A stretch of 48,515 nucleotides of DNA, taken from NCBI GenBank assembly GCA_017383485.1, contig JAFNXM010000010.1, positions 1-48,515 on the forward strand. Reading direction: 5' to 3'. The DNA is from Bacteroidaceae bacterium. Lineage in GTDB: Bacteria > Bacteroidota > Bacteroidia > Bacteroidales > Bacteroidaceae. Below are positions 1-48,515 of the stretch, piece after piece. The position numbers and the translations under genes are program-made. Every line of letters begins with the position of its first letter. Position 1 is the first letter of the stretch. Below the pieces are notes generated by a model, which saw only the letters and a program-made list of their open reading frames with translations, was not told the origin of the DNA and made no database searches.

Positions 1-750
1 CATAATGCCACATGTCGTGATATCACATGGTCTTCTACAGATACACGCATAGCTAAAGTTGACAACAAAGGAATGGTTACAGCTGTAGGAGATGGAGAAT
101 GCTTTATATTGGCTCAAACAAAAAATGGCAAAAAAGCAAATTGCAAACTGTTAGTTTCTCCTTTACCTGTACAAAACATTGAATTTAAAGAGCCTAAAGT
201 AAAATTGTTAGTAGGCGACAAAAAGAGGTTAGCTTATAACATAATTCCTTCAAACGCAAAGGTCTTTGACATTAAATGGAAAGTTGAAAATGAAAATATC
301 GCATCTATTAGTGATGGTGTAGTAACCTCTGTTTTTCCAGGTAAGACAAATGTTGTTTTAACTGTCAATGGTGATGTCACAGCTACTTGTCAAATAGAGT
401 GCACTGACAATATAGAAGAATATATTTCATTTTCTTCTGGAGGTGGTGGTGCTACATATTGGGATGGTTATTATGTATTACCTGGCAGTAGTCTTGGTAG
501 TGAAATAAGGAATCAAAGTACACAAAATATTGTATTGAAAGATATAATCTTATACGACTCATATTCTGGCGAAATTCATCAAACTCAAAGTATAAATAAA
601 ACCATAGGTGGATCTTCTAGTTATAAATATTGGGCATCTTCTATAAACAAGCCTATATACATGCCTATTTTTAGGTGGACTATTACATTTAAAGGGGAAG
701 AGTATGTTCTTGAACACAAAATACCACACCCATTAGAAAATATATGGTAA
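1..750 (+). CDS. Surface protein with bacterial Ig-like (BIG2) domains, 3' fragment
   Basis: The reading frame is open from the first base, so the gene starts outside the window. Two BIG2-type modules are visible. The first ends near base 165 and carries the family hallmark ITWSSTDTRIAKVDNKGMVTA (written here only as a motif class: W-S-S-x-D-x-x-I-A-x-V-x-x-x-G-x-V-T-A). The second, about bases 170-410, repeats it as WKVENENIASISDGVVT. The last ~110 residues are glycine/serine/tyrosine rich and match nothing I recognise. BIG2 folds are found in cell-surface adhesins and carbohydrate-associated proteins; here function is unknown. Base composition is clearly more A/T rich than the neighbouring genes, which may hint at later acquisition. 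Convergent with the receptor gene at 1260. Confidence 0.8.
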   Translation, partial: HNATCRDITWSSTDTRIAKVDNKGMVTAVGDGECFILAQTKNGKKANCKLLVSPLPVQNIEFKEPKVKLLVGDKKRLAYNIIPSNAKVFDIKWKVENENIASISDGVVTSVFPGKTNVVLTVNGDVTATCQIECTDNIEEYISFSSGGGGATYWDGYYVLPGSSLGSEIRNQSTQNIVLKDIILYDSYSGEIHQTQSINKTIGGSSSYKYWASSINKPIYMPIFRWTITFKGEEYVLEHKIPHPLENIW

Positions 751-845
751 TATTACAGGTTTGTATAATCTCAAATGCGAAAAATTTTGACAAATGAAAT
801 TCGCAAACTAGAACGGCGAAAAAGGGTTGGGTCAGGGTGAAATGA

Positions 846-927
846 AAAAAGTCAAGGGTTTGTTGAAAAAAAGTCTAAGGAAATTTTTACGAGGCGTCGC
901 GAAATTTTCACAAACCCTTGACTTTTT
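846..927 (+). repeat. Dispersed 21-bp core repeat, copy 1, with perfect 18-bp arms
   Basis: The core CGAGGCGTCGCGAAATTT lies at 890-907. It is enclosed by a perfect 18-bp inverted repeat, 846-863 against 910-927 (AAAAAGTCAAGGGTTTGT and its complement), separated by 46 bases. The element sits between the convergent BIG2 gene and TonB receptor gene. The same core recurs at six other intergenic loci in this window. The rest of the 751-1159 gap shows no convincing gene. Confidence 0.85.
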
Positions 928-1159
928 CGGTCATTTTGTATCTGAAAATTGTGCGACAAACGCTTGCTTTTTCACAAAAAACATAGAAAAACCTTAGGTT
1001 TTGCACATTTTTACCCGAAAAGTCCTCTTTTTTAATGCTTCGTACGTAGCGTATTTGCGAACGAAGGTGCGGTTGGTGATTTTTACGCGATTCTCGTGGT
1101 GTTAATCTCGCACAATTTTATGGAATTATTTGGTGGAGGTAGCTAATAAAAATAAAAAG

Positions 1160-1236
1160 AATCTCACGCCAATCTATGCATCTACAGAATTTGTTTTTTA
1201 ATAAATTCCAAAGATTTTAAAGATTGGCGTGAGATT
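1160..1236 (-). terminator. Long inverted repeat, probable terminator of the TonB receptor
   Basis: A perfect 16-bp inverted repeat, AATCTCACGCCAATCT at 1160-1175 and its complement at 1221-1236, separated by 45 A/T-rich bases. Read on the minus strand it follows the receptor stop codon and is succeeded by TCTTTTTATTTTTATT, as expected for factor-independent termination, although the loop is unusually long. It could instead be the end pair of a small mobile relic. Confidence 0.55.
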
Positions 1237-1259
1237 AAAAAAATCGTGTGAGTTTTTAC

Positions 1260-3491
1260 TTAAAACTTCAAAGTCAGATTAACCAGAAAATTTGTCCCTG
1301 CCTGTGCTGCATAGCCAGTATAGTTGACACGATTGTCGGGGGTATTGAGATATTCGGACGATGCCCAGCCATTGGATTCGTACTTAGCGTTGAAGAGGTT
1401 GTAGACTGAGGCACCCACGCGTATGCTTCGTGCATAGCGACGAGGGGTAAATGTGTAACTGAGGTGGAGATTGGTCACACTGTAGTCGTCCAGCAGATGC
1501 TCCGCAACGTCTGCATTGCTCATATACTGCTCGCCTACATATTGCGTCTGGAGGTCTGCTCGCAGTCCTCGCCATGTATAACTCAAGTTGCTATTTGCTA
1601 TAACTTCGGGAGAGAAAGCGATGTGCGTATCGCCGTGGTCGATGACAGCGGCAGGCAGTTCGTTCCAATCGGCGTCGTATCCGTAAATCGTTTCCTTGAA
1701 GTCTCGAATACGATTGCGTGAAAGTGTAACATTTCCCTTCCATTCTACACCACAAGGTAGCGAGAATCCACCCTGCAATTCCACACCTGCCCGATAACTC
1801 CTTGCGACGTTTGCCGAGACTGGTTCGCCGATTTCATTCAGTTCACCTGTAAGCACCAACTGATTGCGATAGTTCATCCAATAGAGGTTGGTGCCCACGT
1901 GCCAGCACTTGTCTGCATAAGTCGCACCCAGTTCGTAGTCAATGAGTCGTTCGGGGCGTGGCAGTTCGGTGAAGTAGCCATCCGTATAATTATTGCGCGT
2001 GGGTTCCTTGTGCGCCATAGACACAGAGGCAAAGAGGCGCAGGTGTTGATTGGCTTGCCAATTGATCCCAGCCTTGGGATTGAAGAAATGGAAACGTTCA
2101 TTCAGGTCAAGCCCTTGCATGCCAGTACCTGCATACGAATTGTACTTGTCATTAGTCCCCTCAATGCGGTAACGGATATAGCGATATTGTGCATCTGCAT
2201 AGGCTGTGATGCCTTTCCCCAGCAGATATTCTGCTCGAAGGTAGACATTGGCATCCGTCTTGTTTGCCTCATTGCGATAATAGTCGGTGTTGGGGTCAAG
2301 TGCTCCAATGTAATTCTTCACCCAAAGCACTCTGCCGAAGTGATCGCCGATGTAGTGGTTAGCAGCTCCGCCCAAAGTAGCACGGAGTCTATTGTCGTGA
2401 TAATTGACTGAAGCTACGGCGCCCGCAAAGTGATTGTCCATCGCCTTCTTGCGCACCAAGTCGCTACGCTTCACCATTTCGCCATTCACCTCGTAGGGCA
2501 GCATACCATATTCTATCAGTTTGCGGTCAGTCTTGTACTCCTGATAGTAACCATCCCCCTTGGTGTAGTGAGCACCCAAGTGTGCGCTCCAATTGTTGGT
2601 GAACCGATGGTCCAGGAGCAACTGTAGATTGGTCTGCACATAGTTGTCTGTCTGATCTTCATAGAAATGCTGCACACCCGCCGAGTCGGTGTACATATAG
2701 CCGCACGAGTTGTAGCGTCTGCCATACTGTTCCATTTCTTCGCGCGAAGCATAGTTCCACGCATGATAGGTCTGCTCCTTTCCTCCGAAGGTAATAAGGC
2801 GTGCCGAAGTAGCTGCGCCGACCCATGCCGCCTGAGCGTAGAAAGATTGCAAGTGTGCCGAAGCACGATCAATATAGCCGTCAGTGCCAATATTGGATAG
2901 TCTCAGGTCAAAGGTCCAATGGTTTTTCAGCAAACCCGTACCCAGACGTAAGGTCTCCTTGTGAGTGAGAAACGAACCAAAGGAAGCGCTCACTTCGGCG
3001 TAAGGTTTGTGCGAGAAATCAGCGGTCTGCAGATTCATGCTGGCACCAAAAGCACCTGCACCGTTGGTCGATGTACCCACACCGCGTTGCAGTTGGATAT
3101 CCTTGACGCTGGATGCAAAGTCGGGCATATTCACCCAAAAGACACTATGGCTCTCGGCATCGTTGACGGGGATACCGTTGGCGGTGACGTTGATTCGTGT
3201 AGCGTCTACCCCACGGATGCGCACCGAGGTGTAGCCGATACCGGCTCCTGCGTCGCTTGTGCTGACCACTGAGGGCGTATTGCTGATCAGATACGGGATG
3301 TCTTGCCCATGATTGTTGCGACTGATTTCGTCGCGCGACAGGTTGGTGAAAGCAATTGGTGTCTGCTGTGTAGCACGCGTAGCAATGACGCTGGCTTCGC
3401 CCAATACGTGATGGATAGAGTCTCCCTCGGTCTGTGCGACACAAGGCATCAGGCCCACGACAAGGGCCGTTGTTGAAATAAATCTTTTCAT
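1260..3491 (-). CDS. TonB-dependent outer-membrane receptor, predicted thiamin transporter (OMthi type)
   Basis: A 743-residue receptor. It begins with a signal peptide (MKRFISTTALVVGLMPCVAQ). A plug domain follows at about residues 40-155 with typical text (VRIRGVDATRINVTANGIPVND, here as a pattern R-I-R-G-x-D-x-x-x-x-x-V-x-x-N-G-I-P), then a beta-barrel ending in the terminal phenylalanine (LTLKF) that outer-membrane proteins use for insertion. There is no N-terminal carboxypeptidase-like domain, so it is not a SusC-type receptor. The substrate call rests on the TPP riboswitch directly upstream: receptors under THI elements in Bacteroidetes are established thiamin importers. Energy would come from a TonB-ExbBD complex such as the one at 46090-48515. 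It appears monocistronic, with its own promoter and a hairpin after the stop. If the riboswitch were wrong, the safe call would be siderophore/vitamin receptor of unknown substrate. Confidence 0.9.
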   Translation of the reverse strand: MKRFISTTALVVGLMPCVAQTEGDSIHHVLGEASVIATRATQQTPIAFTNLSRDEISRNNHGQDIPYLISNTPSVVSTSDAGAGIGYTSVRIRGVDATRINVTANGIPVNDAESHSVFWVNMPDFASSVKDIQLQRGVGTSTNGAGAFGASMNLQTADFSHKPYAEVSASFGSFLTHKETLRLGTGLLKNHWTFDLRLSNIGTDGYIDRASAHLQSFYAQAAWVGAATSARLITFGGKEQTYHAWNYASREEMEQYGRRYNSCGYMYTDSAGVQHFYEDQTDNYVQTNLQLLLDHRFTNNWSAHLGAHYTKGDGYYQEYKTDRKLIEYGMLPYEVNGEMVKRSDLVRKKAMDNHFAGAVASVNYHDNRLRATLGGAANHYIGDHFGRVLWVKNYIGALDPNTDYYRNEANKTDANVYLRAEYLLGKGITAYADAQYRYIRYRIEGTNDKYNSYAGTGMQGLDLNERFHFFNPKAGINWQANQHLRLFASVSMAHKEPTRNNYTDGYFTELPRPERLIDYELGATYADKCWHVGTNLYWMNYRNQLVLTGELNEIGEPVSANVARSYRAGVELQGGFSLPCGVEWKGNVTLSRNRIRDFKETIYGYDADWNELPAAVIDHGDTHIAFSPEVIANSNLSYTWRGLRADLQTQYVGEQYMSNADVAEHLLDDYSVTNLHLSYTFTPRRYARSIRVGASVYNLFNAKYESNGWASSEYLNTPDNRVNYTGYAAQAGTNFLVNLTLKF

Positions 3492-3589
3492 TATCGTAAT
3501 GATTAAGTTAATAATGAAAAGGGGGATCTAGATGGTGTGTGAAAATCAGCAGCGAGCAGCCGGCATGCTACTACAAATCTGCACAATAC

Positions 3590-3678
3590 CTTCTACCATT
3601 TCCTACGCCGGCATTATCCGGTTCAGGTACTTGGGTATGATCTCAGCCCAACAAATCGTTGAGCACCCCTTAGTAAAA
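3590..3678 (-). promoter_or_regulatory. TPP (THI-box) riboswitch aptamer
   Basis: Read on the minus strand, the conserved blocks of the thiamin pyrophosphate aptamer occur in order: AGGGGTGCTC, then GGGCTGAGATCATACCC, then ACCTGAACCGGATAATGCC followed by GGCGTAGGAA. The outer P1 helix can form between UACUA (5' side, about 3672-3676) and UGGUA (3' side, about 3594-3598). The aptamer lies between the promoter and the receptor start, about 100 bases upstream of the ATG. The expression platform is not obvious: no strong hairpin with a U-run was seen, so control may be at translation. Confidence 0.95.
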
Positions 3679-3686
3679 GTCGTGGG

Positions 3687-3718
3687 CAAAGGTAGAGGAA
3701 TATTTTGAAAAATCCAAA
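3687..3718 (-). promoter_or_regulatory. Bacteroidetes promoter for the thiamin receptor
   Basis: On the minus strand, TTTG (3715-3718) and TACCTTTG (3687-3694, matching TAnnTTTG) are separated by 20 bases. Transcription would start about 3680, exactly at the 5' edge of the TPP aptamer. The upstream stretch 3719-3893 holds no gene that I can support. Confidence 0.75.
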
Positions 3719-3893
3719 TATTTTTTGAAAAAGTCCAAAGACGCAAATATTCGGAAGTCTGAGATGTTTGCTCTTGCCCTAGTCTTTTGACCTATACGCC
3801 TAGTTCTTTTGTTGGAATAGGATAATCAGAGGGCTCAGAATATTCAGCAAAGTTATTACGAGTTCAAAAATCAAATAGTTTTCCTAAAATACA

Positions 3894-3929
3894 AGGGACA
3901 ACATCCGCTCTACGACAGACATTGTCCCT
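3894..3929 (-). terminator. Weak terminator after the TPR gene
   Basis: AGGGACAA (3894-3901) pairs with TTGTCCCT (3922-3929) across a 20-base loop. On the minus strand it follows the TPR-protein stop codon and is succeeded by TGTATTTTAGG. The short stem and broken U-run make this a moderate call. Confidence 0.45.
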
Positions 3930-3970
3930 GTGATATAGTTCCCGCACCACCAGTGTGGCGCATGTGCTAT

Positions 3971-4954
3971 CTAAAAACCATAAGGGTTCATTCCCTTGAA
4001 TCGCGCATTCATTTCGTTTTCGAGATTCGAGAATTCACCTTCGATCACGCTGGCAGCATCGGGTTGCAATTCCAGGCTCTTCTTCAGGTCCTCTGCCGCC
4101 CCCTTTTCGTTGTGCAATTTGTACTTCACCGCGCCGCGCTCACGATAGGCTTCGGCAAAGTCGGGTTGCAGTTCGATCGTTTCGTTCCACATGCCCAGAG
4201 CATCACTCCAGCGCTCCGTAGCGGCCAGGATTGTGCCCAGAAGCAGACTCGCTTCGCGGTGGAAGGGGTTGAGTTCGAGCAAACGGCGCACTGCTGCTTC
4301 GGCGCCGTCATTATCTCCTGTCTGCAGCAGCCCCTGTGCGTGCAAGTGGTGCACTTCTTCGTTTTCGGGTGCCAGTTCGAGCAGATGTGCCGTATCCTCT
4401 ATCGCCTGAGCGCCTTGTCCCATAGACACCAGCACACGAGCACGTAGCAGGTAGGCGGGCAGGAATTCGGCATCTTCGGCCAGGATTTGCGTCAGTGTGG
4501 CTACGGCAAAGATAGCGTTGCCTGTATGAAAGTCGGCCTCAGCTACGAGATAGCGCACCGAGATTTCCTGTGCATCTTCTGCCTTCACTCGGCCGAGCGT
4601 CTGGCGCATTTCTGCGTACATCTGCAGTTCTCCCTCCGCACGAGCCAGGAGTAGCATGACGTTGGTATTTTCTGGCTCGGCATCGGCCAGTACGGCGAGC
4701 ACCTCGCGTGCTTGTTCATAACTGCCCTGACGGAAGAGCGCCTCTGCCAGGAGTGCTTGGACTGCCAAGTCATCTTGTATCTCGAGCGCTGCTTCGAAAC
4801 ATTTCACGGCAAAGGGTATTTCGCCCATAGACATGGCACGCACACCATCATCGCGCAGGGTATTGAAATTGCGTGTTTGGCTGGCTTCACTTTGCTCGGG
4901 CGTCGCCGAAGCCTCTTTGTTTGAAGCGCCAAATAGTTTGCTTAAAAAAGACAT
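3971..4954 (-). CDS. Tetratricopeptide-repeat protein
   Basis: A 327-residue, acidic, alanine/leucine-rich helical protein. At least five TPR units can be seen, for example A-x-x-x-x-E-x-x-x-x-E-E-V-x-x-L-x-A-x-x-L near residues 165-210 and a C-terminal unit with DFAEAYRERGAVKYKL. There is no signal peptide or membrane segment, so it should be cytoplasmic and act as a protein-binding scaffold; no partner can be named. It lies 140 bases downstream of fabI on the same strand, and the two may be co-transcribed, with the gap filled by degenerate word repeats. The first in-frame ATG (MSFLSKLFGASNKE) gives a normal N terminus. A specific role is unknown. Confidence 0.85.
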   Translation of the reverse strand: MSFLSKLFGASNKEASATPEQSEASQTRNFNTLRDDGVRAMSMGEIPFAVKCFEAALEIQDDLAVQALLAEALFRQGSYEQAREVLAVLADAEPENTNVMLLLARAEGELQMYAEMRQTLGRVKAEDAQEISVRYLVAEADFHTGNAIFAVATLTQILAEDAEFLPAYLLRARVLVSMGQGAQAIEDTAHLLELAPENEEVHHLHAQGLLQTGDNDGAEAAVRRLLELNPFHREASLLLGTILAATERWSDALGMWNETIELQPDFAEAYRERGAVKYKLHNEKGAAEDLKKSLELQPDAASVIEGEFSNLENEMNARFKGMNPYGF

Positions 4955-4961
4955 ACTTTGT

Positions 4962-5094
4962 AGGAGTTAACGAGTTAATGAGTTGACAAGTTCACGAGTT
5001 AACAAGTTGACGAGTTGACGGGTTGTGGGGAGGGTGAGTTGACTTGTCCACTTGTCCACCAGTCTACTTGTCCACCAGTCCACTTGTCCACTTC
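4962..5094. repeat. Degenerate word-repeat spacer (GAGTTAAC / CTTGTCCAC)
   Basis: Two simple-repeat blocks fill the gap between fabI and the TPR gene. The first is made of variants of GAGTTAACAAGTTGAC, the second (5041-5094) of CTTGTCCACCAGTC variants with a period near 24. No gene. Similar word-repeat filler recurs at 7133-7255, 24360-24433, 25218-25275 and 33605-33735. Confidence 0.7.
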
Positions 5095-5952
5095 TTATCC
5101 ATAGATCACCTTACCCTCTTCGTCTTCGTAGGGGGCCAGATCCTTGGCATATTGATTCATGGCACGGAGGCTCATACCCATTGACGAGAAGCCGCCGTCG
5201 TGATAGAGATTCTGCATAGTCACCTTGCGTGTGAAGTCTGAGAAGAGCATCACGCAGTAGTCAGCACACTCGTCGGCCGAAGCATTGCCGAGCGGAGACA
5301 TCTTGCCGGCGAAGTCCATCAGGTTCTCCATCTCCTTGATACCCTTGCCCGCAGTCGTGGGTGTGGGCGATTGCGATATGGTATTGACGCGCACGCCCTT
5401 TTCGCGGCCATAGATGTAGCCAAAGCCACGTGCGATGCTTTCCAGCATACTCTTGGCATCTGCCATATCATTGTAGCCGAAGAATGTGCGTTGTGCTGCG
5501 ACATAGGTCAGTGCTACCACACTGCCGCCCTCGGCGATGGCGTCTTGTTTCTTAGCCACTTGCAACATTTTGTGGAACGAAATGGCCGAGATATCCAGGG
5601 TCTTTTGCAGGTAACCGTAGTCCAGGTCATCATACGTACGACCCTTGCGCACGTTGGGGCTCATGCCGATCGAGTGCAATACGAAGTCTACGGGGCCGCC
5701 AAAGTGCTGTACGCTTTCGGCAAATACACGTTCCAAGTCCTCTACGCTTGTTGCATCGGCGGGGATGATTGGGGCATTGAGGCGTTCGGACAGTTCGTTC
5801 AGTTCGCCCATACGCAGCGCCATGGGTGTGTTGCTCAGTGTGATCTGTGCACCCTCGGCCACACAGCGTTCTGCTACCTTCCAAGCGATAGACTCTGAGT
5901 TGAGCGCGCCAAATATGATACCACGTTTCCCTTTCAATAAATTGTGTGTCAT
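5095..5952 (-). CDS. fabI: Enoyl-[acyl-carrier-protein] reductase (NADH), FabI
   Basis: A 285-residue short-chain dehydrogenase-type enzyme that performs the last reduction of each fatty-acid elongation cycle in the cytoplasm. The N terminus has the FabI nucleotide-binding text (GIIFGALNSESIAWKVAE, residues 11-28). The catalytic pair is present: Tyr160 and Lys167 in the Tyr-x6-Lys arrangement YNDMADAK, with the second conserved tyrosine at 150. The substrate-loop text SPTPTTAGKGI is also FabI-like. Length is slightly above the usual ~260 because of a C-terminal extension (about 20 residues), common in Bacteroidetes homologues. A -7 box lies 86 bases upstream of the start. Triclosan-type inhibitors act on this family; nothing in the sequence suggests an altered target. 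Confidence 0.96.
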   Translation of the reverse strand: MTHNLLKGKRGIIFGALNSESIAWKVAERCVAEGAQITLSNTPMALRMGELNELSERLNAPIIPADATSVEDLERVFAESVQHFGGPVDFVLHSIGMSPNVRKGRTYDDLDYGYLQKTLDISAISFHKMLQVAKKQDAIAEGGSVVALTYVAAQRTFFGYNDMADAKSMLESIARGFGYIYGREKGVRVNTISQSPTPTTAGKGIKEMENLMDFAGKMSPLGNASADECADYCVMLFSDFTRKVTMQNLYHDGGFSSMGMSLRAMNQYAKDLAPYEDEEGKVIYG

Positions 5953-6037
5953 CTTTTTCTAATTTTGGGGTTGATAATCATCGTCCTCAATACCATACTA
6001 TAATAAATATAAAATAAGGACGACCTTGAAATCGGCA

Positions 6038-6045
6038 CAAAAGTA
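6038..6045 (-). promoter_or_regulatory. Probable -7 box for fabI
   Basis: Minus-strand TACTTTTG matches TAnnTTTG and lies 86 bases upstream of the fabI ATG. The expected -33 position has CTTG instead of TTTG at 20-base spacing, so this is a partial match. Confidence 0.5.
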
Positions 6046-6216
6046 CGCATTTTGTGCAAGGTGAACAAGGGAAACGCCTAAAAAGGTGGTAGAGTAGGGG
6101 AATTCGGCCCTGCTTTTTGCACTTTGGAGTAGTGTAATCAAGCCTATTTTGCGGCATAGCCCGCTTGTCTTGCTTCTTGCAGGTCGACGTGATTGAAAAC
6201 CCTCAAAAAATAGTGT

Positions 6217-6304
6217 GAAAAAAAGGTTAGACCTTTTTCAAAAAACATTAGACCTTTTTTTAACGAGGCGTCGCGAAATTTTTACAAGGTCTTGACTTTT
6301 TTTC
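6217..6304 (+). repeat. Dispersed 21-bp core repeat, copy 2, with duplicated left arm
   Basis: The core occupies 6262-6282. The left arm word TTAGACCTTTTT is present twice (6226-6238 and 6248-6260), and the right arm is ACAAGGTCTTGACTTTTTTT. The outermost segments 6217-6235 and 6286-6304 pair with 16 of 19 matches. This is the only copy found between divergent genes (fabI and the IMP cyclohydrolase gene). Apart from this element and two promoters, the 585-base gap holds nothing I can support. Confidence 0.8.
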
Positions 6305-6479
6305 GGAACTTTTGAGGGCGAAAAAAATAATTAGCACAGGAGGGGATTTTTGCGTGTTGTGAATACCCGCAGAATGACTTTGGGCGAGTTTTGTGTGTGT
6401 TCACATGCGAACTTGTTCATTCCGCTTTGCAAGTCGCTATGACATAGTAAGAAAAAAACAAAAAACTTTCGACTTTCGT

Positions 6480-6510
6480 TTTGTTCTCCGCTTACCTTTC
6501 ACTAACTTTG
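6480..6510 (+). promoter_or_regulatory. Bacteroidetes promoter upstream of IMP cyclohydrolase and mre genes
   Basis: TTTG at 6480-6483 and TAACTTTG at 6503-6510 are spaced by 19 bases, fitting the -33/-7 consensus. The ATG lies 28 bases beyond the -7 box. Confidence 0.8.
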
Positions 6511-6538
6511 TAGCCAAATTATAAAAAGGATAAAAACT

Positions 6539-7132
6539 ATGTCAGAAACTAAGAAAATCAAGACAGCCCTTGTATCAGTATTTCACAAGGATGGATTGGA
6601 CGAATTGCTCGCTCAATTGCATGAAAATGGTGTACAATTCCTTTCAACTGGTGGTACACAAACGTTCATCGAATCTCTCGGTTACCCTTGCCAAAAGGTA
6701 GAAGACGTAACAACCTACCCATCAATCCTGGGCGGTCGTGTGAAGACACTTCACCCAAAGGTATTCGGTGGTATCTTGGGTCGTCGCGAACTGGAAGGTG
6801 ATCGCGAGCAAATGGCTCAATACGAAATCCCCGAAATTGACCTCGTGATCGTAGACCTCTACCCATTCGAACAAACAGTGGCTTCGGGTGCAAGCGATGC
6901 AGATATTATCGAAAAGATTGACATAGGTGGTATCTCGTTGATCCGTGCCGGTGCTAAGAACTTCAACGACGTGGTAATCGTGCCATCAAAGGCTGAATAC
7001 GGCAAGTTGCTTGATATCGTCAAGGCTCAAGGCGCAGAAACTACACTCGAGCAGCGCAAGGAATTTGCAACTTGTGCATTTGGTGTATCAAGCCACTACG
7101 ATACTGCTATCCACAACTGGTTTAAGAAGTAG
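6539..7132 (+). CDS. Stand-alone IMP cyclohydrolase (PurH N-terminal domain only)
   Basis: A 197-residue protein equal to the MGS-like IMP cyclohydrolase half of bifunctional PurH, which closes the purine ring (FAICAR to IMP). Family text is clear: ALVSVFHKDGLDEL near the start, FLSTGGTQTFIE, GGRVKTLHPKVFGGIL (about residues 65-80), and IDIGGISLIRAGAKNF (about 125-140). The protein stops right after this domain, and the AICAR formyltransferase half (normally ~320 more residues) is absent; the 148 bases to mreB contain only word repeats. No frameshifted remnant was seen. Codon use is strongly biased and the promoter is good, suggesting high expression. Its place just before mreB is one that PurH occupies in some relatives, as I recall. 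The formyltransferase activity must be encoded elsewhere. Confidence 0.9.
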   Translation: MSETKKIKTALVSVFHKDGLDELLAQLHENGVQFLSTGGTQTFIESLGYPCQKVEDVTTYPSILGGRVKTLHPKVFGGILGRRELEGDREQMAQYEIPEIDLVIVDLYPFEQTVASGASDADIIEKIDIGGISLIRAGAKNFNDVVIVPSKAEYGKLLDIVKAQGAETTLEQRKEFATCAFGVSSHYDTAIHNWFKK

Positions 7133-7255
7133 TTAAGTAGACGAGTAAACTTGTAAACAAGTGGGTCAACACTCGTACACTCGTCTGTTAATAACCTGTT
7201 TACTAGCAACTCGTCAACTTGTTTACTAGTAACTTGTCTACCACAAATATTTGTA
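7133..7255. repeat. Degenerate word-repeat spacer (ACTCGT / ACTTGT / GTTTACTAG)
   Basis: The gap between the IMP cyclohydrolase gene and mreB is built from variants of AACTTGTTTACTAGTAACTTG and ACTCGTACACTCGTC. No gene or clear terminator, so read-through into mreB is possible. Confidence 0.65.
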
Positions 7256-7280
7256 ACTAAAAAACAGACCTTAAAATATA

Positions 7281-8318
7281 ATGGGTATTTTCTCAAACTT
7301 TTTCTCATTCACCCAAGAAGTGGCTATCGACTTGGGTACAGCCAATACGGTGATCATTTGCGACGACGAAATCGTTGTGAACGAACCCTCTGTTGTAGCG
7401 CTGGATCGCAACACTGACAAGATGGTTGCAGTGGGTAGCGAAGCAAAACTGATGTATGAAAAAACTAATGATAAGTACCGTGTGATTCGCCCTTTGCAAG
7501 AAGGTGTTATCGCCGACTTCAACGCGACAGAGCAAATGCTTCGCGGTCTTATCAAAATGGTGCATCGTGGACACAGACACCTCTTCTCGCCATCACTTCG
7601 TATGGTCGTAGGCGTGCCAAGTGGTGCTACTGACGTGGAATTGCGCACAGTGCGCGACTCGGCTGAACATGCTGGCGGACGCGACGTATTCCTCCTGTTC
7701 GAACCTATGGCTGCGGCAATCGGTATCGGTATCGATGTGACTAAACCCGAGGGCAACATGATCGTGGATATAGGTGGTGGTACGACAGAAATCGCCGTGA
7801 TCTCGATGGGTGGCATCGTGTCAAACAACTCTATCAAGATGGCGGGCGACGACTTTACTGCAGACATCCAGGACTACATGAGCCGTCAACACAACGTGCG
7901 TGTCAGTGAACGTATGGCTGAACGTATCAAAATCAACGTTGGAGCTGCGCTGACAGACCTTGGCAGCAATGCACCCGAAGACTATGTGGTGAATGGTCCA
8001 AACCGTATCACAGCAATGCCAATGAAGGTGCCTGTATGCTATCAAGAAATTGCACACTGTCTGGAAAAGTCTATTACTAAGATCGAACAGGCTGTGATCA
8101 GTGCCCTTGAAAATACACCACCTGAACTCTACGCAGATATCGTGGAAAATGGTATCTATCTCACTGGCGGTGGTGCTTTGCTCAGAGGACTTGACAAGCG
8201 CCTCTATGACAAGATTAAGATTCCTTTCCACGTGGCAGAAGATCCGCTCTTGTGCGTAGCCAAGGGTACGGGTATCGCTCTGAAAAACGTAGAAAAATAC
8301 AATTTCTTGAAAAGATAA
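7281..8318 (+). CDS. mreB: Rod-shape-determining actin homologue MreB
   Basis: A 345-residue MreB. It assembles ATP-dependent filaments on the inner face of the cytoplasmic membrane and steers the elongasome. Actin-fold motifs are present: phosphate-1 text IDLGTANTVI near residues 16-25, phosphate-2 text MIVDIGGGTTEIAVIS near 158-173, and the adenosine text GIYLTGGGALLRGLD near 291-305. An amphipathic N terminus (MGIFSNFFSFTQE) can bind membrane. It is the first gene of the mreB-mreC-mreD-mrdA-rodA set. A strong hairpin with a U-run follows it, which should lower expression of the downstream genes relative to MreB. Confidence 0.97.
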   Translation: MGIFSNFFSFTQEVAIDLGTANTVIICDDEIVVNEPSVVALDRNTDKMVAVGSEAKLMYEKTNDKYRVIRPLQEGVIADFNATEQMLRGLIKMVHRGHRHLFSPSLRMVVGVPSGATDVELRTVRDSAEHAGGRDVFLLFEPMAAAIGIGIDVTKPEGNMIVDIGGGTTEIAVISMGGIVSNNSIKMAGDDFTADIQDYMSRQHNVRVSERMAERIKINVGAALTDLGSNAPEDYVVNGPNRITAMPMKVPVCYQEIAHCLEKSITKIEQAVISALENTPPELYADIVENGIYLTGGGALLRGLDKRLYDKIKIPFHVAEDPLLCVAKGTGIALKNVEKYNFLKR

Positions 8319-8334
8319 GAATTCTTCATACTGA

Positions 8335-8366
8335 CCTCCCCCACATCTGGGGGAGGCAATTTTTGT
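8335..8366 (+). terminator. Intrinsic (partial) terminator between mreB and mreC
   Basis: CCTCCCCCA (8335-8343) pairs with TGGGGGAGG (8348-8356) over a four-base loop and is followed by CAATTTTTGTTTG. This is a compact, very stable hairpin with a U-run inside the shape operon, only 20 bases before the mreC start. Confidence 0.8.
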
Positions 8367-8376
8367 TTGTTGGCGT

Positions 8377-9237
8377 ATGTACCACATCATTGAATTTCTC
8401 AGGAAGTACTACTACATTTTGATCTTCATAGTGCTCGAACTCGTCAGTTTCTGGGCATTATTCCGTTTCAATAACTATCAGGGTAGTGTATGGTTGACTT
8501 CGGCAAATTCGACCGTTGCAAAAGTTAATCGCCTCTACTTTGATTGTCAAACTTATTGGAACCTGGGAGACGTAAATGAAAAATTGGCAGCCGAGAACCT
8601 GCGCCTGCAACAAGAGAATCATGTCTTGCGCGAAGCTCTGCATGACACAAAGTCAGATGGAGGATGGATTGACAGTTTGACAAATGAACATATGAAAAAC
8701 TATCAGTACATCAGCGCCAAGGTTGTCGTCAATTCGAACGGCAAGAAAAACAACTATATGGTGATCGATCGAGGCGAAGAGGATGGTGTCAGAAAAGATA
8801 TGGGCGTAGTTTGTGGCACAGGTGTTGCAGGTGTTGTATTGTTGACCGGTCCGAATCACTCGCTCGTCACTCCTATAATAAATAATCATTCGGACATTAG
8901 TTGTCGTATCAGAGAGGAAAATTACTTTGGCTCATTACAATGGGATGGCAAGAATCCAAGAATTGCCTACCTTGACGAAATTCCCAGATATGCTAAGATC
9001 AAAAAAGGCGGTGTGATAGAAACGAGCGGCTTCTCGTCAGTCTTTCCCCCAGGCCTCTATGTCGGAAAAATCAACAGCGTAGGTGACTCGCCCGACGGTC
9101 AATCATTCAGACTGGAAGTGGAACTTGGCACGGACTTCAATACCGTGAGAGATGTAAATATCATCACCACTCCATACAAAGCAGCAATAGATACACTCCA
9201 ATCAAGAGCGATGAGAGAGAGCCCCCAGGAGATGTAA
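8377..9237 (+). CDS. mreC: Rod-shape-determining protein MreC
   Basis: A 286-residue bitopic protein. A single N-terminal membrane segment (about residues 13-30, YYILIFIVLELVSFWALF) is followed by a coiled-coil stretch near residues 65-95 (VNEKLAAENLRLQQENHVL region) and the periplasmic beta domain with GTGVAGVVLLTGPNHSLVTPI. MreC links MreB/MreD to the PBP2-RodA synthase and activates it. The family's usual length is about 280-370. It is followed at 53 bases by mreD. No separate promoter was seen, so transcription probably depends on read-through of the hairpin at 8335. Confidence 0.93.
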   Translation: MYHIIEFLRKYYYILIFIVLELVSFWALFRFNNYQGSVWLTSANSTVAKVNRLYFDCQTYWNLGDVNEKLAAENLRLQQENHVLREALHDTKSDGGWIDSLTNEHMKNYQYISAKVVVNSNGKKNNYMVIDRGEEDGVRKDMGVVCGTGVAGVVLLTGPNHSLVTPIINNHSDISCRIREENYFGSLQWDGKNPRIAYLDEIPRYAKIKKGGVIETSGFSSVFPPGLYVGKINSVGDSPDGQSFRLEVELGTDFNTVRDVNIITTPYKAAIDTLQSRAMRESPQEM

Positions 9238-9290
9238 CGGGAGAAATTTAGTCCTATCCACCTCTATTTATCACCAAACGATTTCGACAA

Positions 9291-9812
9291 ATGTTTCAAA
9301 AGATACTTTCACTTATTGGACTGGGTGCATTACTGATCTTCTTGCAGGTGACTATCTTCAATCATATTCACTTACTGGGATATGCCACTCCATTAGCCTA
9401 TGTTTATCTGTTGCTAAAACTACCCAGCACAACGTCCAGAACGTTATATTTGCTTTTAGGTTTCTTTGTTGGTATAGTGATAGATTTATTTTCTAATACG
9501 CCAGGCATGACAGCAGCTTCGCTTTGCGCAATAGGATTGATTACACCAAGGGTGTTCAATGCCTTTGTCCCAAAAGAAAAAGGGGAAGAAGTACTTCACC
9601 CGTCGGTACATACAATGGGAGCGAAACCTTTTTACCTCTATGCTTTCTTTTTGACTCTGACGCATTGTATACTATTTTTCAGTATCGAAACATTCTCTTT
9701 TTTCAATATTCAAACATTACTATTAAAGATTGTAGGTAGTACTGCGCTTACATTCTTCCTTGTCTTTGTATTTGAGAACTTACACCCTCGCCGTTCAAAG
9801 ATGAATGCTTAG
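9291..9812 (+). CDS. mreD: Rod-shape-determining membrane protein MreD
   Basis: A 173-residue, highly hydrophobic protein with about five to six membrane segments (for example LSLIGLGALLIFLQVTIF at the start and a final TFFLVFVF stretch). MreD sequences are poorly conserved; the call rests on size, topology and the position between mreC and the PBP2 gene. It is thought to regulate MreC-PBP2 interaction at the inner membrane. The next gene begins 47 bases later. Confidence 0.88.
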   Translation: MFQKILSLIGLGALLIFLQVTIFNHIHLLGYATPLAYVYLLLKLPSTTSRTLYLLLGFFVGIVIDLFSNTPGMTAASLCAIGLITPRVFNAFVPKEKGEEVLHPSVHTMGAKPFYLYAFFLTLTHCILFFSIETFSFFNIQTLLLKIVGSTALTFFLVFVFENLHPRRSKMNA

Positions 9813-9859
9813 ATACCTGTACAAGCACAACCCCTTGGTCATCCATTTTTATTTGACTC

Positions 9860-11701
9860 ATGAGCAGTTCAAAAAACTTTTCAAATAGACGGTTTGTGAT
9901 AGGCGGCGTGGTCGCACTTATCATATTTATATATATCGCTCGTCTCTTTTCTTTGCAAGTAATGAGCGACGACTACAAGGCTTCTGCCGAATCAAATGCG
10001 CTCTACAAGGAGATCATTTATCCCTCGCGTGGACAAATATTGGATCGCAACGGCGAATTGTTGGTATACAACGAACCCTCGTACAATATTACCGTGGTGA
10101 TGCAGGAACAAGTCGGCGTGGATACGGCAGAATTCTGCAAAGCAGTTGGAATTACTCCCGAAGTTTATCTTGAAAAGATGGCGGAGATCAAAAACAAACG
10201 CAACTATTCTAGATATACTCCCCAATTATTTATGACACAAATTCCTGCCGAGGAATTTGCCATTATGCGAGAAAAATTATCACGCTTCAAAGGCTTCAGC
10301 TTTGAGAAACGCTCCTCACGAAGATACGCTACGGCACATGCTGCACACATCCTTGGAGATGTAGGTGAAGTCAACGAAAAAGAAATCGAGAACGACGAAT
10401 ATTACCGCAACGGCGACATCATTGGAAAACTTGGCGTAGAAAGATCGTATGAGAAACAATTGCGTGGACAAAAGGGTGTACGCATTTTGCTCAGAGATGT
10501 CCGTGGACGAATCAAGGGCAGATTTGAAGAAGGTAAGTACGATACACAAGCTATCCCCGGGAAAGATATTACATTGACCATTGATATGAAACTTCAAGTA
10601 CTGGCTGAACGACTACTTGAAGGAAAAGTTGGTTCAATCGTTGCTATCGAACCCAATACTGGTGAGGTCTTGTGTATGGCATCTTCGCCAACATATGATC
10701 CCAATATGCTCGTGGGACGTGACAGAGGGAAAAATCACAAACTGCTCAAACAAAACAAACGCAAGCCAATGCTCAATCGAGCTGTGATGGGGACTTATCC
10801 TCCTGGCTCTACCTTTAAAATCACACAATCCCTCATAGGTTTGCAAGAAGGTATCATTACGCCACAAACACAATTCCCCTGTAGTGGAGGATTCAACTAC
10901 AAAGGTCTGCATGTCGGTTGCCACGGACATGCTTCCCCCATCGCGCTTGTGCCTGCTATTGCGACATCATGTAATGCTTACTTCTGCTGGAATCTTTACC
11001 GCATGTTTGACAACAGGACAAAGTACAAAAGTGTACAGGAAGGGATGACCCGCTGGAAAGACCACCTCGTAGCAATGGGATATGGTTATAAGTTAGGAAT
11101 AGACTTGCCGAGCGAGGCTCGAGGAATGATTCCCAATGCAGATTATTACGACAAATATCTTGGTAAGAACTGGAATGGTTTGACCGTCGTATCTATTTCT
11201 ATCGGACAAGGGGAAGTCACGGCCACACCTCTACAAATCGCCAATCTTGGTGCTATGGTCGCCAACCGAGGCTACTTCTATACGCCACACGTAGTTAAGG
11301 AAATTCAAGGCGGTCAATTGGATTCACTCTATACCACTAAGCGCAAACCAATGATCGACGAAAAATGGTATCCCTACGCCGTGGATGGTATGCGAAGTGC
11401 TGTGACAGGAGGTACTTGCCGTGGTGCAAATATCCCGGGATTAGACGTGTGTGGCAAGACTGGTACTGCACAAAATCGCGGACAGGACCACTCTATCTTT
11501 ATGGGGTTTGCCCCGAAAGAAAATCCCAAGATTGCCGTCTCGGTATATGTGGAAAATGGTGGTTTTGGTGCTACATTTGGTGTGCCAATCGGCGCATTGA
11601 TTATCGAGCAATACCTGAACGGTGAACTTTCAGACGGTTCCAAAGCAAAAGCAAATTCAATACAAGCAAGAAAGATTAGTTATCCACTATATGACAAATA
11701 A
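9860..11701 (+). CDS. mrdA: Penicillin-binding protein 2, peptidoglycan transpeptidase
   Basis: A 613-residue class B PBP that cross-links new peptidoglycan during cell elongation. There is one N-terminal membrane anchor (about residues 13-30, FVIGGVVALIIFIYIARLF region), then the PBP dimerisation/pedestal region including the text SRGQILDRNGELLVYNEPSYN (pattern R-G-x-I-x-D-R-N-G). The transpeptidase motifs follow: S317-T-F-K320 (SxxK), S-C-N near residue 373, and KTGT in VCGKTGTAQN near residue 535. Length fits the family (about 600-650). The 3' end overlaps the start of rodA by 11 bases, indicating translational coupling of the transpeptidase with its SEDS partner. Confidence 0.96.
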   Translation: MSSSKNFSNRRFVIGGVVALIIFIYIARLFSLQVMSDDYKASAESNALYKEIIYPSRGQILDRNGELLVYNEPSYNITVVMQEQVGVDTAEFCKAVGITPEVYLEKMAEIKNKRNYSRYTPQLFMTQIPAEEFAIMREKLSRFKGFSFEKRSSRRYATAHAAHILGDVGEVNEKEIENDEYYRNGDIIGKLGVERSYEKQLRGQKGVRILLRDVRGRIKGRFEEGKYDTQAIPGKDITLTIDMKLQVLAERLLEGKVGSIVAIEPNTGEVLCMASSPTYDPNMLVGRDRGKNHKLLKQNKRKPMLNRAVMGTYPPGSTFKITQSLIGLQEGIITPQTQFPCSGGFNYKGLHVGCHGHASPIALVPAIATSCNAYFCWNLYRMFDNRTKYKSVQEGMTRWKDHLVAMGYGYKLGIDLPSEARGMIPNADYYDKYLGKNWNGLTVVSISIGQGEVTATPLQIANLGAMVANRGYFYTPHVVKEIQGGQLDSLYTTKRKPMIDEKWYPYAVDGMRSAVTGGTCRGANIPGLDVCGKTGTAQNRGQDHSIFMGFAPKENPKIAVSVYVENGGFGATFGVPIGALIIEQYLNGELSDGSKAKANSIQARKISYPLYDK

Positions 11702-13157
11702 GTTAGGCACAAATCCTGTATTTCGGGCAGACTGGGTAGTCATCCTTATCTACATCTGTATGCTCGTTTTCGGATGGTTGAGCATCTGTGGCGCAAGTTA
11801 CGAGATTGGGCAGACAGACCTTCTGAGTTGGGATACACGAACTGGGAAACAGTTGGTGTGGATGGTTTGTGCGTCTATCTTGGCCTTGTTTTTGTTATTA
11901 TTAGATGATAGATATTTCGAAATTGTTGCCAAGGCGCTCTACTGGTTCTTTATTATATTACTATTTATCACGCCTTTTATTGCAAAAGATATCAAGGGGT
12001 CAAAATCATGGCTGAGCTTAGGTGTCGTCAACCTACAACCTGCGGAATTTGCTAAGTGTGCCACAGCGCTGGCAGTCGCCAAATTGTTCAGCACCTATGG
12101 ATTCACTATGGCGCATCGTAAGGATATGATTAAGGCAATAGGCACAATTATGCTCCCCTTGGTCCTTATTGTGATGCAGAAGGAGACAGGGTCAGCCTTG
12201 GTCTTCTTTGCTTTCTTTTTGATGCTTTATCGCGAGGGATTATCAGGCTCTCTGTTGTTTACAGCCGTAGCCATGGTTTTTTATTTCGTTGTCAGTATTC
12301 GATTTGGCAGCGATGTGATGCCCAGCACCCTCACTTCGGTGGGCGAATTCGTCGCCTTGCTTTCTATTTGGTTATTCTCTCTGGGCATGATCCGTGTTTA
12401 CTTGCCGCGCACCCCTCATGCTCTGCGTTTATTGCTTTGGGGCGGTGCAATTCTCTTTTTGAGCATGCTTTTTTCCCACTTTGTCGTACCCTTTGATGTC
12501 TCTTGGGCACTCCTGGGCATTTCGATTTTTGTCGTGGGTTATTTACTTTGGCATGCGATAGAGTTGCGTATTGCCAAATATCTGTACATTTCTCTGTTTA
12601 CACTGGGTTCTACGCTTTTCCTTTATAGTACCGACTATGCACTCAATAATATCTTGCAACCTCACCAACAGACGCGCATCCGAGTACTCCTTGGGGTCGA
12701 GGAAAACAATAGTGGCGCGGGGTACAATGTCAACCAAAGTCTCATTGCAATAGGTAGTGGGGGATTGACAGGAAAGGGGTTTTTGGAGGGAACTCAAACC
12801 AAATTAAAATATGTGCCTGAGCAAGATACCGACTTTATCTTTTGTACAGTCGGCGAAGAGGAGGGTTTTGTCGGTAGTACGATAGTTCTGTTGCTTTTCT
12901 TTACCTTAATTTGTCGCCTCATCTATTTGGCAGAAAGGCAGAGTACCACCTTCGGACGAGTCTATGGGTACTGTGTGCTCAGCATCTTCTTCTTTCACGT
13001 ATTGGTCAACGTCGGGATGGTGATAGGTCTGATGCCCGTCATTGGTATCCCGTTGCCATTCTTCAGTTATGGCGGTTCGTCGCTGTGGGGATTCACCCTG
13101 TTGCTCTTTATCTTCCTACGCATTGATGTAGGCAATAAGTTGCGCGAAAGGTTTTAA
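11691..13157 (+). CDS. rodA: SEDS peptidoglycan glycosyltransferase RodA
   Basis: A 488-residue polytopic membrane protein of the SEDS family that polymerises lipid II with PBP2. Family text is visible: SKSWLSLGVVNLQPAEFAK near residues 105-125, IGSGGLTGKGFLEGTQTKLKYVPEQDTDFIF (pattern G-S-G-G-x-x-G-K-G-x-x-x-G-x-Q) near 355-385, and the C-terminal GMVIGLMPVIGIPLPFFSYGGSS stretch. About ten membrane helices. I chose the ATG at 11691 (MTNKLGTNPVFRADW), which overlaps mrdA by 11 bases; an upstream in-frame ATG at 11622 would add 23 polar residues lying wholly inside mrdA. The protein is longer than the usual ~370-420 residues because of extra hydrophobic segments in the middle (about residues 190-310). 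Confidence 0.94.
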   Translation: MTNKLGTNPVFRADWVVILIYICMLVFGWLSICGASYEIGQTDLLSWDTRTGKQLVWMVCASILALFLLLLDDRYFEIVAKALYWFFIILLFITPFIAKDIKGSKSWLSLGVVNLQPAEFAKCATALAVAKLFSTYGFTMAHRKDMIKAIGTIMLPLVLIVMQKETGSALVFFAFFLMLYREGLSGSLLFTAVAMVFYFVVSIRFGSDVMPSTLTSVGEFVALLSIWLFSLGMIRVYLPRTPHALRLLLWGGAILFLSMLFSHFVVPFDVSWALLGISIFVVGYLLWHAIELRIAKYLYISLFTLGSTLFLYSTDYALNNILQPHQQTRIRVLLGVEENNSGAGYNVNQSLIAIGSGGLTGKGFLEGTQTKLKYVPEQDTDFIFCTVGEEEGFVGSTIVLLLFFTLICRLIYLAERQSTTFGRVYGYCVLSIFFFHVLVNVGMVIGLMPVIGIPLPFFSYGGSSLWGFTLLLFIFLRIDVGNKLRERF

Positions 13158-13229
13158 TCCTGTCAAGTCACCGAGAGAAGGTCTGTCATTTATTCATTAA
13201 ATCATTTTTTGAGTGTCATTAACAACATC

Positions 13230-13709
13230 ATGAATAAGGTTGATAAAAATAAAAAAACACAACGCCAAAAATGGATGCGTATTATGCAAGTGGTCATGAT
13301 ATGCTTGCCATTGTTTGCGATACTCCTACTTTTGAAAATTCAATCTACCCCAGCATTGTCGTTTCCTCGCGAAGATGAAAACGCAACACAGGCTCAATCT
13401 TCCGAGGTTATAGCAAAACCCGATACATCCACATCTATTGAAAACTTATCCGTCGTCGTCGATGCGGGGGCAGATACTGTTTTCAATGATCAGATTGATG
13501 CGGAGGACCGAGATATGCGCTCGCCTGCAGAAGCCGGTGCCGAGGATGGTTATTGGGACGGATACTACGATGGTGCTGCCAGAGACACGACGCGACAGCG
13601 CTTCAACGACGATTGTCAATTCACTCAGCAGATGAATCGTGAGACTTATGCCAAACATTATGCCGAGGGCTATCATCAAGGGTTTGCAGAGGGCAAAGCG
13701 ATAAAGTAA
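13230..13709 (+). CDS. Membrane-anchored protein of unknown function with Y/G/D repeats
   Basis: About 159 residues starting at ATG 13230 (a TTG at 13209 would add seven). A basic N terminus is followed by one membrane segment (about residues 22-38, VVMICLPLFAILLLLK), then a low-complexity acidic linker and two related C-terminal blocks: GYWDGYYDGAARD and YAEGYHQGFAEGKA. The Y-x-x-G-Y-x-x-G spacing resembles short glycine-zipper-like or helical G-x-x-x-G patterns. I do not recognise the family. It lies 72 bases after rodA with no clear terminator between, so it may belong to the elongation operon; topology predicts the C-terminal part in the periplasm. Confidence 0.7.
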   Translation: MNKVDKNKKTQRQKWMRIMQVVMICLPLFAILLLLKIQSTPALSFPREDENATQAQSSEVIAKPDTSTSIENLSVVVDAGADTVFNDQIDAEDRDMRSPAEAGAEDGYWDGYYDGAARDTTRQRFNDDCQFTQQMNRETYAKHYAEGYHQGFAEGKAIK

Positions 13710-13750
13710 ATCTCGCCCAAACACCCTGCTTTTACTATACATATAAATTT

Positions 13751-13792
13751 ATAATGCGGATTTGAAGTGATCTACTTTCAAATCCGCATTAT
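13751..13792. terminator. Hairpin terminator between convergent genes
   Basis: A perfect 16-bp stem, ATAATGCGGATTTGAA (13751-13766) and its complement (13777-13792), closes a 10-base loop and is followed by ATTATTATG on the plus strand and by TATAAATTTATATG on the minus strand. It can serve the end of the rodA unit and of pepD. Confidence 0.7.
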
Positions 13793-13840
13793 TATTATGA
13801 TAAAGGTCCAGGTCTCTTCGAAACTGGATTTGAACCTGCT

Positions 13841-13943
13841 GAAAAAGAAGTCTGACCTTGTAGAAAAAAGATTAGACTTAAATTAAAAAAGGTTAGACCT
13901 TTTTTTCACGAGGCGTCGCGAAATTTTAAGCAGGTCTAACCTT
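13841..13943 (+). repeat. Dispersed 21-bp core repeat, copy 3, with a three-fold left arm
   Basis: The core is at 13907-13927. The adjacent arms AAGGTTAGACCT (13889-13900) and AGGTCTAACCTT (13932-13943) are perfect complements. Two further degenerate arm units lie upstream (GAAGTCTGACCTTG at 13848-13861 and AGATTAGACTTAAATT at 13869-13884). The element lies just downstream of pepD and after the terminator at 13751. Confidence 0.8.
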
Positions 13944-13960
13944 GTTTCAAATGGGTCTTA

Positions 13961-15418
13961 TTATTTCTTTGGTGTGCGTTCGAGCGTAGCCAGTACGAAA
14001 CGCCAGTATTTTTCTACACTTGGGATGAAGCAACGTTCATCTGGTGTATGAGGGCTACGCAAAGTTGGGCCGAAGCTCACCATGTCCATGCCTGGAGTCT
14101 TAGCGCCGATGATACCACATTCCAAACCAGCGTGGATTACCTGTACACTGCATGCTGTGCCAAAGAGGTCGCTGTAGACTTGCTTCATCAGTTCTACGAT
14201 TTCGCTTTGAGGATTGGGTTGCCAAGCAGGGTAGTCGCCATCGAGTTCCACCTTCATGCCTGCCATAGCAAAAGCACTTTCGAGCGTTTCTGCAAGGGCT
14301 TCGCGCATTGAGTCGCGTGATGAGCGGATCAAGATCTTGAAGAAACATTCGCCGCCGCCGATTTCAACGATGGCCAAGTTGGAAGATGTTTCAACGATAG
14401 CAGGTACTTCGGGGATAAAGCGATATACACCATTGTGGCAAGCGCAGAGTGCGTTGACCAAATTATCTTGTACTTCTTCGGGCACTTGTTGTGCAGGCAA
14501 AGCCACGTCTGCTACTTCCAGGGTTAAAGTCTTTTCAACAAAACCATACTCGCCAGTGAAAGTTTCACGCCATTCGTCTACGACTTCCTTCAATGCTGCC
14601 ACATTTTCCTTAGGCAAAGTGAGCACTACCTCTGCTTCGCGAGGAATAGCATTACGCATATTGCCACCTTTCCATGATGCCAGGCGTGCTTCGAAGTTGG
14701 CGATAGCGTCTTGTACCAAGCGTGCCATCAATTTGTTGGCATTAGCGCGACCTTCGTTGATTTCAAGGCCAGAGTGTCCGCCGTACAGACCGCCCAACTT
14801 CACGCATACTGCACCGTCTTCTTGATCAGTTTCCACTTCCTTGTATGAAAGTGTCGCAGTCATGTTCACACCACCTGCCGATCCAATGATAAATTCGCCT
14901 TCAGTCTCGTTGTCGAGGTTCAACAGAATTTCGCCTTTCAACGAACCGGGTTCCATGTCGTTCACACCGCCCATTGTGCTTTCTTCGTCGGCGGTAATGA
15001 AACCTTCCAGAGGACCATGCTTCAACGTGTTGTCCTCCATGATAGCCATGATAGTAGCCACTGCCATACCATCGTCGGCACCGAGTGTTGTGCCCTTGGC
15101 TTTTACCCACTCGCCGTCGATATAGGTTTGGATGGGGTCGTTTTCGAAGTCGTGTGTAGAGTCTGCTGCCTTTTGTGGTACCATGTCCATGTGGCCTTGC
15201 AGGGTTACTACCTTACAGTCCTCCATGCCTGGCGTTGCTGCCTTATACATCAAGATATTTCCGGCTGCATCTTGGTGCGCTTCAACACCTTTTTCTGCGG
15301 CCCAGTCGAGCAGGAACTTTTGTATCTTTTCGAGATGTCCCGAGGGGCGAGGTACTTGTGTCAGCAAGTAGAAGTTTTTCCAAATCGCTTCGGGTTGTAG
15401 GTTTTTGATTTCGCTCAT
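13961..15418 (-). CDS. pepD: Aminoacyl-histidine (cytosol non-specific) dipeptidase, M20 family
   Basis: A 485-residue metallopeptidase that hydrolyses dipeptides such as Xaa-His and carnosine-like substrates in the cytoplasm. M20C motifs are present: His76 and Asp78 in LQGHMDMV (first zinc ligand and catalytic support), Asp115 in GADDGMA (bridging ligand), the Glu145-Glu146 pair in ADEES (catalytic base and ligand), and AGLECGIIG plus a late histidine in RSPHTPDE. The lid domain insertion (about residues 205-375) is present. Length matches E. coli PepD (485). It is transcribed after the flippase-like gene, 38 bases downstream of its stop. Confidence 0.96.
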   Translation of the reverse strand: MSEIKNLQPEAIWKNFYLLTQVPRPSGHLEKIQKFLLDWAAEKGVEAHQDAAGNILMYKAATPGMEDCKVVTLQGHMDMVPQKAADSTHDFENDPIQTYIDGEWVKAKGTTLGADDGMAVATIMAIMEDNTLKHGPLEGFITADEESTMGGVNDMEPGSLKGEILLNLDNETEGEFIIGSAGGVNMTATLSYKEVETDQEDGAVCVKLGGLYGGHSGLEINEGRANANKLMARLVQDAIANFEARLASWKGGNMRNAIPREAEVVLTLPKENVAALKEVVDEWRETFTGEYGFVEKTLTLEVADVALPAQQVPEEVQDNLVNALCACHNGVYRFIPEVPAIVETSSNLAIVEIGGGECFFKILIRSSRDSMREALAETLESAFAMAGMKVELDGDYPAWQPNPQSEIVELMKQVYSDLFGTACSVQVIHAGLECGIIGAKTPGMDMVSFGPTLRSPHTPDERCFIPSVEKYWRFVLATLERTPKK

Positions 15419-15456
15419 ATTTTTTAGGATTTAGGGTTTATTTTTTTATACTTATT

Positions 15457-16488
15457 TCAATTGGATTTCTCGCTTGCCAATGAATCCCTCTGCGTCGCAG
15501 TGGGGCGCGGGAATTTACTTTGCATATTAAAGTCCGCCCAACCGTAGACACCAAGCAGGATGACCTCGAAAGTTTGAATCGTATGCACCGCCAGAGCAAA
15601 GAGGATAGCATCCTGTTCAGCTACACCATAGATCACCAGCATAGTCTTCACAGCAAAGTGCCAGGGCCCAGCGCCATTAGGCGTAGGTACAAGGACCGCA
15701 AACGAACCGACGCAGAAAATCAAGAAGGCTGCGATGGGGTCGATGTGTGAGGTGAAGTCGAAACAGAAGAAGGCAATGTAGAAATGCAAGTAATAGCAAA
15801 TCCAGATGGCAAAGGAATAGAATATATATAATGGAATATTTTTGATATTCTTCAGAGAAGTAATGCCAGCCCATACGTTGCGCATGATATCCTTGCCCTT
15901 GCTGAAAATCTTGAAGCGGGCAACCAACCAAAATACCAGGATGACGATGGCAACGGCGCAAAGGAAAGTTACCAAATAACCTGTGCCGGTGAAACGATGA
16001 ACAATGCTGTCGATATCTGTACCCGATTCGGTCAAAAAGTTCAAGAGCACGGGCGCCTGATTGATAAAGACGATGACCGTCAGCAAGACGATGACCAAAG
16101 AGTCCACCATACGCTCGCTCACCACAGTTCCTAAGGATTTGGTAAACGACGTGCCGTCGCCCTTCTTCAACGTGCCGCAGCGTGTCACCTCACCGATGCG
16201 GGGTACAACAAGGCTTGAAGCGTACGACAGGAAGATAGAATTGATACAGGTGCGACGTCTGGGGTGCTCGTCGAGTGGCGCTAAAGCAATTTGCCAACGC
16301 AGCGCACGAATGATACCTGGCAAAATGCCAAATAGCAATGACAGTGACATCCATCCCCAGTGCATTTGGTGAATGACTGCGTCTACAAAGTGATTCCAAT
16401 CGGTATCACGGTACATCCACCACAAGATGCCTATACCAAAGGCAAACGGGAGGAAAATCTTGAGTATGTTTTTGAGAATTTGTGGCAA
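15457..16488 (-). CDS. Flippase-like integral membrane protein (LPG synthase TM-region / UPF0104 family)
   Basis: A polytopic protein with about eight membrane helices, resembling the flippase half of lysyl-phosphatidylglycerol synthase and the UPF0104 family. Family text includes RALRWQIALAP, the conserved VVPRIGEVTRCGTL region near residue 110, and VPTPNGAGPWHFA (about 265-277). The aminoacyl-transferase domain is absent, so a lipid- or precursor-translocating role is inferred only from homology. Start: the longer frame begins with TTG at 16578, but that codon lies inside a -7 promoter box (16576-16583), so it would not be transcribed. The next plausible start is TTG at 16488 (LPQILKNILKIFLP), giving about 343 residues and a normal N terminus. 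pepD follows. Confidence 0.8.
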   Translation of the reverse strand: MPQILKNILKIFLPFAFGIGILWWMYRDTDWNHFVDAVIHQMHWGWMSLSLLFGILPGIIRALRWQIALAPLDEHPRRRTCINSIFLSYASSLVVPRIGEVTRCGTLKKGDGTSFTKSLGTVVSERMVDSLVIVLLTVIVFINQAPVLLNFLTESGTDIDSIVHRFTGTGYLVTFLCAVAIVILVFWLVARFKIFSKGKDIMRNVWAGITSLKNIKNIPLYIFYSFAIWICYYLHFYIAFFCFDFTSHIDPIAAFLIFCVGSFAVLVPTPNGAGPWHFAVKTMLVIYGVAEQDAILFALAVHTIQTFEVILLGVYGWADFNMQSKFPRPTATQRDSLASEKSN

Positions 16489-16575
16489 CGTTTTCGTTCT
16501 ATATAATAATATATGTGTAACTTTGGCATCGCCAAAAAGGACACTACTCTTTGGCTTTGCTATAATTAAGCAGTA

Positions 16576-16583
16576 CAAAGATA
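16576..16583 (-). promoter_or_regulatory. -7 promoter box that fixes the flippase-gene start
   Basis: Minus-strand TATCTTTG, a perfect TAnnTTTG match. Transcription would begin near 16569, downstream of the upstream TTG codon at 16578, ruling that codon out. No TTTG at the -33 position was found. Confidence 0.55.
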
Positions 16584-16684
16584 CGAAAAAACGAGCGAGA
16601 AATATGAAGTTTAATTCAAATATTTTTCACAGCGCGTGTTAAGTGTCTTCGAGAATGGTCTCAAAGGTAAACAAAAACAACGAT

Positions 16685-17497
16685 ATGAAACTAGTACGCC
16701 CTAAAAAATTTCTTGGTCAGCACTTTTTGAAGGATCTCTCTATAGCCAGCGCCATCGCAGATACGGTGGACGCTTGTCCCGACCTGCCCGTGTTGGAAGT
16801 AGGTCCAGGTATGGGAGTGATGACGCAGTTTCTGGTCAAAAAGAATCGCCCTGTCAAGGTCGTAGAGATTGACTTTGAAAGTGTAGCCTACCTGCGTGAA
16901 AATTTTCCCTCGCTTGAAGACAATATCATCGAGGATGATTTTCTCAAGATGCACTTGGATCGCACCTTCGACGGCGGACAGTTTGTCTTGACGGGCAACT
17001 ATCCTTACAACATCAGCAGTCAGATATTCTTCAAGATGCTGGACAATCGCGAATTGATCCCCTGCTGCACAGGTATGATTCAAAAGGAAGTAGCAGAACG
17101 TCTTGCAGCCTCGCCCGGCAGCAAGGCCTACGGCATCCTGAGTGTATTGGTACAGTTGTGGTACGACGTAGACTACCTCTTCACCGTCGCCCCCGGCGTA
17201 TTCAATCCGCCGCCCAAGGTGCAGAGTGCCGTCATTCGTATGACACGCAACGATCGCCAGGCGTGTGGTGCCGACGAGCGTCTGCTGAAACGTGTGGTCA
17301 AGGGTACATTCAATCAGCGCCGCAAGATGTTGCGCGTCTCTCTGCGCCCCCTGTTTGCCCAATTGGACAGCGAACGTGGTGTTACTAAATCGCATGCAGA
17401 CTTCCTGGCGCAACCTCTACTGACCAAGCGCCCCGAGCAATTGTCTGTCGAGGATTTTATAAGCCTGACCAACGCCATCGAGGCGGAATTGGCATAA
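16685..17497 (+). CDS. rsmA: 16S rRNA (adenine1518/1519-N6) dimethyltransferase RsmA (KsgA)
   Basis: A 270-residue methyltransferase that dimethylates two adjacent adenines in helix 45 of 16S rRNA late in 30S assembly. Motifs: the N-terminal KKFLGQHFLKD (residues 6-16), the SAM-binding VLEVGPGMGVMTQFL (about 36-50), and the catalytic NYPYNISSQIFFKML (pattern N-x-P-Y, about 104-118). The C-terminal helical domain contains FNPPPKVQSAVIR and FNQRRKMLR. A GTG at 16643 and ATG at 16655 lie in frame upstream, but the ATG at 16685 (MKLVRPKKFLGQHF) matches how homologues begin. It is followed by its own terminator at 17524. Confidence 0.95.
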   Translation: MKLVRPKKFLGQHFLKDLSIASAIADTVDACPDLPVLEVGPGMGVMTQFLVKKNRPVKVVEIDFESVAYLRENFPSLEDNIIEDDFLKMHLDRTFDGGQFVLTGNYPYNISSQIFFKMLDNRELIPCCTGMIQKEVAERLAASPGSKAYGILSVLVQLWYDVDYLFTVAPGVFNPPPKVQSAVIRMTRNDRQACGADERLLKRVVKGTFNQRRKMLRVSLRPLFAQLDSERGVTKSHADFLAQPLLTKRPEQLSVEDFISLTNAIEAELA

Positions 17498-17523
17498 GAT
17501 ATTTAATATTTATCCATAGTTGG

Positions 17524-17569
17524 TGGGATGAGCAACGTCATAGATTTGACCTGCTCATCCCATTGTTTT
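17524..17569 (+). terminator. Terminator of rsmA
   Basis: TGGGATGAGCA (17524-17534) pairs perfectly with TGCTCATCCCA (17552-17562) and is followed by TTGTTTTTATC. Confidence 0.8.
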
Positions 17570-17578
17570 TATCTCTTG

Positions 17579-17637
17579 AAAAAAACCTAAACCTTTTTTT
17601 AACGAGGCGTCGCGAAATTTTTTTGGCGTTTTTTCGT
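17579..17637 (+). repeat. Dispersed 21-bp core repeat, copy 4 (short arms)
   Basis: The core is at 17601-17621 with the left arm AAACCTAAACCTTTTTTT. The right arm is degenerate (TTTTGGCGTTTTTTC), pairing only weakly with the left. It lies immediately past the rsmA terminator, before the arginine operon promoter region. Confidence 0.75.
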
Positions 17638-17675
17638 AGGCCAAATAGAAGGCTTATTTTTGTTCTAAAATCTAA

Positions 17676-17711
17676 TTTTATGCATAAAAAGTGCATAAAA
17701 ATGCAGAAAAT
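17676..17711 (+). promoter_or_regulatory. Candidate ArgR operator (tandem TGCATAAAAA boxes)
   Basis: TTTTATGCATAAAA (17676-17689) is a perfect 14-bp palindrome. It begins a run of TGCATAAAAA at 17681, TGCATAAAAA at 17692 and TGCAGAAAA at 17702, spaced 11 and 10 bases, one helical turn apart. The run lies about 100 bases upstream of argR, where an arginine-responsive hexameric repressor would bind paired boxes. The assignment is an inference from position and symmetry. Confidence 0.5.
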
Positions 17712-17755
17712 ACAAAAAATCGCTGCATATATGCCGAATATTTGCAAAAAAGCAC

Positions 17756-17763
17756 TACATTTG
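17756..17763 (+). promoter_or_regulatory. -7 promoter box of the arginine operon
   Basis: TACATTTG matches TAnnTTTG and lies 41 bases upstream of the argR ATG. No TTTG was found at the standard -33 spacing; a TTTG occurs at 17741, too close. Confidence 0.55.
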
Positions 17764-17804
17764 CAATATATTTTTACAACCATACAAAAACAAAAAACTG
17801 AGAC

Positions 17805-18296
17805 ATGCCAATTGATGCAAGAACCAAGCGCCTGGAAGCTCTGAGGCTGGTGCTCAGCAGGCGAGAATCGAATTCACAAGAAAGCCTGTTGCACGAATTG
17901 TCCAAGATGGGTATTCAGGTCAATCAATCCACGTTGTCGCGCGACCTTCGTTCGCTGAAAGCCACCAAGGTGGCCAGCGCTGGCGGCTACAAATATATCC
18001 TGCCCGATCATCCCTCGTACAAACGTGCCGTCACTGCAATCACTGCTCCTGAATTTCTGCGCAACTCGGGATTTCTTTCCCTCACTTTTTCAAGAAATAT
18101 CGCCGTGATTCACACTCGTCCCGGCTATGCAGCAGTTATCGCCAGCGACATCGACTCGGCAGAACTTGACGTCGTGGTGGGCACTATTGCCGGCGATGAT
18201 ACGATCATGGTGGTGCTGCACGAGGACGTGGAGAGACAAGCCGCTATCGACGATCTGGCAAAGGCGATACCTGCGATCAAGAGTGTCATGCTGTGA
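17805..18296 (+). CDS. argR: Arginine repressor ArgR
   Basis: A 163-residue ArgR. The N-terminal winged-helix domain carries the family DNA-binding signature [15 protein letters not shown] (about residues 42-56). The C-terminal oligomerisation/arginine-binding domain ends with [19 protein letters not shown] (pattern G-T-I-A-G-D-D-T, about residues 124-142), whose GTIAGDDT loop holds the arginine-contacting aspartates. It is the first gene of the arg cluster, and the palindromic boxes at 17676 suggest it controls its own operon. Usual family length is about 150-165. Confidence 0.96.
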
Positions 18297-18365
18297 AGCG
18301 AGAGAGAACCCGTAGGGAAAAAGACTTAATCACTATATACACCATCTATAATATAAACGGACATT

Positions 18366-19007
18366 ATGCACACAAACGAATATAATGATGGCATCAGCGT
18401 AGTAGTAGCCGATGCATCGCACGAAAAATACGTAGACACAATCCTGCAAACTATCACCGACGCAGCAAAGGTACGCGGTTCGGGTATCGCATCTCGTACC
18501 CACGAATACTTAGCTACCAAGATGAAGGAACGTAAGGCGATCATCGCACTTTATGGCGAGGAATTTGCTGGCTTTTGCTACATCGAAAGTTGGGAGAACA
18601 AGCAATACGTGGCCAACTCTGGTTTGATCGTCGTACCAAAATTCAGAGGCCATCACCTGGCTACTCGCATCAAGCGCCTGGCCTTTTCGTTGAGCCGCGT
18701 ACGTTGGCCCAAGGCAAAAATCTTCGGCTTGACCAGTAGTGGCGCGGTGATGCGCATCAATACTTCGTTGGGCTATGTGCCCGTACCATTCTCCGAACTG
18801 ACACAGGACGACGAATACTGGAAGGGGTGCGGTACGCCCGAGGATCCTTGCTGCATCAACTGCGACGTATTGGCTCGCACAGAAAGAAAGTACTGCGTCT
18901 GCACAGGCATGCTCTACGACCCCGAGCGTCATCCCGGCGACCCATTGCCCGTGGAAGTACCACAAGATGTCGTGGGCTTTGTCAAGAAAGCAGAAGGATT
19001 GGAATGA
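18366..19007 (+). CDS. GNAT-family acyltransferase in the arginine operon, candidate N-acylglutamate synthase
   Basis: A 213-residue protein with a GNAT fold. The acyl-CoA loop is visible as VVPKFRGHHLATRIKRLAF (about residues 87-105; pattern R-G-x-x-L-A-T-R), preceded by the strand GFCYIESWENKQYVANSGLIV. The C-terminal part is rich in cysteine (GCGTPEDPCCINCDV and KYCVCTG, about 155-183), which could bind zinc or be structural. It sits between argR and argG. The operon encodes ArgC, ArgD and ArgF', but no classical ArgA or ArgJ is seen, so this is the natural candidate for the first step, acylation of glutamate by succinyl-CoA or acetyl-CoA. The family is certain; the substrate is inference from context. 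Confidence 0.8.
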   Translation: MHTNEYNDGISVVVADASHEKYVDTILQTITDAAKVRGSGIASRTHEYLATKMKERKAIIALYGEEFAGFCYIESWENKQYVANSGLIVVPKFRGHHLATRIKRLAFSLSRVRWPKAKIFGLTSSGAVMRINTSLGYVPVPFSELTQDDEYWKGCGTPEDPCCINCDVLARTERKYCVCTGMLYDPERHPGDPLPVEVPQDVVGFVKKAEGLE

Positions 19008-19061
19008 TTGTCCCCAATCAAGATAAAGGAACAAACAATCGCCTTAAAATAGTATAAAAAT

Positions 19062-20264
19062 ATGGAAAAGAAAAAAGTGGTCGTAGCCTTCAGTGGCGGA
19101 CTTGATACCTCATACACCGTAATGTACCTGGCCAAGGAAAAGGGCTACGAAGTCTATGTAGCATGTGCCAATACGGGCGGATTCAGCGAAGCACAATTGA
19201 AAGCCAACGAAGAAAATGCCTACAAACTCGGCGCCAAGGCTTATGTGACCCTGGATGTGACACAGGAATACTACGACAAAAGCCTGCGCTATATGATCTA
19301 TGGCAATGTGCTCCGCAACAATGTTTACCCCATCTCAGTGTCTTCGGAGCGTATCTTTCAGGGCATGGCCATCGCACGTTATGCCAAGGAAATCGGTGCA
19401 CACGCCATTGCTCACGGCTCAACTGGTGCGGGCAATGACCAAGTGCGCTTCGACATGACATTCCTTGTGATGTGCCCCGAGATGGAGATCATCACCCTGA
19501 CACGTGATAGCAATCTGTCGCGCCAGGAGGAAGTGGACTATCTCAATGCAAATGGTTTTCATGCAGACTTCACAAAGTTGAAATATAGTTACAACGTGGG
19601 CATTTGGGGTACGAGTATTTGTGGCGGCGAAATATTGGATTCACGCCAGGGCTTGCCAGAGAGCGCTTACCTGAAACAAGTGGAAAAGACGGGTAGCGAG
19701 CAACTCCACCTGACCTTTGAAAAGGGACAACTCAAAGCCATCAACGGACAGCGCTACGACGATCCTATTGCAGCAATCAACCGAGTGGAAGAAATAGGTG
19801 CTGCTTATGGCATCGGTCGCGACATGCACGTGGGCGACACTATCATCGGCATCAAGGGACGCGTAGGCTTCGAAGCAGCAGCTCCTGCCCTGATCATCGG
19901 CGCTCACCGTTTCTTGGAAAAATATACGTTGTCGAAGTGGCAACAATACTGGAAGGATCAAGTGGCCAACTGGTACGGCATGTTCCTGCACGAAAGCCAA
20001 TATCTCGAACCCGTGATGCGCGATATCGAAGCCATGTTGGAAAGTTCGCAGCAGAATGTCAACGGCACAGTCATCTTGGAATTGCGTCCCCTCGGTTTCT
20101 CGACCGTAGGTGTAGACAGCAAGGACGATTTGGTCAAGACCAAGTTTGGCGAATACGGCGAAACGCAAAAGGGATGGACCGCCGACGATGCAAAAGGTTT
20201 CATCAAAGTACTCTCAACCCCCTTGCGCGTATATTATGCCAACCACGAGGACGAAAAGATTTAA
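19062..20264 (+). CDS. argG: Argininosuccinate synthase
   Basis: A 400-residue enzyme that joins citrulline and aspartate with ATP hydrolysis to AMP, giving argininosuccinate. The N-terminal ATP-pyrophosphatase loop AFSGGLDTSY is at residues 9-18. Other family text includes AHGSTGAGNDQVRFD (about 112-126; pattern G-x-T-G-K/A-G-N-D-Q-x-R-F) and SYNVGIWGTSICGGEILD near 178-195. Full length. It follows the GNAT gene by 54 bases and precedes the small PspC gene by 40 bases. The matching lyase, argH, is not in the window. Confidence 0.96.
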   Translation: MEKKKVVVAFSGGLDTSYTVMYLAKEKGYEVYVACANTGGFSEAQLKANEENAYKLGAKAYVTLDVTQEYYDKSLRYMIYGNVLRNNVYPISVSSERIFQGMAIARYAKEIGAHAIAHGSTGAGNDQVRFDMTFLVMCPEMEIITLTRDSNLSRQEEVDYLNANGFHADFTKLKYSYNVGIWGTSICGGEILDSRQGLPESAYLKQVEKTGSEQLHLTFEKGQLKAINGQRYDDPIAAINRVEEIGAAYGIGRDMHVGDTIIGIKGRVGFEAAAPALIIGAHRFLEKYTLSKWQQYWKDQVANWYGMFLHESQYLEPVMRDIEAMLESSQQNVNGTVILELRPLGFSTVGVDSKDDLVKTKFGEYGETQKGWTADDAKGFIKVLSTPLRVYYANHEDEKI

Positions 20265-20304
20265 TCCCGCAAACGATAAATCACATACCAATTATAATAT
20301 AATT

Positions 20305-20502
20305 ATGGCACAAAAGAAACTATATCTATCCACCGACAAACAACTATGTGGTGTATGTGGTGGAATCGCCGAATATTTAGATTTAGATCCCACATTGGTG
20401 AGAGTGGGCTATGTCTTGCTCAGCCTTTGTTCTACAGGCTTCCCAGGTCTTCTGATCTACTTTATCCTTTATGCCATTATTCCTCAAAAACCATTCAGAT
20501 GA
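20305..20502 (+). CDS. PspC-domain small membrane protein
   Basis: A 65-residue protein consisting of a single PspC domain. Visible features are the KLYLSTDKQLCGVCGGIAEY start (pattern D-x-x-L-x-G-V-C-G-G-I-A-E-Y-x), then LDPTLVRVGYVLL and the membrane helix GFPGLLIYFILYAIIP. PspC proteins bind the inner membrane and in proteobacteria sense envelope stress; most small paralogues are uncharacterised. The start ATG at 20305 is supported by homology; a longer upstream frame lies inside argG. Its stop overlaps the argC start as ATGA (20499-20502), so it is translationally coupled to arginine synthesis, an odd setting for this domain. Confidence 0.88.
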   Translation: MAQKKLYLSTDKQLCGVCGGIAEYLDLDPTLVRVGYVLLSLCSTGFPGLLIYFILYAIIPQKPFR

Positions 20503-21476
20503 ACGATTTGATAAAAGTGGGTATTGTCGGTGCAGCAGGTTATACTGCTGGCGAATTAATCCGCCTGTTGCTCAACCATCCTGCCGCAGAAATAGTATTT
20601 GCCCATAGCGAAAGTAATGCAGGCAATGCGGTGACCGATGTGCACGCTGGTTTGTACGGCGAAACTGACTTGCACTTCACCGACCAATTGCCGTTTGAAG
20701 AAGTCGACGTCGTCTTCTTCTGCTTCGGTCATGGCAAGAGCACACAATTCCTGGCCGAGCACTATATCCCTGCCGACGTGCGCATCATCGACTTGGCGCA
20801 AGATTTCCGTTTGGCCAACGACGAACACGACTACGTCTATGGTCTGCCCGAACTCAATGCCTTGCAATTGCAGGGTGCTCAGCACATCGCCAACCCTGGT
20901 TGCTTTGCCACATGTATCCAGTTGGCGCTGCTTCCCCTGGCCGCGGCAGGATTGCTCGACGGCGACGTGATGGTCAATGCTATCACGGGGTCGACAGGTG
21001 CTGGCGTGAAACCATCAGCTACCACCCACTTCTCATGGCGCAGTGGCAATATGAGTATATACAAGGCATTCGAGCATCAACACGTGCCAGAAATTCTGCA
21101 AAGCCTCCACAAATTGCAACCATCCTTCGACGGCGCCATCGACTTCATTCCCTACCGTGGCGACTTCCCCCGTGGCATCTTCTGCACCGCCGTGGTGCGC
21201 GCTGAGGTCGACGCTCGCCAGGTTGTCGGTCTCTACCAGAATTTCTATGCCGCCGCCGCCTTCACCCACTACGTCGACCGCCCCATCGACATGAAGCAAG
21301 TCGTGGGTACAAACAAGTGCTTGGTGCACGTAGATGTGCATGGCGACAAAATCCTTGTGACCAGCTGCATCGACAATCTGCTCAAGGGAGCTTCGGGCCA
21401 GGCTGTGCAAAATATGAACCTGATGTTTGGGTTGGAAGAAAATTGCGGATTGCAACTGAAGAGCCTCGCTTTTTAA
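20499..21476 (+). CDS. argC: N-acyl-gamma-glutamyl-phosphate reductase
   Basis: A 325-residue NADPH-dependent reductase that converts N-acylglutamyl phosphate to the semialdehyde. The N-terminal Rossmann text VGIVGAAGYTAGELIRLL occupies residues 7-24, and the catalytic cysteine is Cys135 in ANPGCFATC. SAT-rich TGSTGAGVKPS and the downstream HVPEI text are also family-like. The ATG at 20499 overlaps the pspC stop codon by four bases; an upstream in-frame start at 20346 lies inside pspC and is rejected. Given the ArgF' type, the natural substrate is probably the N-succinyl compound. Confidence 0.95.
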   Translation: MNDLIKVGIVGAAGYTAGELIRLLLNHPAAEIVFAHSESNAGNAVTDVHAGLYGETDLHFTDQLPFEEVDVVFFCFGHGKSTQFLAEHYIPADVRIIDLAQDFRLANDEHDYVYGLPELNALQLQGAQHIANPGCFATCIQLALLPLAAAGLLDGDVMVNAITGSTGAGVKPSATTHFSWRSGNMSIYKAFEHQHVPEILQSLHKLQPSFDGAIDFIPYRGDFPRGIFCTAVVRAEVDARQVVGLYQNFYAAAAFTHYVDRPIDMKQVVGTNKCLVHVDVHGDKILVTSCIDNLLKGASGQAVQNMNLMFGLEENCGLQLKSLAF

Positions 21477-21564
21477 GAGAAGACTTTTATTGGAACATTC
21501 TAAATACTCCGAGGTTTCCGAGTACTCCGATATAAAGATAATATATAAATCGTTCAAGAAAACT

Positions 21565-22689
21565 ATGCACTTATACGACGTCTACCCCCTATTCGACATC
21601 GACATCGTGCGCGGCAAGGGCTGTCACGTATGGGATGCCCAGGGACAAGAATACTTAGATCTCTACGGAGGTCACGCCGTGATCAGCATTGGTCACTGCC
21701 ACCCCACATACACCGAAGCCTTGTGCCAGCAGACCCAGACATTGGGCTTTTATTCCAACTCTGTAGGCAATCCCTTGCAACGTCAGTTGGCCACACGACT
21801 GGGACAAGTGAGCGGATGCGAGGACTATGCGCTTTTCCTCGTTAATTCGGGTGCCGAAGCTAACGAGAATGCACTCAAACTGGCTTCTTTTCATACAGGT
21901 CGCCGTCGCATTTTGGCTGCACAGAAAGCCTTTCACGGTCGCACATCTTTGGCTGTAGAAGCGACGGACAATCCTCGCATCAATGCACCGGTCAATCAGA
22001 ATGGCAACGTTACCTTCCTGCCTCTGAACGACCTCGAAGCTTACGAAGCAGAATTAGCAAAAGGCGACGTAGCAGCCGTCATTGTGGAATGCATCCAGGG
22101 CGTCGGCGGCATCCGTTTGGCTACGGCCGAATTTATGCAAGGGCTGCAAGCGCTCTGTCGCACCCATGGCGCACTGCTCATCTGCGACGAGATACAATGC
22201 GGCTATGGTCGCAGTGGACACTTCTTTGCCCACCAAACCCTCGGCGTGCAGCCCGACCTCATCACCATGGCCAAGGGAATGGGCAACGGTTTTCCCATCG
22301 GCGGCGTACTGATAGCGCCACACATCAAGCCCTGGCACGGACAGTTGGGCACCACCTTTGGCGGCAACCACTTGGCTTGTGCAGCTGCCTTGGCTGTGCT
22401 GGAAGTAATCGAGAGCGAGGGGTTGGTAGACAACGCTGCAAAGGTAGGCGAATACTTGCTCAGCCGACTGCAGAGCATCAAGGGTGCCACCGAAGTACGT
22501 GGACGCGGACTGATGATAGGTGTAGAATTTGACGCCCCAATCAAGGAAATGCGCACCCGTTTGGTCAAGGAGCAACACACTTTCACTGGTGCCGCTTCGA
22601 CTAATATCCTGCGACTTTTGCCTCCACTTACGCTCACGATGTCTGAGGCCGACGAATTTTTGGAGCGCCTGAATCATGTGCTAAGTTGA
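21565..22689 (+). CDS. argD: N-acylornithine aminotransferase (class III, PLP)
   Basis: A 374-residue class-III aminotransferase converting N-acylglutamate semialdehyde to N-acylornithine. Motifs: YLDLYGGHAVISIGHCHP (residues 30-47), FLVNSGAEANENALKLA (91-107) for phosphate binding, CDEIQCGYGRSG (207-218) with the cofactor aspartate, and the PLP lysine Lys237 in ITMAKGMGNG. I chose ATG 21565 (MHLYDVYPLFD); the longer frame from 21490 would add 25 residues encoded by an imperfectly repeated TACTCCGAG stretch. Likely substrate is N-succinylornithine, by pathway context. Confidence 0.94.
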   Translation: MHLYDVYPLFDIDIVRGKGCHVWDAQGQEYLDLYGGHAVISIGHCHPTYTEALCQQTQTLGFYSNSVGNPLQRQLATRLGQVSGCEDYALFLVNSGAEANENALKLASFHTGRRRILAAQKAFHGRTSLAVEATDNPRINAPVNQNGNVTFLPLNDLEAYEAELAKGDVAAVIVECIQGVGGIRLATAEFMQGLQALCRTHGALLICDEIQCGYGRSGHFFAHQTLGVQPDLITMAKGMGNGFPIGGVLIAPHIKPWHGQLGTTFGGNHLACAAALAVLEVIESEGLVDNAAKVGEYLLSRLQSIKGATEVRGRGLMIGVEFDAPIKEMRTRLVKEQHTFTGAASTNILRLLPPLTLTMSEADEFLERLNHVLS

Positions 22690-22732
22690 ATCATTGATTT
22701 TTGGAAAAGGCAAGAAAAAAGAAGATAATAAT

Positions 22733-23698
22733 ATGAAAGAATTTCTATACGCATCCCATCTTGGCGATTTGAATACAGCGCTACTCGAAGCTGCCGAAAT
22801 AAAGCGCGACCGTTATGCCTACGAACATTTGGGGCATCATAAAACGGTGATGTTAGTTTTTTTCAATAATAGTCTACGAACCCGATTGAGTACGCAAAAG
22901 GCTGCGAGAAATTTAGGGTTGGATGTGGTCGTTTTGGATGTCAATCAAGGCGCGTGGAAGTTGGAAACCGAGCGCGGCGTAGTGATGAATGGCGATAAAA
23001 GTGAACACCTGCTCGAAGCGATCCCAGTGATGACTTCATTTTGCGACCTGATTGGCGTGCGCACCTTTGCGGGATTGACCGACAGAGCGGCGGATTATGA
23101 AGAGCGCATCTTGAATCAGTTTATCAAATATAGTGGTAAGCCAGTTTTCTCAATGGAAAGCGCTACGGCACATCCCTTACAGGGCTTCGCAGATTTGATT
23201 ACTATCGAAGAATATCGTACCTCTAAGCGCCCAAAGGTGGTCCTGACTTGGGCTCCTCATCCCAAAGCGCTACCGCAAGCCGTGCCCAATAGTTTTGCCG
23301 AATGGATGCGAACGGGCGACGTAGACCTGGTCGTGACACACCCCGAGGGTTACGAACTGGATCCCTTGTTTGTAGGTGATGCCAAGGTGGAATATGATCA
23401 AATGAAGGCCTTCGAAGGTGCTGACTTTGTCTATGCGAAAAACTGGAGTTGCCCGGGTGTGACGCGCCCTGAGGATTATGGAAAAATCCTTTGCCAAGAT
23501 CCATCATGGACCGTCAGTGCGCGACAAATGGCAGTGACCAACGATGCGCACTTTATGCATTGTTTGCCTGTGCGTCGTAATGTTGTGGTGACAGATGATG
23601 TCATCGAATCGCCACGTTCACTTGTTATCCCCGAAGCTGCTAATCGCGAGATTTCAGCAACGGTTGTTTTGAAGCATATGTTGCTTGGTATGAAATAG
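22733..23698 (+). CDS. argF': N-succinylornithine carbamoyltransferase (ArgF')
   Basis: A 321-residue transcarbamylase of the AOTCase/SOTCase branch, not ordinary ornithine carbamoyltransferase. The carbamoyl-phosphate loop reads SLRTR (residues 47-51), the second-substrate text is QGAWKLETERG (72-82), and the C-terminal HCLP is at 276-279. Work on the Bacteroides fragilis and Xanthomonas enzymes showed that one residue separates them: Glu92 in the acetylornithine enzyme, Pro90 in the succinylornithine enzyme, and Ser at that place also gives succinylornithine activity. Here the position is Ser90 in GDKSEHLLE, which predicts the succinyl substrate. The ATG at 22733 (MKEFLYASH) matches homologues; the 13-codon upstream extension is unlikely. 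Last gene of the operon, followed by a terminator. Confidence 0.93.
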   Translation: MKEFLYASHLGDLNTALLEAAEIKRDRYAYEHLGHHKTVMLVFFNNSLRTRLSTQKAARNLGLDVVVLDVNQGAWKLETERGVVMNGDKSEHLLEAIPVMTSFCDLIGVRTFAGLTDRAADYEERILNQFIKYSGKPVFSMESATAHPLQGFADLITIEEYRTSKRPKVVLTWAPHPKALPQAVPNSFAEWMRTGDVDLVVTHPEGYELDPLFVGDAKVEYDQMKAFEGADFVYAKNWSCPGVTRPEDYGKILCQDPSWTVSARQMAVTNDAHFMHCLPVRRNVVVTDDVIESPRSLVIPEAANREISATVVLKHMLLGMK

Positions 23699-23730
23699 GC
23701 TCTATCAAGTTCGTCAATAACCAGCCATTA

Positions 23731-23783
23731 AGTAAGCGCCTTGAACTATATTTAATACAATAGTTGAGGGCGTTTACTTTTTC
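23731..23783 (+). terminator. Terminator of the arginine operon
   Basis: AGTAAGCGCCTTGAACTA (23731-23748) pairs with TAGTTGAGGGCGTTTACT (23761-23778), 16 of 18 positions, followed by TTTTTCC. Confidence 0.8.
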
Positions 23784-23805
23784 CTTATATTATAATATAT
23801 GTGGT

Positions 23806-24348
23806 TTATTCCTCTGGCCTTCTGAAGAAACTAAAATTCACGCTGCCGTAGGCACGATGCTCCAAGAAGCAAGGGTGATCTGAAAAGTCAAGGGTTTTGC
23901 CGTGTTCAAGTACGAGCAATCCACCTGGGCGAAGTACTTCGCCACCGAGAATGCGCTCTGGTAATTCGGGCAATTCGGGTAGTGCATAGGGAGGATCGGC
24001 AAATACCAAATCAAAACCTTCATTTGAGCGTGCTACGTACTTCAGTGCATCGCCGCACAGGGGTTGTGCCGCGGGATCTTTAAGTGCGCGCAAAGTTTGG
24101 GAGATGAATGAAAAATGTGCTCTATCCTTTTCTACGCTAACTACACGTGGACAACCGCGTGATAGGAATTCGAGCGTGATGCTGCCTGTGCCGCAAAAGA
24201 GATCAAGCACTCGTGTCTCCTCGAAGTCGACGTAGGCACGCAGCACGTTGAACAAATTCTCCTTAGCAAAATCTGTCGTGGGTCTTGCCTTGAAGTTTCT
24301 GGGCACATCAAAGTGTCGTCCTTTATATTTACCTGTAATTACTCGCAT
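23806..24348 (-). CDS. rsmD: 16S rRNA (guanine966-N2) methyltransferase RsmD
   Basis: A 180-residue methyltransferase that modifies G966 of 16S rRNA. The start MRVITGKYKGRHFDVP is typical. Motifs: RPTTDFAKENLFNVL (22-36), SAM-binding DLFCGTGSITLE (49-60), and the catalytic DPPY at 118-121. Normal length for the family. It follows the DUF3822 gene on the same strand with 87 bases of word-repeat spacer between them; this gene pair is a familiar Bacteroidetes association. Confidence 0.93.
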   Translation of the reverse strand: MRVITGKYKGRHFDVPRNFKARPTTDFAKENLFNVLRAYVDFEETRVLDLFCGTGSITLEFLSRGCPRVVSVEKDRAHFSFISQTLRALKDPAAQPLCGDALKYVARSNEGFDLVFADPPYALPELPELPERILGGEVLRPGGLLVLEHGKTLDFSDHPCFLEHRAYGSVNFSFFRRPEE

Positions 24349-24359
24349 CTATTCGATAG

Positions 24360-24433
24360 GTGTGAAGAAAATGAAGGGTTAAGGGATAAGGGTTATGGAT
24401 CGTTGAGGAAAGGTTAAGGGTAGGGGAGTGGTG
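24360..24433. repeat. Degenerate word-repeat spacer (AAGGGTTAAGGG)
   Basis: Variants of AGGGTTAAGGGATAAGGGTT fill the space between the DUF3822 and rsmD genes. Nothing else seen. Confidence 0.55.
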
Positions 24434-24435
24434 GT

Positions 24436-25215
24436 CTACATCTCAAGCAATAATGTCTGCAAATCGTAGGGCACACCCTCCTGCTGTGTGACAATATGTC
24501 TATTAAATTCGCCAGCAGGATTGATAGCGAAGATTTCGCTCGAGAAGTGCTTCAATTCTTCCACGACCTCGTTGCGTTCAGCAGTATCGCCTGCTACATA
24601 GATCGGCGTTTCGTTCAAATCTACGCCCAGATTTCTTGCTACATTAAAGGTGTAGTAAGCAATATCCGAATTTGTGTGCGCAGGATAACTGTTGCTCAAC
24701 AGCAGACGATTTTCCTCGAAAACAGCGATGTCAAGTCCTGTATCATTTTTGTAAAGGAAAATGCGCTTTCCGCTTTGTGAAGCACCCTTGACAGAGAAAT
24801 GTCTGAGCACCGCTGTCTGGGCAGAGATGAAGCGCACGTCGTCGAATGATTCGCGCAATTTGTCGCAAATCATTTTGTCTAGCCCAAAGAGCAACACCGC
24901 GTTGGCAGCTTGGATAATATCGTAGAATACGCAAACTTTCTTGTCGGAAGGGAAACAGAGACCGTAGAGTTCTGCACAGTCTTCCTCTTGAAATTCTGCC
25001 AAAGGTACCAATGTGGTCGGTCCGCAAACGACGACATTCACCGTACCCTTGACGTTTTGCAACAGAGGTTGAGTCTCTTCTGCCTCGTGCAGGTTGATTG
25101 TAAACGAAGCCTGAGGGCGTAGTTTGTGCTGAGCGAAGTGAAAAATAGGCTCCTCGCGCAGTTCGTATTTTGCGATACAAAAATCGTGTTCAGATATTCT
25201 CAGGTAAAGTGACAT
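24436..25215 (-). CDS. DUF3822 family protein
   Basis: A 259-residue protein resembling DUF3822, a Bacteroidetes-specific family with a predicted ribonuclease-H/actin-like (ASKHA) fold. Visible text includes the two-strand repeat LYKNDTGLDIAVFEENRLLLSNSYPAHTNSDIAYY (D-x-G-L-D-I-x-V-F-x-x-x-x-L-L-L-x-N pattern, about residues 155-190) and VDLNETPIYVAGD. No signal peptide or membrane segment. It lies directly upstream of rsmD. The molecular function is not known to me. Confidence 0.8.
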   Translation of the reverse strand: MSLYLRISEHDFCIAKYELREEPIFHFAQHKLRPQASFTINLHEAEETQPLLQNVKGTVNVVVCGPTTLVPLAEFQEEDCAELYGLCFPSDKKVCVFYDIIQAANAVLLFGLDKMICDKLRESFDDVRFISAQTAVLRHFSVKGASQSGKRIFLYKNDTGLDIAVFEENRLLLSNSYPAHTNSDIAYYTFNVARNLGVDLNETPIYVAGDTAERNEVVEELKHFSSEIFAINPAGEFNRHIVTQQEGVPYDLQTLLLEM

Positions 25216-25217
25216 CT

Positions 25218-25275
25218 AATTTATTGAGGTTAAGAGGTTGTGTGGTTATAAGGTTAAGAGGTTATATGGTTTTGA
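25218..25275. repeat. Degenerate word-repeat spacer (GGTTAAGAGGTT)
   Basis: Copies and variants of GGTTAAGAGGTTATATGGTT between the DUF4250 and DUF3822 genes; no gene. Confidence 0.55.
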
Positions 25276-25332
25276 AGATTTCTCTAAGCGAAGTAACCTA
25301 AGACCTAAAAAACTCCCTGCCTTTATTTATAT

Positions 25333-25509
25333 TTAGCGAAACTGATTTTGTGCCTCCATATATTCAAATCCCGCATCAGCCAACTTTTGTCGCAGCTCAG
25401 TCTCGTCGATCTGTAAGTCTTCCACCAAAGCAGCGAGCGAGGGATATTCATCACGCAGTTTCATATTCACTACGCTGAGCAACATGAAGGGGTCTTGTGG
25501 TAAATTCAT
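25333..25509 (-). CDS. DUF4250 domain protein (58 residues)
   Basis: A short gene of 58 codons. The protein begins MNLPQDPFMLLSVVNMKLRD and ends FEYMEAQNQFR. The L-P-x-D-P-x-M-L-L-S-x-V-N-x-K-L-R-D opening and Y-x-x-x-x-N-Q-F ending are the hallmarks of DUF4250, a small helical family widespread in Firmicutes and Bacteroidetes. Function unknown. It is the first gene of the minus-strand set DUF4250-DUF3822-rsmD and is divergent from the GH16 gene. Confidence 0.88.
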   Translation of the reverse strand: MNLPQDPFMLLSVVNMKLRDEYPSLAALVEDLQIDETELRQKLADAGFEYMEAQNQFR

Positions 25510-25649
25510 TTACTATAGTCTTTTTGAAAGGTAGAAAAGTGCGGAGGGCATTTATCTTCCAATTGTGATTTACAAGGCAAATTTACTGCAAAAGTTTGAA
25601 AAATGAGAAATTATGAAAGTATTTTCCCAGTACAATGCACTTTTTTTAC

Positions 25650-25657
25650 TAACTTCG
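25650..25657 (+). promoter_or_regulatory. Probable -7 box of the GH16 gene
   Basis: TAACTTCG, seven of eight to TAnnTTTG counting free positions, lies 31 bases upstream of the ATG at 25688. It shows that an upstream in-frame ATG at 25613 is not the start. Confidence 0.45.
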
Positions 25658-25687
25658 CCCCAAATCCTTAAATATTATAATATTGGT

Positions 25688-28447
25688 ATGAGAAAAACAT
25701 TACTCCTACTTTGCACTCTGCCTTGCCTCGCAATCACGGCACAGGAGAGCAGTTCATACACATTAAACTTTGACAAAAATCAGTCTTATTCCCACTCATC
25801 ACGCCGCCTGAACGGGGTGTCGCTCAGTGGCTCTGCGGATGGGACACAACAGGTTGTTGTAAGCAATCCTAATAAGGTGTACAACGATATGACGTCTCAA
25901 TGCTTCACCGCTAAGGCTGGTGAAACGTTGACGGCGTCGTTCAACTTCACAGGTAATTGGATGCATGGCTTCGTCTATCTCGATCGCAACGGCGACGGTG
26001 TCTTTTCTGCCGAACTGGGCGAAAATTGCGCCATTCCCGAGGGCAGTGATATTATGGCTTTCTCTTATGCAGAAAATCCCTTGAATTCAGGTAATGGCTA
26101 CAATAGTCATGGCGAGCATGTGAGCAATTCCAACGTACTGAATCCTCCCTCGTTCACCCTGCCTGCCGACTTGCCCGACGGTCTCTACCGCATGCGCTTC
26201 AAGGTCGACTGGGCTGGCATCGATCCCGGTGGACGTATGACTTCGAGCAACTCTATCCTGCAAAATGGTGGGGGCATCATCGACGTGATGATAAATGTGC
26301 ACGGCGACACATGCCCCGTAGTTTCTACTTCACAAGGCGGCGCTCTGACTTTGTCTGATGGTAGTACGCTCAATGGTGCGAAAGTACCTTTTGGCAAAGA
26401 TTTGACACTGCGTGTAAGTAGCAACGAAGGATTTGTGTTTGATGGTGTCAGCATCACCAGTGGTTATCAGTTGGACGGTCCGGCAGTCTCAGCCGTAGGC
26501 AATCCTATGCACTTCACACGCACCCTGCCCGCCTATATCTTGGGCAAGGAGGAAATCACCCTGCCGGGGGAATATATCAACGGTGCATTAGACATCAAGG
26601 GCATCTTCGTTGAGGGAAATGCTACAGACAATGATGGTGTAGACTATCCACTTGCCTTTGCAGAAAATACGCAAGGCGCATTTACCACTTTCCCCTTGAC
26701 TAGTATGAAATATACCTTGGCCGGCAAGACCAAGACGTTGGCGCTGAACACCGACGAGAAGCAAGTCTATCAAAAAATATTCAATCCTCGTGTTGCTGTT
26801 AAGGTCGGAGGTGAATTGTCACTCACTTTGCAGGGCGCACTGGATGGAAAAGATGCTTACCTCTATTTGGACTTAAATCAAGATGGACATTTCACACCCA
26901 CTCTGCAGGCAGACGGCCGTCCTACCTTGTCGGGCGAATTGGTAGCTTACACACATTATCAAGGCAAGAATAGTTGGGGAGAAAATGCACAGACCACACC
27001 AGTGGCAAGTGAATTAACTTTGCCAGCTTTTACCATCCCACAAGGATTGGGCACAGGCGTGTATCGTGCCAGATTAAAGTTGGATGTCAACAACATTTTG
27101 CCTTCGGGAGCAGCTGCCACAGAGGGCGCTGACGATGTCTTGACAAATGGCGGTGTAGTGGTAGATTTTTTGGTTAATGTAACAGCAAATTCGCACCCTC
27201 TAAAATTGCATACACACGATGGTAGCTTGAGCGCATCATTGGGTACAGCTTTGCCCAGATATATTGAACCCTACACAGCATTGAAGGTGTATCCCCAACC
27301 AGCAGTTCCTGGATTTGTGGCAGAATCTCTCACCATTCGTCATGGTCACAATCTGGACGGACCACAATATGTACATGGCAATCCACAATGGTCAGAATAT
27401 ACTGTGCCCGCCAAAGCACAAACATTGGATGCCGATAGTATCGACGGAGATGTGCACATCACAGCGCTATTCCATACCACAGAGAGCGCTGAATACAGAT
27501 TGGTGTGGAGTGACGAATTTGACGGAGAAAATAATAGTCAACCCACCTCAGATAAGTGGATGCGCTGCCAACGCCAAGGCGCTACGTGGAACCGCTGGCT
27601 CTCGGATCGTCCCGAAGTGATTTATTTGGAAGATGGTGACCTGGTGGCGCGCGCTATCCCCAACCCCGACACGACCGAGGACCCCGTGCCTATGATCACA
27701 GGCGGTGTGAAGTCTATGGGTAAGTTTGGTTTCACTTACGGCAAGGTGGAATGCCGTGCACTGAGCAACCCCTGGATAGGCAACTTCCCTGCTATATGGA
27801 TGATGCCCGAAGACCAAAGCGCTGGTTGGCCCGATTGTGGCGAAATCGACATTTGGGAAGTCATCGATACCGACGAACGCTCTTATCACACCATTCACTC
27901 TAACTGGACTTACGACTTGGGCAATAAGAATAATCCTACATCCAGCTTCAACCTGACAGTGCCCCTGGATCGCTACCATACTTATGGTTTGGAATGGGAT
28001 GCTCGCACGCTCAAATGGTTTGTAGACGGCAAGCAAGTCGGCACTTACACCAAGTCTACACAGGCTAATGTCCTGAATCAAGGTCAATGGCCTTTCGACA
28101 AGCACTTCCACCTGATCCTCAATCAGAGTGTGGGAAATGGTGCGTGGGCAGCCAATGCTGACGTCAGCCATACCTACGAGACACGCTTCGACTGGGTACG
28201 TGTGTACCAAAAGAATGGTCAAGTCAACACCGACGGCGTGGTGGGTATAGATCGCCCCACATCGGCACAAACTACCGTTACTCCAGGTCGTGGTTGTGTG
28301 AAAGTGAGCACAGAAGCTCCTACCACTGTCCAAGTGTACGACCTCAGCGGTCGCTGCGTGCACCAAGCGTGCGTTGAAGGTCAGGCACAGATCACACTCT
28401 CGCCCGGTATCTACTTGGTAGAAGGCGAAAAGGTCCTGGTACGTTAA
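25688..28447 (+). CDS. Secreted GH16 glycoside hydrolase (beta-glucanase type) with GEVED-like repeats and T9SS tail
   Basis: A 919-residue secreted enzyme. Signal peptide: residues 1-19 (MRKTLLLLCTLPCLAITAQ). Two GEVED-like beta domains follow (about 30-200 and 330-500), each with D-x-N-x-D-G-x-F loops (YLDRNGDGVF, YLDLNQDGHF) and text of the type YRMRFKVDW. The GH16 domain covers about residues 610-855, beginning YRLVWSDEFDG. Its catalytic motif is Glu719-Ile-Asp721-Ile-Trp-Glu724 within CGEIDIWEV: nucleophile, assisting aspartate and acid/base. Substrate should be a beta-1,3- or mixed-linked glucan, which the sequence alone does not settle. The last ~70 residues (VQVYDLSGRCVHQ ... GIYLVEGEKVLVR) look like a type IX secretion C-terminal domain. 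Start ATG 25688 is downstream of the probable -7 box. Terminator follows. Confidence 0.92.
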   Translation: MRKTLLLLCTLPCLAITAQESSSYTLNFDKNQSYSHSSRRLNGVSLSGSADGTQQVVVSNPNKVYNDMTSQCFTAKAGETLTASFNFTGNWMHGFVYLDRNGDGVFSAELGENCAIPEGSDIMAFSYAENPLNSGNGYNSHGEHVSNSNVLNPPSFTLPADLPDGLYRMRFKVDWAGIDPGGRMTSSNSILQNGGGIIDVMINVHGDTCPVVSTSQGGALTLSDGSTLNGAKVPFGKDLTLRVSSNEGFVFDGVSITSGYQLDGPAVSAVGNPMHFTRTLPAYILGKEEITLPGEYINGALDIKGIFVEGNATDNDGVDYPLAFAENTQGAFTTFPLTSMKYTLAGKTKTLALNTDEKQVYQKIFNPRVAVKVGGELSLTLQGALDGKDAYLYLDLNQDGHFTPTLQADGRPTLSGELVAYTHYQGKNSWGENAQTTPVASELTLPAFTIPQGLGTGVYRARLKLDVNNILPSGAAATEGADDVLTNGGVVVDFLVNVTANSHPLKLHTHDGSLSASLGTALPRYIEPYTALKVYPQPAVPGFVAESLTIRHGHNLDGPQYVHGNPQWSEYTVPAKAQTLDADSIDGDVHITALFHTTESAEYRLVWSDEFDGENNSQPTSDKWMRCQRQGATWNRWLSDRPEVIYLEDGDLVARAIPNPDTTEDPVPMITGGVKSMGKFGFTYGKVECRALSNPWIGNFPAIWMMPEDQSAGWPDCGEIDIWEVIDTDERSYHTIHSNWTYDLGNKNNPTSSFNLTVPLDRYHTYGLEWDARTLKWFVDGKQVGTYTKSTQANVLNQGQWPFDKHFHLILNQSVGNGAWAANADVSHTYETRFDWVRVYQKNGQVNTDGVVGIDRPTSAQTTVTPGRGCVKVSTEAPTTVQVYDLSGRCVHQACVEGQAQITLSPGIYLVEGEKVLVR

Positions 28448-28472
28448 TTGCATTACGATAAATATCTCATTT

Positions 28473-28520
28473 GGAAAGGTTGCATCCGCTTCAAAAGGCT
28501 GTGCAACCTTTCCTTTTTTA
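28473..28520 (+). terminator. Terminator of the GH16 gene
   Basis: GGAAAGGTTGCA (28473-28484) pairs perfectly with TGCAACCTTTCC (28502-28513), followed by TTTTTTAAG. Confidence 0.88.
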
Positions 28521-28539
28521 AGCTCTGATTTATATGCCG

Positions 28540-28627
28540 AAAAAAAGTCAAGGCCTTGTTAAAATTTCGCGACGCCTCGTTAAAATTATCTTAGACCTTT
28601 TTTCAACGAGGCGTCGCGAAATTTTTC
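28540..28627. repeat. Dispersed 21-bp core repeat, copies 5 and 6, head-to-head pair
   Basis: A minus-oriented core at 28561-28581 and a plus-oriented core at 28605-28625 face each other across 23 bases (AAAATTATCTTAGACCTTTTTTC). They form a near-perfect 21-bp inverted repeat. The minus copy keeps the right arm ACAAGGCCTTGACTTTTTTTCGG (as complement at 28538-28560), nearly the same as at 6284-6306. The rest of the 28628-28737 gap shows nothing else. Confidence 0.85.
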
Positions 28628-28737
28628 AGCCACTTTTCTGGCGAGAAATGTAGCGCTGTGGCGTCGACATTATTTCAACGCTTTTTAGGACAAATGTTAT
28701 ATTTTGTCTAAATCCATCAAGTGTCAAATGAAGTTTG

Positions 28738-28745
28738 TATCTTTG
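28738..28745 (+). promoter_or_regulatory. -7 box of the thioredoxin-like lipoprotein gene
   Basis: TATCTTTG, a perfect TAnnTTTG match, lies 51 bases upstream of the ATG at 28796 and downstream of an in-frame ATG at 28721, excluding that start. No -33 TTTG at the standard spacing. Confidence 0.6.
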
Positions 28746-28795
28746 CCAATGATAAAAATAAAATGTTCAACCTTTTTAAATCATACAACACAGAT

Positions 28796-29416
28796 ATGAA
28801 ACGTATCTTTTTATTGATGACAGGTGTGCTGGTGATGGCCAGTATGAGTTGTGGTAAGCCCACGAATGCGAATGCTATGGCAAATGAAGAGGCCAGCGAA
28901 GTGCAAACAGAAGTGACTGCAGATGTACCCACAGCAGATGCCGCAGATGATGTGGTGCCAGGAGAAGGCGCAGTGGAACATGTGGCTGTGCTCAAGACTG
29001 TGGACAAAGCTCTGGGCGGTATGGAAGCGTACGATCAAATCATGAAGAGCTATGCTGGTAAGGTCGTTGTGCTGGACTTTTGGGCTACATGGTGTCCTCC
29101 TTGCCGCGCGGCAATGCTCGAAGTGGACAAGATCAAACCAGCACTGATGGACAAGGGCGTGTGTTTCGTCTACATCACGGGCGAAACTTCTCCACAAAAG
29201 GATTTTGACAAGATGATGCCAAATATTCATGGCGATCACTACAGATTGACCAATGCACAATGGGGCGAAATCTGCAAGACGCTCAATATCCCAGGCATTC
29301 CTGCCTATGCCGTAGTGGGCAAGGATGGCAATATGGCGTTCAGCAACTTGACCCAAGGTGGCTATCCCGGCAACGAAACTATCGAAAATGCAGCAGAGGT
29401 GGCTTTGACTAAGTAA
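28796..29416 (+). CDS. Thioredoxin-like (TlpA-type) lipoprotein
   Basis: A 206-residue exported protein. Residues 1-19 form a lipoprotein signal peptide with the lipobox-like MASMSC, so Cys19 would be lipidated. An acidic, alanine-rich linker (20-75) is followed by a thioredoxin-fold domain. The redox centre is FWATWCPPC (about residues 98-106), the TlpA/ResA form with C-P-P-C. The cis-proline text IPGIPAY lies near 165. Likely role: periplasmic thiol-disulfide exchange, perhaps reducing cytochrome-c or other cysteines; partner unknown. Start chosen at 28796 because the promoter box lies after the upstream ATG and the signal peptide begins here. Confidence 0.88.
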   Translation: MKRIFLLMTGVLVMASMSCGKPTNANAMANEEASEVQTEVTADVPTADAADDVVPGEGAVEHVAVLKTVDKALGGMEAYDQIMKSYAGKVVVLDFWATWCPPCRAAMLEVDKIKPALMDKGVCFVYITGETSPQKDFDKMMPNIHGDHYRLTNAQWGEICKTLNIPGIPAYAVVGKDGNMAFSNLTQGGYPGNETIENAAEVALTK

Positions 29417-29450
29417 TAGACGATAGGCTGAGCCTGACTGCACGAAAAAT

Positions 29451-29496
29451 AAAATCCCTGTACCATGGCATGTGCTACACGTGGTACAGGGATTTT
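29451..29496. terminator. Bidirectional terminator between convergent genes
   Basis: AAAATCCCTGTACCA (29451-29465) and its exact complement (29482-29496) form a 15-bp stem flanked by T-runs on both strands. It serves the lipoprotein gene and the tyrA operon. Confidence 0.9.
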
Positions 29497-29530
29497 TTGT
29501 GTGCTTTGTTATTTCGTCGTGGGGTATGCT

Positions 29531-30304
29531 CTACTGGATGTTTCGCCGTATCTTTTCCAGATAAGCGCCGAGGCGTGCCTCGTCCCTTTGGTCGATGATG
29601 TCGAGCAGTTCGCGCAGTTCGTCGCGTATCAGCGAGACTTGTCCACCCGTCAGGGGATTGAACAAGATTTCGCGTAGCAGACAGTCGTCCTCGGATAGTA
29701 CGCCGCGCGCTATGGCATGGTGGCGCTTGAAGGTAGTACCCGGTGCATCCTGATGCTTCATCACTGCCGCAAAGACAAAGGTCGATACGAAGGGGATGCT
29801 CAGCGAATAGGCCACCGTCTCGTCGTGTTGGCGAAAGGTGTATTCGCAGATGTTCAATCCCAACTTGCTGTACAAATCGCGGAAGAAGATGCGGCCCATA
29901 TAGTCGCCCTCGGAGATGATGATGGCGTTCTCGCCCTGTAGCGAACCCAGGTTGGCAAATGTCGGGCCAAACATCGGGTGGGTCGACACGTAGCGAAATC
30001 CGCATTGGTCGTAGTATTCCTGCATGCCCGTCTTGACCGATGCAATGTCGCTGATGATACAGTCTTTGGGCAATAGGGGAGTGACGGTGCGGAAGACGTC
30101 CAATGTGTATTTCAGGGTGACAGCGTTGATGACCAGTTCGGGGCGAAACTCGGCAATCTCGTCCAGCGTGGTGAAGCGCTGGGTGTTGTACATGAAGCGG
30201 AGGCGGCGTGGGTCGGTATCGTAGACCGCAGTCTCGTGCTCAAAACTCAGCAGGTCGACAAAGAAAGACCCCATCTTGCCCGCGCCAAGGATTAATATTT
30301 TCAT
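29531..30304 (-). CDS. tyrA: Prephenate dehydrogenase
   Basis: A 257-residue enzyme that oxidises prephenate to 4-hydroxyphenylpyruvate on the tyrosine branch. The NAD-binding loop ILGAGKMG is at residues 4-11, and the prephenate-site text THPMFGPTFANL (pattern H-P-M-F-G-P, about 108-119) carries the key histidine. No chorismate mutase or ACT domain is attached; the mutase is fused to the DAHP synthase upstream. I start at ATG 30304 (MKILIL); an upstream ATG at 30349 would add 15 non-homologous residues. Last gene of the pheA operon, 77 bases after the DAHPS gene. Confidence 0.93.
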   Translation of the reverse strand: MKILILGAGKMGSFFVDLLSFEHETAVYDTDPRRLRFMYNTQRFTTLDEIAEFRPELVINAVTLKYTLDVFRTVTPLLPKDCIISDIASVKTGMQEYYDQCGFRYVSTHPMFGPTFANLGSLQGENAIIISEGDYMGRIFFRDLYSKLGLNICEYTFRQHDETVAYSLSIPFVSTFVFAAVMKHQDAPGTTFKRHHAIARGVLSEDDCLLREILFNPLTGGQVSLIRDELRELLDIIDQRDEARLGAYLEKIRRNIQ

Positions 30305-30381
30305 ACGTTGGATATTTCGATGACAAAAGGCCTTCGTGCCGTAGAGCAAAAGCCCGTGTTGGCACTCACGAGGCGCACTAC

Positions 30382-31449
30382 TTACTTATTGAATATCTCT
30401 ACCTGCTGGCGCACACTCTCTTCGTGAATTGCCTCGAAGATGGTCTTCATGAAGTCGCTCGACATACCGCACAGCACACCCTGTGCACCGCGTTTGCTCA
30501 GGATTTCGGTGTAGCGCTTGGTCTGTACGATAGTCATATCGTGTTCGCGCTTGTACTGACCGATCTCGCGGCTGATGCGCATACGTTTTGTCAAGAGTTC
30601 GATGATGCCGTTGTCCAACTCGTCGATTTGTTTGCGCAGGGTGTCCAGACTTTCTGTCGTTTGGGCATGGCTGCGAATCACCAACTTCTCCAGTATGAAA
30701 TCCAGTACGTCGGGAGTGACCTGCTGACGGGCATCGCTCCATGCAGACGAGGGCGAGCAGTGACTTTCGATGATCAAACCGTCGAAACCCAAGTCCATGG
30801 CTTGCTGACAGAGCGGTGCGACCAGTTCGCTGGCTCCGCCGATGTGGCTGGGGTCGCACAGGATGGGCAGATTTGGTATGCGGCGGTGCAACTCGATAGG
30901 CAGGTGCCACATCGGTGGGTTGCGGTAGATGCGCTTCTCGTAGGAAGAAAAGCCGCGATGAATGACTGCCATGCGCTCTACGCCGGCGCCCGACAAACGT
31001 TCCAGAGCGCCCACCCACAATTCAAGGTCGGGGTTCACAGGATTCTTTACTAATACGGGCACATCAATGCCGCGGAGCGCGTCGGCCAACTCCTGCACCG
31101 CAAAGGGGTTGCAAGTGGTGCGTGCGCCTACCCACAGGATATCGATGCCCGCCTCGAGTGCCGCCTCGACGTGGCGTGGTGTAGCCACTTCGGTAGCAAC
31201 GAGCATGCCGAGCTCATCCTTTACACGCTTCATCCAGGGTAGTCCCTCGGCGCCTACACCCTCGAAACCGCCGGGTTTGGTGCGAGGCTTCCAGATGCCG
31301 GCACGGAATATCTTGATGCCTTTGCCTGCCAGTGCGGCGGCTGTGCTCATCACTTGTTCCTCGGTCTCGGCCGAACAGGGACCAGCAATGACCAAAGGGC
31401 GTTCGGCAGAAATGCCGGGAAGGTTGAGTGGAGAAATATTGAGTTCCAT
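30382..31449 (-). CDS. DAHP synthase fused to chorismate mutase
   Basis: A 355-residue bifunctional enzyme. Residues 1-255 are a KDO8P-synthase-like (type I-beta) DAHP synthase: AGPCSAETEEQV (22-33), FRAGIWKPRTKPGGFEG (48-64), and CDPSHIGG near 198, with metal-site Cys and His. Residues about 262-355 are an AroQ-type chorismate mutase: LRKQIDELDNGIIELLTKRM and EIGQYKREHD, with the conserved Arg/Lys. The C-terminal mutase can act as the feedback-sensing part in related fusions. It commits carbon to aromatic amino acids and also performs the first step after chorismate. It lies between the aminotransferase gene and tyrA. Confidence 0.94.
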   Translation of the reverse strand: MELNISPLNLPGISAERPLVIAGPCSAETEEQVMSTAAALAGKGIKIFRAGIWKPRTKPGGFEGVGAEGLPWMKRVKDELGMLVATEVATPRHVEAALEAGIDILWVGARTTCNPFAVQELADALRGIDVPVLVKNPVNPDLELWVGALERLSGAGVERMAVIHRGFSSYEKRIYRNPPMWHLPIELHRRIPNLPILCDPSHIGGASELVAPLCQQAMDLGFDGLIIESHCSPSSAWSDARQQVTPDVLDFILEKLVIRSHAQTTESLDTLRKQIDELDNGIIELLTKRMRISREIGQYKREHDMTIVQTKRYTEILSKRGAQGVLCGMSSDFMKTIFEAIHEESVRQQVEIFNK

Positions 31450-31547
31450 AGTTGTGCTATTTTATGGGTTGAATATTCTGATGTGTTTCGTGTTCGTATT
31501 ATAATATAGTGTCTGTTTGTCGTGGCTTCTTGCCATTTTCTCGCTAA

Positions 31548-32708
31548 CTAAAATGCAGCCTTGATACGCTCTAATGCCTGGCGCATTTTCTCGGGTTTCT
31601 GACACAGCGAGAGGCGTATGTAACGCTCGCCAGTACTGCCAAAGATGAAGCCGGGAGTAATAAATGTGCGCGCCTTGTGGAGAACTTCGTCCGCCAAGGC
31701 TTCGCCACTGGCACAGGTGTTGGGGATTTTCCCCCAGAGGAACATACCCACCGCCTTGGTGTCGTAGGTGCACCCCAGGGCTTGCATGATTTCCTCGGCG
31801 ATGGCACGGCGCTCGGCGTATGTTTGGATGTTGGCTTCGCGGTGCCAGGCATCGTCGTTGGTGTAAGCCTTGGCCGCTGCCAATTGCAAGGGGCGGAAGG
31901 TGCCCGAGTCGATGTTGCTCTTCACCTTGAGTATCCATTTCACAAATTCAGCATTGGTCGCCAGCATACCCACACGCCATCCCGGCATATTGTGGCTCTT
32001 GCTCATCGAATTGAGTTCGATGCAGCAATCCTTGGCGCCGTCTACTTGCAACAGGCTCAGATGTTCTTCGTTCAGGATCAGACCATAGGGATTGTCGTTG
32101 ACCACCAAGATGTCGTGCTTCCTAGCAAAAGCCACCAAGCGTTCGAAGGTCGTGCGCTGAGCGGCGGCACCTGTCGGCATGTGGGGGTAGCAGGTCCACA
32201 GGATCTTGACACGTTCCAAGGGCATTTGTTCCAGTTGCTTGAAATCGGGTTGCCAGTCATTTTCGGCGTCGAGATCATAGTACATCACCTCGCATCCCAG
32301 GAGGCGCGACAACGATGTGTAGGTGGGATATCCAGGGTTGGGCACCAGAACGACGTCGCCAGGATTGGCAAAAGCCATGGTGATGTGCAGGATGCCTTCC
32401 TTCGAACCAATCAGCGGTTGGATTTCCGTCTCGGCAGAAAGCGCTACGCCAAACCAGCGTTGGTAAAATTGTGCCATGCCTTGTCGCAGTTCGGCAATGC
32501 CTCGTGTCGGTTGATAACCGTGTGCTTCGGGGCGCTGAGCCTCTTGGCAAAGCGTGTCGATGGTCTCTCTGGAAGGCGGCATGTCTGGGCTGCCGATAGC
32601 CAGACTTATGATATCTTTCCCTTCGGCATTCAGCTGCGCCACTTCGCGTAACTTTACCGAGAAATAGTATTCTTGTACAGTGTCTAGTCGTTGTGCTGGA
32701 GTGATCAT
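31548..32708 (-). CDS. Class I/II aminotransferase, likely aromatic amino acid
   Basis: A 386-residue fold-type I PLP enzyme. The motif NDNPYG (205-210) and the PLP lysine Lys237 in NSMSKSHNMPGWRVG are clear; the substrate-region text is YPHMPTGA, a variant of N-P-x-N-P-T-G. Between pheA and the DAHP synthase-mutase gene, the natural job is converting phenylpyruvate and 4-hydroxyphenylpyruvate to Phe and Tyr. A role in LL-diaminopimelate or methionine metabolism cannot be excluded on sequence. Start: ATG 32708 (MITPAQRLDTVQEYYF); a longer in-frame extension to 32891 overlaps pheA and is rejected. Confidence 0.88.
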   Translation of the reverse strand: MITPAQRLDTVQEYYFSVKLREVAQLNAEGKDIISLAIGSPDMPPSRETIDTLCQEAQRPEAHGYQPTRGIAELRQGMAQFYQRWFGVALSAETEIQPLIGSKEGILHITMAFANPGDVVLVPNPGYPTYTSLSRLLGCEVMYYDLDAENDWQPDFKQLEQMPLERVKILWTCYPHMPTGAAAQRTTFERLVAFARKHDILVVNDNPYGLILNEEHLSLLQVDGAKDCCIELNSMSKSHNMPGWRVGMLATNAEFVKWILKVKSNIDSGTFRPLQLAAAKAYTNDDAWHREANIQTYAERRAIAEEIMQALGCTYDTKAVGMFLWGKIPNTCASGEALADEVLHKARTFITPGFIFGSTGERYIRLSLCQKPEKMRQALERIKAAF

Positions 32709-32767
32709 ATTTGAAGGAAATTTGTGGTGGAGTGATGTTTTGGGTATTAGTCCTTGGTCCGTATCCT

Positions 32768-33598
32768 CTACTTTCCGATATATTCGCCCAATACTTCGAT
32801 TTCGCCGGTCAAGGGGCGGGCTGCGTCGATGCAGAGGCGGTAGCGTGCATAGTCGTCGTAGGTCACGTCGACGTAGAACAGGTATTCCCACTCGCGGCCA
32901 ATGATGGGTAGGGATTGTATCTTGGTCAGGTTGATGCGATAGAAACTGAATATGCTCAGCACCTGGGAAAGCGACCCCTCTTCGTGCTTCAAGGCAAAGA
33001 CCAAACTACTCTTGTTCGTCTGTTGTACGTCGCGGTATTTGTCGGCCTTCCATTTGTCCGCCAGGATCAAGAAACGCGTGAAATTATGCTTATTGTCCTC
33101 GATCGATTCGCGCAGCACCTTCAGCCCATATCTTTCGGCGGCAGCTTTGTGGCAGATGGCAGCGTGGTGTTTTAACTGCTGTTCGGCAATCATCGCCGCA
33201 GCGCCTGCCGTGTCGTACGCCTCAACCACCTTCATCCCAGGGTGGCGCTCCAGATAACCACGGCATTGCATCAGGGCAACAGGGTGCGAATTGACCTCGT
33301 GAATGTCGCTCACGCCATCGTCGGGCAATGCGGCCAGACAGTGCTCGATGTGCAGTTTGTGTTCGCCGACTATAGTCATGCCGCTCTCGCGCAGGAGTTC
33401 GTAGTTGTGCAAGAGGCTACCCGCTATCGTATTTTCTATGGCCATCACGCCCACCACTTCATCGTCCGCCTTCATTTGTCGAAACAATGCCTCGAAGGTG
33501 TCGCAGCAGATCACGTCTGCTTGCTCCTCTGCAAAGTATTCGCTCGCGGCGATGTCGTGAAATGAACCTTTGATGCCTTGTATTGCTATCCTTGCCAT
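32768..33598 (-). CDS. pheA: Prephenate dehydratase with ACT domain
   Basis: A 276-residue enzyme that converts prephenate to phenylpyruvate. The catalytic domain opens with AIQGIKGSFHDIAA (pattern G-x-x-G-S-x-x), has ENTIAGSL near residue 55 and the conserved T-R-F in NFTRFLIL (about residues 170-177). A C-terminal ACT domain follows (about 190-270): SSLVFALKHEEGSLSQVLSIFS and then KIQSLPIIGREWEYLFYVD, where the usual E-S-R-P is replaced by Q-S-L-P. First structural gene of the operon, preceded by a Phe/Tyr-rich leader and hairpin that suggest attenuation. Free-standing, with no fused mutase. Confidence 0.94.
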   Translation of the reverse strand: MARIAIQGIKGSFHDIAASEYFAEEQADVICCDTFEALFRQMKADDEVVGVMAIENTIAGSLLHNYELLRESGMTIVGEHKLHIEHCLAALPDDGVSDIHEVNSHPVALMQCRGYLERHPGMKVVEAYDTAGAAAMIAEQQLKHHAAICHKAAAERYGLKVLRESIEDNKHNFTRFLILADKWKADKYRDVQQTNKSSLVFALKHEEGSLSQVLSIFSFYRINLTKIQSLPIIGREWEYLFYVDVTYDDYARYRLCIDAARPLTGEIEVLGEYIGK

Positions 33599-33604
33599 GT
33601 TTTG

Positions 33605-33735
33605 AACGTTTAAGGGTTGAAAGATGAACGTAGAGGGTTTGACGTTTAGCGACGAACGACTAATGTTTAATGATTAACGATTAGTGTTTAACGATGAACA
33701 TTCAACGTTTAGCGAAGAATGTCCCACGATGAGCA
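33605..33735. repeat. Degenerate word-repeat tract (TTTAACGATGAAC / TTAATGATTAACG)
   Basis: Between the attenuator hairpin and pheA, about 130 bases are built from variants of GTTTAACGATGAACATT and TTAATGATTAACGATTAG. As mRNA leader this would be largely unstructured. A purine-rich block (minus strand GAGAGAGGAGAAAGGAGAGGAGG) lies at about 33743-33766. Confidence 0.6.
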
Positions 33736-33775
33736 TTTAGCGCCTCCTCTCCTTTCTCCTCTCTCTATTATTGCA

Positions 33776-33809
33776 AACATCCCGCAGCTGTCATTCAGAG
33801 CGGGATGTT
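33776..33809 (-). terminator. Attenuator hairpin in the pheA operon leader
   Basis: Minus-strand AACATCCCGC and GCGGGATGTT (33800-33809 and 33776-33785) form a perfect 10-bp G+C-rich stem with a 14-base loop, followed by TTGCAATAATAG (a poor U-run). Its 5' half contains CGCUCU (33797-33802), which can pair instead with AGAGCG (33860-33865) near the end of the leader peptide reading frame. That alternative would dissolve the terminator. Confidence 0.6.
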
Positions 33810-33846
33810 GTGCATATTCTTTTCGATTGTTTGTCGTGTCTTTTAA

Positions 33847-33915
33847 TCACAAATCACCTCGCTCTACCTGTCCGGTAAAGTAACCCAAAAAGTAAAACTT
33901 CTGCTTCGCTGTCAT
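33847..33915 (-). CDS. Phe/Tyr-rich leader peptide of the pheA operon
   Basis: A 22-codon reading frame on the minus strand. It starts ATG ACA GCG AAG CAG and contains TTT TAC TTT TTG GGT TAC TTT, encoding KFYFLGYFT: three phenylalanine and two tyrosine codons within seven. It lies 33 bases past a well-formed promoter and 38 bases before the start of a stable hairpin, upstream of pheA, the aminotransferase, DAHP synthase-mutase and tyrA genes. This is the classic layout of ribosome-mediated transcription attenuation, as in E. coli pheA: starvation for charged tRNA-Phe or tRNA-Tyr stalls the ribosome on these codons and favours the antiterminator. It is seen directly in sequence; the mechanism is inferred. 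A chance short frame is the alternative. Confidence 0.72.
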   Translation of the reverse strand: MTAKQKFYFLGYFTGQVERGDL

Positions 33916-33947
33916 AGTAATAGCGTTGATGATTGATGATTTGCTGA

Positions 33948-33978
33948 CAAAAGTAGTAAATGGATTTATATCTGCAAA
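33948..33978 (-). promoter_or_regulatory. Promoter of the pheA-tyrA operon
   Basis: Minus-strand TTTG (33975-33978) and TACTTTTG (33948-33955) are separated by 19 bases. Transcription would start near 33940, leaving about 25 bases before the leader peptide ATG. Confidence 0.78.
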
Positions 33979-34121
33979 TATTTTCTGCGAAAAAGTTGCA
34001 AAAAGTCATATTTTTGATTGGTCGGGGCTTCTTGTGAGCGGAATATGATACCTTATTATATATAGGGGAAAATGTCCCTGTCTTCTGTCTTTAGATAAAA
34101 GTGAAAAAACTTCAGAAGTCG

Positions 34122-34152
34122 TTTGCTTTGAGTGGATAAATAGGTATATTTG
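34122..34152 (+). promoter_or_regulatory. Promoter of the FISUMP protein gene
   Basis: TTTG (34122-34125) and TATATTTG (34145-34152) are spaced by 19 bases. The ATG at 34169 follows after only 16 bases, giving a very short leader. Confidence 0.7.
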
Positions 34153-34168
34153 CGAAAAAATATACTTC

Positions 34169-35089
34169 ATGAAAATATTAAAATACATACACCTTCTTCT
34201 ATTGATCCTATTTCCACTCTCCCTGGTGGCGCAGTCTTCCGTATCCAACGTACGAGCTATCCAGGAGGGTAGCAATGTCGTTTTGCTCTATGATCTCTCC
34301 AAGGATGCAGAGATTAGTCAAGTCAAGATAGATATCGATGGTCAAAGTAGAGTGCTACCTATGTCGAGTCTTTCCGGCGATGTGGGCAAGAAAGTATTGC
34401 AAGGTAAGGACAGACGCATTGTCTATAATGTTTTGGGGAATTATAAAGATAGCTTGAGCAGTGACAATGTGTGTTTCGTGGTAGAAGATGTTGTGTTATA
34501 TCATAAAGGTCATGCCTACGTCGACCTTGGTCTCAGTGTCAAGTGGGCAACATGTAATGTCGGTGCCTCAAAGCCTGAGGACTATGGCGACTATTTTGCT
34601 TGGGGGGAAACAAAACCGAAATCCGATTATAGTAGGAGTACCTATAAATGGCGTAAAGGTGATGATAATTTGACTAAATATTGCACTGATGGCAATTACG
34701 GCATCGTTGACAATAGGACACAATTAGCACTTTCCGATGATGCTGCCCGTGCCAATTGGGGTGGTAGTTGGCGTATGCCTACTTCTGATGAAACGATTGA
34801 ATTGATGGATATGTGCATTTGGGACTGGATTACGCAGAATGGAGTAAAAGGTTACAAAGTAACTAGCAAGGTAAATGGTAACAGTATCTTCTTGCCAGCA
34901 ACTGGCTACTTCTACAGTAGCAGTCTGTACTACCCCGGTTCGACTGGCTTCTACTGGTCAAGTTCGCTCTGCGCTGGCTACCCAAATGGTGCGATGTGTG
35001 TGCGCTTTAATCCCATTGGTTCCGGTCAAGTGGGCTGGGACTTCAACACTCGCAGTGATGGACGATCCGTGCGACCAGTCTGCCCTTAG
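34169..35089 (+). CDS. Exported FISUMP-domain protein
   Basis: A 306-residue protein with a signal peptide (MKILKYIHLLLLILFPLSLVAQ). Residues ~25-105 form a beta domain (VRAIQEGSNVVLLYDLSKDAEIS) common before FISUMP modules. Residues ~115-306 are a Fibrobacter succinogenes major paralogous domain: YVDLGLSVKWATCNVGA, DYFAWGET, GGSWRMPTSDE, and a C-terminal FYWSSS ... GRSVRPVC. The fold is probably C-type-lectin-like. These proteins are surface or secreted in Bacteroidetes; ligands are unknown. There are four Cys in the module that could form disulfides. Monocistronic, with its own promoter and a strong terminator. Confidence 0.88.
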   Translation: MKILKYIHLLLLILFPLSLVAQSSVSNVRAIQEGSNVVLLYDLSKDAEISQVKIDIDGQSRVLPMSSLSGDVGKKVLQGKDRRIVYNVLGNYKDSLSSDNVCFVVEDVVLYHKGHAYVDLGLSVKWATCNVGASKPEDYGDYFAWGETKPKSDYSRSTYKWRKGDDNLTKYCTDGNYGIVDNRTQLALSDDAARANWGGSWRMPTSDETIELMDMCIWDWITQNGVKGYKVTSKVNGNSIFLPATGYFYSSSLYYPGSTGFYWSSSLCAGYPNGAMCVRFNPIGSGQVGWDFNTRSDGRSVRPVCP

Positions 35090-35102
35090 AATTTACTCTT
35101 TA

Positions 35103-35112
35103 CCCCCCCCCC
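35103..35112 (+). repeat. Homopolymeric C10 tract
   Basis: Ten consecutive C residues, 13 bases past the FISUMP stop codon and before its terminator. Such tracts slip in replication and in sequencing, so its true length may differ. It lies outside any coding region I support. Confidence 0.8.
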
Positions 35113-35130
35113 AACGGTTGACAATAAATA

Positions 35131-35192
35131 AAATCGCAAGGCATTTAGAATAGTCTGCAGTATTTGCAGATGCTCTGAATGCCTTGCGATTT
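35131..35192 (+). terminator. Compound terminator of the FISUMP gene
   Basis: An 18-bp stem (35131-35148 with 35175-35192, one G-T pair) carries an inner hairpin TCTGCA/TGCAGA (35154-35170). TTGTTGGCT follows. The left side is preceded by A-rich sequence, so it could also act on the other strand. Confidence 0.7.
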
Positions 35193-35280
35193 GTTGGCTC
35201 AAAACAGACAACCCAAGTCAGGAGGCGGTGAGTGATGCTAAAATATGGCAGTATTCTGACAATGTTTCATCCCTTTGTTG

Positions 35281-35288
35281 TATCTTTG
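35281..35288 (+). promoter_or_regulatory. -7 box of the thioesterase-aroB unit
   Basis: TATCTTTG, a perfect TAnnTTTG match, 23 bases before the ATG at 35312. It lies downstream of an in-frame ATG at 35228 and so excludes that start. Confidence 0.6.
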
Positions 35289-35311
35289 CCAATCAATATA
35301 AACAAGTGAAT

Positions 35312-35758
35312 ATGAAACAGACTTTGATGATACCGCCCGCAGAAAGGGTGGACGGATGGCGCAGGTTGCCCATCCAAATCCGATTTAACGATGTGGATCG
35401 CTATGGCCATGTGAATAATAATTCGTATTTCTCCTACTACGATTTGGGTAAGGAGGAATACCTGAACAATGTGCTTACTACCGATTATTTCGAAAAAGAT
35501 ATTGTGCCCGTGGTGGCAAGTATCAATGCTGATTTTATCGCGCCTATCTTCTATGGCGATAATATTGTGGTGGAAACCCGCGTGTCGAGAGTAGGCAATA
35601 AGAGTTTCACGCTGGAGCAACGCGCCGTGAATGTGAAGAACGGCATGGTGGTGTGCAAGTGCAACACTGTGATGGTGTGCTTCTCGCTCAGCACACAACT
35701 GTCGGCAGAAATACCTGCAAAATATCGTGCGGCTTTTGAACAAGAGATGAATGCTTAA
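35312..35758 (+). CDS. Acyl-CoA thioesterase, hot-dog fold (4HBT family)
   Basis: A 148-residue protein. The family motif is IQIRFNDVDRYGHVNNNSYFSYYDLGKEEYL (residues ~20-50), containing the catalytic Asp in R-F-x-D-x-D-x-x-G-H-V-N-N. A hydrophobic strand pattern VVETRVSRVGNKSFTLEQ follows. It should hydrolyse an acyl-CoA or acyl-ACP thioester in the cytoplasm, as YbgC/FadM-type enzymes do; the substrate is unknown. It lies 81 bases upstream of aroB. Start at 35312 (MKQTLMIPPAERVDGW) because the -7 box lies beyond the other candidate. Confidence 0.88.
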   Translation: MKQTLMIPPAERVDGWRRLPIQIRFNDVDRYGHVNNNSYFSYYDLGKEEYLNNVLTTDYFEKDIVPVVASINADFIAPIFYGDNIVVETRVSRVGNKSFTLEQRAVNVKNGMVVCKCNTVMVCFSLSTQLSAEIPAKYRAAFEQEMNA

Positions 35759-35838
35759 TCATTCAACACTTATCTCTCCTCTCTCAACCTTCCTCTCTCA
35801 ACTTTCAACTCTCCTCTCTAACCTTTCCCCTTTCCCAC
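35759..35838. repeat. Degenerate word-repeat spacer (CTCTCAACTTT / CTCCTCTC)
   Basis: Pyrimidine-rich variants of CTCTCCTCTCTCAACTTTCAA between the thioesterase gene and aroB. No gene or hairpin, so the two genes are probably co-transcribed. Confidence 0.6.
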
Positions 35839-35839
35839 A

Positions 35840-36886
35840 ATGAGTGTAATCTATGTAGACCAATGGTGCGACGCTCTGCCCAAGATGTGGCAGGCAGTAG
35901 GTCAGACGCCCGACAAAATATTCGTACTGACGGACGAAATGACGCGTGTGCATTGTCGTTCGCGCTTGCCCATAAGTGGCGAGGACGTCGTAGAAATCTG
36001 TATACCCCAGGGCGACGAGAATAAAACCCTGACTACGCTGTCTGGCGTGTGGGAGAAACTGACACACCATGGCGCCACACGTCATTCGCTCCTGATCTGT
36101 TTGGGCGGAGGCGTAGTGACAGACCTTGGTGGATTTGCTGCAGCAGCGTTCAAGCGAGGCATTCCTTTCGTCAATGTGCCGACTACGTTGCTGGCGATGG
36201 TTGATGCTGCGGTGGGCGGAAAGACAGGCATAAACTTTGCAGGACTGAAGAACGAGGTCGGTGCATTTTGCCCGGCACGTGCAGTGATGGTGGACGCAGG
36301 GATGCTCGGCACGTTGTCGCACGAGAACGTCTGCTCGGGATTTGCAGAAATGCTGAAACACTCACTCCTGGGTAGTGTGGAGATGTGGGCCGAACATGTA
36401 TCGTGCGACCCGAATGATGTGGACGAAAAGGTAATGGCGCGTATGATCCGACAAAGTATCGAGGTGAAAGCACACGTTGTCGCGCAGGATCCTACAGAAC
36501 GCGGACTGCGCAAATGTCTAAACCTCGGACACACGCTGGGGCATGCTTTTGAAAGTTTGGCTCTGGAAAAGGGGCAGCCCGTCTTGCATGGTTATGCTGT
36601 GGCCTGGGGATTGGCAGGCGAACTCTATCTGAGCGAAAAACTGATGGGATTCCCTCTCGAACGAATGCGACAGACGGTGCGCTTCATCAAGGAAATCTAC
36701 GGCGATGTCCGTTTTGAATGCAAGGACTATGACACCCTGCTCGATTTTATCAGTCATGACAAGAAAAATGTGGGCAGTCGTGTGAACTTCTGCCTGCTGC
36801 GCGACATCGGACAGGTGGCTTTGGATATCCAGGTCAGCCGCGAGGATATCACAGATGCTTTCGATTTCCTGCGCGAAGGATTTTGA
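35840..36886 (+). CDS. aroB: 3-dehydroquinate synthase
   Basis: A 348-residue NAD-dependent enzyme, second step of the shikimate pathway (DAHP to 3-dehydroquinate). Motifs: GDENKTLTTLSGVWE (54-68), LGGGVVTDLGGFAAA (88-102; NAD site), VPTTLLAMVDAAVGGKTGIN (about 113-132, with the catalytic lysine in G-G-K-T-G-I-N), NLGHTLGHAFE (about 227-237, zinc histidines) and HGYAVAWG (about 247-254). Full length. It feeds the aromatic operon at 29531-33598 on the other strand, and is followed 37 bases later by the redox membrane gene. Confidence 0.95.
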   Translation: MSVIYVDQWCDALPKMWQAVGQTPDKIFVLTDEMTRVHCRSRLPISGEDVVEICIPQGDENKTLTTLSGVWEKLTHHGATRHSLLICLGGGVVTDLGGFAAAAFKRGIPFVNVPTTLLAMVDAAVGGKTGINFAGLKNEVGAFCPARAVMVDAGMLGTLSHENVCSGFAEMLKHSLLGSVEMWAEHVSCDPNDVDEKVMARMIRQSIEVKAHVVAQDPTERGLRKCLNLGHTLGHAFESLALEKGQPVLHGYAVAWGLAGELYLSEKLMGFPLERMRQTVRFIKEIYGDVRFECKDYDTLLDFISHDKKNVGSRVNFCLLRDIGQVALDIQVSREDITDAFDFLREGF

Positions 36887-36922
36887 GTTTTAAAATAAAA
36901 GACCTATACAATATAAATATAT

Positions 36923-38176
36923 ATGTACAAGCAAAAATGGTTTGGTCGCGTGATGCAGGTGCTTGATGCGTGCCTGTCCATCGCTTTGCCCGTGCTGATG
37001 CTCGTTGCAGCAGCCGTGTGGAGTGGTGCGTTGGGCGGCCGTCCCCTGGTGGCCGAGACCCCAACTGCTGATGAAACTTCGGCAGAAGCAGTGACCTTGC
37101 TCCAGAGTGAAATGAAAGCGATGGGGTGGGGCGATTGCTTGGTGCAACAAGTAGACTCCGTGACCTGGCAAGTGGTGGAAAACGAAGGAGGCACGGCGCG
37201 CGCACAATGGATCAGTAGCCAGAAAATAGCGACCGACGTGCAGGGCTTTGCCGGAGCGACACCTGTCTGCCTGATGCTCTCGCCCGAAGGGAAAATATTG
37301 AAAGTCGTGCCACAAGAGCACGCCGAGACCAAAGACTATTTTGACGAGGCGTGGCAGCATATTTTGCCACAGTGCGAGGGTAAGACCTTGGCCGAACTTG
37401 ATGCTGAGAAAATTGACGGAATGACTGGCGCGACCTATACTTCCCAGTCGCTGATCAAAAACATCAACGCCGTGAAGACACATTGGAGTCAAGCAGAGCA
37501 AGGCACCGAGCAACCATGGAATTTCGGTTGGAAACACGCCGCCCTGCTATTGACGCTGTTGGTCGGTGGCGTAGTGGCGTGGATGAAACGCAAAGCGCCC
37601 TGGATGCGTATCATTGTATTAGTGCTCAATGTCGGCGTAGTAGGGGTGTGGACTGGTTCATATTTGTCCTTGTCCCAACTCCTCGGCTGGATGGAGCACG
37701 GCTGGGTACTCGCTATGGCTTATCCCGCCATTTTGGTGCTAAGTGTATCGCTGTTGATGCCTTTGCTCGGTAAGCGCAAATACTATTGCAATTGGATTTG
37801 CCCCTATGGTAGCGCGCAGGAACTATTGGGAAAATTGCCCGTGCCAAAGGTTGAAATATCCAAACGTGGAGCCGAGTGGATGACGTGGATACGCCGCGTT
37901 TGTTTCGGTACATTGTTTGTCCTGTTGTGGATGGGCGTGGGGCGCGATGTCTTAGGTTATGAACCCTTCTCCTTGTTCCAACCCCAGGCTGCAGCACCTG
38001 CTGTGTTGATCATCTCAGGTATGATATTGCTCAGTTCGCTCTTTGTGCACCGCCCCTGGTGCAGATGTTTCTGCCCATTGGGCGAATTGATGGATATGGC
38101 GAATCCTTCGGTCAGAAGTAAGGGAAAAGTGTCGCAATGTGAAACAAAAATAAAAGAAGATCAAGATGGAAAGTAA
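36923..38176 (+). CDS. Membrane FMN-binding / polyferredoxin-type electron-transfer protein (NosR/NapH-like)
   Basis: A 417-residue polytopic protein. One N-terminal membrane segment (about 14-36) is followed by a periplasmic FMN-binding domain (about 55-190) with DGMTGATYTS; Thr168 or Thr171 in this S/T-G-A-T context is where ApbE-type enzymes attach FMN. Then come about five helices and two cysteine clusters on the cytoplasmic side: Cys289-x3-Cys293-Pro and Cys380-x-Cys382-x-Cys384-Pro, the C-x-x-x-C-P signature of NapH/NosR membrane ferredoxin domains. No soluble C-x2-C-x2-C-x3-C 4Fe-4S pair is present. It should pass electrons across the membrane. It overlaps the nitroreductase gene by 11 bases, so the two act together. 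Substrate unknown. Confidence 0.85.
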   Translation: MYKQKWFGRVMQVLDACLSIALPVLMLVAAAVWSGALGGRPLVAETPTADETSAEAVTLLQSEMKAMGWGDCLVQQVDSVTWQVVENEGGTARAQWISSQKIATDVQGFAGATPVCLMLSPEGKILKVVPQEHAETKDYFDEAWQHILPQCEGKTLAELDAEKIDGMTGATYTSQSLIKNINAVKTHWSQAEQGTEQPWNFGWKHAALLLTLLVGGVVAWMKRKAPWMRIIVLVLNVGVVGVWTGSYLSLSQLLGWMEHGWVLAMAYPAILVLSVSLLMPLLGKRKYYCNWICPYGSAQELLGKLPVPKVEISKRGAEWMTWIRRVCFGTLFVLLWMGVGRDVLGYEPFSLFQPQAAAPAVLIISGMILLSSLFVHRPWCRCFCPLGELMDMANPSVRSKGKVSQCETKIKEDQDGK

Positions 38177-38804
38177 ATATAAATTTGTCAGTGTCATCCT
38201 GGCGTTGGCGCTGGTAGCGAGTCTCTCGCGCCTGGTGTACGTGGTCAGTGCTGATGCGGACAAGGTGGAGCAAACTGCAGATGCCAAGTCGGTCGTATGG
38301 CAGATTATCATGTCTCGCAAGAGCGTGCGCAGTTATACCGATCAGCCCATCAGTCGCGAGCAAATCGACACCTTGTTGCGTGCCGCCATGGCCGCACCTT
38401 CGGGCAAAGATATGCGCCCGTGGAAATTCCTGGTTCTGGACGATTCGCTCGCCATCAAAGATTTTGCAGCCAAGGTGCCCCGTGCGAAGATGTTGGCCGA
38501 GGCTAAGGCGGTGGTGGTAGTCTGTGGTGATATGACGGTGACGGGCGACGACGGCAAACCTTCATACAGTTGGGTGCTGGACTGCTCATTGGCGTCCGAA
38601 AACCTCCTGCTCATGGCCGAGGCTATGGGTCTGGGTGCAGTGTGGGTGAGTGTGCATCCACGCGAAGAACGTATCCAGGAAGTGCGCCAAGCATTGAATC
38701 TGCCCGAACATCTGATGCCGCTCAATATCATTCCTCTCGGATATCCAAAGGGTGATGCAAAGCCCAAGGATAAATACAACGAAGATAATATATTATACTG
38801 GTAA
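38166..38804 (+). CDS. Membrane-anchored nitroreductase-family flavoprotein
   Basis: A 212-residue protein. Residues 8-30 form an N-terminal membrane segment (YKFVSVILALALVASLSRLVYVV) after a basic start, predicting a periplasmic catalytic domain. The domain shows nitroreductase text: IMSRKSVRSYTDQPISREQID (residues ~48-68; pattern R-x-S-x-R-x-Y/F), AMAAPSGKDMRPWKFLV (79-95), and GLGAVWVS near 153-160 for FMN binding. Most relatives are soluble and cytoplasmic; export is unusual. Overlap with the upstream FMN/Fe-S membrane protein (11 bases) suggests it receives electrons from that partner rather than from cytoplasmic NAD(P)H. A terminator follows. Confidence 0.87.
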   Translation: MESKYKFVSVILALALVASLSRLVYVVSADADKVEQTADAKSVVWQIIMSRKSVRSYTDQPISREQIDTLLRAAMAAPSGKDMRPWKFLVLDDSLAIKDFAAKVPRAKMLAEAKAVVVVCGDMTVTGDDGKPSYSWVLDCSLASENLLLMAEAMGLGAVWVSVHPREERIQEVRQALNLPEHLMPLNIIPLGYPKGDAKPKDKYNEDNILYW

Positions 38805-38819
38805 ATTTTTACATTAAAG

Positions 38820-38867
38820 ACAACATCAGGCAACCCCCGAAATCAGAGGTTGCCTGATGTTGTTTTA
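38820..38867 (+). terminator. Terminator of the redox-pair unit
   Basis: ACAACATCAGGCAACC (38820-38835) and its exact complement (38848-38863) form a 16-bp stem; TTTTAT follows. Confidence 0.88.
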
Positions 38868-38947
38868 TGCGCCAAGGTTTATGAATTTTTAAGAAAGTTT
38901 ATGGATATTTAGGAAATGCATTAGGCTTTTGGGGCAGAGAGTAAATC

Positions 38948-39039
38948 CAATTTTCAACAAACCCAGGACTTTTTCAAATAAACCTAGACCTTTTTTTAAC
39001 GAGGCGTCGCGAAATTTTCACGAAGTCTTGACTTTTTTC
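38948..39039 (+). repeat. Dispersed 21-bp core repeat, copy 7, with duplicated left arm
   Basis: The core is at 38998-39018. Two left-arm units precede it (AACCCAGGACTTTTTC and AAACCTAGACCTTTTTTT), and the right arm is CACGAAGTCTTGACTTTTTTC. It lies past the terminator at 38820. The remainder of the 38805-39327 gap holds the hairpin at 39062 and a -7 box, and no gene I support. Confidence 0.8.
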
Positions 39040-39061
39040 ACCCGTAAAATAGACAAAAATA

Positions 39062-39093
39062 TGGGGAATTGCCAGTGTTTAGGCAACTCCCCA
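39062..39093 (-). terminator. Orphan terminator-like hairpin
   Basis: TGGGGAATTGCC (39062-39073) pairs with GGCAACTCCCCA (39082-39093), 11 of 12, over an 8-base loop. On the minus strand ATATTTTTG follows, like an intrinsic terminator, but no minus-strand gene lies before it. Confidence 0.5.
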
Positions 39094-39267
39094 CATTTCT
39101 ACCACAAAGATACAATTTTTTTTGCCAAGGTCCAAATCTGTGTTAACGGAGATTAACAATTGCTTTGCGCTGGTAGTTGGTGTCCGAAAAAGTACAATAT
39201 TGGGCGCGTGGAAGTCTTCTATATTATAAATATAGCAGATGATTCATCGCAATTAAAGATTTTTCGA

Positions 39268-39275
39268 TAACTTTG
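39268..39275 (+). promoter_or_regulatory. -7 box of mnmA
   Basis: TAACTTTG, a perfect TAnnTTTG match, 52 bases before the ATG. No -33 TTTG at usual spacing. Confidence 0.5.
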
Positions 39276-39327
39276 TACCTTTGTGGCGTGTGCGCGCCAG
39301 TGAACCCTTAAAAAAAGATACAACGAT

Positions 39328-40458
39328 ATGTCTAATCGCGAGAAAGTATTGGTGGCCATGTCGGGCGGTGTGGATAGCAGCGCCGTGTGCTTGTTGTTGC
39401 AGGACCAGGGATACGAGGTCGTGGGTATGACTATGCGCGTATGGGACCTGCCACAGCAATTCGCTTCTCCCGATCAGGCACAACCCGACTTCATACTGAG
39501 CGCACAGGAGCTGGCTCAGCGATTGGGCATCGAGCACCACGTGGTGGATGTGCGAGAGGGATTTCGTCAAACTATCGTGCAGAATTTCCTGGACGAGTAT
39601 CGCGGCGGACGCACGCCCAACCCCTGTGTGTTGTGCAACAGGAAGTTTAAGTTTCGCCTGCTTGCAGAAATGGCCGACCGACTGGGTTGTCAGTGGATGG
39701 CTACGGGGCATTACGTACAGGTGGAGGAGAAGGGGGACTTTGCCTACCTCCTGATGGGCGACGATGTGCGCAAAGATCAATCCTACTTCTTGTGGCGCGT
39801 GCCCCAGCAGACCCTGAAGCGCTGTCTGTTCCCCCTGGGGAAAATGGAAAAGCCCGAGGTGCGAAAATATTTGGATGAAAAGGGATTTGCCCTGCGCGCC
39901 AAGCAATCCGAATCGATGGAGGTGTGCTTTGTCGAACGCGACTATCGCGATTTCCTGCGCCAGCAATTACCCGATTTGGCAGAGCAAGTCAAGGGTGGCG
40001 CTTATGTAGATGCAGGCGGCAAGAAATTGGGCGAACATCTGGGTGTGCCCTTCTACACCGTGGGTCAGCGAAAAGGATTGGGCATTGCGCTGGGCGCGCC
40101 AGCCTATGTGTTGCGTCTGAATCCCGATAAGAATACCATTGTGCTGGGCCGCGAGGAAGAACTGAAAACAACCTTCCTGCTGACCGAAGCCCCCGAGGTG
40201 GTCGACGAAGCAGAATTTTTTACAGCCCAGGACTTGACCGTACGCATCCGCTATCACAGTAATCCAGTACCCTGCAAGGTGCGCCGACTGGACGACGGCA
40301 GAATGCTGGTCGAGACCGCAGAACAAGTAAGTGCCGTGACGCCAGGACAAAGCGCCGTGTTCTACATTAAAAACCGCTTGGTCGGAGGTGCATATATTGC
40401 TTCGCAGAAAGGCATCGGCGGATTGGTGGCAGCGATGAAAACTTCCGGTGAGAACTAA
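39328..40458 (+). CDS. mnmA: tRNA-specific 2-thiouridylase MnmA
   Basis: A 376-residue ATP-dependent enzyme that thiolates U34 of tRNAs for Lys, Glu and Gln. The PP-loop SGGVDSS is at residues 12-18. The catalytic nucleophile is Cys103 in [12 protein letters not shown] and the persulfide-carrying partner is Cys200 in ESMEVCFVE. The C-terminal region has [12 protein letters not shown] and the beta-barrel end. Full family length. It is followed by the S8 protease gene after 34 bases. Confidence 0.95.
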
Positions 40459-40492
40459 TTGATAAAATGTGATTGAATAAAGACAAAAGAAT

Positions 40493-42034
40493 ATGATGAA
40501 AAAGTATTTTGCAGCATTGGGTTTGATGCTTTTCGCTAATATTACTCTTAGCGCACAGGCGCCGCAGGATGAGGATCACCCCATCGTGGATGTTGTCATC
40601 GATGCCTCATGCAGTGATGACGAGGCGATAGATGAAAGTGTCGAAAATTATTTCTATCCAACGAAGGCGTATCGTTATCGTGTCACTCTGACGGACAAAA
40701 AAAATAATCCTTATTCTGTGAAACGCCCCGAGGAGTTTCTTTCAAAAAAAGCCTTGGATCGTCGCAAAAAATTAGGCATTAAGGTGGATCAATACGACTT
40801 GCCCATCACACCATGTTATCTGCAAAGCCTACAGTCCGCAGGCGTGAAAATCCATAATATGAGCAAATGGAACAATACCGTCGTGGTGGAGGTGAAAGAT
40901 ACGGCACAGGCCGAAGCACTTCTGGCCCTGAACTTTGTGAAAGAGGTGAAAAAAGTGTGGGAACAGGTGGACAGCATCTCGCGTGATGATAATAAATTCC
41001 TGTTGACTGCGGTATTGCAAGGCATCGTGCCAATGGATTCGGCAAATTATTATATGGATGAAGACAGAAAGGCACTTTTGAGCAACAAATTGCCCAAGAT
41101 GCACGATGACTACGGTAATGGTTTGACAGCCGTAGATATGTTGAAATTGCAGACTCTGCACGAGATGGGTTTCCGTGGTCAAGGGATGACCGTGGCAGTG
41201 ATTGATGGCGGTTTCCGTAATGTCGATTTAATTGAGGCTTTCAAGGATTGCAAGATCATTGGAACAAAGAATTTTGCACACCCTGGATTTAGTGTTTATC
41301 GTGAGTTTGAAGATCACGGTACAATGGTATTTTCGACTTTGGCAACGAATCGTGAATTCCAGATGGTGGGCACTGCACCCGAGGCGTCGTATCTGCTCCT
41401 GCAAAGCGAGGATGGATTGACCGAACAATTGGTGGAGGAAGACAATTGGTGTGCAGCGGTGGAATATGCCGACAGTATCGGTGTAGACCTGATCACCACG
41501 TCGCTCGGTTATTACGCATTTGACGACAAAACTACTTCGCACAAATACGAAGAACAAGATGGTATGACTGCAATCAATAGTCGCAGTGCTTCCTTGGCGG
41601 CGAGTCGTGGTTTGTTGGTGCTGAACAGTGCGGGCAACGAAGGCGATGGCGCTTGGAAGAAAATAGGTTTTCCAGCTGATGCCAAGGATATCTTGACCGT
41701 AGGTGCGGTGAACGAAAAAGAAGTAAACACGGTCTTCTCATCTTTGGGCAATACGGCTGACGGACGTATCAAACCCGACGTGATGGCATTTGGTGAATAC
41801 GTGCCAATGATTAATGATTCGGGCAGTTTGGTATATGCCAGCGGTACGTCGTTCTCTTGTCCTATTATGTGCGGAGCTGTGACTTGTCTGTGGCAAGCCT
41901 TCCCTAACAAGAAGCCTGTGGAAATCATTCGCGCAGTACAGGCAGCAGGACACATGGCTAAGCGTCCCAACAATGTCTTTGGATATGGCATCCCAAATAT
42001 GAATGTGGCGTACAAAATCCTTGATGGTAAATAA
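40493..42034 (+). CDS. Exported subtilisin-like serine protease (S8)
   Basis: A 513-residue protein with signal peptide MMKKYFAALGLMLFANITLSAQA. A prodomain-like region (about 55-160) includes KAYRYRVTLTDKKNNPY and LSKKALDRRKKLGI, common in Bacteroidetes secreted subtilases. The catalytic triad is Asp238 (AVIDGGF), His275 (EDHGTMV) and Ser453 (SGTSFSCP), and the oxyanion asparagine lies in NSAGNEG. No obvious sorting tail; the protein ends right after the domain (VAYKILDGK). Likely periplasmic or surface. Two consecutive ATGs (40493, 40496) are equivalent starts. It may be co-transcribed with mnmA. Confidence 0.92.
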   Translation: MMKKYFAALGLMLFANITLSAQAPQDEDHPIVDVVIDASCSDDEAIDESVENYFYPTKAYRYRVTLTDKKNNPYSVKRPEEFLSKKALDRRKKLGIKVDQYDLPITPCYLQSLQSAGVKIHNMSKWNNTVVVEVKDTAQAEALLALNFVKEVKKVWEQVDSISRDDNKFLLTAVLQGIVPMDSANYYMDEDRKALLSNKLPKMHDDYGNGLTAVDMLKLQTLHEMGFRGQGMTVAVIDGGFRNVDLIEAFKDCKIIGTKNFAHPGFSVYREFEDHGTMVFSTLATNREFQMVGTAPEASYLLLQSEDGLTEQLVEEDNWCAAVEYADSIGVDLITTSLGYYAFDDKTTSHKYEEQDGMTAINSRSASLAASRGLLVLNSAGNEGDGAWKKIGFPADAKDILTVGAVNEKEVNTVFSSLGNTADGRIKPDVMAFGEYVPMINDSGSLVYASGTSFSCPIMCGAVTCLWQAFPNKKPVEIIRAVQAAGHMAKRPNNVFGYGIPNMNVAYKILDGK

Positions 42035-42070
42035 TAATAGGTAGCACATCTATATTATATATATTGTATA

Positions 42071-43408
42071 GTGACTGAATATCTCACACCCTCTACCTCG
42101 ATCCCTTACCTTCGTCTCTCCGAGATGAATGCTTTGGTGCAGGCTGTGTTGCAAAGTGAATTTTGCGACAGGTATTGGGTGGTGGCAGAGTTGAGTGAGG
42201 TGCGCCGCCGACCGGGTAGTCATTGCTACATCGAACTGATAGAAAAAGAAGCTAATGGCAATCGCTTGTTGGCCAAGACCAGCGCGGTCATCTGGAACGG
42301 CGTGTACGATGAGGTCGTTCCCGAATTTGAACGTATCACTGGCATGCCTTTTGCTTCGGGCATCAAGGTGCTGCTGCAAGTGAGTTTGTCCTTTCACGAA
42401 GTCTATGGTTTGAAATTTGTCGTCGAGGATATCGACCCATCTTTTACCCTGGGCGAACAACAACGCAGACGTCAACAAATCCTCGACCAACTGAAAGCAG
42501 ACGGTGTGCTGACGTTGAATCAAGAGTTGGACTTTCCGCAATTGCCCCTGCGTGTGGCGGTGGTCAGTAGCGCTTCGGCGGCAGGATACGGCGACTTTAT
42601 GAAGCAAATTGAAGCCTCGCCATTCGCCTTCCATACTCAATTGTTTCCAGCGGTAATGCAGGGCGACAGGGTAGAGGAAAGTGTGATAGCTGCCCTTGAA
42701 GAAATCGCAGAACAAGAGGCGGAGTGGGACTTGGTCGTAATCATTCGTGGCGGAGGTGCTGTGAGCGATCTCAATGGTTTTGAATCCTATCTATTAGCCG
42801 CCCATGTAGCGCAATTTCCTCTGCCTGTGCTCACAGGGATCGGTCATGAGCGCGACGAGACTGTGATAGATTTGGTAGCGCATCGGCGATTGAAGACCCC
42901 TACTGCCGTGGCCGCATTTCTGATCGAAATATTGCAGGGTGAAGCAGAGACTTTGACGACTTTTTCTCAATATATAAAGAGTGGGGCAGAGGCTTTGTTG
43001 CTGCGTGAAGAGGAGTTGTTGAAACGTGCTGAGATGAACCTTGGAACATGCGCTCATCACGCAGTGCAAAATGCCGAACAGCGTTTACAACTATTGACAC
43101 AAAATATAGGTGGCGCGGCTTTGGCCTATCTTGGTCAGTGGAATGAGCGCATACGCTTTTGGAATTTGCAAATAGAGCAGGGAGCGCAGCAGGTATTGCA
43201 CACTTCGGCGCAAAAACTCGACGCTCTGGAAAAAGTAGTGCACATGGCGGATCCGCAGCGTATCCTGGATTTGGGATTCAGTCTGACCCTGAAGGACGGA
43301 CATCCCATCACTGATGCAGAGAAGTTGATGAAAGGTGATCGTGTGGTGATCTTGTTGAAAAATGGCAAGGTGGAAAGCGAAATTAAGGAAATATATAATA
43401 ATAAATAA
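42071..43408 (+). CDS. xseA: Exodeoxyribonuclease VII large subunit
   Basis: A 445-residue subunit of the single-strand-specific exonuclease that helps in DNA repair. N-terminal OB-fold text: YLRLSEMNALVQAVLQSEFCDRYWVVAELSEVRRRPGSHCYIELIEK (in parts). The catalytic domain has RVAVVSSASAAGYGDF (about 157-172), the DLVVIIRGGGAVSDLNGFES stretch (about 219-238) and TGIGHERDETVIDLVAH (about 256-272), followed by long coiled coils (about 290-400). Start codon is GTG at 42071. It is followed after 15 bases by xseB. Confidence 0.95.
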   Translation: MTEYLTPSTSIPYLRLSEMNALVQAVLQSEFCDRYWVVAELSEVRRRPGSHCYIELIEKEANGNRLLAKTSAVIWNGVYDEVVPEFERITGMPFASGIKVLLQVSLSFHEVYGLKFVVEDIDPSFTLGEQQRRRQQILDQLKADGVLTLNQELDFPQLPLRVAVVSSASAAGYGDFMKQIEASPFAFHTQLFPAVMQGDRVEESVIAALEEIAEQEAEWDLVVIIRGGGAVSDLNGFESYLLAAHVAQFPLPVLTGIGHERDETVIDLVAHRRLKTPTAVAAFLIEILQGEAETLTTFSQYIKSGAEALLLREEELLKRAEMNLGTCAHHAVQNAEQRLQLLTQNIGGAALAYLGQWNERIRFWNLQIEQGAQQVLHTSAQKLDALEKVVHMADPQRILDLGFSLTLKDGHPITDAEKLMKGDRVVILLKNGKVESEIKEIYNNK

Positions 43409-43423
43409 TAGACGCTATCAAAT

Positions 43424-43615
43424 ATGGCAGCATCAAAAATGACCTATCAAAAGGCCGTGAAGGAATTGGAAGATATCGTGCAAACACTATCCCAAGGGCA
43501 GGTGGATATCGACCAATTGGCAGAGCGAATCCAACGCGCTAAGGAGTTGCTGGGATTCTGCAAAGAGAGATTGTATAAAGTAAATGCTGAGGTAAACGAA
43601 ATATTAGAAAAATGA
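43424..43615 (+). CDS. xseB: Exodeoxyribonuclease VII small subunit
   Basis: A 63-residue helical protein. Family text: [17 protein letters not shown] (residues 4-20), [19 protein letters not shown] (25-43) and [17 protein letters not shown] (46-62). Several XseB copies bind each XseA. The stop codon overlaps the trmB start as ATGA, indicating translational coupling. Confidence 0.94.
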
Positions 43616-44388
43616 GCAAGAATAAATTGTCTAAATTTGCAGACATGAAGGAATATCCTCATGTCTTTGAAGCGCCTTTCGCTGCTTTGGAAGAGGCTAC
43701 ATTTGACATGAAGGGCAGATGGCATCAGGATTTTTTCAAAAATGATAATCCTATCGTGCTCGAACTGGGATGTGGTCGCGGCGAATATACTGTTGGGCTG
43801 GCAAAACTCTTCCCCGAAAAGAATTTCATTGGCATCGATATCAAAGGGGCCAGAATGTGGCACGGCGCAACTGAATCTTTGAAGGCAGGGATGAGTAATG
43901 TTGCTTTCCTTCGCACACATATCGAATTTATCGAGCGATTCTTTGCTCCAGGTGAAGTAAGCGAAATTTGGTTGACATTTAGTGATCCGCAAATGAAGAA
44001 AGCCACTAAGCGTCTGACCTCAACCTATTTCTTGAATCGCTATCGCAAATTCTTGATAGATGGTGGGCAAGTGCACGTCAAGACAGACTCGAATTTCCTT
44101 TATACTTACACCGGCTATGTGGCGTCTGTGAATCATTTGCCTGTAGCAGTGCAAACAGCAGATCTCTATAACGATTTGGCGCCAAAGTCTGATGAACACA
44201 CAGCGAAGATACTGGGCATAAAAACTTACTATGAGGAACAATGGTTGGCGCGTGGGTTGAATATAAAATTCATTAGTTTCAGACTGCCGCAAGAAGGCGA
44301 ATTGGAAGAACCCTGTATCGAAATCGAACTGGATGACTATCGCAGTTATAACCGTTCAAAGCGTTCGGGCTTGGAAAAAAGTATGTAA
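43612..44388 (+). CDS. trmB: tRNA (guanine46-N7)-methyltransferase TrmB
   Basis: A 258-residue SAM-dependent enzyme that makes m7G46 in tRNA. SAM motif I reads [21 protein letters not shown] (in part; E-L-G-C-G-x-G near residue 47), followed by [15 protein letters not shown], and the catalytic region [20 protein letters not shown] (about 122-141), where the canonical F-P-D-P becomes F-S-D-P. The C-terminal [12 protein letters not shown] text is family-like. Length is above the bacterial mean (~220-240). It overlaps xseB by four bases. Confidence 0.93.
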
Positions 44389-44441
44389 TTTTGCTGAGCT
44401 AAATCAAGAAAAACTTAGACCTTATACAATATATAATATAT

Positions 44442-45542
44442 ATGACACTCTATCCAAAACTAATCATAGATGCGCTCTCGACAGTACGCTATCCTGGTAC
44501 AGGAAAGAATATAGTCGAAGCCGAAATGCTGGAAGACGATCTCCGTATTGATGGTATGAACGTCTCCTTCTCCATTATTTTTGACAAACCCACAGATCCT
44601 TTTACCAAGTCGGTGGTAAAATCTGCCGAGGCGGCAATTCATACTTACGTTTCAAAGGATGTGAACGTCGCCATCTCTATCAAGAGCCTGCAAGCCGCTC
44701 GCCCCGAACCTGGCAAGATGTTGCCGCAGGTAAAGAACGTTATTGCCGTGAGTTCAGGCAAGGGCGGGGTCGGTAAGAGTACCGTAGCAGCCAATCTAGC
44801 CGTAGCTTTGGCTAGCCAAGGATACAGCGTCGGCTTGCTTGATGCTGATATTTTTGGCCCCTCTGTGCCCAAGATGTTCCACCTCGAAGCAGAGCGTATC
44901 TTTGCCCAGGAATACGAAGGACGGCAATTGCTTATCCCCGCTGAAAAGTACGGTGTAAAGATCCTGTCTATCGGTTTCTTTGTAAATCCCGAGACAGCGA
45001 CTTTGTGGCGCGGCGGTATGGCGTCAAATGCTTTGAAACAACTCATCGCTGATGCCTTGTGGGGCGAACTGGATTACTTGGTTTTGGACACACCTCCCGG
45101 CACCAGCGATATACACCTCACCCTGTTGCAAAACCTCGCTATCACGGGTGCAGTGATCGTTTCGACTCCGCAAAATGTAGCCTTGGCTGATGCCAAGAAG
45201 GGTATAGATATGTATCGCAACGAAAAGGTCGGCGTGCCCATCCTTGGTATGGTAGAAAATATGGCTTGGTTTACACCCCAAGAATTGCCTGAAAATAAAT
45301 ACTACCTCTTTGGTAAAGAAGGCGTGAAACGCTTGGCAGAAGAAATGAATGTACCTCTGTTGGGCCAAATCCCTATCGTGCAATCCATCTGTGAAAGCGG
45401 TGATGAAGGCGAACCTGTGGCAGTCAACGAAGACTCAATCATCGGTCAAGCCTTCGCAGATCTGGCACGCCGTGTGGTAGAGGAAACAGCCAAGCGCAAC
45501 GAGATGCTGCCACCCACTGAAATCGTAGAAATGAAAAAGTAA
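44442..45542 (+). CDS. Mrp/ApbC-type iron-sulfur carrier ATPase, lacking the CxxC motif
   Basis: A 366-residue P-loop protein of the Mrp/NBP35 family. Residues 1-95 are a DUF59/MIP18-like domain; the ATPase starts with the deviant Walker A AVSSGKGGVGKSTVAANLA (about residues 101-119) followed by DADIFGPSVPKM and DTPPGTSDIHL. In E. coli and Salmonella homologues a C-terminal C-x-x-C holds the Fe-S cluster; here that place reads GMVENMAWFTPQELPENKYYLFGKEG (in part, about 264-289), with no cysteine. How it would carry a cluster is unclear, and other ligands or a different role are possible. A terminator follows. Confidence 0.88.
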   Translation: MTLYPKLIIDALSTVRYPGTGKNIVEAEMLEDDLRIDGMNVSFSIIFDKPTDPFTKSVVKSAEAAIHTYVSKDVNVAISIKSLQAARPEPGKMLPQVKNVIAVSSGKGGVGKSTVAANLAVALASQGYSVGLLDADIFGPSVPKMFHLEAERIFAQEYEGRQLLIPAEKYGVKILSIGFFVNPETATLWRGGMASNALKQLIADALWGELDYLVLDTPPGTSDIHLTLLQNLAITGAVIVSTPQNVALADAKKGIDMYRNEKVGVPILGMVENMAWFTPQELPENKYYLFGKEGVKRLAEEMNVPLLGQIPIVQSICESGDEGEPVAVNEDSIIGQAFADLARRVVEETAKRNEMLPPTEIVEMKK

Positions 45543-45562
45543 AAAACAATTTGAATAAACCA

Positions 45563-45602
45563 AGAAATCCCTTTGAGGCAATCGCTTTAAGGGGATTTTT
45601 TT
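45563..45602 (+). terminator. Terminator of the xseA-mrp unit
   Basis: GAAATCCCTT (45563-45572) pairs with AAGGGGATTT (45588-45597) with one bulge, followed by a run of TTTTT. Confidence 0.75.
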
Positions 45603-45656
45603 GTACACATTATTCCTCTGAACATACACCTCGGCGTCATGCCTTTTTATGAGCCG

Positions 45657-45740
45657 AAAATTTCGCGACGTCTCGTGAAAACTTTGCGACGCCTCGTTGA
45701 AATTTCGCGACGCCTCGTGAAAATTTCGCGACGTCTCGTT
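45657..45740 (-). repeat. Four-copy tandem array of the 21-bp core
   Basis: Four head-to-tail units at 45657-45677, 45678-45698, 45699-45719 and 45720-45740, exact 21-bp period, all in minus orientation. Units 1 and 4 carry GACGTCTCG, units 2 and 3 GACGCCTCG, and unit 2 has CTTTG in place of TTTCG. Only the outer flank GAAAAAAGGACTTGGC keeps an arm-like word. The array lies between the mrp terminator and the exbB promoter. A reading frame across it would encode TRRREIF repeats, but this is a by-product of the period being a multiple of three. Confidence 0.9.
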
Positions 45741-45948
45741 GAAAAAAGGACTTGGCTTTTTAAAATCCAGGAACGACTTTTGGGTGTAAAGCGAGATCTG
45801 AGAAAAATGAAATGAAATAAAAAAGAAACTTTCGCGTTCAAGTGATAAAAATAGGACGCAGATTAGGCACTCAAACGAATATGTTAAGATAAAAAAACAA
45901 GATTAAAATAAAATTGCAAGAATAAAGTGTGAAAATATCTTCGATAAA

Positions 45949-45980
45949 TTTGCTATAAAATAGGAGAATGATTATCTTTG
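45949..45980 (+). promoter_or_regulatory. Promoter of the exbB-exbD-exbD-tonB operon
   Basis: TTTG (45949-45952) and TATCTTTG (45973-45980) are spaced by 20 bases. Transcription should start near 45987, leaving a leader of about 100 bases before exbB. Confidence 0.8.
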
Positions 45981-45985
45981 CAGAC

Positions 45986-46037
45986 AAGTTGTGTAGTCTA
46001 TATACCCATATAGGGGCTTGTGGGGTACACCTAACTT
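45986..46037 (+). promoter_or_regulatory. Structured 5' leader of exbB mRNA
   Basis: AAGTT-GTGTA (45986-45995) pairs with TACAC-CT-AACTT (46026-46037, a two-base bulge). Inside it CTATAT (45998-46003) pairs with ATATAG (46008-46013) over ACCC. The stem begins right at the predicted transcript 5' end, so it may protect the mRNA or control its expression. Confidence 0.5.
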
Positions 46038-46089
46038 AAACGTAAAACTCTATAACCTAATATTTATTTATTAATTAATTCAATTAAAA

Positions 46090-46953
46090 ATGGGAACAAC
46101 AAAAGCAACTGCACCTAAGAGTGCAGCAAAAAAGTCTTCCGGCTTTAAGGGTATCAAACAAGGTATCTGGGTGATTATTATCTGTGCTATCGCTGCACAC
46201 TGTGTGTTCTACTTCGGTGCTGGTCACGCTAGCAACTTTGCTGACCTCGGTGGCGCTACTTTCGTAATCCAAACTTCAGGTGATGTACACCCACATCCAG
46301 TTAACTTGCTCGGTACAGTTTACCTCGGTGGTTTCATCGTACCTATCATCTGGTCTTTGTGCTTCACTGTATTGACTTTCTGTATTGAACGTTTCTTCGC
46401 TATCCGTACAGCTAACGGTAAGGGCAGTGTTGCTAAGTTCGTTGCTGAAATCAAGACTGCTTTGGCAGCTCACGACCTCGAAAAGGCTCAAGCTATCTGC
46501 GACAAGCAACAAGGTTCTGTAGCTAACGTAGTAAGCGCTACTTTGAAGCGTTGGAAGTTGGTAGAAGCTGATGCTACTCTTTCTAAGGAACAACAAGTTT
46601 TGGCACTCCAAAAGGAATTGGAAGAAGCTACAGCTCTCGAAATGCCAATGATGCAAGAAAACCTTCCTATCATCGGTTCTATCGTAACTCTCGGTACATT
46701 GACAGGTCTTCTCGGTACCGTAATGGGTATGATCAAGTCTTTCCAAGCTATGTCATCTGGTGACGGTGGTGCTGACTCAACTCAGTTGGCTACTGGTATC
46801 TCAGAAGCGCTTGTAAATACTGCATCAGGTATCGCAACTTCATTGTTCGCTGTAATCGGTTACAACTACTACACTAACAAGATCGACCGCCTCACTTTCT
46901 GCATCGACGAAGTAGGCTTCTGCATCGTACAAACTTACAACGCTACTCACTAA
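46090..46953 (+). CDS. exbB: ExbB/TolQ/MotA proton-channel protein
   Basis: A 287-residue inner-membrane protein that forms the pentameric stator of the TonB energising complex. Three membrane segments are visible: about residues 25-48, 76-100 and then the 198-240 region. The ExbB core text NLPIIGSIVTLGTLTGLLGTVMGMIKSFQAM (in parts; residues ~192-222) includes the conserved G-L-L-G-T-V-x-G-M-I. The TM3 text ISEALVNTASGIATSLFAVIGYNYY (about 237-261) has the proton-path threonine/alanine pattern. Codon use is very strongly biased (GGT, GCT, CTC/TTG, AAG, TTC), like highly expressed genes. First gene of the operon, with its own promoter and structured leader. Confidence 0.94.
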   Translation: MGTTKATAPKSAAKKSSGFKGIKQGIWVIIICAIAAHCVFYFGAGHASNFADLGGATFVIQTSGDVHPHPVNLLGTVYLGGFIVPIIWSLCFTVLTFCIERFFAIRTANGKGSVAKFVAEIKTALAAHDLEKAQAICDKQQGSVANVVSATLKRWKLVEADATLSKEQQVLALQKELEEATALEMPMMQENLPIIGSIVTLGTLTGLLGTVMGMIKSFQAMSSGDGGADSTQLATGISEALVNTASGIATSLFAVIGYNYYTNKIDRLTFCIDEVGFCIVQTYNATH

Positions 46954-46976
46954 TCACATAAATTAGGTAATAAGAA

Positions 46977-47588
46977 ATGGGACGTTTTAAAGTTAAAAAA
47001 CAAGACATGTTCATCGATATGACACCGATGAGCGACGTCATGGTCCTGCTGCTTACCTTCTTTATGCTTACTGCAACATTCGTTAAAGACGAACCAGTAA
47101 AAGTGAATACACCAGGTTCTGTATCAGAAATTAAAATCCCTGAACAAAACTTGCTCACAATTACAGTAAATCCTGAAGGCAAAGTCTTCCTTGGAATGGA
47201 TTCACCCCAAAACATGGAAAAACTGGCCAACAAGATGAAGGACAATGGTTCACTCGACTTAACACCACAAGAACTCCAAGTATTCAAAGATGTACCCATG
47301 TTGGGCACACCAATTGATTACGTAAAAGGATGGCTGGCTAATGAAAATCGCAATAGTATGCTTTCAGACGCCAAAGCTGGTATTCCTTGTGATAGTGTAA
47401 CAGACGAATTGAAAGTATGGGTAGGTAATGCCCGCGAGGCCTTAGGCGAAGGTGAAAAAATGCGTATTGCCATCAAGGCAGACAAAGAAACTTCGTATGA
47501 GGTAATAAAGCATGTAATGAACTCACTGCGTTCAATCGACGAAAATCGCTACAACTTGATTACGTCGCTTGCTGGCGAAGATAAATAA
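46977..47588 (+). CDS. exbD: ExbD/TolR-type protein (first copy)
   Basis: A 203-residue bitopic protein. The start is DMFIDMTPMSDVMVLLLTFFML (residues 11-32 in parts): the conserved aspartate of ExbD (here Asp19, in M-T-P-M-S-D-V) lies at the top of the single membrane helix and carries protons. The rest is periplasmic. It lies 23 bases after exbB and 11 before the second exbD. Two ExbD paralogues per locus are common in Bacteroidetes. Confidence 0.93.
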   Translation: MGRFKVKKQDMFIDMTPMSDVMVLLLTFFMLTATFVKDEPVKVNTPGSVSEIKIPEQNLLTITVNPEGKVFLGMDSPQNMEKLANKMKDNGSLDLTPQELQVFKDVPMLGTPIDYVKGWLANENRNSMLSDAKAGIPCDSVTDELKVWVGNAREALGEGEKMRIAIKADKETSYEVIKHVMNSLRSIDENRYNLITSLAGEDK

Positions 47589-47599
47589 TTTAGAATGTT

Positions 47600-48253
47600 A
47601 TGGCACAATTAGAAACTGGAGGAGATCAGGGCAATAGCAAACAAAAAAAGATGAATGCCCGCGTAGACTTCACGCCGATGGTCGATATGATCATGTTGCT
47701 TGTGACATTCTTTATGCTTTGTACTACACTTCTTAAACCTCAGACCATGGAAATCGCCATGCCATCTGATAAAGAAGACTTGAAGGACGAAGACAAGAGC
47801 CAAGTAAAGGCGAGTGAAGCTATTACTGTGATCATTGACGAAAACAATACTATCTATTACTTCGAAGGTAAGCCCGGAGAAGACGTGGCATTGACTCCAA
47901 CACAATATGGTAGCGAAGGTATCCGTAAGGTCCTTCTTACTAAAAATGCTAGAGCAATGGCACAAGTAGAGGCCTTGAAAAAGGAGTATTCTACAAAAGA
48001 AGTCAATGAAAAGACTAAAGCTGAATATAAGGAAAAATTGTCTGAAATCAGAAATGGTAAAAAGATCGGTGCAGATGGCAAGGCTATCCCTACGCCAACT
48101 GTAGTGATTAAACCTTCGGACAAGGCTTCTTATAAGAACTTGATTGATGTACTCGATGAAATGCAAATCTGCAACATCGGTAAATATGTGATTGATAATT
48201 TTACGGACGACGACCAAGCATTGGTAGATGCTGCTAAAGGTGGAGCCCAATAA
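47600..48253 (+). CDS. exbD: ExbD/TolR-type protein (second copy)
   Basis: A 217-residue paralogue of the upstream gene. The membrane helix begins ARVDFTPMVDMIMLLVTFFMLC (residues 20-41 in parts), with the proton-carrying Asp29. A long charged periplasmic region (residues ~55-217) includes lysine/glutamate-rich helices (about 110-150). It probably forms heterodimers with the first ExbD in the ExbB pore. Confidence 0.93.
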   Translation: MAQLETGGDQGNSKQKKMNARVDFTPMVDMIMLLVTFFMLCTTLLKPQTMEIAMPSDKEDLKDEDKSQVKASEAITVIIDENNTIYYFEGKPGEDVALTPTQYGSEGIRKVLLTKNARAMAQVEALKKEYSTKEVNEKTKAEYKEKLSEIRNGKKIGADGKAIPTPTVVIKPSDKASYKNLIDVLDEMQICNIGKYVIDNFTDDDQALVDAAKGGAQ

Positions 48254-48277
48254 TAACGTTAAGCTAAGTAAATAGAT

Positions 48278-48515
48278 ATGTCTAAAGTCGATTTAGTATC
48301 ACGCCAGTGGTGTGAATTGGTATTCGAGGGACGTAACAAAGAGTACGGAGCTTATCGCTTGCGCTCTAAGGCCGGAGCTCGTAACCTCAAATCATTGATT
48401 ACTCTTTTCGTTACCTTCGCTATCATCGTGGCAATTTTCTTGGCTAAAGTTGCCGTTTCTAATTTGATGAAGGAAAACAATCACGAAGAAGATCAAGTGA
48501 CTGCTTTTGCGGAAC
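48278..48515 (+). CDS. tonB: TonB-like energy transducer, 5' fragment
   Basis: The first 79 codons of a gene that runs off the window. The start MSKVDLVSRQWCELVFEGRNKEYGAYRLR contains the N-K-x-Y-G-A-Y-x-L-R text typical of Bacteroidetes TonB N termini, followed by one membrane segment (about residues 40-58, SLITLFVTFAIIVAIFLAK). The C-terminal energy-transducing domain would lie beyond the window. It couples the ExbBD proton motor to outer-membrane receptors such as the one at 1260. It lies 24 bases after the second exbD. Confidence 0.9.
   Translation, partial: MSKVDLVSRQWCELVFEGRNKEYGAYRLRSKAGARNLKSLITLFVTFAIIVAIFLAKVAVSNLMKENNHEEDQVTAFAE

Follow-up and report, generated by a model that had tools for sequence, protein, structure and literature searches.

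The 21-bp core that recurs in the window (here, the whole analysed stretch of 48,515 nucleotides, which is the entire contig C9 of the draft genome G000 of a rumen Prevotellaceae bacterium; 1.68 Mb, 64% complete) is one unit type within tandem arrays, the units of which follow each other at a step of 21 bp, i.e., two helical turns. The arrays are intergenic, stand at roughly even distances along the chromosome, and occupy the same gaps in two sister species, while the spelling of their units, largely species-specific, changes in concert. Together with a core number far above chance and the location of 8 of 74 arrays within a longer element, these features support the original prediction that the core marks a functional or mobile unit. 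The reading that we prefer, with a probability of roughly 0.4, is that the repeats form an intragenomic population whose phased arrays, subject to a constraint on spacing, serve for protein docking.

Core counts and anatomy of the arrays

All eleven cores originally reported for the window were recovered (11 matches at up to three mismatches vs. 0.05 expected; 11 were reached in none of 100 shuffles). A pattern that is local or due to chance is contradicted by the count in the whole of G000, in which 235 cores were found at up to two mismatches (103 forward and 132 reverse in 1.68 Mb) vs. 0 for the reversed-pattern control. The core is not order-wide, as the search of other Bacteroidales could have revealed: among 61 genomes, its own included, it has matches in three (227 in G000, 82 in G001, and 1 in G003). 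In named records, the exact core is present in nine stretches of contigs from the rumen that bear the label Prevotellaceae bacterium isolate cow7.9. Short-read assemblies of array-bearing species seem to be broken at arrays.

The G000 array set comprises 74 arrays in 508.5 kb (73 with gene context), and the core-seeded decoding covers 448.5 kb. Since the position weights for array detection come from training on the discovery sample, the array count of this sample (73 at threshold 18 vs. 1 in its shuffle) is a fitted number; contig C27 was held out. The features of the window are as follows:

Positions 845-928, forward strand: array 1, four 21-bp units, core unit at 887-907; fold z -6.16.
Positions 845-928, forward strand: hairpin of array 1, long, formed by the complementary first and last units.
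Positions ~773-1126, no strand assigned: longer dispersed element around array 1, with flanks common to seven other arrays; one terminal repeat at ~773-794, the other end degenerate and its position extrapolated.
Positions 6219-6302, forward strand: array 2, four units, core unit at 6261-6281, in a divergent gene gap; fold z -2.20.
Positions 13843-13968, forward strand: array 3, five to six units, the last one weak, core unit at 13906-13926, in a convergent gap; fold of 13885-13947 z -4.07.
Positions 17579-17620, forward strand: array 4, two units, core unit at 17600-17620, located beyond a hairpin 3' of ksgA (hairpin seen by eye); fold of 17579-17641 z 0.42.
Positions 28541-28624, no strand assigned: array 5, four units in one 21-bp register, with two inverted cores at 28562-28579 (reverse) and 28607-28624 (forward); fold z -6.83.
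Positions 38955-39038, forward strand: array 6, four units, core unit at 38997-39017, flanked by two 20-bp hairpins (38820-38863 and 39054-39101); fold z 0.79.
Positions 45658-45783, reverse strand: array 7, four core variants and also two units of A/T type, of which the outermost is weak; fold of 45658-45762 z -1.70.

Outward decoding from each core indicates that a typical 21-bp unit consists of six A-rich positions, a 9-bp middle, and six T-rich positions. The conserved arms that had been described beside the core do repeat, but they are successive 21-bp units of one array and not separate parts. Among the 63 core-seeded arrays decoded (inverted pairs counted twice), 55 have 3-6 units and three are single units. 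The number of core variants per array is 1-4, in 19 of 60 arrays the core has a unit with the middle CATTAGACC on its left, and both the array ends and the number of units vary between arrays. The register is strict: cores on the same strand and no more than 70 bp from each other form 66 pairs, of which 41, 18, and 6 have distances of 21, 42, and 63 bp, respectively (65 in total), and one a distance of 22 bp. The five opposite-strand pairs, which come from three arrays, are spaced by 45, 45, 66, 87, and 108 bp, all of them 3 modulo 21. The phase common to these five pairs indicates that it survived inversion in those arrays, and therefore simple tandem duplication is insufficient as an explanation.

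Folding of the window core yields a 3-bp CGA/TCG stem, which is extended by A/T-rich pairs in one array, and among the seven window arrays three fold strongly (z <= -4) and two worse than the shuffle average. The pairing of left and right units of the same array exceeds that of swapped partners slightly (mean 7.4 vs. 6.8, P 0.005); scores of at least 15 were obtained for 6 of 60 arrays vs. 2.0 by swap, and of at least 18 for 2 vs. 0.6 (P 0.11). A universal hairpin was rejected on these grounds, since pairing so little above that of swaps indicates that what is conserved in the arrays is not a stem. A CRISPR array was rejected as well, because the units abut with no spacers between them. The search of the window and of stretch L265 with Rfam covariance models at gathering scores returned only a TPP riboswitch and placed the arrays in no RNA family.

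Placement, spacing and conservation

While the coding share of the 508.5-kb sample is 83%, 68 of the 74 arrays have no overlap with a predicted gene, four touch one, and two lie more than half inside an ORF as called by our crude script. The claim that no copy lies within a gene is true for the window cores by these gene calls. Of the 73 arrays with context, 47 are located between tandem genes, 14 in divergent gaps, and 12 in convergent gaps. The proposed siting just past the ends of transcription units holds as a tendency, the median distance being 114 bp for stops and 220 bp for starts, but not as a rule, given the divergent gaps, one of which harbors window array 6219-6302.

The distances between arrays are more even than random intergenic placement would give. 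In the discovery sample of G000, the mean spacing is 6.4 kb with a coefficient of variation (CV) of 0.44 at threshold 18, and 6.6 kb with a CV of 0.41 at threshold 30, at which weak matches are dropped; the same number of random intergenic gaps gives a CV of 0.81-0.86, and the observed value was reached in 0 of 2000 draws under each of six settings. In the held-out 60 kb, nine arrays define eight spacings with a CV of 0.25 (P 0.007). The 31 spacings of G001, measured in stretches selected partly by known matches, include none below 3.7 kb (CV 0.30 vs. 0.57 for the null, 0 of 2000), and the 21 spacings of G033, the units of which are spelled differently, include at threshold 25 none below 8.4 kb (CV 0.52 vs. 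0.94, 0 of 2000). The results for G000 and G001 are not independent, as these are sister species. The exceptions in G000 are two spacings of ~2 kb, those below ~3.7 kb being otherwise rare; in G033, 2 of 24 spacings are shorter than 2 kb when the threshold is relaxed to 18, and the deficit of spacings below 3 kb in this genome, taken alone, is weak (P 0.05-0.28). Even spacing suggests that the array set may serve the whole chromosome.

Comparison of orthologous gaps, put forward with the original prediction, was possible for 41 of 223 G000 gaps, matched to sampled G001 by their flanking genes. Arrays are present in both species in nine gaps, in neither in 32, and in only one species in none; among the 22 gaps of at least 150 bp in both species, the respective numbers are nine and 13 for both and neither. 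Thus, array positions stay fixed, while the spelling of units shifts in concert genome-wide. At C4:79152, C36:160613, and C9:38955, which are three of the nine gaps with arrays in both species, the remaining part of the gap is unaligned by blastn and the array units differ, and at C3:48790 both arms of an inverted pair are altered together. At position 5 of the core, G000 has G in 83 of 128 cases and G001 has A in 28 of 52, and the ratio of CATTAGACC to CATTAGACT is 26:1 in the former vs. 4:6 in the latter.

The feature common to more species is the rhythm and not the sequence. A blind search for lags in the intergenic DNA of 26 further species of the genus (748 kb) detected 29 loci of lag 21 in 14 of the 26 species, some of them low-complexity or GC-rich repeats (G015, G017, G032), as well as 21 loci of lag 42 and 13 of lag 22, all other lags between 7 and 63 giving at most nine. 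A lag-21 locus is absent from the 15-60 kb sampled in each of the remaining 12 species, including the single-contig genome G004. The spellings of units vary by species, and some look related, e.g., AGTCCAACG of G033 resembles AGTCTAACC of G000. Each of the three spellings tested (182-232 matches) is confined to one or two species: a 35-mer of G003 has 232 matches there and none in 57 other genomes, the second spelling has 182 in G008, 221 in G020, and one weak match in G078, and the third has 226 in G080 and none in 57 others. Neither the exact G000 core nor the G003 35-mer has a match in viral_contigs. The motif A5-N9-T5 twice in tandem was rejected as a genus-wide pattern, as it occurs in only 6 of 58 genomes, in three of them with 1-12 matches, and other species spell their units differently.

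Among 30 loci examined, the gap after Mrp contains differently spelled arrays in six species (G000, G001, G006, G018, G031, and G036); the scan at lags 21/22/42/44 scored eight of the 30, of which two artefacts, a run of N in G011 and a short-period repeat in G069, were dropped by eye. After KsgA, arrays were detected at 5 of 30 loci by the same lags, in a scan that misses the two-unit KsgA array of the window itself. In the small sample of order-level outgroups (18 of 20 stretches usable, 259 kb), lag 21 is represented by one locus, lag 22 by one, and lag 23 by two, and the one clear family is a 23-bp family in G054.

Some arrays appear to spread as mobile units. Eight of the 74, window array 1 among them, lie within a dispersed element of ~350 bp with common flanks of up to ~180 bp. 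Its terminal repeats have the same orientation and are not inverted; they are 331-332 bp apart in six copies and 353 bp apart in one, while in array 1 one end is degenerate. No ends can be defined for the other 66 arrays. Including 11 further arrays, homology of flanks to those of another array concerns 19 of the 74; none was found for the remaining 55. No target duplication at arrays was seen by eye.

Proposed docking arrays and competing explanations

A protein-binding site, one of the functions originally proposed, is the one that we prefer, and we infer it from the arrangement of units: a spacing of about two turns, either orientation, and short rows suit a protein that binds cooperatively along a single helix face. 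Each array would then be a row of binding units, mostly 3-6, placed two helical turns (21 bp) apart, on which copies of one DNA-binding protein could stack on the same helix face. With the arrays held apart, protein-loaded patches would punctuate the chromosome at roughly even intervals and might act, e.g., as anchors of the nucleoid or of supercoil domains. The unit sequences would be homogenised within a genome, possibly by copying of units between loci, and would drift between species together with the binding protein or be tolerated by it. A more far-reaching proposal, that the arrays make up a previously undescribed chromosome-wide spacing system, in which two-turn-phased arrays stand at a regulated distance, position and rhythm are conserved, and species dialects co-evolve with a putative recognition protein and copying machinery, appears doubtful to us at present. 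Dispersed bacterial repeats are usually taken for debris or for REP elements whose role is unclear. Here, function can be tested directly against selfish spread, since the arrays are evenly spaced, keep a fixed helical register, and change their spelling in concert while their positions stay fixed. If a protein does bind, the arrays would be chromosome landmarks of a new kind, in gut bacteria that are abundant and little studied, and would offer a natural experiment on how a protein co-evolves with hundreds of its sites.

Several observations speak against docking. A protein that is conserved would be expected to recognise a sequence that is conserved as well, whereas spelling varies widely between species, and 12 of 26 genus members have no lag-21 locus in the sampled DNA. 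The eight arrays within a longer repeat, the 19 with flank homology, and the 232 copies of the G003 35-mer, absent from 57 other genomes, have the look of mobile repeats. The short spacings that do occur in G000 (two of ~2 kb) and in G033 (two below 2 kb) count against docking as well, and a minimum spacing can also be produced by insertion immunity. The resemblance to mobile repeats and the rarity of short spacings favor the chief rival of docking arrays, a mobile repeat with insertion immunity, namely a non-autonomous, MITE-like family, of which BrickBuilt is an example, moved by a putative enzyme; the arrays would be intergenic as insertions in genes are lost, and evenly spaced owing to transposition immunity conferred by array-bound transposase. 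The long element, with terminal repeats 331-332 bp apart in six copies, argues for mobility, whereas the lack of any gain or loss in the 41 sister-species gaps, though their unit content has changed, argues against recent mobility. The variable array ends and unit number, the 55 of 74 arrays with no detected flank homology, and the lack of visible target duplication are not in favor of it either, and we regard this explanation as possible but on the whole unlikely.

Even spacing, dialects, and concerted drift at fixed positions also match the literature on uptake sequences as far as the passages cited go (PMC1939737, PMC7811141, PMC3630211), and biased uptake followed by recombination could spread and homogenise the units of a self-recognition signal. 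However, long phased arrays are unexpected for such short sequences, 65% or 35% of which lie in ORFs (PMC1939737), nearby pairs gave no added uptake in Haemophilus (PMC7811141), and it is disputed whether uptake sequences are evenly spaced at all (PMC1939737). We consider this signal an improbable candidate. Competence genes are uninformative in this respect, as matches to comEC (PF03772; 49 of 58 genus members) and dprA (PF02481; 54 of 58) were also obtained in 10-11 of 14 control genomes; the draft G000 has a match to dprA and none to comEC. The original suggestion of a transcription-end element, to which an insulator may be added, is to be considered very remote. It agrees with the shorter distance of arrays to stops than to starts and with the good folding of three of the seven window arrays (z <= -4), as larger hairpins, but neither the 14 of 73 arrays between divergent starts, nor the two window arrays that fold worse than the shuffle average, nor even spacing would be expected of it. 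Moreover, no predicted short-loop terminator (loop of 3-8 bases) overlaps a window array, while some adjoin arrays, in a scan that gave numbers near or barely above the shuffled expectation (28 vs. 18.6, 22 vs. 17.5, and 11 vs. 11.5).

Comparison with known repeat systems

Protein-binding clusters of the parS or iteron type are found at one or a few loci, where their sites, in tandem or clustered, keep helical phase. The arrays described here resemble them in helical phasing and differ in that they recur on every large contig examined. Uptake sequences are short, about 10-30 bp. In the passages cited, those of Neisseriaceae and Pasteurellaceae are characterized by species dialects, reported even spacing, and homogenisation by molecular drive (PMC3630211, PMC1939737, PMC7811141), and dialect and even spacing are also seen here; in contrast to these single short sites, a large share of which is located in genes, we observed multi-unit, almost entirely intergenic arrays every 6-18 kb.

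REP elements, according to the cited part of their description, are palindromic units with a GTAG or CGTC tag and a stem of 8-9 bp (CGTC) or 5-13 bp (GTAG), and those of CGTC type likewise lack RAYTs (PMC3733652). With REP, REPIN, and BIME sequences, the arrays share many intergenic copies, which are often species-specific, inverted pairs, and a persistent intragenomic population (PMC3733652, PMC8049555), but the window core lacks the tagged stem-loop of 8-9 bp, and the head-to-tail 21-bp register sets the arrays apart. Within the genus, 28 of 58 genomes, G000, G008, G020, and G080 among them, match the RAYT/Y1 transposase domain (PF01797), 26 of the 28 above the cut-off; no match was obtained in the array-bearing G033 and G062 (both 96% complete), G003, or G001. 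The match of G000 is located at C36:4087-4425, and the nearest detected array begins at C36:10925. Membership in REP/REPIN thus fails on the structure of the window core and on the transposase, and the absence of the latter from the near-complete G033 and G062 disfavors the spread of a REP element by a Y1 transposase, as envisaged in the original prediction.

Among the matches listed in a search of the open-licence literature for 21/22-bp arrays in Prevotella or Bacteroidales, BrickBuilt of Porphyromonas gingivalis is the only description, and it is the closest described element to the 21-bp arrays. The cited text presents it as an always-intergenic minisatellite/MITE of spacer-less 23-nt tandem units, which has 19 copies, a leader and a tail round the repeats in some of them, a unit number that differs between strains, IS5-like inverted terminal repeats, and some target duplications (PMC4596501). 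In comparison, we found 235 cores and units of 21/22 bp, and the ends of the long form have the same orientation; even spacing and the genus-wide change of spelling are features of our arrays that the cited text does not describe for BrickBuilt (PMC4596501). Both have a Bacteroidales host, intergenic location, spacer-less tandem units in variable number, and some copies with leader- and tail-like sequence around the repeats, which is clear for eight of the 74 arrays here.

Promoter-like matches over the arrays

Five predicted sigma-70-like promoters, with e.g. the TTGAAA-16-TAAAAT pattern, overlap the arrays of 21-bp units in the window:
13923-13950, sigma-70-like match overlapping an array
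28559-28586, sigma-70-like match overlapping an array
38950-38977, sigma-70-like match overlapping an array
45697-45724, sigma-70-like match overlapping an array
45739-45766, sigma-70-like match overlapping an array

The excess of such matches in the window over shuffled sequences was only modest. Promoters of Bacteroidetes differ from the sigma-70 type. Bidirectional promoters are nonetheless reported for BrickBuilt, the tandem-repeat element of Porphyromonas gingivalis (PMC4596501).

A TonB-dependent receptor gene of the window (1260-3491, minus strand) is preceded by a TPP riboswitch aptamer, scored at 61.7 bits against Rfam RF00059 and likewise on the minus strand (3582-3680).

Arrays in genome organization

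Two arrays of the window's draft genome (G000), both members of the ~350-bp long element, lie ~6.2 kb apart on contig C36, enclose three predicted genes and have near-identical flanks in opposite orientation:
C36:74126-74230, first array
C36:80379-80483, second array

The segment that they bound could undergo inversion.

In another genus member, G080, the unit is on the plus strand at 18/18 of the array loci listed for C6 (185-1093 kb; at most one mismatch), and a link of this uniformity to replication direction is possible; on C5, the loci listed at the same threshold are mixed (10 minus vs. 9 plus).

Several listed matches, at least four in the sister species G001 and ten in G003, are located within ~150 bp of a contig start. 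Since the arrays seem to break these short-read assemblies, their copy counts are probably lower bounds.

Other tandem-repeat families

Intergenic 7-8-bp tandem repeats, e.g. GAGTTGAC, GAGGTTAA and TTAGACG, occur in the window and in stretches of G033 C6, and are apparently unrelated to the 21-bp arrays. A second array family, of 22-bp units (ATCATGCGCATGATAAGAA...), accompanies the 21-bp one in G020 and G008:
window 4964-5025, intergenic 7-8-bp repeats
window 25226-25271, intergenic 7-8-bp repeats
L196 (G020) 7998-8154, 22-bp family
L270 (G008) 10428-10584, 22-bp family

In the same order but a different family of bacteria, G054 carries a different tandem family, of 23-bp units (CTCACAATCTTGTCAATTTTTAT; stretch L246, positions 8227 and 9630). 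This unit is equal in length to that of BrickBuilt.
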